From positions 45,481,450 through 45,545,449 of the forward strand of contig OX359250.1 in assembly GCA_947179485.1 (NCBI GenBank): a DNA stretch of 64,000 nt, given 5' to 3'. The position numbers were made by a program, and so were the translations under genes. The notes under the pieces are model-generated. The model saw nothing but the letters and a program-made list of their open reading frames with translations, ran no database searches and was not told the origin of the DNA. This stretch comes from Allacma fusca (lineage: Eukaryota > Arthropoda > Collembola > Symphypleona > Sminthuridae). Positions 1 to 64,000 of the stretch are shown here, one piece after another (the first letter of the stretch is position 1; every line of letters starts with the position of its first letter).

Positions 1-2758
1 AAATCAATTTTCTTCACCCTCAAGGTCAAAATGTATTGGAATACCTTACTTATAGCAAATTTTGTTTTAGATTTTTCGAAACGAGTATTGAAATATTGGT
101 CACAATCATGTTTTTGGACTCCTATTGGCCAATTTGGTCGAAATTAGGTTTTCAGCCTCATCTTAGGCAATATCGGTCACAATTAGTTTTTTAGCCTCGT
201 ATTGACATTTCTTGGTCACAATACGGAGTTTTGTGAATCCAGCACAGCGCAATCTTACTTTTGTATTAGATTCCTCTACAGCTTTAGATTATACCAGACC
301 GCATGGGGTCAGTCATGAATTGTCGGGCAAAAGAAAATGTCCTCATTCATATATACTTTGTAATATTTTATTTTGCCCGATTCGGGCCAAACTTTCAATT
401 GCCAAATTTAACGGTCAGATCCTGTTAAGAGTAAACAAATCATCGGCGTCTGTTCGCCCGTTTCGTTATTTTTTTGACCGAAATCCGTTAAATTCTTTCC
501 CCCAAAACCTGGTCCGAGACAATCTAATTGGTTTCAAATTGTTTTTTATTCAAACAATTTAAATCTCAGCACTTGCACATTAATAATGCATTAATAATCC
601 ATTGCATAATTTTTTAACTGAATCTATTTCAAACTGGACAGCCTGAGCGATCAATGAGCCTTTGAAAGGAATCTAAGCTTTTTTCGTAGCCGTATGGAAT
701 TGCAGAGACCTGGAAATCTTATCACACTTCCCAGTGGTGCTCCTACTCGGCCACTTTACAAACAATTTCAGTCAAATACGCATGCAAATAAAAACACATA
801 ACTACTTCGAAACCTAGTACTCGTGAAAGTATTTATCGTTGCAGTTACTGACCACGACAGAGTCTAATGTTTTGGCTCAGCCAGAATCTGTTTAGATGGC
901 TCAAGCACAGCGTAATATTACTTTTGGCATAGATTCCTGTACTGCTCTAGATATATTTTGGGATGAATTCTACACAGGAAAATGTAAAACTGGGTGTATC
1001 TTGGAAAAAGGGCAATGTTAATTTAAAGAAACTCTTACGCTGTGCAGTTGTAATCTCATGATAAATTCATGTGCTGCGTAATGTTACTTTTGACATAGTT
1101 CCTAAACAGCAGTTAGGTTAATTTTTGGAACAATTTTTGGAAATCATAATGTAAAATTTGTGAAAAAATGCTTATAAAGCACGATGTAAACTTTGAAATA
1201 AAGTTCAAAAAAGAGGAATGTTAATTTTAAAATAAATTCCTATACAATGCAATGTTAATTTAGGATGAAATTATATGCTGTGCAATGTTCGTGTAGAATA
1301 GGAATTTGTCAATTATCTGCTGAGGAAAAACGTCTGCCAATTCCTATATACACATATTGCCCTATCTTTTTCGAAATACTAACAAGTTTTTGAAGTATTC
1401 ATTTAAACTGTGAAATCATTGGCAAATATTTTCCTACATGTTGTGAAGCTGGGGAAGTAATATTATAATTTACAATTTACGAAAGACCCGGCTAAATATT
1501 TCGACAAGGTTCTAAATAAATGGTGAAATATTACGGCAAATATTAGAAATGTGGAGAGATATTTTTTTAATGCGTATATATTTTGCCACATTAGTCAAAT
1601 ATTACAAAGTATGCTAGATTTGGCGAAAAATTTCTTGTGAGTTCTGAAACACTTAAATCTGTCAAGTAGTAGTATCTAAAATCTAAATTTCTAAAATAAC
1701 GAGCCATAAAGTCAAAGTATTAGTTCTAAAAATCAAAATTACGAAATGTCAAGCACGAGTAACATGGGTTGATGTTTTTGACAATTATTACAAATTACCA
1801 TAAAGAACACGTGGTCAATTTTTTAGGGCGGCGCCAGTCCCTCTATAAAATAGTGTTGTCCGTGGGTCTGTACGTCTCGCAATTTTCCCCCCAAACTGCT
1901 GGACCAATGTTGTTTAAACATTTTGTGAACATTCTTTAGGCCACTTCTCGGACGAGTTTGTTATTGGGTGACATCGGTCCATGTTCCGAAATGTTCCACC
2001 GATTTTAATGACATTTTTATGCACACGCCAGTCCGTACTTATAGCACTAGTCTTATTTGAATTATAAAAACATATTTAAAAACTGTTTTATTTTTTTTAA
2101 ATTTGTAACGGGAATTTTTGAAATGAGATCAACATAATAAAATAAATGTAAAAAGGAGAGATGGTCGTAGCTGACGCCACCCTACGCGACCCATAAATGA
2201 TGGCGGAGCGACGAGTTTTTTAATTATACGAATTCGGTTGATGTATTTCCCAATTTCAAAATAATTAGTCCTTTCGTTTTTGAGATGTTTGGAAGTTAGC
2301 AGTCTTGTTAGTTTCGAAATGGTTGGGAAAGGTATTTAGTTATTCGTAAATACTAAATATGTTTGTCGATTATTAGCGTTTTTGAATTTTTGAAAATTTG
2401 TAAATCCTTGGTCAAATCCTTGTGCTGAATAATTAATACAGAGATCGGAAAAACAAGAGATCCGTCTAAACGGAATAAAATCATGTCAACACATTCAAGT
2501 TTAATTTCAGCAGCTAATTGATGAATCAGAAAACACAAAATTACAATTAATTCGGAAAAATATTTTTATCAATTTCTGCGCACTTAACCAAATATATATG
2601 TGTCAATTATAGGCAGCCTACAAATGCGTTTTGTTAATTCCTAGAAATTTCGCCAATTATTTTGTTCAACTCAAGCAAGTTACCCAATTCCTGTCTACAT
2701 TCCAACGTAAAGGGCGAAATATTTTGCGAATCCCTGGGAATTTATGAATTATGTTAAG
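1..2758. other. AT-rich non-coding left flank
   Basis: No convincing gene. The sequence is AT-rich with only short chance ORFs. Bases about 60-215 contain degenerate copies of a motif (AATTAGGTTTT, then CAATATCGGTCA) that resembles the 38-bp minisatellite at 38.6-40.2 kb. A second degenerate repeat (consensus CACAGCGYAATRTTACTTTTG followed by TAGATTCCT) occurs at about 241-290, 905-955 and 1075-1110. Related units at 1000-1330 resemble the last 260 bases of the window. A weak MITE-like structure is listed separately at 1825-2183. Nothing else is recognisable. Confidence 0.6.
1825..2183. repeat. Possible MITE with imperfect GC-rich terminal inverted repeats
   Basis: The left end AGGGCGGCGCCAG (1825-1837) is the imperfect inverse of the right end CTGACGCCACCCT (2171-2183). 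The ends are GC-rich islands in AT-rich DNA, which is why they stand out. I see no target-site duplication, so this may be a decayed element or coincidence. Confidence 0.25.
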
Positions 2759-4467
2759 ATACATATTTTTTAAAATATTGCTTACAAGCAATGTTTCACA
2801 ACTGTTCTAGATATTTTTCTCCTGCTTCCCCCAATTCAGTGGTACATTCCGTTCCTCCACATTTTTTCTAAGAGCTTAATTTTCATACTGTCTCCGTACA
2901 ACGAACAAATTTTGGCCCACTGCTAAGGAATAGACAAAAATGGTTACAACAAAAGTGCGTATTCAGGACTTGAAATGGTGTTTTGACCAAATTCCTAAAA
3001 AAATTCTGAATTATTGTTTAAATATGGAAAAAAGGAAAACCAAAAATGAAACCGGATTTTAAAAAACCCTGGGTTGCTTTCTACAAAAGAGCCGATCACC
3101 AGACTTCAGATTGTGGGAATAATTGTCGAGACTCCAATGTTCGTGAATATTCGGCCAAAATTTAACGACATAAATTTCCCAAAATTTGTTGTTTTGCAAT
3201 TTTTTTCAAAGGAGCTCTTAACTTTTCACACGTAGCATGAGGGTGAGGGAAATACAAGTTTCCACTTGTATTTCGAAATTTCGTTGGCACTTTTTAACAT
3301 TTAGAGCATATAAGTAGCTTTTAAATTAGGTATCTGTGGTCGAAGTACAGCACCTCATTCAAATGCTATTTGGATTTTTCGATAGTATCAACATCAAGGC
3401 GTCCCAGGCGAACAAAAAGAAAAAATAATTAGAATATGACCTGCCCCCAAAACAAAAAGTCTTGTAGTTGTAGCAAATATGCAGAGGGAGCATCAGGTGA
3501 GGATACTTAAAGTGTCTGGTAAAAAACCCGTGAATTTGAATGCACCGATCAAATTTTGACCCGGATTTTAAAATCGTTTTAATTATATTGTTTATTGTAA
3601 TCATATTTTAATCCAATTTTACACACCTTTTTAACCAGATATTATTGACCCAGAAGCGATATTTAATTTAAAATGCATTATAATTTTCCGGACTTCAAAA
3701 TCGCTCTGAAAATGTGCTTTTTGAAATTTTGAAGAGGATTAAACATAAATATAATTTTTAAACATTTATTCAAACATTGATTGAAAGACAATTTGTTCTG
3801 AAGGGTAAGGGCTAATTATAAAACGATAATTTCTTAACAAAATAAATGGCGAGAATTCGGTTTAATTTATGAATTTGAATATGCCTCCAAAATCTCGACT
3901 AGGAAATTCAGATTTTTCTAAAGAAAAGGAAAATTGTCTTTTCCCTAAATCTTTGAATAAATATACAAATTAAAAATCCGTGTCCACTGGTGGTCATAAT
4001 TACTTTCAAAAAAGGAGGTGTTGGGGGAAAACTCGAAATATCCCAGCAAGTTTGCTGTATCTCGTTCACTGATACCTCATTTAAAAGCAGCTTATATTTG
4101 AGGGAGAAGGAGAACCCTTGAACTCGGACAATTCCTATTTAAACTTTTAGTGGTTTCGTAGCTTAATGAAACTACCACAGCATTTTAAGCAACTAACTTA
4201 AACTGTCAAATATGAATTGGGAAAAATGTGCTCCATTATTTTAATGACTGAGGATTTATTAACTTCATCCACAGAATGATGGGGCGTAGTAAATCTCGTA
4301 GTCACACTTGCAGTTTTATCTGGACATACTTTATAAATTGTAATTTCATTCTTCCGAATTAACTTAAGATCAAGAGATTTAATCTGCAACAAACGATCAG
4401 AGTATTTCGTTAATCACAAAATTGTAACATTTACTACAAAACCATCACCCACAATACTCACAGTAAA
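2759..4467. repeat. 1709-bp flanking direct repeat, left copy
   Basis: This block recurs at 36650-38358 with a constant offset of 33,891 bases and equal length, so there are no net indels, and I found no mismatch. The two copies lie immediately outside the LTRs of the giant element. The content is AT-rich non-coding DNA; the short minus-strand ORFs (3359-3604, 4198-4392) are present identically in both copies only because the DNA is duplicated. No terminal inverted repeats or TG/CA ends are seen, so the block itself does not look like a transposon. Six extra bases (CGTACG, 4468-4473, palindromic) separate this copy from the 5' LTR and are absent from the other copy. Confidence 0.95.
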
Positions 4468-4473
4468 CGTACG

Positions 4474-5075
4474 TGTTACGTATTAATAATAGGAAAGGAA
4501 TTACCTGAGTCAGAAATGCACGTAGGCAGTTAAACCTGACTCAGGACAAATCAACGGAAATGGAGCAAGAAGTAAACAATAAAGAGTTAGATTTAAGTAG
4601 GTTAAGTAGCGTAAGCATAATTAGGTATAAACAATAAATGTTAGCTGTAAGTTAGAGTTAGAAAAAGACAAGGCGTTCTAATTTAGTCTTCAAAGGAACA
4701 ACATCTCCAGGATTGGAACCCAGGGATTGGCAATGGGTCCATTCCGACCGGAATGGAACCCGCCACGGACATCAGAAATCCCACGTAGTGGATTCTCAAG
4801 AGAAGACAGTTTCCAGAAATGGAAAGGGTCCATTACCAAAATTAGTGTTAAATGTTAAGCGTTATAATTATAAGTTTATGTCAGTTAAGGAACATTATTA
4901 TTGGCCGAATAAAAGTGAACTACACACAGAAATAAAAGCAAAGCAAACCAAGCCTCATTAGTGATTAGCGCCATACCAACATCATGGACATTACGAGCAG
5001 CGAATGAGGCGCCCGAACCCGGGATACATCAAGTCCCTCTCTTTCTCAGCCGGGGAAGGGAGGGCAGATGTAACA
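4474..5075 (+). repeat. 5' LTR of giant element
   Basis: The 602-bp LTR starts TGTTAC and ends GTAACA, giving the canonical TG...CA ends within a 6-bp inverted repeat. It matches the 3' LTR at 36048-36649 with one difference seen (C at 5001, G at 36575). A TATAAA lies at 4626-4631. AATAAA hexamers lie at 4633-4638 and 4908-4913; the latter is the more plausible poly(A) signal, followed by CA-rich sequence. The 82-codon ORF at 4713-4961 is inside the LTR and shows no recognisable domain. Confidence 0.97.
4626..4631 (+). promoter_or_regulatory. Candidate LTR TATA box
   Basis: TATAAA within the 5' LTR, repeated in the 3' LTR. It is the only clear TATA motif in the LTR, so it is the best candidate for the element's genomic transcript. 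The start site cannot be fixed from sequence. Confidence 0.4.
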
Positions 5076-5093
5076 TGGTGTTTCTGTCAGGAC
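5076..5093 (+). promoter_or_regulatory. Primer binding site, probably tRNA-Val
   Basis: TGGTGTTTCTGTCAGGAC follows the LTR CA end with no gap. It begins TGG, complementary to a tRNA CCA tail. The next bases, TGTTTCTG, pair with an acceptor stem of the GTTTCYG type found in animal tRNA-Val. The T-stem part (TCAGG) departs from the usual CCGGG of tRNA-Val, so the exact tRNA is an inference. Confidence 0.75.
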
Positions 5094-5757
5094 TTCAGGT
5101 CACGGTAAGGGCCTGGAGTATCCAAAGGTCGGGGACCTGCGGATGACCCTGGATCACAGGAAAGTCGCTTTGTAGCAAGCATTTCCGTTGATTTATAAAC
5201 TCTCTCGATGGAAGTATGGGCTCAACTACCGGGCTATACATTGTATAGTACTATAACCGAGCACCCGAAACTTCGAGAGAAAGTCAGATAAAAACAACCA
5301 AAAAGTTCATCTCTCAAGAAAAATCGGACATCATCATCACGCGCGGATCCGGACAAGAAATTACAAGAATCCTAGAGCAGCACTATAATAGAAACTTTCG
5401 AAATGGCCATAGATTGTTTAATAAAAAGTGACTAGTGAGTTAGGCCCTTGCCTCACAAGGAAATTTTCGGGGCAAGGTGAGTACCTAATAAGGTGAGTAA
5501 CATTTTTCTTTACTTGAATATCATGAGTTAGGGGCTAAGCATAACTTTTGTACGTAGTTACGAGGAGCATATGATTTTTGGAGTAATTAACCAGAGATTA
5601 TGAGCAAATCATAGGTTTAAATTAGAAAATGGTGCATATATTTGCATGTATTTCTGGCTTTCAGATTCACATAGTAGGTGTAAGTACTTACATTTTCAAA
5701 AACAAATTTGATTCTTCCAATAGTATAAATCTATCTCTATCTTTTTAGAAGTCTAGG

Positions 5758-7800
5758 AGGGCCGACGGAAATTGAGCACTAGACATAGGGAGCTTAGAAG
5801 GGCCGGATTGAGCGCTAGGCATGTAGTGTCAGTATCGTAAAGGGTACTATTTAGGGCTGGAGGGCCGACGGAATTGAGCACAGCAAATAGTAGTCTTTCT
5901 CTTCGTAAGTTTAAGCCAGATTTTCAAAGGGCCGGATTGAGCGTGAAAATTTCGATAAAATCTTTACTCAAAATTTCACTTTCAAATTATTTAGGGCTCT
6001 GTCAGGAGGACAGGGCTCAGAAATAAGAATTCGGAAATCTTTCAAAAGCAATTTGAATTCACTTTTTTAGTATTAATGACTCAAAATTCACTTTCAAGTT
6101 CAGGTTATGAACACAATACGATCTATCATTTATTTTTAACTTTTTAGTATTCAAAAATAAATACTTTCTCATTTCACTCTAAAAACAGTTTCGTCTTCTA
6201 GGAATAAGTTAGCATTTGAAAGGCCGAGGATACGAGCGCAAATGTTCTTTAGAATGTCTTTTGACCTCCAAATTAACTAATTAAGGAGTTTAGGCTAAGC
6301 GGCAAATAATTAAAAACTCTTTAACTCCAAATTACTTTAATTATCTGAAGTGTAGGAATTACACGGATAAAAATAGGGATCTATCTTACATTTGTCTCAC
6401 ATTTTTCATACTTCCACATTTCGCCTTCTAGGGTTAAGTTAGCATTTGAAAGGCCGAGGCTATGAGCGCAAATGTTCTTTAGACACTCTTTTGATCTCCA
6501 AATTATTTAGTTAGGGAACCTTACGCTAGTAAGGTAAATAATCAAAACCTTTTCTCTCCAAATTACTTTATTTATCTGAGGTGTAACCTTTACACGGGTA
6601 AAAATATGAATCTATCTTAAAACTTTTCACATTTTCTTCTCCACTATTTTTTTTCTTTTCTACCCGGAGGGCCGGATTGAGCACGGGGTAATTAGACAAT
6701 CAATTTACCATGGACTTGGTAAATATTAGGAACTCAAAAATTTAATCTGAAGGGCTGGATTGAGCGCAGATATCAGATTTCAGTTAGTCATTTTTGCAAA
6801 TTTTACCTAAATAGCTCAGGTAGAGAGCGCAGGTACATCAGACCATCAAAAAGGCATAGTTTTAAGAACCCATACATTTTTCGGAAAGGCCGAGGATCTA
6901 ATTGAGCGCCGAGGGAATTCGCAATTAGTTAAGTTTGACAAAATTTAGTCTCAAAGGCCGAAGTATAGTGAGCGGGGACACATTGGCATTAGGATAGAAA
7001 CATACGTTTAAGAAAATCATAGTTTAATTTAGTATAGGGATTGAAGGGCCGAGGCGTGAGCGCAATCATTGTTGTGTATAGGATGTAATTTCATACGTAG
7101 AATCCGAGAGGCTAGAGAGGCAAAGAAGTTCATAAGGTCAACTTGAATTGAGTCATCTCAAGCACGGAGGTGGTCGGGGAGGCCGACAAAAGCACCGATA
7201 AGCCTGTCACCTACTAGAGGTAATCGGAGAGGCTATGATTGAAGTACCGACATAGGCATGTGTATTGTATTGTGCCCGAGCTGGACGGGGTTAGGTAACA
7301 GGTAGAGCTAACACCAGCAAGGAGGTTCACGGGGAGTGAATAGGATGACAGAGGACATTCCAACCACGGAATACCGCTTTAAAATCTTAGGCATAGGTTC
7401 CGGCTATGGATATGCATAAGGGAATTTCTTTATTTTCAACTCTTTTAGATGATTCATGGATCTTGATTTCATCATAGGGATAGCTGATCTCGAAGGAATG
7501 TTTAGAGTAGAGAGATTCAGCATAAGAAACCACAGACTCATGGGATTTGAGGACTGGTTATAGGGATAGGCATTCAGATATTTCCGGTGGCTTCGAAAAT
7601 ATTTGTCTACGACAGACACAGCCTTGCTGATGGTAGGATCAGTTCAAGGAAGTTCTTAGGTACGAATTAGGACACGAAACTTATTTCCCCAGTTGCGAAA
7701 TAATTAATAGTGAGGAATACAGTCCTGGATAATTTGGGAAATTATTATAGGAGTATTTAGGGAAATTTAGGCAACACCCGGCCGAGAGTGAGCAGTGTTG
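5758..7800 (+). repeat. Dispersed GGCCGA/GAGCGC leader motif array
   Basis: About 14 copies of a 16-28 base motif occur near 5758, 5791, 5849, 5926, 6217, 6449, 6666, 6749, 6891, 6953, 7043, 7175 and 7770, with weaker copies near 6002 and 6810. The conserved parts are GGCCG at the 5' side and GAGCG or GAGCA at the 3' side; the middle varies in length. All copies are in the same orientation and confined to the leader. The spacing is irregular (30-230 bases), so this is not a simple tandem array. Confidence 0.75.
6190..6640 (+). repeat. 230-bp diverged tandem duplication in leader
   Basis: Two copies start at 6190 and 6420. They share TAAGTTAGCATTTGAAAGG at the start, then GAGCGCAAATGTTCTTTAGA, a TCCAAATTA block and a GTGTA...ACACGG hairpin-like segment near the end. 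The copies are diverged but alignable throughout, so the leader grew partly by duplication. Confidence 0.8.
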
Positions 7801-8471
7801 ACAGACAATAAGGCTGATATTTTAAGGAGTAATTTTACGAATAAGTTTAAAAAGTAGGTACAACAGGTAGTCTAGGAGGAGAATAGGATTAAATAGATTT
7901 TAGAAGACAGTAGGTAAAAGAGGTAGAGTTACGGGTAATTTAAGGGAGTTTAGATGGTAAGAGAGTTAAGTTGTAAGGAAGTTAAGTTTTAAGGAGAAGT
8001 AAGTTTTAAGGGAATTTAGGTAGTAAGGAAAGTTAAGTTTAAAGAAGGATTTAAGTTTAAACAGGCTTAGTGATAACAGGTAAATAGGTAGTAGAAGTTA
8101 GCAGTTAAAAGAGATAGGGTTACCACAGGTTTCATAGGTTAGGGTCAGGTTTAATTTAGGAAGTACAGGTTGGCTTCAGGCTTAGGTTAAATCACGAAAA
8201 TTAAGTTCTAAGACAGATCAGGCTTTTAGTCTCCAAGTATTTATTTACAGTCTTCTTCTAAATTCAGCACGTCAGTAGGATATAAGCATAAAGGCAATAA
8301 GCACCCAACGAAATTTTAGACACGGTTTAAGTTATAATTTGGATTAAGTTTTAAGGAAGGTTTTCAGGAATTCATTGGCACGCACTCTCAAACAAACCCA
8401 GCAATTCATAAATCAACTCAAACGACTAGCATTTTCTCATACCACCCGAGAAAGTTAGAACGTTTTCAGGT

Positions 8472-9176
8472 ATGGATTCCAAGAGAAAACAACAACCATC
8501 TCAACGGAAGTCAACACCTACACCTTCAACAACATCTCGAAGGACTACGCGATCAACTGGACCAGTGCCAGACAATGAAGAGAGTCTTGAAGTTGCTATG
8601 GCCAAAGCCAAATTGGAGAGAAAAATGGCAAAGGCTAAAGCAAAAGCAGCACGGGAGTCAGGGGACTCCACAACCAGCAGTACATCATCCGTCTCGGAGA
8701 AATCGGTTTACAGAACCCCCGCAGCATCTGCACATAGTCCAAGAGACTCGCAGGCGGTGGGATACCGAGAAAGTCCAGACAATAAGGGAGACGATAACGT
8801 GTTCCTGGACTCGGTAACAAGTCCCCACAGTGGTTCTACCGTAAGTCCAAAAGGAACACCAACACAACAACAGGGTTCTCTCAGTAGACCCTCTCCAAAC
8901 CAATCCGCTGGACCATCGAGTACTAGAATTAGGCTCGTTTTCGAGGATTCAATGGAGGATACGGGTACGGTAATCAGACCCACAAGCGGAGAATCCGAGC
9001 AGGCGAAGGGTACCCACGACAGGCGGGACTCCGAGCGGAAGGAAAACCCACGTATCACCCACGCAACTAGAATTACGCGACCAACAGTCTGTACCACCGG
9101 TAAATCCGGAAGGACAAGGCGAGGTCATAGGCGAATTCATGCGAAATGCAGCGGGACAGCCCATCTACGTGAGTAA
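8472..9176 (+). CDS. ORF1a, N-terminal Gag-region protein
   Basis: 234 codons from an ATG two bases after a splice-acceptor-like TTTTCAG. The protein is disordered and rich in Ser, Thr, Pro, Lys and Arg, with an Ala/Lys helical patch at residues about 40-65 (AMAKAKLERKMAKAKAKAAR). No known domain is recognised; by position it is the start of the Gag precursor. From about 9000 on, the +1 frame looks more natural than this frame, and that +1 frame is open from 8974 into ORF1b. The two ORFs may therefore be joined by a +1 shift, or linked by reinitiation at ATG 9139, 38 bases before this stop. A simple one-base indel in this copy is also possible. Confidence 0.65.
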   Translation: MDSKRKQQPSQRKSTPTPSTTSRRTTRSTGPVPDNEESLEVAMAKAKLERKMAKAKAKAARESGDSTTSSTSSVSEKSVYRTPAASAHSPRDSQAVGYRESPDNKGDDNVFLDSVTSPHSGSTVSPKGTPTQQQGSLSRPSPNQSAGPSSTRIRLVFEDSMEDTGTVIRPTSGESEQAKGTHDRRDSERKENPRITHATRITRPTVCTTGKSGRTRRGHRRIHAKCSGTAHLRE

Positions 9177-11208
9177 GGACGCAAACCCGGTCATTAAAGA
9201 ATTGTTGGCACAGTTCAATGAACCGGAGTCAAGACCAACAAGTAGTGCAGCCACCTCATCTTTCGAAATCATCACGGATCCAGAGAGCATTCACACGAGT
9301 TTTGAGAAGATTGAGCAACAGGCTTCTACATCAGCAGATGGACGGGACATTACATCACCCAACAATGCCGATGTCAATGGAACAATAAGACCTGTTGACC
9401 AAGAGGAAATTGCTCAACCAACGATTGCACAACCCCAACCGGATGCAGATAAAGAAGATGAAGAGGTATTGAACAACAACACTACTGGACAAATAACTCC
9501 ACACGTAGATAAGCAGCAAGTATCAACAGCAAGTGCAGTTTCACAACAAGTGAACCAAACCAAAGGTAGTACGGAGAGTGAGCGTGAACAAACAACAACA
9601 CAACCGAAAGTGCAACAATTACCTTCAAAAATTACACCAGCATTTTCTAACAGAAGTGACACAGTACGGCAAAGAACATTCAGCCAGGTGTCTGAAGCTT
9701 CAGTACAGGAAGATCTGATAACAGAACAGATACCACAGATCGTGCCAGTAAGTAACGAAGTAAGTCTAGTGCAGACAAATCTCACACAACTGAGAATTCA
9801 CACAGGTGTAGAGATACCTGAAGGGTGCTTCGAGGAGCTAACGCGATCGGAGGGACTTCAGAGGAATCTAACCGAGAATTTTCTCATAGTGACAGAATTG
9901 GAAGGACACTGGATAGAGGTTTACCACAGGTTAGCACACCACACCTACACAGGTACGGTCCAATGGACACACTTCTTTATTAGAATAGCAGAGATTATTC
10001 ATAGGCGAAACTATAATCGATTACCAAATTGGGACGAATCAGAGGAATTGAGGAGAAGAGCACTCACTCACAGTAGAAACATCAGGGAAAATATTTTCAT
10101 ACCAACCGAATTAATTAGAAATCTGCTAGAAAGACACGTACTTTCATTTGGAAGTAGAACAAGGCACCAAGGAGGCCAAATTTTCTTTAACGATCAACCT
10201 AGGTACACTACGGTAACTTATGCCAGAAGGCATACCAGCACACAAGGTCACAGACGGCGTACTCGAGCTTATTCCAGTAGCGAAGAAAGGTCAGGCTCAG
10301 ATCAGGACGCGAATAACAACGAGACGGGCGAACGTAGAGTCGTAGACCCTAATGGTACTGACATTTTAAGCAGGCATTTGAGGTACGATTCACGACACCC
10401 ACCATTTTCACGAAATCCGATAACGGGTTTATTAGAACCAGCGTCAAGAGCAACAGTAAGACCGACAGACATTTATGACCGACCAGAATTTGAGCACGAC
10501 GCAGTTTACCAGGGATTACGACGAACAGATCTCATAGACCCCATACTACCCCACGAAGAAGTACGGACACCTCAAAGGTCAAAATTTGCTAGGAACTACA
10601 CTGACCTTAACAGTCAACCAATAACCCAACCACTTACAGGACCAACAGGTAAACCCATCTCACTATCCAGAAAAATACACAAAGGGCACCCGCGAACGTC
10701 AAGAGAGAATCAAGCAACCGCTTCCAGTTCAACCAGAGAACCCAGCACAGCCGACATAGCTGTTGCAGAAGAAATAAGGAAGAAATTTAGGGAAGAAAGA
10801 CCCACAATAACGCAATTAAACAAGGTCAAAAGCCTCAATCTAACATCAACCCGAACAAATAGTGGGACAGATAGCGACGACCAGGTAAATCCGACAACAA
10901 GGACCCCTTCGTTCGGAAAGACACCTAGGCGAACCTACAGAATTCCCACGAGCCAGAGCGACGATTTTAACTCAAGTCTCACAGGTAGGAGACCAGCTCA
11001 CAACCAACCAACAATTTCAAGAAATTCAGGTGAACAGGTACGACCAACGTCAAGTGAGCTACCACACAACAACTTAACCAGACAATCAAGAGACACCTGT
11101 AGCAGACCAACAAAAGCGAGACCAACTCGACAACACCCAAAACGCTCACAGGAGTCAAGACAAGTACACCAACGACAATTCGGGACTCTACGACCAAATC
11201 CGGAGTAA
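9139..11208 (+). CDS. ORF1b, large Gag-region protein
   Basis: 689 codons from ATG 9139; the same frame is open upstream to 8974. The first 200 residues are Gln/Thr/Ser-rich and disordered. Residues about 215-345 form a more ordered, Trp- and Leu-containing, helix-prone block (for example ELEGHWIEVYHRLAHH). The rest is Arg/Thr/Ser-rich. No family is recognised. It lies upstream of the capsid-like segment, so it probably belongs to an enlarged Gag precursor. Its 3' end overlaps ORF2, and CCCAAAA at 11136-11142 sits in the overlap in the correct phase for a -1 shift into ORF2. Confidence 0.8.
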   Translation: MRNAAGQPIYVSKDANPVIKELLAQFNEPESRPTSSAATSSFEIITDPESIHTSFEKIEQQASTSADGRDITSPNNADVNGTIRPVDQEEIAQPTIAQPQPDADKEDEEVLNNNTTGQITPHVDKQQVSTASAVSQQVNQTKGSTESEREQTTTQPKVQQLPSKITPAFSNRSDTVRQRTFSQVSEASVQEDLITEQIPQIVPVSNEVSLVQTNLTQLRIHTGVEIPEGCFEELTRSEGLQRNLTENFLIVTELEGHWIEVYHRLAHHTYTGTVQWTHFFIRIAEIIHRRNYNRLPNWDESEELRRRALTHSRNIRENIFIPTELIRNLLERHVLSFGSRTRHQGGQIFFNDQPRYTTVTYARRHTSTQGHRRRTRAYSSSEERSGSDQDANNNETGERRVVDPNGTDILSRHLRYDSRHPPFSRNPITGLLEPASRATVRPTDIYDRPEFEHDAVYQGLRRTDLIDPILPHEEVRTPQRSKFARNYTDLNSQPITQPLTGPTGKPISLSRKIHKGHPRTSRENQATASSSTREPSTADIAVAEEIRKKFREERPTITQLNKVKSLNLTSTRTNSGTDSDDQVNPTTRTPSFGKTPRRTYRIPTSQSDDFNSSLTGRRPAHNQPTISRNSGEQVRPTSSELPHNNLTRQSRDTCSRPTKARPTRQHPKRSQESRQVHQRQFGTLRPNPE

Positions 11209-14200
11209 CCCCGAGGTCAGGTAATTCTTGTCGCAACACCCCAGGGACAGCGGAACAAAGGTTCACGCACTACCCTGACATAACACAAGACATAACTCTA
11301 CAGGAAAATCCAGTGCAGCTCACACCTGTCACTCAAGAACACCAAAGAGCTACAGAAACTACACCCAGGAACCAACCAACTCAACCAAACTTACGGTTTA
11401 GGAATCAAACCATCAGAGACGATTTGGAAACTCCTACAGAAGAGACCCCTTCCACACAGTTAGGCACGGTAGCCCGGCCTACGCCAAGACCAAGTGAAGC
11501 TACGAGCAGATTATACGTCAACACAGAATTCAACGACGACGACGTTGACTTCGTGTCACAACGGGTATACCAGTCACCCGGAGGAAGAATCTACACTCAC
11601 CCACCAGTCTATGCTTTACGCGCACCAGCTTTAACGGTCAATACAGTCGATCTGAGAGGATTCGTACGGGCCGGACAGATCATCCGAGAGCAGCGACCAT
11701 CAGAAACAGTGGTGAGAACCATCAGAAACATCGACGGTACCTACTACCAGGCATTTAACAACCGAGAAAGATTCACAGTATACCAATCCCCCGGAGGATC
11801 ACTGTACAACAGCTTACCCCTAGGTCGAGCAGGCATTTTTCGCCACATTCTGCAAGGACGTGACCTAGTGACCAGGACATCTAACAACGATAGGACCCTC
11901 ATAGAAGGAGGAGAGCTAGTAGCAGTCATAAACACCAGTCAACCTGAAAATACTTCAAATAGCAACAGGTCCTACACCGAAGGGGAAACACTAAGGTCAC
12001 CCGTGGTACCGCCAGCAACAGCAACGCAACTTGCAACAACTATTGCAATACCACCCAGGCCGAGGGAAAGATCAGTAAACAGATCAATCAACCTCTCAAC
12101 AACTACTACGACAACAGCAACCACCACACGACCAACACCGACTGTGGTAAGGCCACCAGCGATATCACAGGCCACATCAACAGGTCAAACAGGAGCAAGC
12201 TGGGTCGACGATCCACGGTACAGCGTAAACACCTGGATTGGACCAAGTGGTAGAATCTACCTCGACGAGAACGACGCAACAGAAAGAAATCTCGTTCGCA
12301 GTCAGGCAACCGTACGCCAGGTAACACATTTGTGCCGAGTCAACGACAGGCGTAGAGCGAGAGAAGCAGCACATGAAGCAACTTGGACAGGTCAGGTGAG
12401 ACGATTAATCCATTTCAATAGGGAAGACGACCTTATCCAACGAAATTTCATACCAGCAATTGATGCTAACTTCGAAGCTGTAGCAGCTACAAGAACAGAA
12501 TACGAGGAAATCATCTCAAGTGACGACCCACCAATAGCATTTCGACGGTTAATAATTAGAAGGTCAGAAGACCCAGACCAAGTTACCAGCTACATCGCTA
12601 GGAACTATAGACTTTACCATCGACACATCAACTTACCCAACGGAATACACCGACAACGAATACCCGTAGCATTTTTCACAGGGTTAATAGATGAACACGA
12701 CCATCAGGAAGCTCTGACCAGGTTGCTATACAATCCAGAAATAGAAGTTCTAGCCGAAACCTCCAGCGAAGAGGAGGAAGAGCAGGTAGAAGAAAGGGAG
12801 AGCTCACGGCCAACTCCACAAAGGGAGAACGAGAGTCACAGGAGCAACAACTCCGAAATACACGAAGACGACTTCAGAATCGCAATAGATATCGAAGACT
12901 ACGTCATACAAGCAGTTCCCGGCGAATTTGCTTTACGAATATCCGCCGAAGCACTGCAAGAAGCAACACAAAGAGCAGCCGAAAGGGAACCAGAGCCCGA
13001 GGGAGAAATTCAGCTAGTAGATGAAGGCGGAATAGTACATTTCTTCCCAAGATTACAACTACAGGATCTTAATCCAGAATACCAGATAGTAATCACCAAG
13101 GATCGAAATAACAGAAAAAGACCACCCTTACGTGCACGTCGACAGATAGGCAACAATAACCCACGACCACCCGGTCCAGGACCAAGTGGGGCAGGTCAAG
13201 GTAATCCACGTGCACCACTGAATAGCAACAACGGAAATAACCCACGAGCACCTCAACAAAGAGGAAATGCAGGTCGAGGAGGAGTCAGAGGAGGTCGCCA
13301 CATAGGAGGTAGAAGGAGAGCGAGAGACGAACCTGGAGATTCAGGAGACGACTCATCATCCAGCTCCAGCAGCGACGACTCAGACCAAAACAACCGCGAA
13401 AATTTTTACGACCTACGACACGGACAGCTAGTCCACCGAAACAACCTAGTGAACCAACTGAACATCAACATCATCAACCCTTACATACCACCAAATCAAC
13501 ACAGAATCATACACATTGAAGAGATACCAGTTGAACCACCACCAGTAAGAATGTATTTAGACGACGAGATGTCAACATTCATGTTTCCCAAGGTAGAGTT
13601 CAACCCGGGCGAAGATGACCCCGAAACAGCATTCGCAACAGCAGAACTCCAGACCAACAGGTTTGGAGGAGATACGATAGAGACACGCATGCAATACGTC
13701 CAACTGATTTTCAGTCCAACGGTACGAGATTGGATCAGAAATTGGATAGCAGAGCGAAGACTAGTGGAACTCAGACCATGGGCGAATGTCAATTGGAACG
13801 ACTTCAAGGAAGAATTTTTGCAAAGATACGCAATCACGGACCCAATGATCCGTACGCTTATGGAAAGGCGCAAGATGCAACAAGATGAAGACCCATGTGC
13901 GTACATAGATGCAAAGCTAGCACTGATCAACAGGATTGACAGACACCTTCCAGAGGCAGAAAAGATCCGTCTAATCCGAGCAGGATTAACACCCGAATAC
14001 GTGGTGGCATGCCGAGGTTGGGAAGCGGACAACGTACCCGACTTCGTATATAGTATCAAGAAATACCACGAGGATCGCAAGACGGATGGAGCAGAATCCA
14101 TAGAGACAAGATTCGCGAAAGTCCAGCAAATGTTAGAGCAACTAACCACAGGTATGAAGACAGTACCAATGGAGACAGAGATAATCAAGGTAGCAGCCAT

Positions 14201-15191
14201 ACGGGAACAGCCGGAGTTCAAGAGGCCAGAACCACGCAACAATGACCAACGTGGACGAAATTCAGGTCAAGGAAATTACAACAACTCCCGCAACAACAGC
14301 CCAGGCTACGAGAACAACAACAACTACGGAAATCGGAGTCGTAATGACAACAGGGATTACCGATACCAATCACCAAATAGGGACCGAGGAAATTTCAACA
14401 ATAATAGACAACGATCACCCACACCAGACAGATCATACAATAACCAGGATAGAGGAAGACCTCAGTACAGGAATGACGGATACAACCAAGGAGGTCAAAA
14501 CTATCCCCCGAGGAACCAAAACTTCAACTCAGGTAGAAGCCCAAACAGAGGTTTCAATAACAACAACTTTAACAACCAGGGCAACGCCCCATGGAACGGA
14601 CAAATGATGGATCCAAACTACAACCAAACCTACAACGGGTTTAGCAACCAAGGATTTTACCCAAACCAAGGCTTTGCACAACCACAAGGCTTCATTCCAA
14701 ATCAAGGATGCCAGCAAAATCCAAATTTTGGTCCACCACAAGGTTTTGGACCACCTCAAGGGTTCATACCACCTCAACAATTTGCGCCACAACAGAGCTA
14801 CGGACCAACACCAATGACCACCTACAACAGCCAAGCTCCAAAAGCAATCCAGAACAACCAAGGAAACTTCCAACAGCCAAATTACCAACAGAGCTATCGA
14901 CAGGGAAGTCAACAACAATACCAGGGCAACAACAATGGCAATAGAAGCCGGAGCAACTCAAGAGACCGAAACCATCAAAGTATCGACAGAGCAAGCACCT
15001 GGAACGGACACCCCGAATACCCGGAGCAGGCTCAACCCGTACCAGGACAACTAGCATTAGAACCAGCACAAGGGGAGCCAGTATGTTTTGGATGTGGAAA
15101 CCCAGGTCACATGAAAAGAAATTGCCCGAACAGACGCTCCCAAAGCCCATATCCGTCGGAAAACTCCCGGAGGGGGACGCACCCCCAATAA
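11103..15191 (+). CDS. gag: ORF2, Gag with capsid-like segment and zinc knuckle
   Basis: The frame opens after TAG 11100-11102 and runs to TAA 15189-15191. There is no in-frame ATG until 13551, so expression by frameshift from ORF1b is likely. Upstream of 13551 are a low-complexity region, three repeats of an SPGG-x-IY-like motif, an acidic tract and an RG-rich patch near 13250. From about 13551 to 14090 is a helical, Trp-containing segment resembling retrotransposon Gag capsid (WNDFKEEFLQRY; MERRKMQQDEDPCAYIDAKL). Then comes an Asn/Gln/Gly-rich disordered tract with repeated PNQGF and PQGF units, and a CCHC knuckle C-x2-C-x4-H-x4-C at 15084-15125. The role is RNA binding and particle assembly by family analogy. 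Confidence 0.85.
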   Translation, partial: QTNKSETNSTTPKTLTGVKTSTPTTIRDSTTKSGVTPRSGNSCRNTPGTAEQRFTHYPDITQDITLQENPVQLTPVTQEHQRATETTPRNQPTQPNLRFRNQTIRDDLETPTEETPSTQLGTVARPTPRPSEATSRLYVNTEFNDDDVDFVSQRVYQSPGGRIYTHPPVYALRAPALTVNTVDLRGFVRAGQIIREQRPSETVVRTIRNIDGTYYQAFNNRERFTVYQSPGGSLYNSLPLGRAGIFRHILQGRDLVTRTSNNDRTLIEGGELVAVINTSQPENTSNSNRSYTEGETLRSPVVPPATATQLATTIAIPPRPRERSVNRSINLSTTTTTTATTTRPTPTVVRPPAISQATSTGQTGASWVDDPRYSVNTWIGPSGRIYLDENDATERNLVRSQATVRQVTHLCRVNDRRRAREAAHEATWTGQVRRLIHFNREDDLIQRNFIPAIDANFEAVAATRTEYEEIISSDDPPIAFRRLIIRRSEDPDQVTSYIARNYRLYHRHINLPNGIHRQRIPVAFFTGLIDEHDHQEALTRLLYNPEIEVLAETSSEEEEEQVEERESSRPTPQRENESHRSNNSEIHEDDFRIAIDIEDYVIQAVPGEFALRISAEALQEATQRAAEREPEPEGEIQLVDEGGIVHFFPRLQLQDLNPEYQIVITKDRNNRKRPPLRARRQIGNNNPRPPGPGPSGAGQGNPRAPLNSNNGNNPRAPQQRGNAGRGGVRGGRHIGGRRRARDEPGDSGDDSSSSSSSDDSDQNNRENFYDLRHGQLVHRNNLVNQLNINIINPYIPPNQHRIIHIEEIPVEPPPVRMYLDDEMSTFMFPKVEFNPGEDDPETAFATAELQTNRFGGDTIETRMQYVQLIFSPTVRDWIRNWIAERRLVELRPWANVNWNDFKEEFLQRYAITDPMIRTLMERRKMQQDEDPCAYIDAKLALINRIDRHLPEAEKIRLIRAGLTPEYVVACRGWEADNVPDFVYSIKKYHEDRKTDGAESIETRFAKVQQMLEQLTTGMKTVPMETEIIKVAAIREQPEFKRPEPRNNDQRGRNSGQGNYNNSRNNSPGYENNNNYGNRSRNDNRDYRYQSPNRDRGNFNNNRQRSPTPDRSYNNQDRGRPQYRNDGYNQGGQNYPPRNQNFNSGRSPNRGFNNNNFNNQGNAPWNGQMMDPNYNQTYNGFSNQGFYPNQGFAQPQGFIPNQGCQQNPNFGPPQGFGPPQGFIPPQQFAPQQSYGPTPMTTYNSQAPKAIQNNQGNFQQPNYQQSYRQGSQQQYQGNNNGNRSRSNSRDRNHQSIDRASTWNGHPEYPEQAQPVPGQLALEPAQGEPVCFGCGNPGHMKRNCPNRRSQSPYPSENSRRGTHPQ
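11136..11142 (+). promoter_or_regulatory. Candidate -1 frameshift site C CCA AAA
   Basis: In the ORF1b phase the codons read CAC CCA AAA CGC, so the heptamer fits X XXY YYZ exactly (XXX=CCC, YYY=AAA, Z=A). The ORF2 frame opens at 11103 and ORF1b stops at 11206-11208, so the site lies inside the only window where a shift could work. A -1 slip leads straight into ORF2. A downstream stimulatory structure has not been folded. Confidence 0.65.
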
Positions 15192-18100
15192 TCGGAGACA
15201 TTCAAGAGAGAATAAATGCGATGATAACGAGACAAGAAGGGATGGAGACGGAGGAAGAAGGCGAGTTAGAGATAGTAGACATCAACCCATGTCGTATAGC
15301 AAAAGGTAATAAGTCAACACTACAAGTACAAATCTGCAGTATGGTAATACCAACACTACTAGATTCAGGAGCTACCAGGTCATGCATCCAAAGAAACTTA
15401 CTGCCAGACTGCGCAGAAATTAAAGAAGTGCCAAGCACATTAAGAGTTTCAGTTGCTAATACAGAATTGGTAAAACCCATTTGTTTAACAAGATTCACTA
15501 TGATGATTGAAGGCGTTCAACTCCTATTCAAAGGTCTAGTTATGGAAGCACTAGAGCCAAAAATGATTATTGGAGAAGATCTTATGACGAAATACGGAAT
15601 AACACTAGATTTCAAGAACTTAGAAATTCGGAGTGAAAGATTCCGAACAGTGCCAATGGGCAGAGACACTCACCTCTACATAGGGGAAAGAAAGGCTGAC
15701 ACGGAAGTAGTCAGATCTGTTTTTGCATTCAATATAGCAAAACGACCAGCAAAATCCATATGCAGGACTAAGGAAACCGTCACAATCCCAGCATACGGAC
15801 ATTTCAAGATACCAATCTACGTGTCAAAAAGAATTACACGGGATTTTTACCTAGAACCATCAGAGAAATTATATAGCAGCAAGCGAATTCTAGTCGCCGC
15901 AGGAGTAGTACCAAGGGAGGAACCCTTCGCGTACGTATTTAATCCTGCACCATGTCCTCAAACAATTTACGAAAAGACAGCTATAGGTCATGCGGAAGAA
16001 AGTTTTGACCTCATAAAGATTAAGCGTAACCAGCTCCGTGATGCCAGCAAGAGGCTCACACAGGAACAGCTGGACTGCTTTGACATCTTTATAGGACTAG
16101 AGGAGATAGCAAGAAGCAGGTATCGAGCACTTCTAACACGATACCCAGAATGCTTCGCATTTAGCAAGGCCGATTTAAAAGAGCCAGCATGGGTTGACCC
16201 CATCAGAATCCATACAGGCAATAATCCACCTGTACAAGCAAAACCCTTCCCATGCTCACCAGTAGAGCGACAAAAAGTAAGGGAGGAGGTTCAGAAGATG
16301 TTGGATGCAGACATCATAAAAGAAGTCAACGGGCCCTACAGTAGCCCATTATTCTTAATCAAGAAGAAGGACGGAACCTTCAGATCAGTCGTAGATTATA
16401 GAGCATTAAACAAGACGATTGAAGATCAAGTTTACCCTCTAGCAAGAATTGATGCCATATTGATGCAATTTGGAAAATCTGCAATGTTTGACACCCTTGA
16501 TATGGAGTCAGGATTTTTCCAGCTATTAATTCACGAGGATGACCAAGTCATCACCTCATTCATTACACAGGATGGACTTTATGCATTCAAAAGACTACCA
16601 ATGGGAGTAAAAATTGCACCATCAGCATTCCAGAAAGCAGCAGACCAGATGCTAGGCTCACTCAAGTTCAGAGGAGCAATGGTCTACCTGGATGACGTAA
16701 TTTCATACGGAATAAATTTATTTGACAAATTGGCATCTCTAGAGGAGCTTTTCCTGAGGGCCAGCAACAAAAACTTCAAGTTTAAACCCACAAAATGTAA
16801 ATTTGGATTTGATGAAGTTATCGTATTGGGATTCAAGGTATCCAGAGGAGGTACAAGCCCAGATCCAGCCAAGGTAGAGGCAATACGGCATGTAGCAGTA
16901 CCAAAGTCAGAAACAGAGGCAAGAAGATTCTTCGGAATTTGCAGTTTCTACAGGAAGTACATTAAAGATTTTGCCAAGATTGCAAATCCCATCTCACAGT
17001 CATGGTTGGGAAGCAAAGGAAAATCAGAAGGTCAAAAGAGAATTAGATGCTTTCAATGGAGCCCAGATGCGACCATAGCATTTAATGTATTGAAGAGCAA
17101 GTTAATGACTCATCCAGTACTAAAACACTTTAATCCCGAATTGGACTGTATACTTCACACAGATGCTTCAATCGCAGGATTCGGATGCTGTGTATTACAG
17201 GATGAGGACGGTGAACACCCAATAGCATACGCTTCAAGAACACTAATAGCGTCAGAAAAGAATTATTCTGTTACAGAATTGGAATTAGGAGCAGTAGTAT
17301 TCGCGGTGCGAAAATTCAGACAATATCTTTATTTAAGAAAGTTTCAAATTCGCAGCGATCATCTCGCATTATGCTACCTCAAAGCACAAAAAGATCCAAA
17401 TCACAGGATAAGCAAATTTGTGAACAAATTACAAGAATTTGACTTCACCATCACATACAAAAAAGGATCATTACATCTAGATGCGGACTTCTTATCAAGG
17501 GCACCATTACCGTATACGAAGGAAGATCTCGCAGATGTGGATGACCACGTAATTGATTTTGAACCAGATCCCATACGTGATCATAAAATGATTACAAAAG
17601 AAATCGCAGAAATCCCAAAACCACTTCAGGAAATGACCGAATTACCCGAAGGTACAGCCAGCATGAAAACATGGGAGGAAGATGAAGATGACAGACTCTG
17701 GACGGATGAGGATAGCCAATCCTCAGAAGAAGAGACGGATGAGGAAGAGAAGCCTCGCTACAACAATCCTTGGTCGGGAAGGCTCAAAGGACAACCTCGG
17801 AGAATAACAAAACCACGATCCGAATTTTTGGTGCATAACCCCGAATTGGAAGAAAAGGATTGGGAAAGCCATGCTTCACGCGTGGAAGACCGAGTAAGCC
17901 AAATTACACTCGGCACGTCCACGCGCAAAGAATGGAAACTATCCGTTGACGAAATAATCACAATTCATCAATTCCGACCAGACGATCCCGAGGAAAGGGA
18001 AGACTGCTGGAAATTCACAAATGAATACATCTACGAGGAAAACCTCAGAAAAATTGCAGAAATTGAATTACATAATGCAGGCATTGATAAACTAGATTTA

Positions 18101-19756
18101 GAAGAAATTTCAAACCTAAAACAGGCAACAAATGTCAAGAAGAATGGAGCAGAAAACATAGAAATTATAATTGAGAAAAGAGATGGGACAAAACAGTCTC
18201 ACGCTCCACCCACAACTACAATTCCAACGTCATCACAATGTGCTGGAGAGGAGAACATGGAACAAATGACATCAGAACCCCTGGAGGAAATAAACTCTGA
18301 CGACCACAAGAGAACAAAATCAACGACAATGGAAGGACCAGTTGAGGCTAAGCAAGACAAACAACTGACCACCACCAGTGGCGTGGATCCCGACCCAGAT
18401 GAGAACGAAGTACAGGACAGGATGAAAATAGAGCCGACAATTATGGAAGGACCAGTTGATGCTACTCAAGCCAAGCAACAGACCCTCGCCATAGTAGTAA
18501 GCTCCAAGCCAGACCAAATTCCAGAGAATAAAGTCCAGGACGAGATGATTACGGAAATAGCAAACGAGGGAAGCAAGAGGGTTGCTGTCGGCAAAAATAC
18601 AACAGTAAACCCTCCAGCTACCCGGTATGCCAGTCCCGGGGAAATTCCGGAGGACAGCCCAAAGAAGAATGAGGGACACGTCCAGAAGGAACCGATCCGG
18701 TCAACACTGGAGGGAAAAGACAGTGTGACGGAATCCATTCCGTCCGGAAATAATCCCACAGGAAAGGATGACCAATTCGGATTCGAGGAGACATGGATGA
18801 ATTCCAGGCCAGTCAGCAAACTCAAGCAAGACATCAAAGTGGAAAGAATTTTCCAATTATCAACACCGACTGCACTATCTACGGAAGAAATCACTTCGGT
18901 AGGTAGAGCAGAAGATGTAAATAATCCAAAAATAAATACAGACGACCAGACAAAAGCTAAGAATATTTCGGAAGATATCAAAAATTGGATGGAAAGGATT
19001 CAACAAAGGTCCGTACTTTGGTACTCGGAAGAAAAACAAATACCTGCAAGTACACAAAGGTACGCACCCATACAGAATCCAGACGAAAAATTACTCTTAC
19101 AGGCCAGCTCAGGTCAAGAACTACGTCAGGAAATCCGGGAAGGCGAAATCAAATTCGCAGACGGAAGAGTATGGAAATGTCAGCCACTGAAGGTGCCCGG
19201 CAATGTAGCAAATAAAAATACGCTACATGTACCGGACGACTTTCACGCTGACCATCCGACAAGAAGTGAAGATGAAAAGAGCAAAGGCAAGGCCAAGGCT
19301 CCAGTCATAAAGTCACTTGTAGTGGCATATGCACTACAAGGGTGTGAAGATACAGAGGAGAATCAGTCCACACACACGCCTGTGTGTAGGACGTTGGAAG
19401 AAGAAAAACAAGTAACACTATTGAATGAACACAATCTCAAGGAGATGCAAAAGGATGACCCCGACTGCCTTCTCATTTTGGAAAAGATAAAACAGCTTCA
19501 TAAACTTAATTGGAGGGAACAGGAAAAGTACCGCAAGTATGTATTAGATGAGGAGGGCATCCTGCTAGTAATACATAAGGAGGGACGGAAATTATACGTG
19601 CCCAGGGTATTGAGAAATTTTTTATTATCAAAAGCCCACGACGGCATTTTATGTGGAGGTCATCTAGGATTTCAGAAAACCCTACACAGACTCAACAAGT
19701 CATATTTTTGGAAGAAAATGAATGTCTCAATTGCTAAATATGTAATGTCATGTTAG
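15083..19756 (+). CDS. pol: Pol, part 1: protease, RT, RNase H, start of integrase
   Basis: 1557 codons in the -1 frame to gag. Aspartic protease: LLDSGATRS with catalytic Asp near residue 94, and the later IIGEDLM. Reverse transcriptase: residues about 370-600, with FDTLDM, LPMGVKIAPSAFQ and the YLDD catalytic box at 16685-16696 (residue 535). RNase H: HTDASIAGFG (Asp at residue 694), the Glu of TELELGA, RSDHLAL and HLDADFLS. A long acidic, disordered insertion (about 17.5-19.4 kb) separates RNase H from integrase; it contains a duplicated MEGPV module. The ORF ends at TAG 19754-19756, inside the HHCC zinc finger of integrase, right after its first Cys. The same frame continues beyond. Confidence 0.95.
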   Translation: MFWMWKPRSHEKKLPEQTLPKPISVGKLPEGDAPPIIGDIQERINAMITRQEGMETEEEGELEIVDINPCRIAKGNKSTLQVQICSMVIPTLLDSGATRSCIQRNLLPDCAEIKEVPSTLRVSVANTELVKPICLTRFTMMIEGVQLLFKGLVMEALEPKMIIGEDLMTKYGITLDFKNLEIRSERFRTVPMGRDTHLYIGERKADTEVVRSVFAFNIAKRPAKSICRTKETVTIPAYGHFKIPIYVSKRITRDFYLEPSEKLYSSKRILVAAGVVPREEPFAYVFNPAPCPQTIYEKTAIGHAEESFDLIKIKRNQLRDASKRLTQEQLDCFDIFIGLEEIARSRYRALLTRYPECFAFSKADLKEPAWVDPIRIHTGNNPPVQAKPFPCSPVERQKVREEVQKMLDADIIKEVNGPYSSPLFLIKKKDGTFRSVVDYRALNKTIEDQVYPLARIDAILMQFGKSAMFDTLDMESGFFQLLIHEDDQVITSFITQDGLYAFKRLPMGVKIAPSAFQKAADQMLGSLKFRGAMVYLDDVISYGINLFDKLASLEELFLRASNKNFKFKPTKCKFGFDEVIVLGFKVSRGGTSPDPAKVEAIRHVAVPKSETEARRFFGICSFYRKYIKDFAKIANPISQSWLGSKGKSEGQKRIRCFQWSPDATIAFNVLKSKLMTHPVLKHFNPELDCILHTDASIAGFGCCVLQDEDGEHPIAYASRTLIASEKNYSVTELELGAVVFAVRKFRQYLYLRKFQIRSDHLALCYLKAQKDPNHRISKFVNKLQEFDFTITYKKGSLHLDADFLSRAPLPYTKEDLADVDDHVIDFEPDPIRDHKMITKEIAEIPKPLQEMTELPEGTASMKTWEEDEDDRLWTDEDSQSSEEETDEEEKPRYNNPWSGRLKGQPRRITKPRSEFLVHNPELEEKDWESHASRVEDRVSQITLGTSTRKEWKLSVDEIITIHQFRPDDPEEREDCWKFTNEYIYEENLRKIAEIELHNAGIDKLDLEEISNLKQATNVKKNGAENIEIIIEKRDGTKQSHAPPTTTIPTSSQCAGEENMEQMTSEPLEEINSDDHKRTKSTTMEGPVEAKQDKQLTTTSGVDPDPDENEVQDRMKIEPTIMEGPVDATQAKQQTLAIVVSSKPDQIPENKVQDEMITEIANEGSKRVAVGKNTTVNPPATRYASPGEIPEDSPKKNEGHVQKEPIRSTLEGKDSVTESIPSGNNPTGKDDQFGFEETWMNSRPVSKLKQDIKVERIFQLSTPTALSTEEITSVGRAEDVNNPKINTDDQTKAKNISEDIKNWMERIQQRSVLWYSEEKQIPASTQRYAPIQNPDEKLLLQASSGQELRQEIREGEIKFADGRVWKCQPLKVPGNVANKNTLHVPDDFHADHPTRSEDEKSKGKAKAPVIKSLVVAYALQGCEDTEENQSTHTPVCRTLEEEKQVTLLNEHNLKEMQKDDPDCLLILEKIKQLHKLNWREQEKYRKYVLDEEGILLVIHKEGRKLYVPRVLRNFLLSKAHDGILCGGHLGFQKTLHRLNKSYFWKKMNVSIAKYVMSC
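15098..15104 (+). promoter_or_regulatory. Candidate gag-pol -1 frameshift site A AAC CCA
   Basis: In gag phase the codons are GGA AAC CCA, giving AAACCCA in X XXY YYZ form; pol is the -1 frame. It lies within the zinc-knuckle codons, inside the 109-base gag/pol overlap. YYY=CCC is not one of the efficient eukaryotic A-site triplets. The alternatives are reinitiation at ATG 15083 or the imperfect GGAAAAC at 15158-15164. Confidence 0.4.
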
Positions 19757-22700
19757 AGCTGTCAAGCAGCAAAGTCCATGAGAATGAAACCAGCAGGACT
19801 TTTACACCCTATACGGATAGAAAATGTAGGAGATGCACTATGCATTGATCTCATAGGGCCCATACAGATCAGTGCAAAAGGCAACAAGTACATAATCATT
19901 GCCCAGGACTACGTGTCAAAATATGTGATAGCCGACGCTATTCCAGATAAAACTGCGGAACGAATCGCAGAGTTTTTGCTGCATAAGGTAGTTCTCAAGT
20001 ATGGACTGTTTAAAAACTTGCTGAGCGACGGAGGATCCGAATTCAGAGCGGAAATAACTCAAGCATTACTTAAGCAATTAGGCATGAACCATTCCACTTC
20101 GACAGCATTAAGACATAACAGCGTAGGACAGATTGAAAGGATGGTACAAACTATAAGCACTATGCTGAGTCATTACACACAAGAAGACCAAGCTTTATGG
20201 TGCACTTGTTTACCGTTTTTAATAAATGCTTACAATTGCAGTCACCATGACGTGACCAAAGAAACTCCTTATTTTATGATGTTTAGGCGACAACCCGTAT
20301 ATGATTTCAACCTACAGCTTTGTTTAAACAGTATCGACACTAATTTCATGAGTGCTGAGGAAGCAAAAATTAGACTGGACAAAGCTTTGGAGAAGATAAG
20401 GGAAAGGCAGGAATATAGTAAGGAGTGGTACGACCGCAAGAGAAGGCTAGTTAAATTTAAAATCGGAGAGACAGTCAGAGTATTCACGCCAACAAGAATA
20501 GTCGGAAAGAGTGAACGTTTCTTACACCCATACAAGGGACCTTTTGTTATCATTGAAGTTTTAGCCAAGGATAATTATATCATCCAGGATTTAAGGAACT
20601 CAAAGAAAAGACAAAAGGTTCACGTAGAAAGGTTGAAAAAGTGCCTCCAGCGAGGAGACATTGAGGACGAATTTAGCTACGACTTAGACTCAGATGTAAT
20701 TGAATTAGTCACAAAAAGGAATTGGAACAAAGTGCCAGAATTTTCAAGCAGTAAGCCATGGTCAATTTTGAGAAATTCGACCACAGCAGATAGCAGTGAG
20801 AAGTTAAGCAAAAAGGTAACTTTTAAAGTACCACCGCCCAGTACAGCAGCAGGAACTGGAGATTTTTCATCCGAAAGATACTCATACAGTTCAGACATTC
20901 CACCACGGAAGGAAAGACAAACCAGAGAGTTTTCAACCGAAAGCTACTCAGATTCGCAAATCACCCCGATCCCAGAGAAGAAAAGACCCAGAGAATTTTC
21001 ACAGCCGGAAAGTCTCTCAAAAGGTCAGAAAAACTCACAAGGTTCGGAAGCAAGCAACAGTAACCAGCGACACAGAGAGTTTTCAGCCGAGAGCTACTCA
21101 AAGTCAAAGGGTACCATATCAGTGGGCAACTCTAGACCCGGAGGATACAGAGGAGGAGAAAATCCATCAAAGGGTCGACAACTGCCCACGACAACAACGA
21201 ACCTGCAGGACGGAAATACCCCAACAGGAAATAACACGGAATCACGGGAACTTTCAGCCGAAAGTTACCCATATCACACACGCTCCAAGACATATGAATA
21301 TAGAAAAGCTTCAAGAGGAAGTGAACAAATTACAACTGGAAAACGTGAAGACCTTATTGAAGATTCGCAAGTACGAGGCTCACAAGCAAAATATAGAGGA
21401 GCAGATTGTAGTATTGAACTCACAGATGCAAGAAGAGATCCTGAAGTACAGAAATTTTTGCCTAGGATTAGGGAAACCAGTACGCAAAGATTAAGCAAGC
21501 AGTTTAATGACTCTCAGTCGCAAAAAGCTGATTCAAATCATAGAAATTTTGCAAATCCAATTGATTCAAGCCAAGGAGAACGAAATTTGTCTCAGGCAAC
21601 GAATCCTTCAACAAATAGAAGAGCAGGAGAAAATTATTCAACAACTCTCCAGGACGGAGGTGAAATACGAGATAAATCTCAAGGAAATCCACAAGGTGAG
21701 AGACTCAATAAAAGAAATTACGGAACGACTGGACAGGTCACAGGAGGAATTCCAATAAGTGACGAAGAAACTCAGCTCATAACTGATGACAGAGACGACC
21801 CCGAGAACCCAAGCACTAGAAGGTCAGTCCACAATCAAAGAATTGGGAGAAATAATATCGGGACAACTGAAGGAGCAACAAACTGCCCGCTGGAAATACT
21901 TCAACGCCAAGAAAAGGATCCACCAACTCGAAGGCGAAGTGAGAGAATTAAGAAAGAAAGTAACCAACCAGCACAACGACCTAACAACAGCGGTAGACCT
22001 TATCAAACAACTCCAAGAGGAACACATACGACTCAAAAAGACTCTGAAACAGGTGAAAACACTCATACCAGAGCACTTAAAGAGTTAATCAGCCCGATCC
22101 CAACACAACCTTATGTGGAGATCAAGCCCCATCACAGTAGAACGGAACATCAACGCAGCAAAGAATCTGAATCGGGGATTGCTGACCCAACTCCGACGAC
22201 TGGAAAAGGAATTGGAAGAGAGGAGGCAGGTCATCGAAACGCTGAGGAACATACTGAGGGAATTACAGAGCAGAGGTTACCGAAAAGAATAATAACAACC
22301 CAAAGAACAAATGAGCAAGAGACAGTGGAGCAGCCCACAAAAGTGGAATACAACAGCGAGCCCACCCAGCCAAGAACAACAAAACGAATTGCTAATCGTG
22401 AACGATCGGACCCGACGCTTGAGGGAAAGACTGGGACAGGTCAACCAATCCATAGAAGCGTCCCGGGAAGAGGAACAAAGATTAAGGAAGGCAATCCAGG
22501 AAACCAGAGACGAGCTGACCAGGCAAGAGTCAGCCAAAGAAGGGAAGAAGTAGATAAATCTACAGAAGAGGACGGTCATTACCAATTCCTGGTGATCGAC
22601 CAAAACTTTGAAGGCAACGTAGCAATCACTACGGAAGCCGAAAACACCCCTGTAGAATCATCTACAGAAGAGGACGAAGAGTTGAATGTGCCCCAAGAGC

Positions 22701-22945
22701 ACGTTCCCAGCAGGCCTACAGGAAATCTCGAGGATACACAAAAGGACATTGTATTATTCAGTAGAACTAACCAACCGGAGACTGAAGTTAGAGAAGGAGC
22801 TGAAACAAATTCAAGAAGAAATCCAGAGGTTACGGGAGGAAAGTCGGAAATTCACGGAGGAGGCAACAAGGAAGAAGCGTGCCAACAAGCCCGACGATAT
22901 CCCACCCGGACCAGGAGGAAGACAAGAAGAACAGGATCACTCTAA
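19757..22945 (+). CDS. pol: Pol, part 2: integrase core and long C-terminal tail
   Basis: Same frame as part 1, after the single TAG; the first ATG is at 19778. The integrase catalytic triad is intact: Asp in CIDLIGP, Asp in LLSDGGSEF, Glu in GQIERM, with exactly 35 residues between the last two (DD35E). A GPY/F-like module, HPYKGPFVIIEV, follows near 20527. From about 20.85 kb the tail is disordered, with five variants of an REFSxESYS motif (20862-21270) and then Asn/Thr/Arg/Gln-rich sequence to TAA 22943. The tail is open for over 2 kb, far longer than usual. Another frame over 21294-22955 also looks protein-like (listed separately). Confidence 0.93.
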   Translation, partial: SCQAAKSMRMKPAGLLHPIRIENVGDALCIDLIGPIQISAKGNKYIIIAQDYVSKYVIADAIPDKTAERIAEFLLHKVVLKYGLFKNLLSDGGSEFRAEITQALLKQLGMNHSTSTALRHNSVGQIERMVQTISTMLSHYTQEDQALWCTCLPFLINAYNCSHHDVTKETPYFMMFRRQPVYDFNLQLCLNSIDTNFMSAEEAKIRLDKALEKIRERQEYSKEWYDRKRRLVKFKIGETVRVFTPTRIVGKSERFLHPYKGPFVIIEVLAKDNYIIQDLRNSKKRQKVHVERLKKCLQRGDIEDEFSYDLDSDVIELVTKRNWNKVPEFSSSKPWSILRNSTTADSSEKLSKKVTFKVPPPSTAAGTGDFSSERYSYSSDIPPRKERQTREFSTESYSDSQITPIPEKKRPREFSQPESLSKGQKNSQGSEASNSNQRHREFSAESYSKSKGTISVGNSRPGGYRGGENPSKGRQLPTTTTNLQDGNTPTGNNTESRELSAESYPYHTRSKTYEYRKASRGSEQITTGKREDLIEDSQVRGSQAKYRGADCSIELTDARRDPEVQKFLPRIRETSTQRLSKQFNDSQSQKADSNHRNFANPIDSSQGERNLSQATNPSTNRRAGENYSTTLQDGGEIRDKSQGNPQGERLNKRNYGTTGQVTGGIPISDEETQLITDDRDDPENPSTRRSVHNQRIGRNNIGTTEGATNCPLEILQRQEKDPPTRRRSERIKKESNQPAQRPNNSGRPYQTTPRGTHTTQKDSETGENTHTRALKELISPIPTQPYVEIKPHHSRTEHQRSKESESGIADPTPTTGKGIGREEAGHRNAEEHTEGITEQRLPKRIITTQRTNEQETVEQPTKVEYNSEPTQPRTTKRIANRERSDPTLEGKTGTGQPIHRSVPGRGTKIKEGNPGNQRRADQARVSQRREEVDKSTEEDGHYQFLVIDQNFEGNVAITTEAENTPVESSTEEDEELNVPQEHVPSRPTGNLEDTQKDIVLFSRTNQPETEVREGAETNSRRNPEVTGGKSEIHGGGNKEEACQQARRYPTRTRRKTRRTGSL

Positions 22946-22955
22946 AAGGGCATGA
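21294..22955 (+). other. Overlapping frame with serial coiled-coil-like ORFs
   Basis: In the +1 frame relative to pol, six successive stretches of 60-100 codons encode Glu/Lys/Gln/Arg/Leu-rich, heptad-like helices. Most begin with an ATG soon after the previous stop: 21294-21494, 21507-21758, 21786-22088, an unnamed stretch ending near 22292, 22311-22553 and 22686-22955. Examples are KLQEEVNKLQLENVKTL and LEKELEERRQVIETLRNIL. The last stop (TGA) overlaps the ATG of the next ORF as ATGA at 22952. Purine-rich DNA read in the right phase can mimic coiled coils, so translation is uncertain. It may be dual coding, a decayed captured gene or a compositional effect. Confidence 0.35.
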
Positions 22956-23242
22956 GCAACGCTAGGATCTTAACACAGATTCCAGACTGCGTTTGCTTCG
23001 GAGCGGATGAAGTTGAATTAAGAGTTGGCGAACAAGTAAATCTCATCAGCTATTTGAATTACCAAGGAAGAAGAAGGTTACGACTCATAGGCACCTACAC
23101 GATAGTTGCCCAAGATCTAAACCACCCAAAAATTTTATATCTTCAAAAGAATGACCGACAACAGGTCCCAACGTTCGTCAGGGTCTCGAACCAACGAGTT
23201 CCGCCGACGAGAAGACGACCGACCAGAGGTAGACCGCGATGA
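22952..23242 (+). CDS. Small ORF, 96 aa, possible SH3-like fold
   Basis: In the same frame as pol, with ATG 7 bases after the pol TAA. Its ATG overlaps the TGA of the coiled-coil frame (ATGA). The protein has an ordered core with beta-like pattern (RVGEQVNLISYLNYQGRRRL; then GTYTIVAQDL, ILYLQ, FVRVSNQRVP) and an Arg-rich tail. The pattern recalls the GPY/F or SH3-like C-terminal module of integrases, but this is a weak visual likeness. ORF4 begins within it in another frame, 92 bases before its stop. Confidence 0.55.
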   Translation: MSNARILTQIPDCVCFGADEVELRVGEQVNLISYLNYQGRRRLRLIGTYTIVAQDLNHPKILYLQKNDRQQVPTFVRVSNQRVPPTRRRPTRGRPR

Positions 23243-25589
23243 CAAGGACAGGACCCGATATTGGGCACAATATGTGACCCAAACAGATATCGAACCACCC
23301 CAGGCGAAGATTCTACCTAATGCAGATACAGGAAGATTGGAAGCAGTACACCGCCTTGACGGAAGAATTCCCAATCGCATCATCATTAAAGGAAGAGATG
23401 AGAAAGGAACCATCGTCCATTCAATATTGTTAGGAGCTCTCAAAAACGGAAGAGAGTTATCAATCAACTTTGGGACTTACAAGAGGGAACCTCACTACTG
23501 TGGTTCCATAAATTTCCCAGAAGACCAGAGAGATATTGAAGATGGAGTAAAGGCACCGGAGGAACTGGTCTACCTATTTAAAGGACAAGACTTTAACCCC
23601 ACGCCAATCCGGAGGAAACCTCCAAATTGTAGACTACGGAACCGACAGCCAGGAGATCCATGGTTAATACAACCATACAAGACGGAAAAGGATGTAGGAA
23701 ACAACCTAATACCGGACGGAGACTACCCGAGGGACCCGTGGGCGTACAAAGACAGTCTACAAAAAGAAAGAGACAGTACAACAAAGTACTCTGAAAGAAG
23801 AAGATTCACGGATAATCAGGATTTCAGGACAACAAGAGTACACATCTCCAAAGTAAGCGAATGGCCAACTCCACAAGAGGAACGGGAACGAATGGCCCGG
23901 GAGGAAACGGCCAGACGAATAGAAAGAAACTACGGACCAGCCAACCAAGACGAACCGGAAGAAAGGAGAAGAGATACGGCAAGGAATGCAGCAAACCTAG
24001 CATTCAACCCTCCAGTTGGAAGAGGACGAGGGAGAGTAAGGGAAACCCGAGAAGAAGCCAGACCAGGAGGATCGAGAGGAAGTTCCAGAGACGGATACAG
24101 CTCCAGGGACTCTAGAACACGGAAACGGGAACCCGACTCTTCATCCGAAATCCGGAAACGAAGGGAAAGCGATAGGTCACGTAACCGACAGGACAGTCCA
24201 CCAAATGCAAGGATACGAAGGGACAGGACTCCAACGCAACCACAACTCCCGAGGGAAGTCAGGAACAAAACAGAGAGAGAGTCACAGTTGGTAACACCAA
24301 TAGCCTTACCAGTACGAACGTACACGGAGGCGGTCAAGACACCAACGCCAACGATACTCACCAGAGTCGACCCAATACCACGACAACCAGCCGTCATCAT
24401 CGTACGAGCAGAGACACCCACGACAACGCCGGAGCCCATCCCACCACCGGTGCATGTAACACTCTGGAGTGACGAGATGGAGGAGGAAACGGTAGAGCCA
24501 CCTCGAGGACCAGAGACAGACGAGTCATCCTCAGAGTCAGAAGAAGAAGACGAGGAGGAGGAGATAACGATACCACAATGCGCCAAACAGGGATGCGAAA
24601 GGCCCCGACACGTCATTACAACAATTAGAGGCTCACAGGTGCAGGAGGAATGTGAACACCATCACAAAAAGCGCCTGAAGAAACAAAAGAAAGTTAAGAA
24701 AGAAATACGAAAAACAGTGGCGGAACTGTTTGGACCGACACAGATGGTCAGCCAAATTCCGCCAGGATGGCCACGAAACCTCGTATGCATCCAGGAGGAC
24801 TCAACACGAGCAGGCCGACACGAAGAACTGATCAGGAAAATAAAGGACCAGGAACAACTAATACACCACCTAGGTCTATGTAAGATGGACACTTCAGCCA
24901 TGCAAGAGCAAAAGGATAAGTTAACAAAAGAACTAATGGAACACCGTCAGAAATGGCTCGACTGGAGAAAGACAGTAAATTTTCTACAAGTCTGCAGGGA
25001 ATCTCAGATTGACCCAGCTACGAAAGGATTTCCAATCACAACGAAAGGTTGGAGACCTAGTCCTGCCACGTCAACAGCAACTTCCGGAGAGCTGGAGCGA
25101 GTGATTGCTCAGGAAAATTCCTCAGTCCAAAGGAATGACAACACAGCAGGATCAGCACCGGATATGCCACCATCACCAGGACAAACTGTCGAGATTGCAA
25201 CTTCAGATGCATTTATACCAGGACGATACCAACCAAATCTCAGTGAGACAGAAGACTCCAACGAGACCGGAGGAGACGACGAGCGGAACATTGGCTCAGC
25301 TTCAGGACATTCAGCTAACGCGGAGGTAACAGATAGTCATCAACTTTCCCTGGCAGACTTCGCAAACTCACCTCAGTACGAGACCATCATCATAGACGGG
25401 GACGAAGAGGAACACATCCAAGCCAATGCATCAATCCAGACGCCACCTCACACGCCAGATATGGCAACCCAAGCCGGCGGAGGAGGAGGAGGACGCGGAG
25501 GACCCATCCCAAGGATTGGTAACAATGTGTTCTCAACACTTCTTATTTTGGGTCTAATAACATCTGCAATAGGTCACCAACACGGGTGA
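23151..25589 (+). CDS. ORF4a, unknown protein with SR-rich and Cys/His parts
   Basis: 812 codons from ATG 23151, overlapping the previous ORF. Residues about 50-130 look ordered; residues 240-400 are Arg/Ser/Glu-rich with many RS and RD pairs; an acidic run (SESEEEDEEEEI) near residue 460 precedes a Cys/His cluster (CAKQGC ... CEHHHKK) that could bind zinc, then a basic helix and a coiled-coil-like stretch. The extreme C-terminus is hydrophobic (VFSTLLILGLITSAIG) just before TGA 25587-25589 and resembles a signal or membrane segment. The same frame stays open after the TGA. No family is recognised. Its position after integrase is where env or accessory genes sit in other elements. Confidence 0.8.
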   Translation: MTDNRSQRSSGSRTNEFRRREDDRPEVDRDDKDRTRYWAQYVTQTDIEPPQAKILPNADTGRLEAVHRLDGRIPNRIIIKGRDEKGTIVHSILLGALKNGRELSINFGTYKREPHYCGSINFPEDQRDIEDGVKAPEELVYLFKGQDFNPTPIRRKPPNCRLRNRQPGDPWLIQPYKTEKDVGNNLIPDGDYPRDPWAYKDSLQKERDSTTKYSERRRFTDNQDFRTTRVHISKVSEWPTPQEERERMAREETARRIERNYGPANQDEPEERRRDTARNAANLAFNPPVGRGRGRVRETREEARPGGSRGSSRDGYSSRDSRTRKREPDSSSEIRKRRESDRSRNRQDSPPNARIRRDRTPTQPQLPREVRNKTERESQLVTPIALPVRTYTEAVKTPTPTILTRVDPIPRQPAVIIVRAETPTTTPEPIPPPVHVTLWSDEMEEETVEPPRGPETDESSSESEEEDEEEEITIPQCAKQGCERPRHVITTIRGSQVQEECEHHHKKRLKKQKKVKKEIRKTVAELFGPTQMVSQIPPGWPRNLVCIQEDSTRAGRHEELIRKIKDQEQLIHHLGLCKMDTSAMQEQKDKLTKELMEHRQKWLDWRKTVNFLQVCRESQIDPATKGFPITTKGWRPSPATSTATSGELERVIAQENSSVQRNDNTAGSAPDMPPSPGQTVEIATSDAFIPGRYQPNLSETEDSNETGGDDERNIGSASGHSANAEVTDSHQLSLADFANSPQYETIIIDGDEEEHIQANASIQTPPHTPDMATQAGGGGGGRGGPIPRIGNNVFSTLLILGLITSAIGHQHG

Positions 25590-27785
25590 AAGCAGTTGAA
25601 GGACACGGAACTGCAGAGGGAACCCAACCCATATCCATGGTCACCACAACGCCCGTGGTGGGCCAAAATAGATGAAATAAGTCCGGTCAGTGCAGAAGGC
25701 CACGACTACACCCATCCAGGCTTCACGAACACGGAGGACGAAGACGAGATAGGACACTACGACCCATACGACTTACCAGACTTCCCACCAGCATGCAACG
25801 CAGCACCCCGGTACCAGGCCTTTGGCTCTGACACCGCACGAAGACTATGGAGGAATAGCGTCGTGAAGGGTGTAGCAGGCGTTGTAGGAATCTGTGCAAC
25901 AGGAATTGCAGTAATGGGAGTCTATGTATCATCATTCATGAAAGCCATCAGGTCACCCGGAATCCCAATTCAGACGGTCAAAATTCCACAAGATTGGGTA
26001 CTCATCGAAGCACAACTTCAGGACCAAAGGCCAATCTGGATGATAATGCCCGTCAACGCCAGTGAGGAGAAGGAAATGGAGGAATTCCTACGTGACCCGG
26101 GCAAAACAACGACAGCGTTACCAGGAGTAATCACTCCACGGAACGCACATTACCTTAACGAGACATCACCGGCAAAGCTCTGGAACCAGGCAGTGAAAGA
26201 AGAGATGGTCACGAAAGAAAAAAGGGAACGACGGCACGCCCCAGAACCGACGTCAGAGGAGGAGGACCGACGACAGGTGGAACGGGACCGTCTGAAGCTA
26301 CCCCAAGTCATCTGGATTATGTCAAACGCCATCAATAGAACACACCACCTGGTTCAACAGGCTTTGAAAGGAATCGCAATAGGATTCTTAACGAAATTTG
26401 TGCCACTACCCCTAGATTGGAAAATCGAATTTTTCGATAAATATGAAGGTGAAATACAAAACGTAATAGGTGAGGTAGTACAGGAGGCACTAATACACGA
26501 ACCAACGGCTAGGAGGACCAGAAGAAGCATTGTCACAGGCGACCATCTAAATCAGGTGCAACGACAAATACAGACAGATCCACACACCTTAACACAAGGA
26601 GAAGACTACGTCCATCCAGTACGAGATGTTGCTATAGGTGAAGTGGTCTTAAGTGGAACCACCTTAACGGACACAAATTGGACCATTACCCTTCTCATTC
26701 CACACGTCTACAATGGCGTAGAGCACATCGAGGACGATGAGCTTCACCAATGGGAGGTAGAGACACAACAGAGTGTGCTCCATGACCACCCGCTATTCCT
26801 GAAGGAGGAGGCGAAACAATCCCAGATACGGAAGAAAAGGACAGCTTTTGTAGGACCTACCAACGCATGGACACCAATGGCCTACAGCCGAGAGTTCCTG
26901 AAGAAACAACTCCAACAAATGTTGACACAGGTGGAGGAAGAGGAGACAACTTCATCATCTTCAGGCCGGCAGACGGGAATCCTGCAACAACTGGTAAATT
27001 TTTGTATTAGAATTTTGCTGTACATCACCACCACCTTCGGAATGGATACTGGAAAAGACAAGCAACCAATCCTAAAGGAAGCCACATCACAACCAACAGA
27101 GGAAACAGCTTCAATCTCAGAAGAGGAATGGATACTACCGACTTCGGAGATATCCATTACCTCCAATGATGGAGCATCACAACCGGACCGGTCAGGCAGA
27201 CCAGACATCGTCGACAGTACACCACTGGACCAACTCTCGAGCATGGTGGCAGGATTGTCATCAAATAATGCAGCAGCTACAGGACTTACTTTGAGCGAAG
27301 AATGCATCTCATGTCAAGCAGCGCCCATCTTCCAGGCTTTACTCCAGGACTCCGGATCATGGAGCTGCAAACGATGCAGCCAAAACAACACAGCACAAGC
27401 AACTACAGCCGCCCCAACGCTTCAAGGCGCAACAGCAAGAGCCTGTAGTCTATGCCGAGACGGAGTCGGATCCATGGCGCTACGGGACAGCAACAGAAAT
27501 TGGAGATGCGTGGAATGTGACGGCATTCTGAACGAATGGGGAACGGCAGAGGAACCACCGCCGCAGGCCGAAAATACGACCGAATCGGATTCACCAAGCT
27601 CACCGGAGCCTGAAATTTTTACACATCTGTGTAATGGAATCAGGACAACAACCACAACGAAGATACCTTGTGAAAGTTGGACATGCGGAGCCTGCCATCT
27701 CACCACCCATTCAAGCAAGAAAAAGAAAGCAGACAAGAAAGCCGAGAAAAGGTACGAGAGATTGAAAGGACTGCCAGTACAGTAG
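25590..27785 (+). CDS. ORF4b, membrane protein with zinc-ribbon repeats (Env-like?)
   Basis: Open in ORF4a's frame after the TGA, with no ATG for about the first 100 codons, so it is probably reached by readthrough or reinitiation, or the TGA is a mutation. It has a strong hydrophobic segment at about 25857-25940, an amphipathic hydrophobic stretch near 26350-26410, and a third near 26992-27045. N-glycosylation sequons occur (NAS, NET, NRT, NWT), and two basic furin-like sites: RRTRR near 26510 and RKKR at 26829-26840. The C-terminus has three related zinc-ribbon-like units, C-x2-C...[SN]W-x-C-x2-C, near 27304-27376, 27450-27520 and 27630-27700. Membrane segments plus basic sites suggest an envelope-like protein, but no env family is recognised and the zinc units are unusual for one. 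Confidence 0.7.
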   Translation, partial: KQLKDTELQREPNPYPWSPQRPWWAKIDEISPVSAEGHDYTHPGFTNTEDEDEIGHYDPYDLPDFPPACNAAPRYQAFGSDTARRLWRNSVVKGVAGVVGICATGIAVMGVYVSSFMKAIRSPGIPIQTVKIPQDWVLIEAQLQDQRPIWMIMPVNASEEKEMEEFLRDPGKTTTALPGVITPRNAHYLNETSPAKLWNQAVKEEMVTKEKRERRHAPEPTSEEEDRRQVERDRLKLPQVIWIMSNAINRTHHLVQQALKGIAIGFLTKFVPLPLDWKIEFFDKYEGEIQNVIGEVVQEALIHEPTARRTRRSIVTGDHLNQVQRQIQTDPHTLTQGEDYVHPVRDVAIGEVVLSGTTLTDTNWTITLLIPHVYNGVEHIEDDELHQWEVETQQSVLHDHPLFLKEEAKQSQIRKKRTAFVGPTNAWTPMAYSREFLKKQLQQMLTQVEEEETTSSSSGRQTGILQQLVNFCIRILLYITTTFGMDTGKDKQPILKEATSQPTEETASISEEEWILPTSEISITSNDGASQPDRSGRPDIVDSTPLDQLSSMVAGLSSNNAAATGLTLSEECISCQAAPIFQALLQDSGSWSCKRCSQNNTAQATTAAPTLQGATARACSLCRDGVGSMALRDSNRNWRCVECDGILNEWGTAEEPPPQAENTTESDSPSSPEPEIFTHLCNGIRTTTTTKIPCESWTCGACHLTTHSSKKKKADKKAEKRYERLKGLPVQ

Positions 27786-30140
27786 GTCCGACGAACAAGA
27801 CCCGAATTGGACCAAATATTCGGACGCAGCACATTACCCACCTGCTCATTCACCATGACAGGAAGACTACAACAAGTACGACAGCAAAAACCAGCCACGA
27901 AGGACAAGGAGAGACCGGGACAGAAAATCAGGTCAAGAAGTGTCTCACCCGAAACACAAATACCATCCCGGCTGGACGAAGAGAACTCTCCGGAGGCGAA
28001 CGGACAGCCCCCCGCAGACACCAACAACCTTAATACCCAAGATAGGTTAACTCCACCAGGTGAAAACGCCAGGAAAAGGAGGAGAGGTCGCCAACGACGG
28101 CGAAGACAGGGAGATGACCATGAAAACCCGGAGGAACCGGAAGTAGATGAACTACGGGAACCGGATGGACCACCTGGATACCAGAATGATCCTCACGTGC
28201 GATTTATTGACTTGTCTAGCGCGCTTTTTCACATTGACGACCATGGTTGGATGGTCGGTACAGGATGGGAAAGAAGTCAACCTGAGACAGTCATCTTCAC
28301 ACACCCTGACCACGCACGAAGATTTCAAGACTTGGACGTGGTACAACGGTACATAAAGGACTTGAAAGAACGAATCCAAAACCCACTGGACCATACACCA
28401 GACAATTCACTGGACGACACATTAGATGACATCTCATTGGACGAGCGAAGGCAACGTCACCAACCACGTCAGGACCTTAACCAACTACAATGGAACATCC
28501 CGCTGACAGGAAGGAATCGAGACGTGTTCCGCAGGTGTGGAAAATGTCGGAGACAATTCCCCGAAGACCCGGAAAAATTTCCGGCATGTGACCGAGAAAG
28601 GAGATACGATCCGACCCCAGAACAACACTTAGTTAGTTGGGTCAATAGGATGTATCGGGAAACCTTCATCGGAAGACTGCATGCACACCCTTTAAACAGA
28701 CAACCCCCTCAAATTAACTTGGAACAACTCCAAAAGGCTTTGAACACAATTCAGAAGCCACCCGTCAACATCAGAGAGTCAAATCAAGAATACTACGAGC
28801 AACAGGAAGGTATTGACTTCAACGACAGACGGGAAGTCATTCGGGAACGACGAGCTCTGTTATATGAGGCAATGGACAGGCCAACGGACTTTCGCCGCCT
28901 AGACGCAAGGGAAAGGGACATCCTACTATTATACGGACAAACTCGGAGGAACATCCCAATGGAAAATACCCGCCTGGAGACGATGGCAGGGAATCTCAGC
29001 ATTTCCCCCGGGGCAATGATTCCTAGGCTTTGGACAATCCTGTTCAACGGCCAGCAAGGACGCCATAGAGGAGCTACCATCCCACCTAGATTGGAATGCA
29101 GAGAGCACCAAGGAACGCTCCACGGACTAACGGGAAATGAAATACGAAGTCTACTCACACGCATGTGGTACGACATAGGGTCACAACCAACATGGTTGGA
29201 GCAACAGACGTGGATGGAAAGCTTCCTGGTGAAAGGTGAAGCAATCGCCCCACGAGGAGAGAAAGCCTTGGAGATGTTGGCAGACATACCTCCGCACTTA
29301 CTCAGCTTCACGGAATTCGCAAGCATGGCAGAGAGGATGATAACCCTATACCAACAAGAGGCAGCGATAGAGGAATGGCAAGGCCTACAGTCATACAATC
29401 AGAGCACCGGGACCCGACCAAATCAAATTTCAGAAATATTACAGGAAATAGGGCAATGGGAGGATTGGATGTTCGCAATGACAAGCGCAGCTGAAGGAGA
29501 GAAACCAACAAAACTTCACGCACAAAGAAAGGCGGGAGGAGTCATCACAATACGACAACCCCGAGGAGCGGGAAGGTTTCTCTACCTAGACGAACTCGTG
29601 ACGGTCAGAATTTGGGAAAAAGAACAATTTCACCGGATACGGGAAAGAATTAGCGAACGACCAACAGGACCCCACTATCAACCCTACACCATGAGAGAAC
29701 AGGACGAACGAAGGCCTGGAGTGACTTCAATACATCTAGTAAATCAGGCCATGGAAAGATTTCAAACACCATTCTGGCAATCTATAGTTGTGGAGGCCAG
29801 GCTAGCAGAAAGAGAGTTAGAAAACCTAGTCCAGACGCTGGGGGAACGAACGGACGTCGAGATCATCTTCAGAGACCCCGGACAGGATGTCATAAACACG
29901 GCTCCTAGAGGAGACCCAGTTTACACGACAAGACAAATGCCGTACCTTTCCATCTCAATACCAACGGAAAGGGAACAACTCATACGAGAACTACGAAGGA
30001 CACGGTACAACGCGGAACGAGATCTACTTCTAACAAGGACTCATCCATTCGTAGTACTGTCCTTCCGGACGAGAATAGACGAAGAAGCAGAGTCGGACAC
30101 CCTGAAGGGACCGTCCAACCAGGAAGAAGAACGTCAATAA
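27786..30140 (+). CDS. ORF4c, large protein of unknown function
   Basis: Continues the frame after TAG 27783-27785; the first ATG is at 27855, so it could start independently. Residues about 80-110 hold a strongly basic run (ARKRRRGRQRRRRQG) resembling a nuclear or RNA-binding signal. A C-x2-C...C motif occurs near 28540-28590 (CGKCRRQF...ACDRE). The remaining 500 residues look globular, helical and Trp-containing (for example RSLLTRMWYDIGSQPTW), with no glycosylation or membrane features. No known domain is recognised. It ends in a charged tail at TAA 30138. Base usage is A-rich and T-poor like the other element ORFs. Confidence 0.78.
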   Translation, partial: VRRTRPELDQIFGRSTLPTCSFTMTGRLQQVRQQKPATKDKERPGQKIRSRSVSPETQIPSRLDEENSPEANGQPPADTNNLNTQDRLTPPGENARKRRRGRQRRRRQGDDHENPEEPEVDELREPDGPPGYQNDPHVRFIDLSSALFHIDDHGWMVGTGWERSQPETVIFTHPDHARRFQDLDVVQRYIKDLKERIQNPLDHTPDNSLDDTLDDISLDERRQRHQPRQDLNQLQWNIPLTGRNRDVFRRCGKCRRQFPEDPEKFPACDRERRYDPTPEQHLVSWVNRMYRETFIGRLHAHPLNRQPPQINLEQLQKALNTIQKPPVNIRESNQEYYEQQEGIDFNDRREVIRERRALLYEAMDRPTDFRRLDARERDILLLYGQTRRNIPMENTRLETMAGNLSISPGAMIPRLWTILFNGQQGRHRGATIPPRLECREHQGTLHGLTGNEIRSLLTRMWYDIGSQPTWLEQQTWMESFLVKGEAIAPRGEKALEMLADIPPHLLSFTEFASMAERMITLYQQEAAIEEWQGLQSYNQSTGTRPNQISEILQEIGQWEDWMFAMTSAAEGEKPTKLHAQRKAGGVITIRQPRGAGRFLYLDELVTVRIWEKEQFHRIRERISERPTGPHYQPYTMREQDERRPGVTSIHLVNQAMERFQTPFWQSIVVEARLAERELENLVQTLGERTDVEIIFRDPGQDVINTAPRGDPVYTTRQMPYLSISIPTEREQLIRELRRTRYNAERDLLLTRTHPFVVLSFRTRIDEEAESDTLKGPSNQEEERQ

Positions 30141-30306
30141 CCTAACCAGGAGGACGTTGGCCGACTACCAACAACTGAGTCACGGCCACAAAAAAGAACC
30201 AAGCGGGGAGCTAAATTACTCAATGACGGAAGAAATTCCTGAGGGGAATGTAGATTAGATCATTTCTGTAAAGGAATGACCTAGCGTAGTTACATTTAAC
30301 ATGACC

Positions 30307-30350
30307 TTATGTAATATCAACCATCGGGATTTACGGCGGATATTACATAA
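30307..30350. repeat. Perfect 12-bp inverted repeat
   Basis: TTATGTAATATC (30307-30318) and GATATTACATAA (30339-30350) are exact inverse complements around a 20-base loop. It lies between the ORF4c stop and the ORF5 promoter, so it could be a protein-binding site or an RNA hairpin at the 3' end of the ORF4 region. Confidence 0.6.
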
Positions 30351-30583
30351 TCAGTCAACAAAACAGTATAACAATAAGAGAAAATTAAAGAAACATAATA
30401 ACAAAATGTATCGAAAACCAAAACAAAAAGATGAGGAAAGTATTAACTATTTAATGATCTCAGATCCCTAGGATGTAATAAGTTACGCCACAGGAAGTTA
30501 CAGGTCAGATCTCAACCTAGATCTCGACCGCAAAAGAATTTTTCCGCATTCGGGAAATTTATAAACACTAAACAAAAGGAGGG

Positions 30584-30616
30584 TATAAAATCGAGACTCT
30601 CAGCCGAGAGTTCTCA
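30584..30616 (+). promoter_or_regulatory. Internal TATA/initiator promoter for ORF5
   Basis: GGGTATAAAATCG has TATAAAA at 30584-30590. About 32 bases downstream is TCTCATAATC, with a TCA-type initiator (A at 30616). ORF5's ATG follows 94 bases later at 30710. TATA-to-initiator spacing of about 30 is standard for RNA polymerase II. The promoter is inferred from sequence only. Confidence 0.6.
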
Positions 30617-30709
30617 TAATCACTCCAAACACTCTAGAGAGCTCAAAACCTGAGGCTACTCAGTGGAAACTCAAGATTTACCAGAAAAATTTTCTCGGAA
30701 CTACCCGAC

Positions 30710-31417
30710 ATGAAGTATCAACTACTTTTGTGCCTCACAATGGTGCTTATTGTGACGGACGTAATAGTGGACAGCAAGCCTTTACCAAGGCCCAACCCGG
30801 AGCCTGTACCACCATTGATCGCAGCGATACTTGCAGCAGGAGGATCATGGTTGGCAAAATCCATGATACCAGCAATGGCAGTAGGAGTAACAGCCATTAC
30901 GGCCTCAGTCATGATGCATAAGGATCCGGAAGTGCATATACTTCACCATAACGAGGAAGGAGATCTTCAAATAGTTCCATACGACCCGGAGGCACCAAGT
31001 GACAGGGCCCAGGAGATGATGGCACTGAACCAGCAACAAGCCATAAGGCAAGCTCAGCAACCGCTGATGCAGCCACGGTTTCAGGATGAACGTCCACCAT
31101 GGGTACAGGAATTTATGGAGGCGAAATGGAAGCCCAATGAGGTTCCATCACCCGAGGCGGACTACACTGTGCTCATCATTGGATCCATAGGAGGAGTTTC
31201 AACAATCATTATCACGATTGTAACCATCATCCTTTATCGGATCAGGAGTATGCGGAAGAGAGGCAGCCATCAGCTAGTACGGGACCAGGAGATGGATAAC
31301 GTCGCAACCGCGGCTTTAGTTCAGGATTCCGTAGAACAATTGATGGGCTGTAAGCTAGTGAGACCCACTACGACCAATGCCAACCGGCAGACCAGCAGAG
31401 CCACGTTGCAGATCTGA
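30710..31417 (+). CDS. ORF5, small secreted or membrane protein, two hydrophobic segments
   Basis: 235 codons from ATG 30710. The N-terminus is a clear signal peptide (MKYQLLLCLTMVLIVTDVIV then DSKP). Residues about 34-67 are a long Ala/Met/Ile-rich hydrophobic stretch, residues 75-150 a charged Pro/Gln-rich linker, and residues about 154-176 a strong transmembrane helix (VLIIGSIGGVSTIIITIVTI) followed by a basic RSMRKR stop-transfer and a roughly 55-residue tail. It probably spans the membrane with a cytosolic C-terminus. It lacks the size, cysteines and cleavage site of known env proteins. It has its own upstream TATA promoter, unlike the other ORFs. The function is unknown; an accessory or envelope-associated role is a guess. 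Confidence 0.8.
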   Translation: MKYQLLLCLTMVLIVTDVIVDSKPLPRPNPEPVPPLIAAILAAGGSWLAKSMIPAMAVGVTAITASVMMHKDPEVHILHHNEEGDLQIVPYDPEAPSDRAQEMMALNQQQAIRQAQQPLMQPRFQDERPPWVQEFMEAKWKPNEVPSPEADYTVLIIGSIGGVSTIIITIVTIILYRIRSMRKRGSHQLVRDQEMDNVATAALVQDSVEQLMGCKLVRPTTTNANRQTSRATLQI

Positions 31418-34400
31418 GAATACAAGCAGCAGGGGCAACGCAAGAAAGAAGAAAGAAGACAACAAAGCAAAACAACAATATTCATCAAACTGTATGGATA
31501 AAAACTGTTCAATTATGTATTCATTTATACATGACATAATAGGTAATTTTAAGATAGGATAATTAGATGTAACCTAGAATAATGATTTAATTTCCGTTGT
31601 AATAACATCATGCGAACCAACTATATAAACAGTCAATCAACTTTTCGCAAACACCTACAAGTATCAAGGTTAAAGAACCAAGTTTTAGACACATCGCATT
31701 CATACACGAGAATTTATAGTTTACACGTATATCATCATGAGTATAACATTCATACAATCACACGGTAACATTTGACAAGAAACCATCTTGAAAGGTTAGG
31801 ACTAGTAAACTTTGTAGCAGTCCGCATCGACATGAAGTCATTCATCAGTTTCACCTTTTTCACACGCATTCAATTGTACAATTTGGATAAAATGTTTATT
31901 GTCCAACAACTACGAGTAACAAGTTTTATTTTTGAATTCTATCCCCCCGACATATTTTTAAGTACGCTTCAATAACTTTTGCCAGCAAAAGCACAACAAT
32001 TGCTAACTCATTGTAGAGATTACTGGAGTATAAAGACAGTAAGTTGCTGCTCCAGGAATGTATGGAACAGAGTTTACTAATTATGAGTCATGAGACAAAT
32101 TAGAACTGAGGAAGGAACTGAGGTTCAATCCTATCTCCAGACACAATTTTGTCGTAACAATTGAGAAGGAAAAATGCTTTCTGTAAACACACGGATACGG
32201 CAGGTTCAGTCTATTGCCGTTATTTCCATCGTAATTATTCACCACAGGAATCAAGCAGACGATTTTGATAAGATTCACTTTTTGCAATAGTAAGTGAGTA
32301 GGTAGTAGAGTGAAATTACAGCTCATTAATTTTCTCTCCCCACTTCCCACGCTAGCAAAAGTGAAAATAATTGGGAAATCAGAGTCTGAGCAAGTCAAAA
32401 AATTATTAACGGTGTCCCAGATTTTGCATTTTTGTATTTTGCAGATCCAGTTACCCCCAATCCCGTAAGTTCTTGAGACTTTTCTTGCACATTAAACTTA
32501 GAATCACGAGAGTGCACATATACTCACAAGTTCCTTTGAGATTTTTCGGACAGTGTTCTCGAGCGATTAGACTAGGCCACCCCAAACTAGGTGTAGACGG
32601 TCAACAAAAAGCCGATAGAGCAAGTTCGGGAGAATTCAGGAAACACTGTGAGTAGGATACATATAACTATGAGTTTGAGCATACACAATCACAGGTTACA
32701 ATACGGAATAGTCACAGCATGAAGGCATGTCAGGCAGGTACCTTAGGTCAAGAAAGTAAATCCTAAGGGTAGCACAGGCAGAATAATCTTCGGAAAGATT
32801 CCTTATTTCTAGGAGGAGTATTATATTTTCATTAACTAACCGTATCAATATATTATGAAGATATAAGAAACCATAGAAACGGTAGGAACATTCATTTTAG
32901 TTTGTTCCCTTCAACGCCGAAAGACATTTAGTATTGCAGACAGGTGACAAAGGATGTTTTGTTCACTCAGAATTTAAGTTTCCGTATACAAACACGTTTA
33001 TGAGAATCTGGTATATAAGGAAGTCTACCTTAAATGATGTACCAATAATTTTAACATCCTCTTTAATTTTTAGCAAAACAATACCCATTTTTACTGATCG
33101 GTTAATGCTCCCCAAAAGGAGTTTTCGTATCCGGTTACCTGCAGAATAATTTCTATTGGCCCTAGGTCATTTTGATGAATCCAAACAGTCATACCCTTGA
33201 CCAGAAAGTCAGATATACTAACAATAAGTTTGTATTTACGAAATGCGACATGTCATACACAATTTTTGGAAAAGGTAAATTTTGTTCCGTCTTTGGCAAT
33301 GGACGTTAAAAGTACAACATAGGGTTTAGTCTATTACGCGGGTAAGAAATTTGGTGATAGGTACTACCGTTTAAAAGAAATACGAACCCCAGCCCAATAT
33401 AACCACATGATCTAAATCAGGAATGCGAACATTTTCGCTAGCTGAATTAGTACATTCAACACCAGATACAGTATCCAAAACTTTCATTCATTTATTATTT
33501 ATTTTTCCAACACGAAAACCCAGTAAGGACAACAAATTGTTTTCAGGCACAGCGTACACAGTTACAGCTTGCCACATAAATTCCAACCCTATAGTAAACA
33601 CTGCCAGTCTCAAGTTACGGTGATGCAGGATATTCATCTGGACACAATTTTTCCACAGAGGCGAGGACGATTGTCAAAGCTTCGTTATTTTCGATTTCTA
33701 GAACAAAGTTTTTCAACAACTTCTAAACACATTTGGTCGTCTAATGTAAACTCTACTCTCCGACTTCAGAGTCCAATTTTTTTCTGACAATTTTGACACA
33801 TGGTAGACTTCTTAAGCTGTGCAGCATCCATAGAGCCGATCTTGTAATAAAACCCAGAAATTCCCCAATAACATATCCCAAAAACAAATTTCAAACCCTG
33901 ATGCGTTTACAAGATTACCTTTCATCAACATGTGGAACTTGAGTATATCCACTCGTTCATTCCCTTGACCAAGAAAATCGAATTTCAGTTTAAACCATCA
34001 TTTCAAGTCACTCTGAACACAGTAAATGCATTCAGAAGCGTCACCGTTCGAAAGGTATGTTAGAACTTGGTATTGGTAGGTAAGAAGTTATAAAACCCGG
34101 TACAATTCCGAGATTGACAGTATCGAACGGGAAACCGCCGGAGAAAGTTCACAGGTGAAAGCCATTCGCAGGTAGAGACAGATAATTACACACTCTGTCT
34201 CCCAGCGGCCTATAGTCATCATCTGTGCGCTATGTTTCCGTTCCAGTTCAAAAGCTAAGCAAGTATAAGATACAAGGTATAACATTTACAACAAAAACAT
34301 TGAAGGTTTAGAACTCTGAGGTAAAGATCGGTAGGATCATCTTAAATTCTTAAACATCAGTTTCTTCGGGATAGAATAAACATACATGGTTACACATACC

Positions 34401-36037
34401 GGATTGATGTCTATGGATGGTGCGTCAGAAATCCCGTAGACACCAACGCATTTCGTTTCTAAAGATTGGTCATATGTATTATTTCATGAGCGACAATACA
34501 ACTCCGTTGTGATTTAGCCCATATCCTAACTCAAAAAGCTTGACTAAACGAACCACGTATAACGTTCTGTAATTAGCTAACATTTGTTTCACTTCATTGT
34601 TAATGAGTTTATCATGTGTAACGAGGGAATAGTAATGATCTTCCATCACTCACGTTTAATTGTAATAACCAGAATGAATTCCAGTAATAAGTTTTGACAA
34701 ACCCCGACATGAAATTACTCACAGTCGCCAATGTCACGTAATCGTTTCGATTAATTGTCCTTTAGGAGTCATCCATCCGTTCGCAGATCGTTCGGTACGG
34801 TCCCTGACTCACGATAGAGATCGAAACTCAGGGAAAGCGAAGCACGCCAAAAAACCATATATAAAACGACAAGTATAAGACAGGTAGTAACAAGTTACAG
34901 CGGCATGGTTTCATAGCACTGTACAATCTATTTTTAAGATCGATTACAAGTTACAGTTTGCTTTTGACCCGCAGGTTAACAAGATCCAACAGATACTAGT
35001 CGACTTTCAGTTTCAGCTCACAATCCTCTCGTTATACAGCCAAAGCACGGAATGCAACAATTCCAGTAACCAATGCTTTTCATCCCTATCCCAAATATAG
35101 AATCTCCCTACGTTAGAGTTCACACACTTTAGTAAATAACAAGGGAAAACATATTTACAATTTTCATCTCACACGTTCACAACCCAACTGGATTAACTCA
35201 GAAATTTTAACAGAGAAATTTTATAACTTTAATGGCAACAGTTTCTTTCGCACTAGTGCCAAATTCAACTCCACTAGACATTTCAATGTGCAATACCTTG
35301 CACAAGGTTACTCACCATCTTTTTCATCGACAATGCAAGCAGAATAGGAATTGATCCAACTGAGCTTCACGAATGTTACAAAATATGCTTCCGCCATATT
35401 TGCGGGCGTACCGACATTGAATTCTACAAATCTATCATCTTAACTTGAACAAAAATAAGAAACACAATAAAGAAAACACGGTAAACACAGTCACACTTCA
35501 GCATGTGAACCGGTAGGATAGGGTGTACAGGTATGGAATGGACGTTTAACCATCTTCAAAACCTATCCTAAGCAACAAATACAAATGTCATTGCACCCAG
35601 AATAACCTAACAACGGTCAAAACCACACACACGTTTTAAATTGAATAAATGTTAAACTAAAATTAGCCATAATTTTCAAAAATTGCTTGAACACCTTGTT
35701 TGTATACAACTTTTCCGAGTAAAAATATTTGTGTCTAAATAGCAACAAGTGTAACATGATAATGATGTGCGAAAACCCCATAATCAATATAGTGGAGTAC
35801 AAATGAACATATTTTATACAAATTGTCCGATAATAAATACCAAGAATTGAGAAATGACATGTAAAGAACAGAGAGATGAACACATATGTAAAACCCAGTG
35901 ATACATTCATGTATGTAATACCCCGTAATTCAGTGATGTAAACAAATATGAACAAATGTATGAAACGTCAGATGCATGAAATATTGTGAAATTAACATTG
36001 AACTTGAATTTAGCATTGCCGAGGTCGACAATGACCC
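31418..36037 (+). other. 4.6-kb non-coding 3' region of the element
   Basis: No ORF above 112 codons and none with recognisable features. Base composition is balanced AT-rich, unlike the A-skewed coding part. Good TATA-like boxes occur at 31623-31630 (CTATATAAACAGTC), near 33012 (TATATAAGG) and near 34856 (ATATATAAAACG). These could drive non-coding RNAs, or be chance matches in AT-rich DNA. AATAAA hexamers are scattered (for example near 33844 and 34376). The region may be a long 3' UTR or captured host DNA. Confidence 0.6.
31623..31630 (+). promoter_or_regulatory. Candidate TATA box in non-coding tail
   Basis: TATATAAA within CTATATAAACAGTCAATC, in a local context similar to that of the ORF5 promoter. 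No ORF follows within 200 bases beyond a 67-codon one at 31772. Low weight. Confidence 0.25.
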
Positions 36038-36047
36038 AGAAGAGGAA
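36038..36047 (+). promoter_or_regulatory. Polypurine tract
   Basis: AGAAGAGGAA, ten purines ending exactly at the first base of the 3' LTR (TGTTAC at 36048). The position and composition are those of the plus-strand primer of LTR retroelements. Confidence 0.9.
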
Positions 36048-36649
36048 TGTTACGTATTAATAATAGGAAAGGAATTACCTGAGTCAGAAATGCACGTAGG
36101 CAGTTAAACCTGACTCAGGACAAATCAACGGAAATGGAGCAAGAAGTAAACAATAAAGAGTTAGATTTAAGTAGGTTAAGTAGCGTAAGCATAATTAGGT
36201 ATAAACAATAAATGTTAGCTGTAAGTTAGAGTTAGAAAAAGACAAGGCGTTCTAATTTAGTCTTCAAAGGAACAACATCTCCAGGATTGGAACCCAGGGA
36301 TTGGCAATGGGTCCATTCCGACCGGAATGGAACCCGCCACGGACATCAGAAATCCCACGTAGTGGATTCTCAAGAGAAGACAGTTTCCAGAAATGGAAAG
36401 GGTCCATTACCAAAATTAGTGTTAAATGTTAAGCGTTATAATTATAAGTTTATGTCAGTTAAGGAACATTATTATTGGCCGAATAAAAGTGAACTACACA
36501 CAGAAATAAAAGCAAAGCAAACCAAGCCTCATTAGTGATTAGCGCCATACCAACATCATGGACATTACGAGCAGGGAATGAGGCGCCCGAACCCGGGATA
36601 CATCAAGTCCCTCTCTTTCTCAGCCGGGGAAGGGAGGGCAGATGTAACA
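36048..36649 (+). repeat. 3' LTR of giant element
   Basis: 602 bp, same ends and length as the 5' LTR, offset 31,574. The only difference seen is G36575 against C5001. AATAAA at 36482-36487 is the likely poly(A) signal for the genomic transcript. The right flank starts directly with the second copy of the 1709-bp repeat. Confidence 0.97.
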
Positions 36650-38358
36650 ATACATATTTTTTAAAATATTGCTTACAAGCAATGTTTCACAACTGTTCTA
36701 GATATTTTTCTCCTGCTTCCCCCAATTCAGTGGTACATTCCGTTCCTCCACATTTTTTCTAAGAGCTTAATTTTCATACTGTCTCCGTACAACGAACAAA
36801 TTTTGGCCCACTGCTAAGGAATAGACAAAAATGGTTACAACAAAAGTGCGTATTCAGGACTTGAAATGGTGTTTTGACCAAATTCCTAAAAAAATTCTGA
36901 ATTATTGTTTAAATATGGAAAAAAGGAAAACCAAAAATGAAACCGGATTTTAAAAAACCCTGGGTTGCTTTCTACAAAAGAGCCGATCACCAGACTTCAG
37001 ATTGTGGGAATAATTGTCGAGACTCCAATGTTCGTGAATATTCGGCCAAAATTTAACGACATAAATTTCCCAAAATTTGTTGTTTTGCAATTTTTTTCAA
37101 AGGAGCTCTTAACTTTTCACACGTAGCATGAGGGTGAGGGAAATACAAGTTTCCACTTGTATTTCGAAATTTCGTTGGCACTTTTTAACATTTAGAGCAT
37201 ATAAGTAGCTTTTAAATTAGGTATCTGTGGTCGAAGTACAGCACCTCATTCAAATGCTATTTGGATTTTTCGATAGTATCAACATCAAGGCGTCCCAGGC
37301 GAACAAAAAGAAAAAATAATTAGAATATGACCTGCCCCCAAAACAAAAAGTCTTGTAGTTGTAGCAAATATGCAGAGGGAGCATCAGGTGAGGATACTTA
37401 AAGTGTCTGGTAAAAAACCCGTGAATTTGAATGCACCGATCAAATTTTGACCCGGATTTTAAAATCGTTTTAATTATATTGTTTATTGTAATCATATTTT
37501 AATCCAATTTTACACACCTTTTTAACCAGATATTATTGACCCAGAAGCGATATTTAATTTAAAATGCATTATAATTTTCCGGACTTCAAAATCGCTCTGA
37601 AAATGTGCTTTTTGAAATTTTGAAGAGGATTAAACATAAATATAATTTTTAAACATTTATTCAAACATTGATTGAAAGACAATTTGTTCTGAAGGGTAAG
37701 GGCTAATTATAAAACGATAATTTCTTAACAAAATAAATGGCGAGAATTCGGTTTAATTTATGAATTTGAATATGCCTCCAAAATCTCGACTAGGAAATTC
37801 AGATTTTTCTAAAGAAAAGGAAAATTGTCTTTTCCCTAAATCTTTGAATAAATATACAAATTAAAAATCCGTGTCCACTGGTGGTCATAATTACTTTCAA
37901 AAAAGGAGGTGTTGGGGGAAAACTCGAAATATCCCAGCAAGTTTGCTGTATCTCGTTCACTGATACCTCATTTAAAAGCAGCTTATATTTGAGGGAGAAG
38001 GAGAACCCTTGAACTCGGACAATTCCTATTTAAACTTTTAGTGGTTTCGTAGCTTAATGAAACTACCACAGCATTTTAAGCAACTAACTTAAACTGTCAA
38101 ATATGAATTGGGAAAAATGTGCTCCATTATTTTAATGACTGAGGATTTATTAACTTCATCCACAGAATGATGGGGCGTAGTAAATCTCGTAGTCACACTT
38201 GCAGTTTTATCTGGACATACTTTATAAATTGTAATTTCATTCTTCCGAATTAACTTAAGATCAAGAGATTTAATCTGCAACAAACGATCAGAGTATTTCG
38301 TTAATCACAAAATTGTAACATTTACTACAAAACCATCACCCACAATACTCACAGTAAA
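36650..38358. repeat. 1709-bp flanking direct repeat, right copy
   Basis: Same length as 2759-4467 with no mismatch noticed, beginning immediately after the 3' LTR. After it, sequence diverges: GTTAATC follows here, while CGTACG and the 5' LTR follow the left copy. The arrangement repeat-LTR-internal-LTR-repeat is what a 1.7-kb target duplication would give. Confidence 0.95.
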
Positions 38359-38639
38359 GTTAATCATTGCGTAGATTTTAATAATACTCTTGTAATTTAT
38401 TCCTGATTCAAAGGGGCTAGATAAAGTGTACAGTTGATTATGCAAACGCAGATAGTAATTGTTAGAAAACTAACACTGAGAAATAGGAAGTTTTGCAAAA
38501 AATAACATTGAGTGACATCTGATGTAGACTAAAAAACTTGCGTGAAAGAAGATGTCTCCGCTGGCCTGGTTCAGTTATATTCATTTATTATGTACTTTCA
38601 AGTTTGCCATTAGGTTCCCCCACTTTGACCCATCTTTAC
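38359..38639. other. Short AT-rich spacer
   Basis: Single-copy-looking AT-rich DNA between the flanking repeat and the minisatellite. The ORF beginning at 38538 runs into the minisatellite and is a by-product of it. Confidence 0.5.
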
Positions 38640-40228
38640 CAATTTTGGCCAATAGCATCCACAATTAGGTTTTTCGTCCCATTTTGGACAATATCGGGCA
38701 ACATTAGGTTTTTTGCCCCATTTTGGCCAAATACGGGCAAAATTAGGTTTTTGCCCCATTTTGGACAAATACGGGCAAAATTAGGTTTTTTGCCCCTTTT
38801 TAGCAAATATCGGGCAAAATTAGGCTTTTGCCCCATTTTGGCTAATATCAGGCAAAATTAGGCTTTTGCCTCATTTTGGCTAATATCAGGCAAAATTAGG
38901 CTTTTGCCCCATTTTGCCTAATATCAGGCAAAATTAGGCTTTTGCCCCATTTTGGCTAATATCAGGCAAAATCAGGCTTTTGCCCCATTTTGGCTAATAT
39001 CAGGCAAAATTAGGCTTTTGCCCCATTTTGGCTAATATCAGGCAAAATTAGGCTTTTGCCCCATTTTGGCTAATATCAGGCAAAATTAGGCTTTTGCCAC
39101 ATGTTAGCCAATTTCGGACAAAATTAGGCTTTTGCCCTATTTTGGCTTATATCAGGCAAAATTAGGCTTTTGCCCCATTTTGGCTAATATCAGGCAAAAT
39201 TAGGCTTTTGCCCCATTTTGGCTAATATCGGGCAAAATTAGGTTTTTTGCCCCATTTTGGCCAAATACGGACAAAACTAGTTTTTTCGAGCCATTTTGTG
39301 AATATCAGGCAAAATCAGGTTTTTTGCCCCATTTTGGCCAAATACGGGAAAAATTAGGTTTTTGCACCATTTTGGCCAAATACGGACAAAACTAGTTTTT
39401 TCGAGCCATTTTGTGAATATCAGGCAAAATCAGGTTTTTTGCCCCATTTTGGCCAAATACGGGAAAAATTAGGTTTTTGCACCAATTTGGCCAAATACGG
39501 GCAAAATTAGGTTTTTGCCCCATTTTGATCAATATCGGCAAAATTAGGCTTTTGCCCCATTTTGGCTAATATCAGGCAAAATTAGGCTTTTGCCCCATTT
39601 TGGCTAATATCAGGCAAAATTAGGCTTTTGCCCCATTTTGGCTAATATCAGGCAAAATTAGGCTTTTGCCCCATTTTGGCTAATATCAGGTAAAATTAGG
39701 CTTTTGCCACATGTTAGCCAATTTCGGACAAAATTAGGCTTTTGCCCCATTTTGGCTAATATCAGGCAAAATTAGGCTTTTGCCCCATTTTGGCTAATAT
39801 CAGGCAAAATTAGGCTTTTGCCCCATTTTGGCTAATATCGGGCAAAATTAGGTTTTTTGCCCCATTTTGGCCAAATACGGACAAAACTAGTTTTTTCGAG
39901 CCATTTTGTGAATATCAGGCAAAATCAGGTTTTTTGCCCCATTTTGGCCAAATACGGGAAAAATTAGGTTTTTGCACCATTTTGGCCAAATACGGGCAAA
40001 ATTAGGTTTTTGCCCCATTTTGACCAATATCGGGCAAAATTAGGTTTTCGCCCCATTTTGGCCAATATCGGGTAAAATTAGGACTTGCCCCATTTTGGCC
40101 AATATCGGGTAAAATTAGGACTTTTGCCCCATTTTGGCCAATATCGAGCAAAATAAGGTTTTTGCGCCATTTTGGCGAATATCGGGCAAAATTAGGTTTT
40201 TGCCCTATTTTGGCCAATATCGGGAAAA
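38640..40228. repeat. 38-bp minisatellite with self-complementary core
   Basis: About 40 tandem units of roughly 38 bp. Each contains GGCAAAA, a 5-6 base spacer and TTTTGCC, a short perfect inverted repeat, followed by CCATTTTGGC and TAATATCA. Variant units (TTTTTTCGAGCCATTTTGTG; GCCACATGTTAGCC) recur at about 610 bp (for example 39091 and 39701), showing higher-order duplication. ORFs across it are repeat translations. Confidence 0.95.
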
Positions 40229-40422
40229 TCATTTTGTGAATAATAAACAAATATATACATTGAGGTCTTCTTACAATTAGTGATATTTTCAACTTTACTC
40301 ACGTTCTACGCATACGAGGCGCCACCTAATATGCGTTTAGCCGTGTCTTTAAAATTCTACGTATTGAAGTGCGTACTGCTTTTTTCCTGCGAAGAATGTG
40401 GTTGAATGTGCGTTGCTTTTAA
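40229..40422. other. Short spacer before MITE
   Basis: AT-rich single-copy-like DNA; nothing recognised. A GTGAATAATAAACAA string near 40235 recurs at about 60540. Confidence 0.4.
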
Positions 40423-41231
40423 GGATTGGTATACCGATATAGCCCTACGATATTATCGTCCATATCGTACATTTTTCGAAACGATAATTGAACGATAATT
40501 CTCGTAAACTTTGAACGATATATCGGTCAGTTTCCATATCGTAAATACGTGGTTTAATTCCCCAAATAATGATTCACCCCCAAAATTTTAATGTAAGTAT
40601 ATTAACTAATTCAAAACATCATGACAGTCAGCTGATAATAATACCATGTAAATTCCTGGTTTCCTCAAAATATACGTATGTAAAATCATACGTTAAAACA
40701 GTAGGTGTAACTTTTAGGATTTGCACATTGTCAGAACCAGTTTTCCTGTAATTAATACCAAGTTTGTTTCTGCTGGAATCAAAACATACTTAGTCGAACC
40801 TGCGTTGTTCCTTATTGTTCTCACCAGTTTCAGAGAATTAATAACAATTATGCTGTCAGTGTAGTTAAAATATACTTGGTTTGCCATACGTAAATCCTCA
40901 TTGTCAGTACCAGTTCTCATTCAATTAATACCAACTATAGTCTCGGTGTTCCGAATGGGTCCAGGAAAAAGAAATTTTCGTTGATAATTTTGCGAACAAT
41001 GCATTTTTGTGGCACTTTTTGTTATAAAAGGTAGTAATAAGGTGAGTATTTAATTAATCGTCAATACTTCGGCAGTGTCGGTCGATTATTTTTATATTTT
41101 ATATTATTAACCGATGCGTTTCAAATTGAAAAAAATATCGTTATATCGTCCTTTGATATCGTTATCGTCAGTTTTAGGATGAACGATAACGATATTAACG
41201 ATATTTAAAAAATGACCGATATGCCAATGCC
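40423..41231. mobile_element. MITE with TAA target duplication (Harbinger-like)
   Basis: The left end GGATTGGTATACCGATAT and the right end ATATGCCAATGCC are imperfect inverse complements. TAA flanks both sides (40420-40422 and 41232-41234). A 3-bp TAA/TTA duplication and GG ends fit PIF/Harbinger. The interior is full of ATCGTTAT/AACGATAT palindromic strings and has no transposase ORF. Confidence 0.65.
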
Positions 41232-42416
41232 TAATACTGAGATCATCATTGAACAAAAATTCACCAGCAAAATTCCTAAAATTAGCATTGCGTCAAATGG
41301 GGATTGCTCCAATTTTTTTCACTCATATTGAAAACACGCTCTTATTCCCACGGCCTTATATTTGCCACAATGAAAATAATGTCTCTCTGAAATAATTACA
41401 CACTTGTTAAAAAATAAAATCCCTCCCTTAAAAACACTCATTTAAAAATCCTTTTCCAACACTTACTACTATTAACTCTCAAATTTGAACATTATTTAAA
41501 TTTCTCAAAACGAAAATTTCCTAGAAACAGTAACGCCCCAATTTATAAAATTTATTTTGATTGGCGGGGCACCTTTAAATAATGTTTAAATGATTTCCAC
41601 CAATTATTACATTATTTGATTGAGCCAATTTTATTACAATTATTTCTGGGAAATAAATCCCTGGAATGGGAAATGTGATTTTCCAGGGATTGTAATAAAA
41701 ATTGATTTAAAAATAAAATAATTTAATAATTGATAAATAACCAAAGAATATTTGACAGTGCCCTGGGAATGAAAATAATTTGTCTAAATTGGGGAATAAA
41801 ATATTTGGAGGTGAAATTGGAGGAAATTGGAAGGCTGAGAATGAAGTAGTAGGGAAAATGTAAAAGTAGGGAGGAAAATATTTGGTAAAAAGTAGTAGTT
41901 GAAAGTTGGTTGTGTAAATAAGGAGGAGTGAGAAGTAAAGGTGTTGTTTGTTGGAGTAAGGTTTGGAGTAAGCCCTTGAAGGATTTGAGGCTGCCTGGGA
42001 AGGAGAAGTTCGTGCTATTGCATGGAGTGGATTTAGTTGTGTAGTTATTTGGAGGGACAATTATTATTTGGTGTTGGATAAGTAACCGGAACAAACAAAA
42101 TTACGGAATCATTCCCAACTAGTCACTTAATTGCCAAGTGTTTGAGCACCCTGGACTCAAGTGAGAGGATTTATTTTCTCCCAACAACGCTTATAGATCT
42201 CAATTCCCACAAAATCCCTGTCCACTCTTCTCAAGTCCACAGTTTTCCCACACCTATTTTTTAACACCTTTCTTTTCCATCTACACCAATCCTCACCACC
42301 ACATCAAAACAACTTCCGCAATTCACATTCTTAAGTGCCAATTCCTCACGGAGCAAGTCTTCCGCTCAATTATAGTTTATACACTTGACCACTCATGTAA
42401 TACACCACATTCTAAA
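41232..42416. other. AT-rich region without recognised gene
   Basis: No supported gene. An inverted repeat (AATCCCTGGA near 41662 against TCCAGGGATT near 41682) forms a compact hairpin. Two overlapping minus-strand frames of 117-123 codons near 41707-42094 have low-complexity Phe/Pro/Thr/Tyr composition and no domain; I regard them as chance. Confidence 0.5.
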
Positions 42417-42602
42417 ATGCTTTTAAACTTCAAATTAAGGTGTAACTTCAAATTAGAGGTTGAACTCAAGTGTAAATTCAAATTGAGGTGCTACTCGAAA
42501 TTCGTGTTTGGACTCAAGTGTAGATTGAAACTTGAGTTTGAATTCAAGTGTAGTGGAAATTCGAGTTTGAACTCAAGTGTAACTTTAAATTTGAGTTTGA
42601 AC
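42417..42602. repeat. 30-bp tandem repeat, left part
   Basis: Degenerate units of about 30 bp around TTTGAACTCAAGTGTAACTT. The array resumes at 43569 after a hAT MITE insertion, so the two parts were once continuous. Confidence 0.85.
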
Positions 42603-43568
42603 CAGGGACGGGATATCGGAAAAATACGGATTTAAATTCGGATTCGAATACTTTATAGTTTCGATTTCAATTTTAATTATTTTTTATAATACTTAAAAAT
42701 TTGAATTCCGATACGGATTCCAATATATTTGAATACTTGCTGAATTTGAATTCCGATTCAAATACTTTTCGGATATTCGCACAAAAAATGGGAATTTATT
42801 CAAAAGAACAATTTAATCGCAAAACAATAAGCGATACATAACACATTAAGCGTTTTTGCATCTATGCATTACCACGCAGTCATTTAATATAAATTTAAGC
42901 GCAGAAAACACACGCTCAACTGAAATTTCAGTAACTAGAAAAGCAAGGATTGATCCAATAACATTTTTAAAAAATTCGGAGTAATCTGTTAACCTGTCTA
43001 ACTACTTTTCCGGTTAGTTTTTTCTGACAGTATATGTTTGCAAATCGATTTGTTTGATAACACATCGTAACTAAAATGCACTTCAACGGAATTAGTTTTA
43101 CGCATTTCCATGATGAGAACAAGATTTAAAAAAGAAGAAATTTGATTTACTTAGTCGTCCTGTAAGACCGACACCACGCGGCTATCTCATCCTATTTGTA
43201 GGAGTTTTTACAAAACGGGCTATAAATCACTGCCCATTACCAACCATACACTTTTCGTATACGAAACGTTCGTTACTTGCCCTTTGGGTTTTATAATTGC
43301 ATGTGTGCGGCTTTCCAAAAATGCTTCCTATGAACATTTTCTCGCACGTGACAGTATAAAACCCAATGAAATCGATACTTTATTGGAATCGGAATTCGTT
43401 AAAAATTATTCGAATACCGATTCGAATACCCTTGTTTTATTCTAATCCAATTTCGGATACAAATACCGTGGTGAATTGTTTTCCGATTCTAATATCGATT
43501 CGGATACCCAAATTTTTTGAATATATTTCCGATTCTAATTCCGATTCGAATTCGAATTCCCGTCCCTG
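42603..43568. mobile_element. hAT-type MITE, 966 bp, perfect 8-bp TSD
   Basis: Ends CAGGGACGGG and CCCGTCCCTG are perfect inverse complements. The 8-bp duplication GTTTGAAC lies at 42595-42602 and 43569-43576, as expected for hAT. The subterminal regions are rich in GATTCGAAT-type strings. It has no transposase ORF, so it is non-autonomous. It split a 30-bp tandem array. Confidence 0.93.
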
Positions 43569-44190
43569 GTTTGAACTCAAGTGTAACTTTAAACTTCAGT
43601 TTGAATTCAAGTGTAACTTTAAATTTGAATTTGAACTCAAGTGTAACTTGAAACTTGAGTTTGAACTCGGGTGTAACTTTAAATTCGTGTTTGACTCAAG
43701 TTTAGCTTGGGACTTCAGTTTGAACTCAAGTGCAAAGTAGAAATTCGGGTTTGAACTCAAGTGTAACTTCAAATGTAAGTTTGAACTCAAGCGTAACTTC
43801 AAATGTAAGTTTGAACTTGTAACAGGAAATTCGAGGTTGAACTCAAACGTAACTTGAAACTTGAGTTTGAACTCAAGTGTAACCTTATACTTGAGTTTGA
43901 ACTCAAATACAACTATAAATCCAAGTTTGAACTCAAGTGCAATTTGAAATTCGACTTTGCTCTCAAGTGCTACTTGAAATTCGACTTTGCTGTCAAGTTT
44001 AACTCAGATGCAAAATTCCAGTGTAACCTGAACTCAAGTGTGACTTCAAACCATGGCTCTTGAACTCAAGTGTAACTTGAATTAGATTCATACTCGACTC
44101 TAACTCAATCCCAACTTTTGGAACTCCAATTTGAACTCCAAACTCCTTTCGAATCTCAGTTTGACCTCAAGCGTATCTTAATTCGAACAT
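43569..44190. repeat. 30-bp tandem repeat, right part
   Basis: About 20 degenerate units of TTTGAACTCAAGTGTAACTT type, decaying toward 44190. The ORFs 43366-43740 and 43854-44063 are translations of the repeat (KLEFELKCN-like) and are not genes. Confidence 0.9.
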
Positions 44191-45408
44191 GACACTTCAC
44201 TCTGAGCTCGAGTCTATCCCCATCTTTGAGTTCCAACTCGAATGGAACTTAAGTGGAGTTTTAATCATGAGGTCATGTGTCTTTAATTTATTACAAATTC
44301 CATCCACATCATTTCCCCTTCCAAATGTCAATTCTCGAGTGAATGACAGTCTTGGAACAACATACGGACAATTTAAGAGCATTACATAAAACATGCAAGC
44401 ATACAGTGAACTGTCCTTATAACAGCCCCCCTATAGCAACCTCCCGCCCACTCAATACTTTCAAAGCCCAGAGAAAATTCACCCACCACTCCATTTATAG
44501 CACAGGAGTCATTTTTCCCTTGGAGTGAAAGCATTTCTACAGTCCCTTCTTGTTATAACGGACCCCCTGGAACAGCCTCCTTCCTAAACCCACCCAACAC
44601 CTCACTTCTCTATGCTTCTCATTTAAAACAATCCTCAAAATTCCCTTCAAGCATATCCGAATTCTGTGGTATTTTGAGGGATGCTGTCATAAAGAACATT
44701 CACATTACGCCCATTAACTCCCCCTGACTAGCACTCGAGTGGTCGAATTTCTCTGGAATGGCCAGAGCCTAGCGTATAAATCAAAGCTGAACTCCTCATC
44801 AAAGTCACGGACAGCCTGCCACATCCCTTCCCTTCCCTCGACCTAGTATTTTCACGAATGAAAATTCACGTGAAAATATCACCTCCCAAAATTAACACAC
44901 CACCTCTCATTTATCTTCATTACAAGGGAACTAATGTTCCTACAACAAGCCCTCACTATACAAGACCCCCTTCAAAAAACATTTCTTCTGCCCACCCAAA
45001 GCAAAAACACTTTGGACACGTCTCAACTTTCTAGTAGCTATTGGACCTTATTAAATCTAAAGTCGAACCTCTTTATAACGGACCCCCTTATAAATTATTA
45101 TATTCATAGGGGGTACAGTGCGACTAGTGTGTAACGGCGCCCTGGGAAAATCCCATCCGAAATTAATCCTATCACCTTAAGGTAAAATATGGTAAGGCAC
45201 TCTTGGATTCACTAGGCTTGGATGGGTGAGAGTGCTAGGGAGTGGAGAGGGAGTGAGAGAGAGGTCCGAGCGGGATATTGAGGGTCGACTGTATCCCAAG
45301 TCCACAATGTACATATAAAAGCCAGAGGCTCAAAATCGATTCCCCAATTCCGTACAGCGGCTTTGGGAATTAAAATATATTCTTGGTCCACACCTGTGCT
45401 CCTGTGTA

Positions 45409-45564
45409 CAGTCAAGTCTGGCTATGGTGGACCCCCTTAAAACATCACTCGGGTATGTCAGGGACAAATTACTATCCCTGCAATATTTTTTGTATATAGG
45501 GGATAGCTGTAGGAGTGTTGGAATTGTTTTCTTCCAGGGGTGCTGTTATACGAAGAGTGGACTG
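45409..45564. mobile_element. Short pogo-type MITE, 156 bp
   Basis: Begins CAGTCAAGTCTGGCTATG and ends ATACGAAGAGTGGACTG, imperfect inverse complements, with TA on both sides (45407-45408 and 45565-45566). GGACCCCCTT inside the left end is answered by CCAGGGGTGCT at the right. Non-coding. Confidence 0.7.
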
Positions 45565-47436
45565 TATGTGGAAGTTCCCACGGGCTTTTCCCAAGGCATA
45601 AAGAGCATATGCAACGAAATGCAATCTCCCTATTACCTTGTCAATTAGATTTTTAATCTCTCAGGGACTGGACATGCTCCAGGTCCATATTTTTCTTTTT
45701 CTTTTCCTTTTTTTGCTCTTCTCCCGGAGTCTGATGTGAGATATTGAATTCCTCACCACTCACTCCTCTATACTCGAAAGGGGAATCCCCCCTGCTGTAC
45801 CCCACAACCATTCTAAATAGTGATATAGAAATTATGGTTTTTCAAGGGGCGCCGTTATATCGAGGTGACACTGTAGATGTCGTAATAGTAGGGAAATTTT
45901 AGTATTGTATCAAATGTAATGGGAATGTATAAAAAAATTACATAGTTTTTGAGAGGGGTCGTTACATTTAGGAGGGACTGTATAAAGTGGTCGTTATAGC
46001 GAGGGAGGACTTTATGTAAGAATTTTTTGCGGGTATAAATATCCATGAGGCATGTTTTCTTTACCTGCGGACTCATTTCGAGGGAAGAGGAATTTCGACA
46101 TTGAACTCATACAGCATTTATACAAGTAGTAGTGTAGGGTTGCCTTTATCCAATTACACCCTTGAGTTGTTCCCTGTCCCGAGTCTCCCCAGCTATAGCT
46201 ACTAATACTAATAGTATACTAGGCAATGTCTGCGTCCTCCCATAAAAACAACCCAATTGCACCCAAAACAGCCTCAAAGGCTTTCTCTTTCATTTGTTAC
46301 GGGCTCCGCTCTCAAAGTCTGGTGATGCTAATTTAATGGTAATGCTGATTTATGTCTCATACTGTGGGACCTTGTTTTAACGGCGCTATCTAGTCGAAAT
46401 TCGCTTCACTATGCGGACACTTTCAATATTTTTTTTGTTAAATTAGAAAAAATTGAAAATGTTCTGATTTTTTGCAAAGTTTTGGGTTATTTGAAATTTT
46501 TCGGGGTAAATGTAAATTTTTGGGTTATTGGCAAAGTGTTGGGGTGATTGCAAATTTGTGGATGATTTTGATAAACGTTTTCGCAAAGTTTTTGGTTTTT
46601 TGCAAATTTTATGGGTTTTCGCAAATTTTAGGATGCTTTTGCAAATTTTTGGTTTTTTTGCTCATTTTTGGGTCTTTTTCAAATTTTAGGGTTTTCGCTC
46701 ATTTTTGGTTTTTTCTGCAAATTTTAGGTTTTTTTGCAAATTTTTGCTCATTTTTGGATATTTTTCCAATTTCAAGGTTTCAAAGTGGTTGAAAATCTGG
46801 AATTTTTTGATATTTTGTGATTTTTTTTAAATGTGATTTTTTTGAAAATGTTTTTCAAGATTTTGAAAATTTAGAAATTTTTGATTGGTTGTATATTATT
46901 GAGGAAATATTTAGAATTTTAATAATTCAATTTCAATATTTTTCCGAAAATCCAAAGGTTTACATTTTTTGAATTTTGATGGATCTGTCCAACCCCGGCC
47001 ATAGTGTTGACTCAGGACTCTATCCCCGCAACTTTCCCATTATGATGTATTTTATGTTTTGTGCCAATATTTCCCCTATCTCGCCCAACCACCACTGTGC
47101 TCTCACTCCTGGGCGTCCCTTCCCTCAATACAGTCCACCCTCCTTACCACAATCCCCCTACATATTAAACTCCCCTCCAGCGTCCCCCACATCATTTCTA
47201 GCCAAGTGGGACGGAATCCGTCAGCCAACATACACTCCCAGGAAATTCCGTGTAAGCTTTAGAATAATAAAGTGCATTTTATACAGAGCGTCCTTATAAA
47301 GAGACTGGACTGTACTGACGTTACCTTTCTCCTTCCTCTCCACTCTCGCCAAATTTCCCCTTCCCTGTCAGTTCTCGTACAACCCTTCACATTTTCCCTT
47401 TCAAAATATTTGCTAAGGATGATTCCCTCGGAAATA

Positions 47437-47597
47437 CAGGCCAATCTCGATATAACGGACCCCCTCAAAATTCTCTAGACGGGATAATATATTTTTTTTA
47501 AATAAATGTTTTCACTGTAAGTCCAGAACCTGGGGAATAGTGACGAACTGAAAATTGACAGCTGCAGACGAGGGGCTATTATAGTGAGGGTAGACTG
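47437..47597. mobile_element. Short pogo-type MITE, 161 bp
   Basis: Begins CAGGCCAATCTCGATATAAC and ends TATAGTGAGGGTAGACTG, with TA flanks at 47435-47436 and 47598-47599. Same family as 45409-45564. Confidence 0.65.
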
Positions 47598-47722
47598 TAT
47601 AATAATCCTCAGCTGTCCAGCTCAATAAAATCAATAGTCAAGAATTATTACATTTTGTCCTGACGTTGCCTGAGACGTGGGCTGTCAATATATACAGGGC
47701 TGTTACAGAATATGTTTACATA

Positions 47723-47905
47723 CAGACGGACCTGGTTATGACGTACCCTCTGGGAATTCAATTTCTTGCCTTAGGACTATCCTTAATCTGAAAATGAATT
47801 CCGTTGGGTCCACTCTATTTAATGGGTGCTTTTAAGGGTGGGAAATATGGTGTTATAGGGAGGTCCTTGGTTTTGGCAAGTGACTGTTATAAGGAGGGTT
47901 TACTG
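47723..47905. mobile_element. Short pogo-type MITE, 183 bp
   Basis: Begins CAGACGGACCTGGTTATGAC and ends GTTATAAGGAGGGTTTACTG. The left flank is TA; the right flank is TT, probably a mutated TA. Confidence 0.5.
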
Positions 47906-48209
47906 TTTCCTGGCTTTTAACATGGGATTTTTTCATCTGGAAATTTTATCGAGGAAATGTTTTGATTGGTGGATTTGAATAAAACATTTGTCTAGTGTTG
48001 CTTTTAAACTGTTTGTGGGTATAAGGACTGGGCGAGAGAGGGAACTTTCCACGTTAAAGTCAACAGCCTGTCCTTATTGGAGGGACTTCTGGAAGCCACT
48101 TCCCCATAAAGTATATTCATTTCCCTTTGTCCTTTCCAACCACCTTAGCACTTCTCACAATTACATTGTCAAGTCGACAATTTTTGGATGTTACCACACT
48201 TCAAATTTT

Positions 48210-48940
48210 TGTTTTCCCATTGTTTATACTTAAGCTTCAAAATTGTTTTCGCTTGACCTTTTTTTGACTTCACCTTAAAATATTTTTGACTTGACCTTGA
48301 AAATGTTTTTGGATTGACCTTAAAATATTTTTGGATTGACCTTAAAAAATTTTTGACTTGACCTTGAAAATGTTTTTGTCTTGAACTTGAACCCACACCG
48401 GAAAATGTCTTACTTGAATCAAACTTGACCCAAAATGAACGAAATTGGACATATACTTGACCTGTACTTGCATTTCAAGTAAATGTGTCATGTACTTCTT
48501 TCAAGTCGGACCTACACTCGACTTAAACTTTAAATGCACGTTACTCTGATTGTGAGTAGACATTGACAGAAATTTGACCCATACTAGACACACACTTGAC
48601 TCGAACTGTCAATGCACCTTACTTGGACTTGAAAAAATCTAACTAGCCTTTGACAGAAATTTGACTGACACTTGACCCACACTTGAAAGTGACGTGACTG
48701 GCACTTGACTCAAACCTGAAAACATCTAACTGACTCTTGACTCAAACTTAAAATAAATTTGACTTCACTTGATTCGAACTTGAAATAAATCTGACTACTT
48801 TTGTCGCAAACTTGAAGCAAATTTGATTACACTTGGAATAAATAAATACACTTGACTGACACTTGAACAAATCTGACCGACACTTGATTCGAATTTGAAA
48901 AAACCTGCTTGGCACTTGATTCGAATTTGAAAACACTTCA
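48210..48940. repeat. Degenerate ACTTGACC/ACTTGA repeats
   Basis: Loosely repeated units around ACTTGACCTTGAAAATGTTTTT (48240-48390), then ACTTGACTCGAACTTGAAA (48390-48940), with variable spacing. They lead into the regular 50-bp array and share its ACTTGACTTGAACTTGAAAA core, so the array probably arose from them. Confidence 0.75.
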
Positions 48941-49395
48941 ATCTTGAAAAAATGTGACTAGCACTTGACTTGAACTTGAAAATACCTCACACTTGAAATA
49001 AATGTGACTAGCACTTGACTTGAACTTGAAAATACCTCACACTTGAAATAAATGTGACTAGCACTTGACTTGAACTTGAAAATACCTCACACTTGAAATA
49101 AATGTGACTAGCACTTGACTTGAACTTGAAAATACCTCACACTTGAAATAAATGTGACTAGCACTTGACTTGAACTTGAAAATACCTCACACTTGAAATA
49201 AATGTGACTAGCACTTGACTTGAACTTGAAAATACCTCACACTTGAAATAAATGTGACTAGCACTTGACTTGAACTTGAAAATACCTCACACTTGAAATA
49301 AATGTGACTAGCACTTGACTTGAACTTGAAAATACCTCACACTTGAAATAAATGTGACTAGCACTTGACTTGAACTTGAAAATACCTCACACTTG
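48941..49395. repeat. 50-bp minisatellite, 9 near-identical units
   Basis: AATACCTCAC recurs exactly every 50 bases from 48981 to 49381. The units contain ATGTGACTAGCACTTGACTT and appear identical except the first. There are no variable spacers. Such uniformity means recent expansion or assembly-level copying. Confidence 0.97.
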
Positions 49396-50229
49396 TTTTC
49401 CTCTCCGCAGAGTCAGTCCAAGTGTAAATCTCGGTTCCACATCCTCCAGCACCTTTAGCATTGCGTGGCTCTACAAATGAACTTTCTCCTGACATTTCAA
49501 AGTCATGCAGATCCCTCACTTTCCCTCAACCACTCACGAGCAACAATCCAGTCCACTGATGTAGGGTCCGGAGAGTGTGAACGTGTCAAACACTTCCTTC
49601 CCGGTCCACTTCATTCCATACTAAATCCTCTTTATATCGGACCCCCTTAACATTCAATCCCATACTTCATTTCCCCTACTCACATTCCCATCCCAAATTT
49701 CCCTTTCACCCGCACTGTTCCAAATCCAAAGTGTAACTGCCAAAATCATCAGTACAGTAGGAACTTACTCCTATTTAATACAGTCTTAATTTTTTGCATT
49801 TATTTTTATAGTTGGAAATCAAGGAGGTTGAAATCTGGAATTTGCATCTTTTAGGGGTGCTGGAATATACAGGGAAGATCATCTTCCTGGTTCGATATTG
49901 TGTTCCAGAGGATTTTGTTTCTTCTGACTCTATCACCATTTATTATTTATTTTTAGTGTTATTTAAATGAGGGCGCGTTTTTTCAAAGACCTCTATTCAA
50001 AGTTCAGGGCACAAATTTGGGTGAAGTTATGGTTATTGACAAAATGCGGGATGTACTTGTGTAGCTTTCCCTCCTGTGTACTTATTGTATTGTAAGATTT
50101 ATGTGAGGTTTCGGGACAGCTAAATAAGTTTGGAGATAAATTGGACCGAACGTTGGAATGGACAGGGTTCAAGTTTAGGGTGAATTCGGTAAAATTTAGG
50201 AATGTATTGGATCAAGTTCAGGAATGAAA
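49396..50229. other. Non-coding spacer with scattered pogo-type ends
   Basis: No gene seen. A TATATCGGACCCCCTTAAC terminus occurs near 49625 and a related right-type end near 49850. Confidence 0.45.
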
Positions 50230-51330
50230 CTGGGGAAATGACTGGGGTCAAATTTAGAAACGAATCGGGTCAAATTTAGAAACGAATCGGGTCAAATTTA
50301 GAAACGAATCGGGTCAAATCTAGAAACGAATCGGGTCAAATTTAAAAATAAATTGGGTCAAATCTAGTAATGACTGGGGTGAAATTTAGAAATGACTCAG
50401 GTCAAATTTAGAAATTAATTCGTTCAAATTTAGAAATGAATCGGGTCAAATTTAGAAATGAATTGGGTCAAATTTAGAAATGAATTGGGTCAAATTTAGA
50501 AATGAATTGGGTCAAATTTAGAAATGAATTGGGTCAAATTTAGAAATGAATTGGGTCCAATTTAGAAATGAATTGGGTCCAATTTAGAAATGAATTGGGT
50601 CCAATTTAGAAATGAATTGGGTCCAATTTAGAAATGAATTGGGTCCAATTTAGAAATGAATTGGGTCCAATTTAGAAATGAATTGGGTCCAATTTAGAAA
50701 CGAATCGGGTCAAATTTAGAAACGAATCGGGTCAAATTTAGTTATGAATTGGATCAAATTTAGTTATGAATTGGGTCAAATTTAGAAATGAATTGGGTCA
50801 AATTTAGAAATGAATTGGGTCAAATTTAGAAATGAATTGGGTCAAATTTAGAAATGAATTGGGTCAAATTTAGAAATGAATTGGGTCAAATTTAGAAATG
50901 AATTGGGTCAAATTTAGAAATGAATTGGGTCAAATTTAGAAATGAATTGGGTCCAATTTAGAAATGAATTGGGTCCAATTTAGAAATGAATTGGGTCAAA
51001 TTTAGAAATGAATTGGGTCCAATTTAGAAATGAATTGGGTCCAATTTAGAAATGAATTGGGTCCAATTTAGAAATGAATTGGGTCCAATTTAGAAATGAA
51101 TTGGGTCCAATTTAGAAATGAATTGGGTCCAATTTAGAAATGAATTGGGTCCAATTTAGAAATGAATTGGGTCCAATTTAGAAACGAATCGGGTCAAATT
51201 TAGAAACGAATCGGGTCAAATTTAGTTATGAATTGGATCAAATTTAGTTATGAATTGGGTCAAATTTAGAAATGAATTGGGTCAAATGTAGAAATGAATT
51301 GGGTTAAATTTAGAATTGAATTGGGTCAAA
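50230..51330. repeat. 22-bp satellite with 484-bp higher-order period
   Basis: About 50 units of 22 bp (core TTTAGAAATGAATTGGGTC) with C/A and C/T variants. The run of variant units beginning CGAATCGGGT at 50701, with two TTAGTTATGAATTGG units after it, recurs at 51185. The 484-base distance is exactly 22 units of 22 bp, so a whole block was duplicated. Confidence 0.95.
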
Positions 51331-52286
51331 AATAGAAATAGTGAAAGTTATGTGAAGAAATGTAGAAGTTAGTTGGGTCAAATTTAGAAATTCTGTCAGT
51401 TGTAGAAGTACATTGAATATGATTTATGTTCTACCTAAAAAACCCGCATAAGCGAATTTGAATGCATGTTGCTCCTTTGACAGCCAAGTGCATCCTTTAC
51501 CCCAACAAATAAAAACTGATTACAACTTAGTCCGTTATATCGAGACTGTCCTCCGTCGGCCTGTCAGACAAAGGAGATAAAAATCCAAAGATAGGTTGAG
51601 CACATGACGTCAGAGACAAGTTCCGTATCTCCATGTATTTTATATTTGCTCCCCAAATTTTATAGACACGAGCCACTTCCCGCTATTCAATGTCCAAATG
51701 TCCTTTGTAAAAGACAGACCCACTTTCCTCCTACTTTCCAGCGGATCTTGCTCACAAGAGTTACTCTTGGAAAGCACACAAGAACAAATTTATTCCCTCC
51801 ATTAAAAGGACCGCAACCATCTTATCTCCTCATGCTGAAAAGTCAGCACAATTTTGAGACAGCCCGGGAGAAAAAACCAAGGGGAAAAAATCCCAGAAAA
51901 TTAAAACAGTCATTGAGAAAGAGCTGAGGTTGCAAGGACCCGTATTTTCTCCCATCCCTTTCCCCGCAATAATAATGACCTTACACACATTAGCATATCG
52001 TATTTCATCTATACACACACACATCTACTATACACACTCACATAGTCTCGGCATCAAAATAAAAACCCCAATAATAATAAAATACTAACCGAGTTAACTA
52101 AGTTCCACCGGCGAAAGCATCATTTCTCCAACTCAGTCTCTTTACAACGGCCTCCCTAAATTAAATCTCCCTCCAATTTTTCCCACCCAATTCCTTCAAC
52201 TAAAATTTAAAAATTCTACAATTTTAAAAATATTTTTACAGAAAATATAAGCTCAGCCCAAAAAATGGCCGTTATATCGAGACTGC
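51331..52286. other. Non-coding region with pogo-type ends
   Basis: No convincing gene. Termini of the TTATATCGAGACTG type lie near 51535 and 52271, and a CAGTCTCTTTACAACGGCCTC end near 52125. The ORF 51604-51927 has no recognisable features. Confidence 0.45.
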
Positions 52287-53062
52287 CAAAGGTGGGCACC
52301 TCGCCTGAAACTAGGCCTTGTAAATAGGCAACTAGGAAGGAAGGAAAGCAAAACGGATAGGTTTTTAGGAAAGGAACTAGGAAGGTTGTAGAATTTATGT
52401 CAAAACTAGGAAATAGAATAGGAAGGCTGAGAATATGTAAACTAATAGGCAAGTTCATAGGAAGGGTGAGGAAATTGGAAGGATCCTAGGAAGGACTACT
52501 GGGAAGACATATTTGATGCCAACCAGCGGCAAGAGATGAAACTGGTTTGTATGATTTCTGCTAGTTATTTGTATTGGACCGTATAACGTTAAATAAACGA
52601 CATTTGAAGAAGTGCTTTGAACAGGGTTTATTTTTAGTACATTAATATTCTGCTAACGTTAAAATGTATCTACCAGAAAACCAATCCAAACTTGGAACTT
52701 ATCATGTGTTCGTCTGACAATATACATTTTAAATGATGACAATTATCATATTTACCCGCTTATGTTAATATATATTGTTTTTCAACGCTATTCGTAAAGA
52801 CATGTACAATTTTGACCAAACCGGCAAATGCATACCCAACCAACTAAGGCTGAACAAAGGCAGTTCAGCCTGAACTAGGCATTTTAGGCCCTACTAGGCA
52901 ATTTAATAATCTGACAAGGAAATAGGAAGGGCAATTATATGCCCATTTTTAGGAAAAAGGAAATCAGCAAAAGTCCGGTTTAGGAAGAGTATTAGGAAGG
53001 AAAATCGAGATTACATTGTAGAGGTAAGGTTTCAGGCAAGGAAAACCAGTTGCCCATCTTTG
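52287..53062. mobile_element. hAT-type MITE, 776 bp, perfect 8-bp TSD
   Basis: Begins CAAAGGTGGGCA and ends TGCCCATCTTTG, inverse complements with one mismatch; a GCCTGAAAC block is also mirrored further in (TTTCAGGC near 53030). The 8-bp duplication GAGACTGC lies at 52279-52286 and 53063-53070. The interior is rich in ACTAGGAAGG strings and has no transposase ORF. It inserted into a pogo-type terminus (TTATATCGAGACTGC). Confidence 0.93.
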
Positions 53063-54716
53063 GAGACTGCACTACATCATTATCTGCCTCCTTCAGAAAT
53101 GTATCATTAGTGTACATAAGGGACCCAATTAAAATATTTTCGATTATAAAAAAAATCTAGGAGGGCGACCGTTATAGCGAGACTCGATTGGGACTTCAGA
53201 CATCTTTTAGTGAGAAAATTAAAATCACGCCCGAATAACAACCATAAGAGCTCTCAGGGATTCCTTGTCAGCCCACTAAAGAATTCTTGGGAAATAAAGG
53301 AGAGGGAGATGGGAGGGGACTGGAGAGGAGGAGGAATTTCAGGAAAAATGAAACCATTTATTTTTGACACCCAAATACGAAAAAGACATATGGAAATAAG
53401 AAACATGGCCCTGCTCACAAAATCACATTAAGCATTCACACCCGTCACAATCCCCCATTTACTTCCTCTCTTTTCCCTCATATCCCACACACAGTCCGGG
53501 TTAAGGTGTCAAAGCGAAGGAAAGTCAAAATAATTTCTCACATTTTCCCTATCACACCAGAAATTTCAAAATAATTTCTCACATTTTCCCCCTCACACCA
53601 GAAATTTCAAAAATTTCCCTCACATTGAAAAATGATTATATTCTCCTCAAAACGGAAATTGGAGGGAAGCAGGGGACTGTACCATCCAAGGGCATATTGG
53701 GAGGCCGTAATAGCGAGACTGAAAAAAATTATTTTACCGGACGAATATTAATTTTGGAAATGAAGCGGAGATTGGGTATCAAATTTCCGCCTCTGTAGTT
53801 AAACAAATGTGGGATAGTAATAAAATACGAGTGGCCGCGATAAGGAGACTCGACTGTAGGAGCGTCTCCGTGGAGGGAAATTAAATTTTGAGAAGATAAG
53901 GATGCTTCCAATTATTTTCTGATAGGAAAACAATCCAGAGGAAATGGAGGAAAGTAAATTGGGCCACTATAGAGAGGTTTGATTTTGATGGGAGCCTGAG
54001 GCATTAGAAATTCGAGGGATTTTTTTTTGTTTTTGGGGATGTATGGCCATTAATTATTATTGAGGTTGTTTCCTTTTTAGCATCTTAACCAGGGCTGTGT
54101 TTGGGAGTTTTAGGCCTTGTGAAACACCCACAGAGCACGTTCTTATTTGGGGACGGTCTTTGACGTTATGCGAAGAATGGGCCTTGATTTGATGTCAACG
54201 GAGAATTCATGTGGAGATAGGAGAGGCGTTCGTACCTTCACTTTACAAAAAAATGTATCACAAAACTCCTCCATTATTTATGAGGGCTTCAAAATTTTTC
54301 GGGAGGAAAAATAAGGAAAATTTATTCCCGTATTGCTGGACAATGTGTAGGAATTCTGGGGTTACAATTTTTGGGAGTATTTTTTTGAGGTATGTTAAAT
54401 TTACAGTCTCGTTACAGTGGTCCTAATAGGGGAAATTTTGAAGGGACAAAGTTATTTTGGGAGTTGAGTCGTTTAGAGTAATTTTAATTTTGGGTGTTAT
54501 AAATTGGGTTGGAAATTTACTGGGAATTTTCTTGATTTTTAGGAGAGCTGTAATAGGGGGAGCGGACTGGAACTGGGCTTTCTCTGCCGGTTGGTATGTT
54601 TCATGAAATGAGAAAGCTGTTGAGGACGGAGAGATAAGTTAACTTTAGAAATACATTAAGGTCTGCTTCCGTAGAAAAAAAGTTTCATTTAATTATTCTT
54701 TTTCCGCTCCTTCCAA
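53063..54716. other. Non-coding region, pogo-type termini continue
   Basis: Right- and left-type ends occur near 53170, 53705, 53835, 53960, 54400 and 54545 (for example CCGTTATAGCGAGACTCGA, GGCCGTAATAGCGAGACTGA). A short duplicated block TTTCTCACATTTTCCC lies near 53536 and 53577. No gene recognised. Confidence 0.5.
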
Positions 54717-54717
54717 C

Positions 54718-54824
54718 ATATCGTCGGCGAAATTCTAAAAGGTACCATTTTCATTTGTGAACCCGTTTAAAAAGCATAGGTTGTGAAATGAAAATGGTAC
54801 TTTTTAGAATTTAGCCAACGATAT
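54718..54824. repeat. Foldback hairpin, about 39-bp arms
   Basis: The left arm (54718-54756, containing AAATTCTAAAAGGTACCATT) and the right arm (54785-54824, containing AATGGTACTTTTTAGAATTT) are imperfect inverse complements with ends ATATCGT/ACGATAT. The loop is 28 bases. It may be a small foldback MITE. Confidence 0.85.
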
Positions 54825-55732
54825 ACAACTTTCGTAACGTCTGGCTCTTGCGAGTTTCAAATTGAACCTTGCGCAACAAAAGTTGCCCTCATGTTGGGAA
54901 TTTTTACTGGAGGTATAATTTTTTGGGACTAAATATTCATTTTGTCGGAATCTCGGAAGGTAAAAGTTGGATTTTGGTATTTGTGTTTGGAAACTTGCTT
55001 TAGTTTGGAGGTGGAGGATTTTTTTACAAATTTTACGATGTAAACACTGGAAATCCATTTGCGATAAGATTCCAAGTGGCTCAGATTTTTGGATGCGTTT
55101 TTGTTTACGAGACGCTCATCGTACGCAGAAGTTAAGGAACATTTCTAGAACAAATCTTTCCCGTAGGTTTATTAGGAAATGGTTCTGGAATATTCTATTG
55201 GGGAATCATTTTGTAAGATTTGTCATGTATTTTTATGACTTTCTGGTATGTTTGAAACTAACATGTCCTCAAATGATGTACAAAATTTTAGAGCCAACGT
55301 TTTTCTGCATATTTGTAATTTTATTATTTATTGTAGATTTTATTGCACTATACAATACTTCATTCTAAATTTCACAATATCTGACGACAGAACGTGCAAG
55401 TTTAATCAATTTAACTAATCAAAACAATCCCAAAAGGCCAGCTGTTTATTTTTGAGTATAAACCATTAACTTTGAAATCAAATAAATGTCTTGAAAAATA
55501 TAAATGAACACCTCTAACAATAAAAATTAGGGAAAAGCGTTAAACAGATTATTTATTGTCTCAATGATAAAACAAAACGCCCTAATATTTAGTCTGTTAC
55601 GGAATCAAGTAAGAATTAATTTCAAACGATATTCTCGGTTAATAAAACGAGATGTCTCGTCCTCTCTCGTTGATGTAAAAAGTACGAGACAAACGAGAAT
55701 CTCGTCTCGTTGTCTCGTTATGCTCACCCCTA
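54825..55732. other. AT-rich region with a CTCGT-rich end
   Basis: No supported gene; the 133-codon frame at 54967-55368 is Phe/Cys/Leu-rich without a domain. Bases about 55640-55733 repeat TCTCGT/ACGAGA strings and finish with GCTCACCCCTAG, which resembles a hAT terminus, but no partner end is found in the window. Confidence 0.45.
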
Positions 55733-56012
55733 GTTTGAATAGTCGCATACAGGGGGCAACGCATTAACTATATCCAGTTCGCACTTTGTGTTTCACCCAC
55801 TAGAACACAGCGGGATATGTTAATTAACACAGGGAACCAGGTAGAAGGACCTTCCATCTGGTCAAATTTAGGTAAAAGATCTGGAAGGTAAAAAATATGT
55901 AAAATTTTGGTAGAATGTCAAGTGGAAGGTCAAGTGGAAGGTCAAGTGGAAGGTGGAAATCCTGGTGGAAGGTGGAAGGTAATTTTGTGGCCGGGAAAGT
56001 ACAACTCAGCCT
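55733..56012 (+). repeat. Dispersed repeat, copy 1 (inverted to copy 2)
   Basis: Starts GTTTGAATAGTCGCATAC, includes GGGGGCAACGCATTAACTA and a short tandem run of GGTCAAGTGGAA, and ends GTGGCCGGGAAAGT...ACTCAGCC. It matches 62118-62401 in reverse orientation and part of 63540-63715 in the same orientation. It is about 280 bp with no ORF: a SINE or MITE family. Confidence 0.9.
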
Positions 56013-56154
56013 GGCCGTATTCTAATTATTTTATTATTCTAATTATTTTTCTTTGTACGTAGTGCTGTATTATTGTTCGCGTTTAGTTTCCTCTTTTGGT
56101 TGTGTTTTTCACAAAAAACACCCGTTTTAGAAAATGCAAATTAAAAAAAACAGG

Positions 56155-56312
56155 GGGGAATTTTTACAAGTTGGAAAATCAGCAATTCTTTATATACTCA
56201 CAATTTTTGTCAAAGCTGTAGATTTTTTTCTCTTTTACTGTTTTATGGCCTTTCCACCCAAACGTCCTATCAATCTCTGCTTACGAACTTTCGTGTTCAT
56301 CGCAAAGTTAGC
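56155..56312. repeat. Direct repeat of about 160 bp, copy 1
   Basis: Matches 58721-58882 (shared AAATCAGCAATTCTTTA, AAACGTCCTA and TTTCGTGTTCATCGCAAAG). Frames across both copies give similar peptides only because the DNA is shared; the outer sequences differ. Confidence 0.9.
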
Positions 56313-56433
56313 GTATAAATTAATAGCTAAAAAAGCTAAAACAGAAGTTGCTTTTGCGCCCTCAAAAGTTAAAAACAAGTTTTCTGGTTGGATTTGTCAA
56401 AGGAATCAATATTCTGTTACTCAAAATGATGAA

Positions 56434-56765
56434 AACGCTTGAAACGACGAAAAGCAACGCTACGATATGTGTATAGTTTGTAGTCACCATAAAGTAGCCG
56501 AGTAGCAGCACTATACCTTATTTTTATGCAATCCCACAATATTCTGCATTTATTATTCATTGATTACACAATTATTGCAATTCCAGGAAATTCAGAAATT
56601 CTCACATGTTGAAAATACTAAGGCGGAATTTCGTATTTTAGAATATTAGGAATGCATAAAGTTAGATCAAACCTTATTCTAAAACAAAGTTATGGTGCTT
56701 CTACTCGGCTACTTTATGGTGACTATAAATATATCGTAGCGTTGATTTTCGTCGTTTCAAGCGTT
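56434..56765. mobile_element. Foldback element with 65-72 bp arms
   Basis: Left arm 56434-56505 and right arm 56701-56765 are about 90% inverse complements (AACGCTTGAAACGACGAAAA against TTTTCGTCGTTTCAAGCGTT, and ACCATAAAGTAGCCGAGTAG against CTACTCGGCTACTTTATGGT). The loop is about 195 bp and non-coding. A partial degenerate copy (GGTGCTCCTACTCGGCCAC) lies near 732. Confidence 0.88.
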
Positions 56766-58029
56766 GTGATGAAATTGTGGAGGTGAAGAGTATTTTGTGA
56801 TGAAGTTTTATTCTTTTTTATATTATTCCTTTTTATTTTATTTTTATTGAAGTTAAACTGTACTCAATATTTTTCATGAACCTAGGTCAGAAATTATGGC
56901 CACAAAAATTATTTGTATGAAAGAAAATTAATTATATGACGATATGTTAATGTTTTTAAAACCCTTTTTGCTGCTCCCGTAACTTTTCATGAAGCACTTG
57001 AAATTAAGATACCAAATAAATATTGGATTCTTTGCACGTCCCAAATTTATTTTATTTTTGAGATAGCCAAATGTTAAACAATGAAATAATTGTAACGTTG
57101 GAACTTCCACATTCCGTAAAGGATTAAAATTTAAAGAATGTAGATCATTCGGCAGGATCACTAAAACACATGCATAAAAATGAAACAAGACTAGAGAACT
57201 TGCATTGTTACTCGTAGCTGCGTCGCTATAAAACACAAAATTTAATTATACAAGGCGACAATGCGGAGCATGCAAAGGAATAGTCCGAAAATTAACATTG
57301 TGTGGTATAGGACGTAGTCCAACAAATACAGTAAACTTGCTTGTACGGAGGAAATACCCTTAGTAAATGCTTCCACTTGCTTGGACAGCGAAGTGTTGCA
57401 AGATTTTCTTTTTAATTCGATTTTAAACAACCGGAATAGTACAAATTTCGAAAGATCTAAAATAAAATTTGCCATAAATTAATGCAATCAAATACTTTTT
57501 AGCCTTAACCATTCTCTATAAACTACAGCGTCACGAAAATGGCTTAAAATCCTCCACATTGCAAGGCATATTTTAGTCGTAATGCAGAGTAAAAACAGGA
57601 ATCCTCAGAAAATTATCCAAAAATAACATTGAAGGGAATAGGACGTTGTCTGGAAAATAACTTGAAAATAAATAATGAGTAAAAAGAAATAATATTAAAT
57701 AATGGAGCAAGCAATTTGGCATTTCCAAACAAAATATCTGTGACTTGACCAAACAAAAGTTTAAAAGAATTAAGACCAGGTAACAGGAGTGGAAGGTTTC
57801 ATGATACTTTGTATGTGTATGCTTGTTTATTGTTCACAAAATAATTTGTCCAGGAATTTAGAGATTGAGAGAAACTATACTGGAGTATAATAAGGGGGAA
57901 ATTGCAATATAAATCCAAGTTAAGTCTCCGGGTTAAAATAAAAATTATTATCTACATTGATCGTGTTTTTTAAAGTCAAAATGAAGTAAATTCAAAAGAA
58001 TCTAATTCGCATGTATCATGTGAATGAGG
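56766..58029. other. AT-rich region without recognised gene
   Basis: Only short chance frames on both strands. I see no repeat or conserved signal of note. Confidence 0.5.
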
Positions 58030-58593
58030 CAGAGATGCGCAAAATAAATAGCCTTCCTTCAAGCCTTCGAAGGCGAAAATTCAGTAAAAATTTACCCTTC
58101 AACATGTCTTAGAATGAAGCCCTCTAAAAAATCTGCCTTCCTTCACCCTTCCTTCCAAAATACATACTCTAATTTTTGCCTTCAACCTTCTTCTAAAAAT
58201 AGCCTTCCTTTAATTGTACAACCACAACAGGCTTAAAAACGTTTTGCACCAACAGGATTCAGTGCAGTGAAGAGAGCGGGCACACACTGTCAGTTGTGAG
58301 TTCACGATTTGACTGTATTGTTTGTTGCACTAGTAGCAAAACGTCGTTGCATATGCTATGCTTTCACGATATAGGTATTTCGTGCACCTGGAAGCCTTCA
58401 CGGCCTTAGAAGGCTAATATTTAGGAGCCCTTCCTTCCCAATCCTTCATTGCTAGTTTTTGTGAAGGCTTCCTTCAGCCTTCATAAAAAAGTGTCCCCAC
58501 CCTTCCATTCCTTCTGCAACGTTAAGAAAGTTACTTTTCCGCCTTCAAGGAAGCCTTCTCGGAAGGCTAGCCTTCGAAGGCTGCGCATCTCTG
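58030..58593. mobile_element. hAT-type MITE, 564 bp, perfect 8-bp TSD
   Basis: Begins CAGAGATGCGCA and ends TGCGCATCTCTG, perfect inverse complements. The 8-bp duplication GAATGAGG is at 58022-58029 and 58594-58601. The interior has many CCTTC/GAAGG strings, including GCCTTCGAAGGC near both ends, which may be transposase-binding repeats. No ORF. Confidence 0.95.
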
Positions 58594-58720
58594 GAATGAG
58601 GACATGATTAAATGACGATCTCAATCCAAATATTTAGTGCATCATTTTACCTCTTCACAATAAACTTAAAATACATTCCTACTTTCCTATCCTACATAAT
58701 GAAGTACCTAATATTTACAA

Positions 58721-58882
58721 GGAGGGAATTTTTACAAGTTGCAAAATCAGCAATTCTTTACATACTCACATTTTTTGTTAAAACTGTAGAATTTTATCTC
58801 TTTTACTATTTTATGGTCTTTCCATCCAAACGTCCTACCAATCTCTGCCTTACGAACTTTCGTGTTCATCGCAAAGTTAGAG
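58721..58882. repeat. Direct repeat of about 160 bp, copy 2
   Basis: Second copy of 56155-56312, roughly 90% identical. The 132-codon frame crossing it (58612-59010) has no recognisable domain. Confidence 0.9.
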
Positions 58883-59707
58883 TAAAAGTGACCGAAGAGG
58901 GTTTTGAGAACAATTCATGGACGCCATGGCGCAAATATAGGTTGGAGGGAATGTTTTTCACTCACTTTGATTTAGGAAAATACAGATCTTCGCTCTCAGG
59001 AATTACGTAACGATCTATGTGGCTTATAAGATACCTGTTTTCGATTGTCATGATCATCCGGTCCAGAGAATATTGACTGGGAAGCTGAGGTCACGTTTCG
59101 AAAAATTTTCATGTATATTTAGGCCTGTAGGGTCGAGTGAAAATTTAATTATCGAAATCCAAGAAACACCTGGTCCTGGGATCGTACAAACAAAACACAA
59201 AACGAGTAAATAAAACTGGTCTCTATCACTTCGCCAATGCCACAAAACAATGCTACCTTTTTACAGCGGCACATTTCGTAATGTGCTGGCCATATTCGAA
59301 TTATTTCTTTGTAAGTAGTTTGGTTTTTGTTCACCTGGGACTCCTTGATGCTGATACAATATAAAAATCCAAATAACATTTGAGTGAGATGCTGATCCTC
59401 TTCCACTGATACTAATATAAAAGCTCCTTAGATGCTTTACATGCCACGGAATTGGCATGCTGTACATACCAATAATGCCAACGGAAATTTCGGAATGCTA
59501 GTCGAAATTTGGTAGGGGCATTTAAAATCATGGACCTTACACGGCCAATTATTTGTATTATTTTTCTTGCAATTATTTTTAAAGGAGTTTTAAAGTCACT
59601 CTTCCATCCATCAATTTATTGGCAATTTATTATTCATCAATAATCATCACTCAATATTTCACCTGCAGCATTTTGAGCTCTCTACTGAGAAATCAGGCAT
59701 ATTAATG
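58883..59707. other. AT-rich region without recognised gene
   Basis: No gene or clear repeat seen. Confidence 0.4.
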
Positions 59708-60060
59708 AGCTTTTATGCATTTTTAGCATTTATATTTTTTTGCGAAATTTGAAAATGAAGTTTTATTATGGGATACAACATGCAAAATTTTAAGGGGGAC
59801 CCTTATAATTTTTTTTTATTTCTAACGTAAATACGGTTTCCTCCGGAAAAGAGGGCGAGATGGCCCAAGCCAAGTTTGCAAACATGCTAATATTGTGTTA
59901 GAAGTAATATAAAAGAGCTTTTACGCAGTTTTAGCAATTTTGTTTTGTGAAATTTGAAAATTTAACATTGGAAAATTTAGATTGGACCCTTTTCTCACGA
60001 ATTAAAATTTAAAACTTCTGCGCGATTTCCGGCGCAAACCAGGGTAAGATGGCCAAACCT
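59708..60060. repeat. Diverged tandem duplication, about 215-bp period
   Basis: GAGCTTTTATGCATTTTTAG at 59708 is echoed by GAGCTTTTACGCAGTTTTAG near 59920. GCGAAATTTGAAAAT and the closing AGATGGCC strings are also echoed. Much of the interior has diverged. Confidence 0.6.
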
Positions 60061-62117
60061 TTTGGTCTCGCTGGGACAGGACCAGGTACCTAAGCTCCTA
60101 CAACATTTCATTCCGATCCCGAGTGGGCATGGGGCGAGGGTTACTTGTAAGTGTGGTTACTTAAGAGTTCATTTTTTAATAAACGTAAGAATTGTAAAAC
60201 AACAAAATGTCCGATTTCAAACCGTAGTTAAATTTTGGTGAAATATTCAAAACTTGGTGGTTTAGACAAATATTTTCAAAATCTGACCGTTGCGTTGAGT
60301 CTTTGGTAGAATAAAATCCGCAAAGAATTTTGTTTCACTTTATACGCTGTTGGCGAAATATTTGTGTATTTATTATTTCGCTTTAACACCATCTAAATGC
60401 TTAGCCAGGCTTTCTTTGTTACACAATTCACAGCTGGCGTACTTCAAGTTTTTGATTCTTAAATACTGCAAATTGTAAATACGCGCTTATTGTCGGAGAA
60501 ATATTATCGTGAAATTCAAAATTCCTGGTCAAATTAGTTTGTGAATAATAAACAAGTATATATATACACGGTGTTCGAAAACCTTCAACTCCATTACTCT
60601 GGTCTTAATTCTGTGCTAAACTTTTGTTTACCCAAATCGTCGTTCTTTTTGGTTAGTTTTGTATTTTCTAAGACGGGAATTTTTTGTTTGAAAAACAAAG
60701 AGGAAACTAAAAAGGAACAAAAAGACAGCAGTACATACAAAGAAATAATTAGAATTAATAAAAGGACTTGATTTACACAAAAATAATAATTAGAATATCG
60801 TCACCCCCAATTGACAATTATCATGTCAGGATAATCCACGTTGATTAATCGCTCAAATATTTTCAAATTCAAGTTTTTGTGGTCTACGGTTGAAAGAATC
60901 CAAATGCTCACTCCCCAAGGCAAACCCAAATGAGTTTCAGACCCAGGGCAGTCAGAACGTGGAGTCACATGACCTCCTATTGACCTTAACTAACCTCAGT
61001 TGGTTGCATGACCTCATATGCACCTTACGGTTCACAAGTAGACCCACATCCACAGACTAACCAAAATCTGACCTCAAAGCTGTAATTCGGCACACTGGAC
61101 CACAAATCCCCGAAAATACGGAAGGTTTCAAAACTATTCTTTCAGATTTGCAATTTATCATGAAATTCATTATTATTGCTTTAAGTTTTTTTGAAAAATA
61201 AACAGAACTATTATATTATGGAAAACAATATAACAAAAATTATTTTATCGATCTTGAACTTACAGACGCACGAATGATTGGATTGTGAATTAAAGGATAT
61301 GAATTTAAAATAAATGATGATTTCATAAAATATTTTACAACCAATACGACCCAAAAATGGTTCGGAAGGTTGTGACTTTATTATGCACAATTCTCCGTGG
61401 GACGAATAAAAACTTACAATCGTTGAATGGTGACTTCGGGTTGTCCAAGAGCTTCAGAGTATTGTGAGAGGTTCTGTATCCAGCCATTCCATTGGTTTGG
61501 TAGGACCACATAACGTAGCATTGAAACACGCAGGCATTAATGTTATTACTTACAGTATAATACTTACAGTAATAATTATATTACATACTCCCACCATAAG
61601 AGCCTATTTTAGGAGCAATTTCTCTGTAGGAGTAAAAACACGCGAACTTATTTCCATCACAAACAGTTCTTATTTTTCTTTACAACAAGTTATCTCAATT
61701 TCAGAGTCTAATTTTGGTGTTCGTGGGACAAGAACGGAAAGCCATAAATGGGCGAATAAGTGAAATATTCCACTGCGTAATTAATTAGCTACTAACCTAT
61801 TCAGCCGATCCAATTCTTGTCGCAGGAAAATATTCAATGGAAGGAGTGACCCTAGACTATTTAATGCAATTTTAACCTAATTCTGCAGTAAAAAGATTTA
61901 AAATAACATCGAATCAGTAGGTATTGTTTCAAGATCCACGAGATACACTAACTTTTTAACCAGATGTTATTGATGCAGATGGGACTAGGGACGCCAATGG
62001 TCTAGTCCGGACCACTTGCTCCAAATTGGAGAATTTTTTATGTGACTGAATAACTTGTTTAGTACCCGACCGATTTGAATTAAAACGGTACTCGCTGATT
62101 CAAGGGGCTGAGTTGTT
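60061..62117. other. AT-rich region without recognised gene
   Basis: No convincing gene. AATAATTAGAATAT...CCCCCAA near 60785 resembles a string at 3426, and TTTTTAACCAGATGTTATTGA near 61952 resembles one near 3629; both are minor shared fragments with the 1709-bp repeat. Confidence 0.45.
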
Positions 62118-62401
62118 GGCTGAGTTCTACTTTCGTCGCCACAAAATTACCTTCCACCAGGATTTCCACCTTCCACTTGACCTTCCACTTGACCTTCCAC
62201 TTGACCTTCCACTTGACATTCCACCAAACTTTTACAGATTTTTTACCTTCCAGATCTTTCAACTAAATTAGATCAGATAGAAGATCCTTCTACCTGGTTC
62301 CCTGTGTTAATTAACATATCCCTCTGTGTTCTGGTGGGTGAATCAGAAAGTGCGAACTGGAGATAATTAATGCGTTGCCCCCTGTATGCGACTATTCAAA
62401 C
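62118..62401 (-). repeat. Dispersed repeat, copy 2 (reverse orientation)
   Basis: Inverse complement of 55733-56012, with one more ACTTGACCTTCC unit in the internal 12-bp tandem run. The two copies are 6.1 kb apart and face each other. Confidence 0.9.
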
Positions 62402-62865
62402 CGTAAATCAGCGTTTTAATTTATTGGGAAAAGTAAGTCCCAACGCTACGTTTGCGCCTTACAATTAATCCTTAATTCTTACGGAATTTTCTAAAAACGT
62501 TTTAAAAATTTTGTTATAAATCAGCTCGCCGGTAAGTACGGCAACTGAACTCTTTCGAATCAGATTTTTATCAGTCCTTTGACATAATTCTACACAACAC
62601 CATCGAAATCTGACCATCATACTTGTACCTATAATGATTTTGTAACAGTAACTTGTTTCCTCAAAGGTACCCTGCATTTTTATTGTTAATTACACGAGTT
62701 AGTTTTAACTTGAAACACTCAAGTGCTTTCACCTCCGTGTTACGAATAAAAAATGCGAAACATAAGTTAAAACACCGAAATTGCTCCAAAACTGCCATTT
62801 TCAGATGAATGGGCACAAAAGCAATGAGCGTGGGCCATGCAGTAACTCATGTAGAGGTCAATATA
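62402..62865. other. AT-rich spacer
   Basis: Nothing recognised. Confidence 0.4.
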
Positions 62866-63468
62866 CAGTAAAACCTGTATATAGTGGTTTTCCTAGGGAC
62901 GCCAAAATTTGTCCACTATAGACAGGGACCACTATATAAGTATATAGTGGTCAGGGGTCACTATATAAATACATACACATATACGTATACCAGCACGAAC
63001 CAACCAAAGTTTTACTTTTACACGGTATTGAAAATCAGTTATTCTACTTTTTTTAAATAATCACTAATTTTACTATTAATAACAAATTACTTAGATACAA
63101 TGGACATAATAAATAAGCATTTGATTTAGTACAGATGCATACAATACGAAACCTCTGAAAATAAAAACGTAGTCCAAATGCCTGTAATTGAGTTAAATTC
63201 AAGCAGCCGTGTTATTGGTTCGGGTTCGCGCGAGTTGTATTCCTTCGTTCTGACTGGGTGACCACTATATACAGGTACTTCAAGCTGCATTTTTAACTGA
63301 AGGGGAATGATTATTAGTCCACTATGAGCAGGTTTCCACTATATATAAAACCACTATATAGAGGGAGTTTCCTATGTTAAAGGATAGGAGGTGGGACCGG
63401 GATGTAAAATGTATCCACTATAAACAGGAATCCACTATATGAACGGCCACTATATACAGGTTTTACTG
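62866..63468. mobile_element. Pogo/Tc1-type MITE, 603 bp, TA duplication
   Basis: Begins CAGTAAAACCTGTATATAG and ends with its perfect inverse complement (TATACAGGTTTTACTG). TA flanks both ends (62864-62865 and 63469-63470). CCACTATA and TATAGTGG strings recur inside both halves, consistent with transposase-binding repeats. No ORF. Confidence 0.93.
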
Positions 63469-63539
63469 TAGTATTTTTCTAGTTAGCTCTGTGTAAATAT
63501 TCTCAAAGCCAGACTACTGAGTGGTCTGTATGGGTAATG

Positions 63540-63715
63540 TGGGTAGTCACGTGGAAGGTCAGGTGGTATGATCAAGGGGACAGTGGAAGGTTAGATGGAA
63601 AGTCTGGTGGAAGGTCAAGTGGAAGTCTGGTGGAAGTTACGTATGTATTACAGTGCTAATATACGGGCGAGTGGAAGGTGGAAGGTAATTTTGTGGCCGG
63701 GAAAGTAGAACTCAG
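63540..63715 (+). repeat. Dispersed repeat, truncated copy 3
   Basis: Shares the GGTCAAGTGGAAG run and the ending GTGGCCGGGAAAGTAGAACT with 55733-56012, with an unrelated insert of about 40 bases (ACGTATGTATTACAGTGC) before the ending. Confidence 0.75.
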
Positions 63716-63734
63716 CCGAGTTGTTCACCAGTAA

Positions 63735-64000
63735 ACCTCAGAGTTTCCACTTGTGGGAAAAATTAATTGTAATGACATTAATTTACGTTAATTTTAACAT
63801 TTCCTATACAACACATGTTAGTTATGTGAACATTTCGTATGCTGGACAATATTAATTTTGTGCACCTTTCCTATACTTCACAATGTAAATTTTGTCATAA
63901 TTTCCTTTATAGCACGTTGTTAATAATTTTGATATTATTTCTAACAATGCATAATTTTAATTTTGTGGTAGGTTTAGAGCGATATTAAATTTGTGAAAAA
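63735..64000. repeat. Degenerate repeat of about 35 bp
   Basis: Loose units around TTTCCTATACAACACATGTTA and AATTTTGTG. They resemble the units at 1000-1330. It continues past the window edge. Confidence 0.5.

What the first reader, a model, noticed from the sequence alone, without database searches (positions are those of the whole stretch)
4474..36649. Recently inserted 32-kb Ty3/Gypsy element with five ORF groups
Typical Ty3/Gypsy elements are 5-7 kb. This one carries an enlarged Gag region (over 6 kb), a pol with large disordered additions, a 7-kb extra coding frame of unknown function, a separately promoted membrane protein and long non-coding ends. The LTRs differ at only one of 602 bases by eye, so the additions are likely functional cargo and not decay. 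Giant Burro elements of planarians are the nearest size precedent I know.
Basis: partly seen in the sequence, partly recalled or inferred. Interest (0 to 1): 0.88.

Follow-up and report, generated by a model that had tools for sequence, protein, structure and literature searches.

The report
Giant 32-kb springtail Ty3/Gypsy retroelement
The X2 chromosome of a springtail carries one copy of a family of giant jumping elements, about 32,000 bases long, that encode two extra proteins kept working by natural selection, one of them a giant protein of unknown kind.

Summary
Window 4474-36649 is a 32,176-bp Ty3/Gypsy (Metaviridae) element whose 602-bp LTRs differ at one base. The host is the springtail Allacma fusca, chromosome X2. 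At least 17 LTR pairs of its family were found, and a second family (44-52% aa identity in ORF3, about 28.7 kb in the copy measured) has at least 39 matches. The five ORF groups are four genes: a giant Gag (open frame about 2,260 aa in unbroken copies), a Pol (about 2,570-2,670) with long low-complexity inserts, ORF3 (about 2,340) and ORF4 (235 aa, membrane protein). ORF3 and ORF4 are under purifying selection (dN/dS 0.144 and 0.184) and occur in both families, so they are genes of the element, not decay or nesting. The window copy is broken in gag, pol and ORF3. The two ORF3 parts searched in a large protein collection found no relative outside Allacma. ORF3 has a conserved stretch with envelope-like features and ORF4 partly resembles sORF2/FAST-like proteins of insect retrotransposons; roles in transfer between cells are inferred, not shown. 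Burro is the nearest size precedent, but its layout differs and RT kinship stays unresolved.

The parts
4474..5075 (+). 5' LTR, 602 bp
   Evidence: 601 of 602 bases as the 3' LTR; 40 places scored of 89 candidates in the genome, forming 17 same-strand pairs and 6 single places
36048..36649 (+). 3' LTR, 602 bp
5076..5093 (+). probable primer binding site, TGGTGTTTCTG..., directly after the 5' LTR
   Evidence: sequence; similar sequence at the same place in family 2; the tRNA was not identified
5094..8471 (+). long 5' leader; 6676-7876 is 70-82% identical to family 2 in 200-bp bins; predicted stem-loops at about 5150-5307 and 5541-5696
8472..15191 (+). ORF1 gag (open frame about 2,260 aa in unbroken copies); capsid-like domain near its C-terminus (about 13734-13991) and zinc knuckle (about 15081-15131); broken in this copy by frame changes
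15158..15186 (+). predicted -1 frameshift signal: GGAAAAC here (GGGAAAC in 3 of 3 family 2 copies read), 7-nt spacer, GGGGG-ACGCA-CCCCC hairpin
15192..22945 (+). ORF2 pol (overlaps the end of gag; its frame is open from 15083): protease about 15311-15607, RT 16358-16840, RNase H 17057-17440, low-complexity insert about 17510-19520, integrase about 19598-20641, low-complexity tail to 22945; in-frame stop at 19754 in this copy
23151..30140 (+). ORF3, open frame about 2,340 aa in unbroken copies; two in-frame stops in this copy (25587, 27783)
25461..27240 (+). envelope-like middle of ORF3: possible Met start, hydrophobic segments at 25515-25571 and 25872-25928, basic RxRR sites near 26223 and 26514, N-glycosylation motifs; about 50% aa identity to family 2
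27303..27695 (+). CxxC-rich (zinc-finger-like) stretch of ORF3, five CxxC motifs in the window copy; the family 2 copy compared has only two in its whole ORF3 part
28158..30137 (+). conserved C-terminal domain of ORF3 (51-52% aa identity between families; lowest dN/dS bin, 0.042, at 28743-29441)
30710..31417 (+). ORF4, 235 aa membrane protein: signal-like segment, second hydrophobic patch, transmembrane segment (31175-31231), polybasic stretch after it
31418..36036 (+). 3' non-coding region; outside its last bases no match to the family 2 stretches read
36037..36047 (+). polypurine tract AGAAGAGGAA before the 3' LTR, present in both families (one of five family 1 copies read differs at one base)
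2759..4467 (+). 1,709-bp block duplicated after the element
36650..38358 (+). second copy of that block, 100% identical
4468..4473 (+). 6 extra bases between the block and the 5' LTR

Best explanation
This is a recent insertion of a giant, LTR-flanked Ty3/Gypsy retroelement of the springtail Allacma fusca. Copies move by the usual route of such elements (inferred from the anatomy): transcription from the LTR, a giant Gag, Pol by -1 frameshift, reverse transcription from a tRNA-type primer site, and integration with a 4-bp ATAT duplication. Two further genes downstream of pol, ORF3 and ORF4, belong to the element and are under selection. Shown: structure, copy number, recent activity of the family, selection on ORF3 and ORF4. 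Inferred, about 0.35: ORF3 and ORF4 are membrane or particle proteins that let particles pass between cells, perhaps soma to germ line, ORF3 through a processed envelope-like middle part and ORF4 as a small membrane protein of the sORF2/FAST-like kind, both translated from spliced or shorter mRNAs. This copy is broken in gag, pol and ORF3 and is unlikely to be autonomous; it may have been moved by proteins of other copies, or broken after insertion.
For: LTR pair 601/602; 17 LTR pairs among 40 scored places; LTRs of two other family 1 pairs differ at 1/601 and 0/601; three family 2 pairs are 100% identical over 570 and 548 bp and 99.7% over 394 bp read. ORF3 sequence in 16 of 16 other paired copies. 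dN/dS 0.144 for ORF3 and 0.184 for ORF4 over 55 pairs of 11 copies, 5 incomplete copies left out. Variable sites by codon position: ORF3 263/187/723, ORF4 43/24/100, against 30/31/28 and 28/31/30 in two non-coding controls. Both genes in family 2, at 44-50% and 48% aa identity. Long frames elsewhere: gag without stop in the match and frame of at least 2,256 aa in 11 of 19 other full-length family 1 matches; pol frame of at least 2,573 aa without stop in the match in 8 of 22; ORF3 frame of at least 2,340 aa without stop in the match in 4 of 24 other family 1 matches; frame of at least 2,201 aa in 25 of 39 family 2 matches, many with one stop counted inside the match, which by position is mostly the end of the gene. 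Frameshift signal.
Against: No RNA data: expression, splicing and frameshifting are predictions. The frameshift stretch folds only modestly better than shuffles (z -2.05, 6 of 200 shuffles as good). The basic cleavage-like sites lie in an Arg-rich protein and may be chance; one of the three is not kept in family 2. No Env family matched ORF3. ORF4 lacks the myristoylation motif, has a signal-like start and at 235 aa is long for the kind; its only Pfam matches are weak ones to transmembrane segments of other proteins, below cut-off.
Confidence: 0.88

Rival explanations
1. Two nested or adjacent elements: a normal Ty3/Gypsy element with a second mobile element inserted downstream of pol, giving the extra ORFs.
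For: The RH-IN spacer and the region after pol are unusually long.
Against: No second pol or other transposase found in the element; 16 of 16 other paired copies hold ORF3 sequence and 10 of them align in one piece over 23001-31600; family 2 has the same gene order.
Confidence: 0.03
2. A Burro-type element: a member of the planarian giant Gypsy lineage.
For: Same size class and Ty3/Gypsy pol; extra coding capacity with env-like content is reported for Burro (passages of PMC6431247). Holding the window RT together with two polyproteins of Burro-like layout is not rejected (AU p 0.085).
Against: Gag and Pol are separate overlapping frames here, not one polyprotein; no fusion glycoprotein match between Gag and PR; the extra genes lie after pol. 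The free trees place the window RT elsewhere, without firm support.
Confidence: 0.07
3. ORF3 and ORF4 are captured or evolved accessory genes that act on host defence or RNA handling (for example nuclear export, silencing suppression) and not on transfer between cells.
For: ORF3 is rich in Arg/Ser stretches, has CxxC motifs in the window copy and no Env match; accessory regulators are common in complex retroelements (recalled).
Against: Hydrophobic segments conserved in ORF3 and a clear transmembrane segment in ORF4 in both families. No host homologue was seen, but only the best 67 of 259 candidates were scored in the genome.
Confidence: 0.3
4. The extra frames are not selected; they are passively kept in a recently expanded family.
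For: LTR identities show recent expansion.
Against: dN/dS and codon-position bias with flat non-coding controls; 44-50% aa identity across two families although, where the amino acid is the same in the window and four family 2 copies, the codon is the same in all in only 37% of 889 cases.
Confidence: 0.02

Closest known systems
Burro giant Gypsy elements of planarians (Grohme et al. 2018, not held; known here through passages of the review PMC6431247)
   Same: Over 30 kb, Ty3/Gypsy pol, large extra coding capacity, env-like content
   Different: Burro has one huge Gag-env-Pol polyprotein (4,873 aa) with MATH, BCL2, ankyrin and other domains; here Gag and Pol are in overlapping frames and the extra genes are downstream ORFs in which no known domain was found
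Ogre elements of plants (passages of PMC6431247)
   Same: Giant Ty3/Gypsy elements, up to 25 kb, with extra ORFs
   Different: Ogre size is mostly long LTRs (1.9-6.5 kb); here LTRs are 0.6 kb and the excess is coding sequence and non-coding ends
Errantivirus-type Gypsy elements with baculovirus-like Env (a passage of PMC12440569; PMC7879559 seen in a search listing only; AT-rich target preference recalled)
   Same: 4-bp AT-rich duplication; extra gene(s) after pol; P0086 is an example of pol with Baculo_F in the collection
   Different: No Baculo_F or other Env match in ORF3 or ORF4; size; kinship by RT unresolved (AU p 0.556 for grouping with P0086)
sORF2/FAST-like proteins of MDG1-group and other insect retrotransposons (passages of PMC11952523)
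   Same: Small membrane protein with a hydrophobic patch in the outer part and a polybasic stretch after the membrane segment; in 7 of 22 moth and butterfly consensus elements it lies after pol
   Different: ORF4 starts with a signal-like segment, lacks MGxxxS/T and is 235 aa; amphipathic motifs were not tested
Burro-layout polyproteins P0063 and P0109 in the protein collection
   Same: Ty3/Gypsy RT; P0063 is 41% identical over RT-RNase H
   Different: Carry a Monjiviricetes fusion glycoprotein match upstream of PR; their hosts are unnamed, and 'Burro-like' is my label from the layout

Membership tests
Ty3/Gypsy (Metaviridae) LTR retrotransposons | Two LTRs with TG...CA ends | tested here: met
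Ty3/Gypsy (Metaviridae) LTR retrotransposons | Pol order PR-RT-RH-IN | tested here: met
   Pfam; best PDB sequence match Ty3 Gag-Pol, E 1.1e-71
Ty3/Gypsy (Metaviridae) LTR retrotransposons | Gag with capsid and CCHC zinc knuckle | tested here: met
   zinc knuckle above its cut-off; Retrotrans_gag E 1.3e-4 but below its curated cut-off
Ty3/Gypsy (Metaviridae) LTR retrotransposons | 4-6 bp target-site duplication | tested here: met
   ATAT on both sides in 3 of 3 other insertions read on both sides; not met by the window copy itself
Burro | Over 30 kb Gypsy element with extra coding capacity | tested here: met
   32,176 bp
Burro | One giant ORF1 polyprotein with env-like part between gag and pol | tested here: not met
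   gag and pol in different frames, no glycoprotein match in the gag or pol parts scanned
Burro | RT kinship with Burro | tested here: inconclusive
   no named Burro sequence was at hand
Errantivirus | Baculovirus-F-type Env after pol | tested here: not met
   no Pfam match
Errantivirus | RT kinship | tested here: inconclusive
   with P0086 as the only stand-in
sORF2/FAST-like protein (ORF4) | Transmembrane segment with polybasic stretch after it | tested here: met
   window ORF4 by hydropathy, family 2 by alignment; two further hydrophobic segments lie before it
sORF2/FAST-like protein (ORF4) | N-terminal myristoylation motif MGxxxS/T (not universal: 4 of 6 fly proteins per PMC11952523) | tested here: not met
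   sequence
sORF2/FAST-like protein (ORF4) | Amphipathic motifs in the outer part and the tail | not tested
   -
sORF2/FAST-like protein (ORF4) | Promotes fusion or protrusions between cells | not testable with these tools
   needs an experiment
Retroviral-type envelope (ORF3 middle part) | Signal peptide, furin site, fusion peptide, membrane anchor | tested here: inconclusive
   two hydrophobic segments and two basic sites in both families, no C-terminal anchor at the hydropathy threshold used, no Env homology

The most novel reading that the evidence does not exclude
A so far undescribed lineage of virus-like giant Metaviridae in springtails whose transfer between cells relies on a new two-part membrane apparatus: a giant processed ORF3 and a FAST-like ORF4, unrelated to known Env families.
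Probability: 0.3. Interest if true: 0.8.

Novelty: new variant of a known kind. Interest (0 to 1): 0.64.

Why it matters
It shows that a Ty3/Gypsy element of about 29-32 kb, with roughly 7,400-7,500 aa of open frame, can stay active in many copies in a hexapod, outside the planarian and plant cases, with extra genes under strong selection. That makes the question of how a 30-kb RNA is packaged and reverse transcribed testable in an arthropod, and offers a giant protein without found relatives and a small membrane protein as candidates for a new way of passing between cells. In a species with paternal genome and X elimination, soma-to-germline transfer would be of special interest.

Tried and rejected
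Nested elements: rejected. In-frame stops as recoding sites in ORF3: rejected, no other aligned copy with letters there has a stop at either place. The common TAG in family 2 pol (32 of 33 family 2 matches): in the three copies read it lies in the gag-pol overlap before the slip site in two and is absent in the third, so it needs no read-through. Synonymous-site conservation as a sign of hidden RNA elements inside ORF3 or gag: best p 0.0069 and 0.002 over hundreds of overlapping windows, not significant, although the four best ORF3 windows all lie in 24912-25500. Rfam on the window: 0 matches at gathering scores. Viral contigs with the ORF3 domain: 102 pattern matches, 0 relatives. Protein collection: ORF3 C-terminal part, 0 hits among 7,999 scored candidates; ORF3 middle part, 1 hit among 8,000, an Allacma fusca protein; the first 812 aa of ORF3, and ORF4, were not searched there. 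RT tree: the window row is the longest branch and no starred group holds it. Nematode SL1 leader as a host test: 0 matches. The f2_ORF4 row was translated in the wrong frame and is not used. An ORF4 copy search, a second flank search and a tRNA-gene pattern search did not complete.
Full report
What is there. The window lies at 45,481,450-45,545,449 of contig C9 of a 392.7-Mb genome in 91 contigs. Six contig lengths seen (81.9, 75.6, 66.1, 58.8, 55.6 and 48.06 Mb) and a 14,936-bp mitochondrial contig match the published Allacma fusca assembly: 392.8 Mb, chromosomes 81.9, 75.61, 66.08, 58.81, X1 55.59, X2 48.07 Mb, mitochondrion 14.94 kb (PMC10427803, abstract and passages). The one database relative of ORF3's middle part is also named Allacma fusca. 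The window is therefore on chromosome X2. The number of sequences (91 against 95 scaffolds in the paper) differs a little.

Boundaries. LTRs of 602 bp at 4474-5075 and 36048-36649 differ at one base. The element is 32,176 bp with 30,972 bp between the LTRs. A primer-site-like TGGTGTTTCTG follows the 5' LTR and a purine tract AGAAGAGGAA precedes the 3' LTR, the latter present in both families. With a recalled neutral rate of about 3e-9 per generation the LTR difference corresponds very roughly to 0.3 million generations (0.007 to 1.5 million by Poisson limits).

A family, not a freak. A whole-genome search with the LTR scored 40 of 89 candidate places; by strand and spacing they form 17 pairs, 14 of them spanning 30-35 kb and 3 of them 21-27 kb, plus 6 single places. 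The cargo region fetched from the 16 other pairs contains ORF3 sequence in 16 of 16; 10 align in one piece over 23001-31600; the others are cut by the fetched range or carry deletions. One 20.8-kb derivative has lost three internal stretches, one of them with a short repeat at its junction, as reverse-transcription template switching would leave.

A second family. A search with the Pol N-terminal part scored 56 of 2,252 candidates: 23 at 93-100% and 33 at 83-84% identity. Stretches of four family 2 copies were read. They show the same order: leader, single gag frame, then (pol not fetched except its start) ORF3 and ORF4, with LTRs located in three of them. Whole-genome searches give family 2 open frames of 2,196-2,221 aa for gag (11 of 11 matches, no stop inside) and about 2,206 aa for ORF3 (at least 2,201 in 25 of 39 matches). 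One such copy spans 28.75 kb with LTRs of 570 bp, 100% identical; other pairs are identical over 548 bp and 99.7% over 394 bp read. The ORF3 domain search scored 67 of 259 candidates: 25 at 96-100%, 3 at 78-85%, 39 at 51-52%.

The four genes. ORF1: the Gag open frame is about 2,260 aa; its Retrotrans_gag match and zinc knuckle lie at the C-terminal end. In the family 2 copy scanned 1,718 aa precede the capsid match; in the window the corresponding parts are 67-70% disorder-promoting residues. Among 19 other full-length family 1 gag matches (the query covers the last 1,292 aa), 14 have no stop inside and 11 of these have a frame of at least 2,256 aa. ORF2: Pol has PR, RT, RNase H and integrase, with about 670 aa between RNase H and integrase and about 720 aa after it whose make-up is disorder-like (69% and 79% disorder-promoting residues against 54% in PR-RT-RH; no disorder predictor was run). 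Pol is in the -1 frame relative to gag. At the overlap stands GGGAAAC in 3 of 3 family 2 copies read and GGAAAAC in the window, then 7 nt and a hairpin GGGGG-ACGCA-CCCCC in all four; the window stretch folds better than shuffles at z -2.05. This is a reasonable -1 frameshift signal but is not proven.

ORF3 and ORF4 are real genes. In 12 aligned copies (window and 11 others; 5 incomplete ones left out) ORF3 has 263/187/723 variable sites at codon positions 1/2/3 and ORF4 43/24/100, against 30/31/28 and 28/31/30 in the spacer and the 3' region. dN/dS over 55 pairs of the 11 others is 0.144 for ORF3 and 0.184 for ORF4. The lowest of ten bins, 0.042, is in the C-terminal domain at 28743-29441. Of the window copy's own private ORF3 changes, 39 are silent and 22 are not, so its line was under selection for most of that time. 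Four of the 11 other copies have no in-frame stop in the aligned ORF3 frame (which does not take frame-shifting indels into account); single-base and other frame-shifting indels are present in several copies.

The window copy is broken. Gag shows two frame changes against a single family 2 frame, pol has a stop at 19754 within the integrase, and ORF3 has stops at 25587 and 27783. ORF4 is open. From one LTR difference about 26 internal substitutions (0.7 to 143) are expected since insertion, so these lesions could have arisen after insertion or been carried in by a copy moved in trans; the data do not decide.

What ORF3 and ORF4 look like. Pfam, NCBIfam, PDB sequences and viral contigs gave no convincing relative of ORF3. 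In the protein collection, 7,999 and 8,000 candidates were scored for its C-terminal and middle parts; the only hit was from Allacma itself. The first 812 aa of ORF3, and ORF4, were not searched there. ORF4 gave weak Pfam matches to membrane segments, best a protocadherin model at E 3e-4, below its cut-off. The middle of ORF3 has a possible start (25461), a signal-like hydrophobic segment, a second hydrophobic segment, basic cleavage-like sites and glycosylation motifs; the Met, both hydrophobic segments and two of three basic sites are found again in family 2. Because the protein is Arg-rich, the basic sites alone prove little. ORF4 has a signal-like start, a Gly/Ala-rich hydrophobic patch, a transmembrane segment and a polybasic stretch after it, and is 48% identical in family 2. 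These features recall the sORF2/FAST-like proteins proposed to let MDG1-group elements pass from follicle cells to the oocyte in flies (PMC11952523, passages). The likeness is partial: no myristoylation motif, a signal-like start, greater length.

Leader. The 5' leader is 70-82% identical between families over 6676-7876, and alignment folding of 5 sequences gives z -8.5 at 5150-5307 and -4.6 at 5541-5696 against 30 column shuffles each, with a median of -1.4 over 43 windows. The best-scoring window, 6325-6485 (z -12.7), is a poorly conserved part with a small energy and is not trusted. A packaging or dimer signal is plausible, not shown.

Kinship. RT-RNase H is closest to Ty3 in the PDB (E 1.1e-71 and 3e-70) and at most 43-44% identical to the collection proteins compared (120 listed of 658 hits), the best from the pseudoscorpion Cordylochernes. 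In trees of 47 and 20 rows the window has the longest end branch; in the larger no starred group holds it. A clade with two Burro-layout polyproteins is not rejected (AU p 0.085), nor is one with a Baculo_F-bearing pol (p 0.556). Placement is therefore open.

Integration. Other insertions read on both sides carry ATAT (2 family 1, 1 family 2); on the right side, 6 of 7 other insertions read have ATAT and one GTAT. The window copy instead sits between two identical 1,709-bp blocks with 6 extra bases on the left. The sequenced animal was a male, and male zygotes of this group lose one X1 and one X2 early in embryogenesis (PMC9630974, passages), so two X2 haplotypes are an unlikely source of the duplication. 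The window has no N. An irregular integration with ends joined 1.7 kb apart and then repaired is the likeliest reading, but reads across both junctions would be needed.

Print status. Searches of the held PubMed Central library for Allacma, Collembola or springtail with genome, giant, Gypsy, Ty3 or Metaviridae terms (3 of 4, 12 of 302, 8 of 188, 5 of 95 and 8 of 75 matching papers were listed) and for giant, longest or largest LTR retrotransposons (13 of 13 listed) showed no title or abstract start on such elements in springtails. The original Burro paper is not held and is known here through passages of a review. Repbase, most subscription journals and most preprints were not searched.

Noticed in passing
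window 2759-4467 and 36650-38358: A 1,709-bp block flanks the element on both sides at 100% identity with 6 extra bases at the left junction, instead of the family's 4-bp ATAT duplication.
   Followed up: partly
window 2759-4467; genome contigs C9 (X2), C5 (X1), C12 (chr 4): The flank block belongs to a degenerate repeat: 100 matches listed (40 of 355 candidates scored), 63 on X2 including the two flank copies, 25 on X1 within 41.34-41.48 Mb, 12 on chromosome 4, none listed on the three largest autosomes. An X-biased repeat is of interest in a species whose males eliminate X1 and X2 copies.
   Followed up: no
window 55733-55954 and 62180-62401: Inverted arms of 222 nt, 93% complementary, 6.2 kb apart, with 12-bp tandem repeats near their inner ends and no ORF of 150 aa between them; possibly a non-autonomous DNA transposon.
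   Followed up: no
contigs C12, C5, C8 of the genome: Five nuclear copies of mitochondrial COX1, over 323 of 327 query residues, with only TGA as apparent stops, so probably recent mitochondrial insertions.
   Followed up: no
L013 (family 1 copy of 20.8 kb): Deletion derivative lacking three internal stretches, with a short repeat at one junction and both LTRs kept.
   Followed up: partly
window 38642-40229, 48912-49395, 50235-51339: Tandem arrays of 38, 50 and 22 bp units (about 42, 10 and 50 copies) in the right flank.
   Followed up: no
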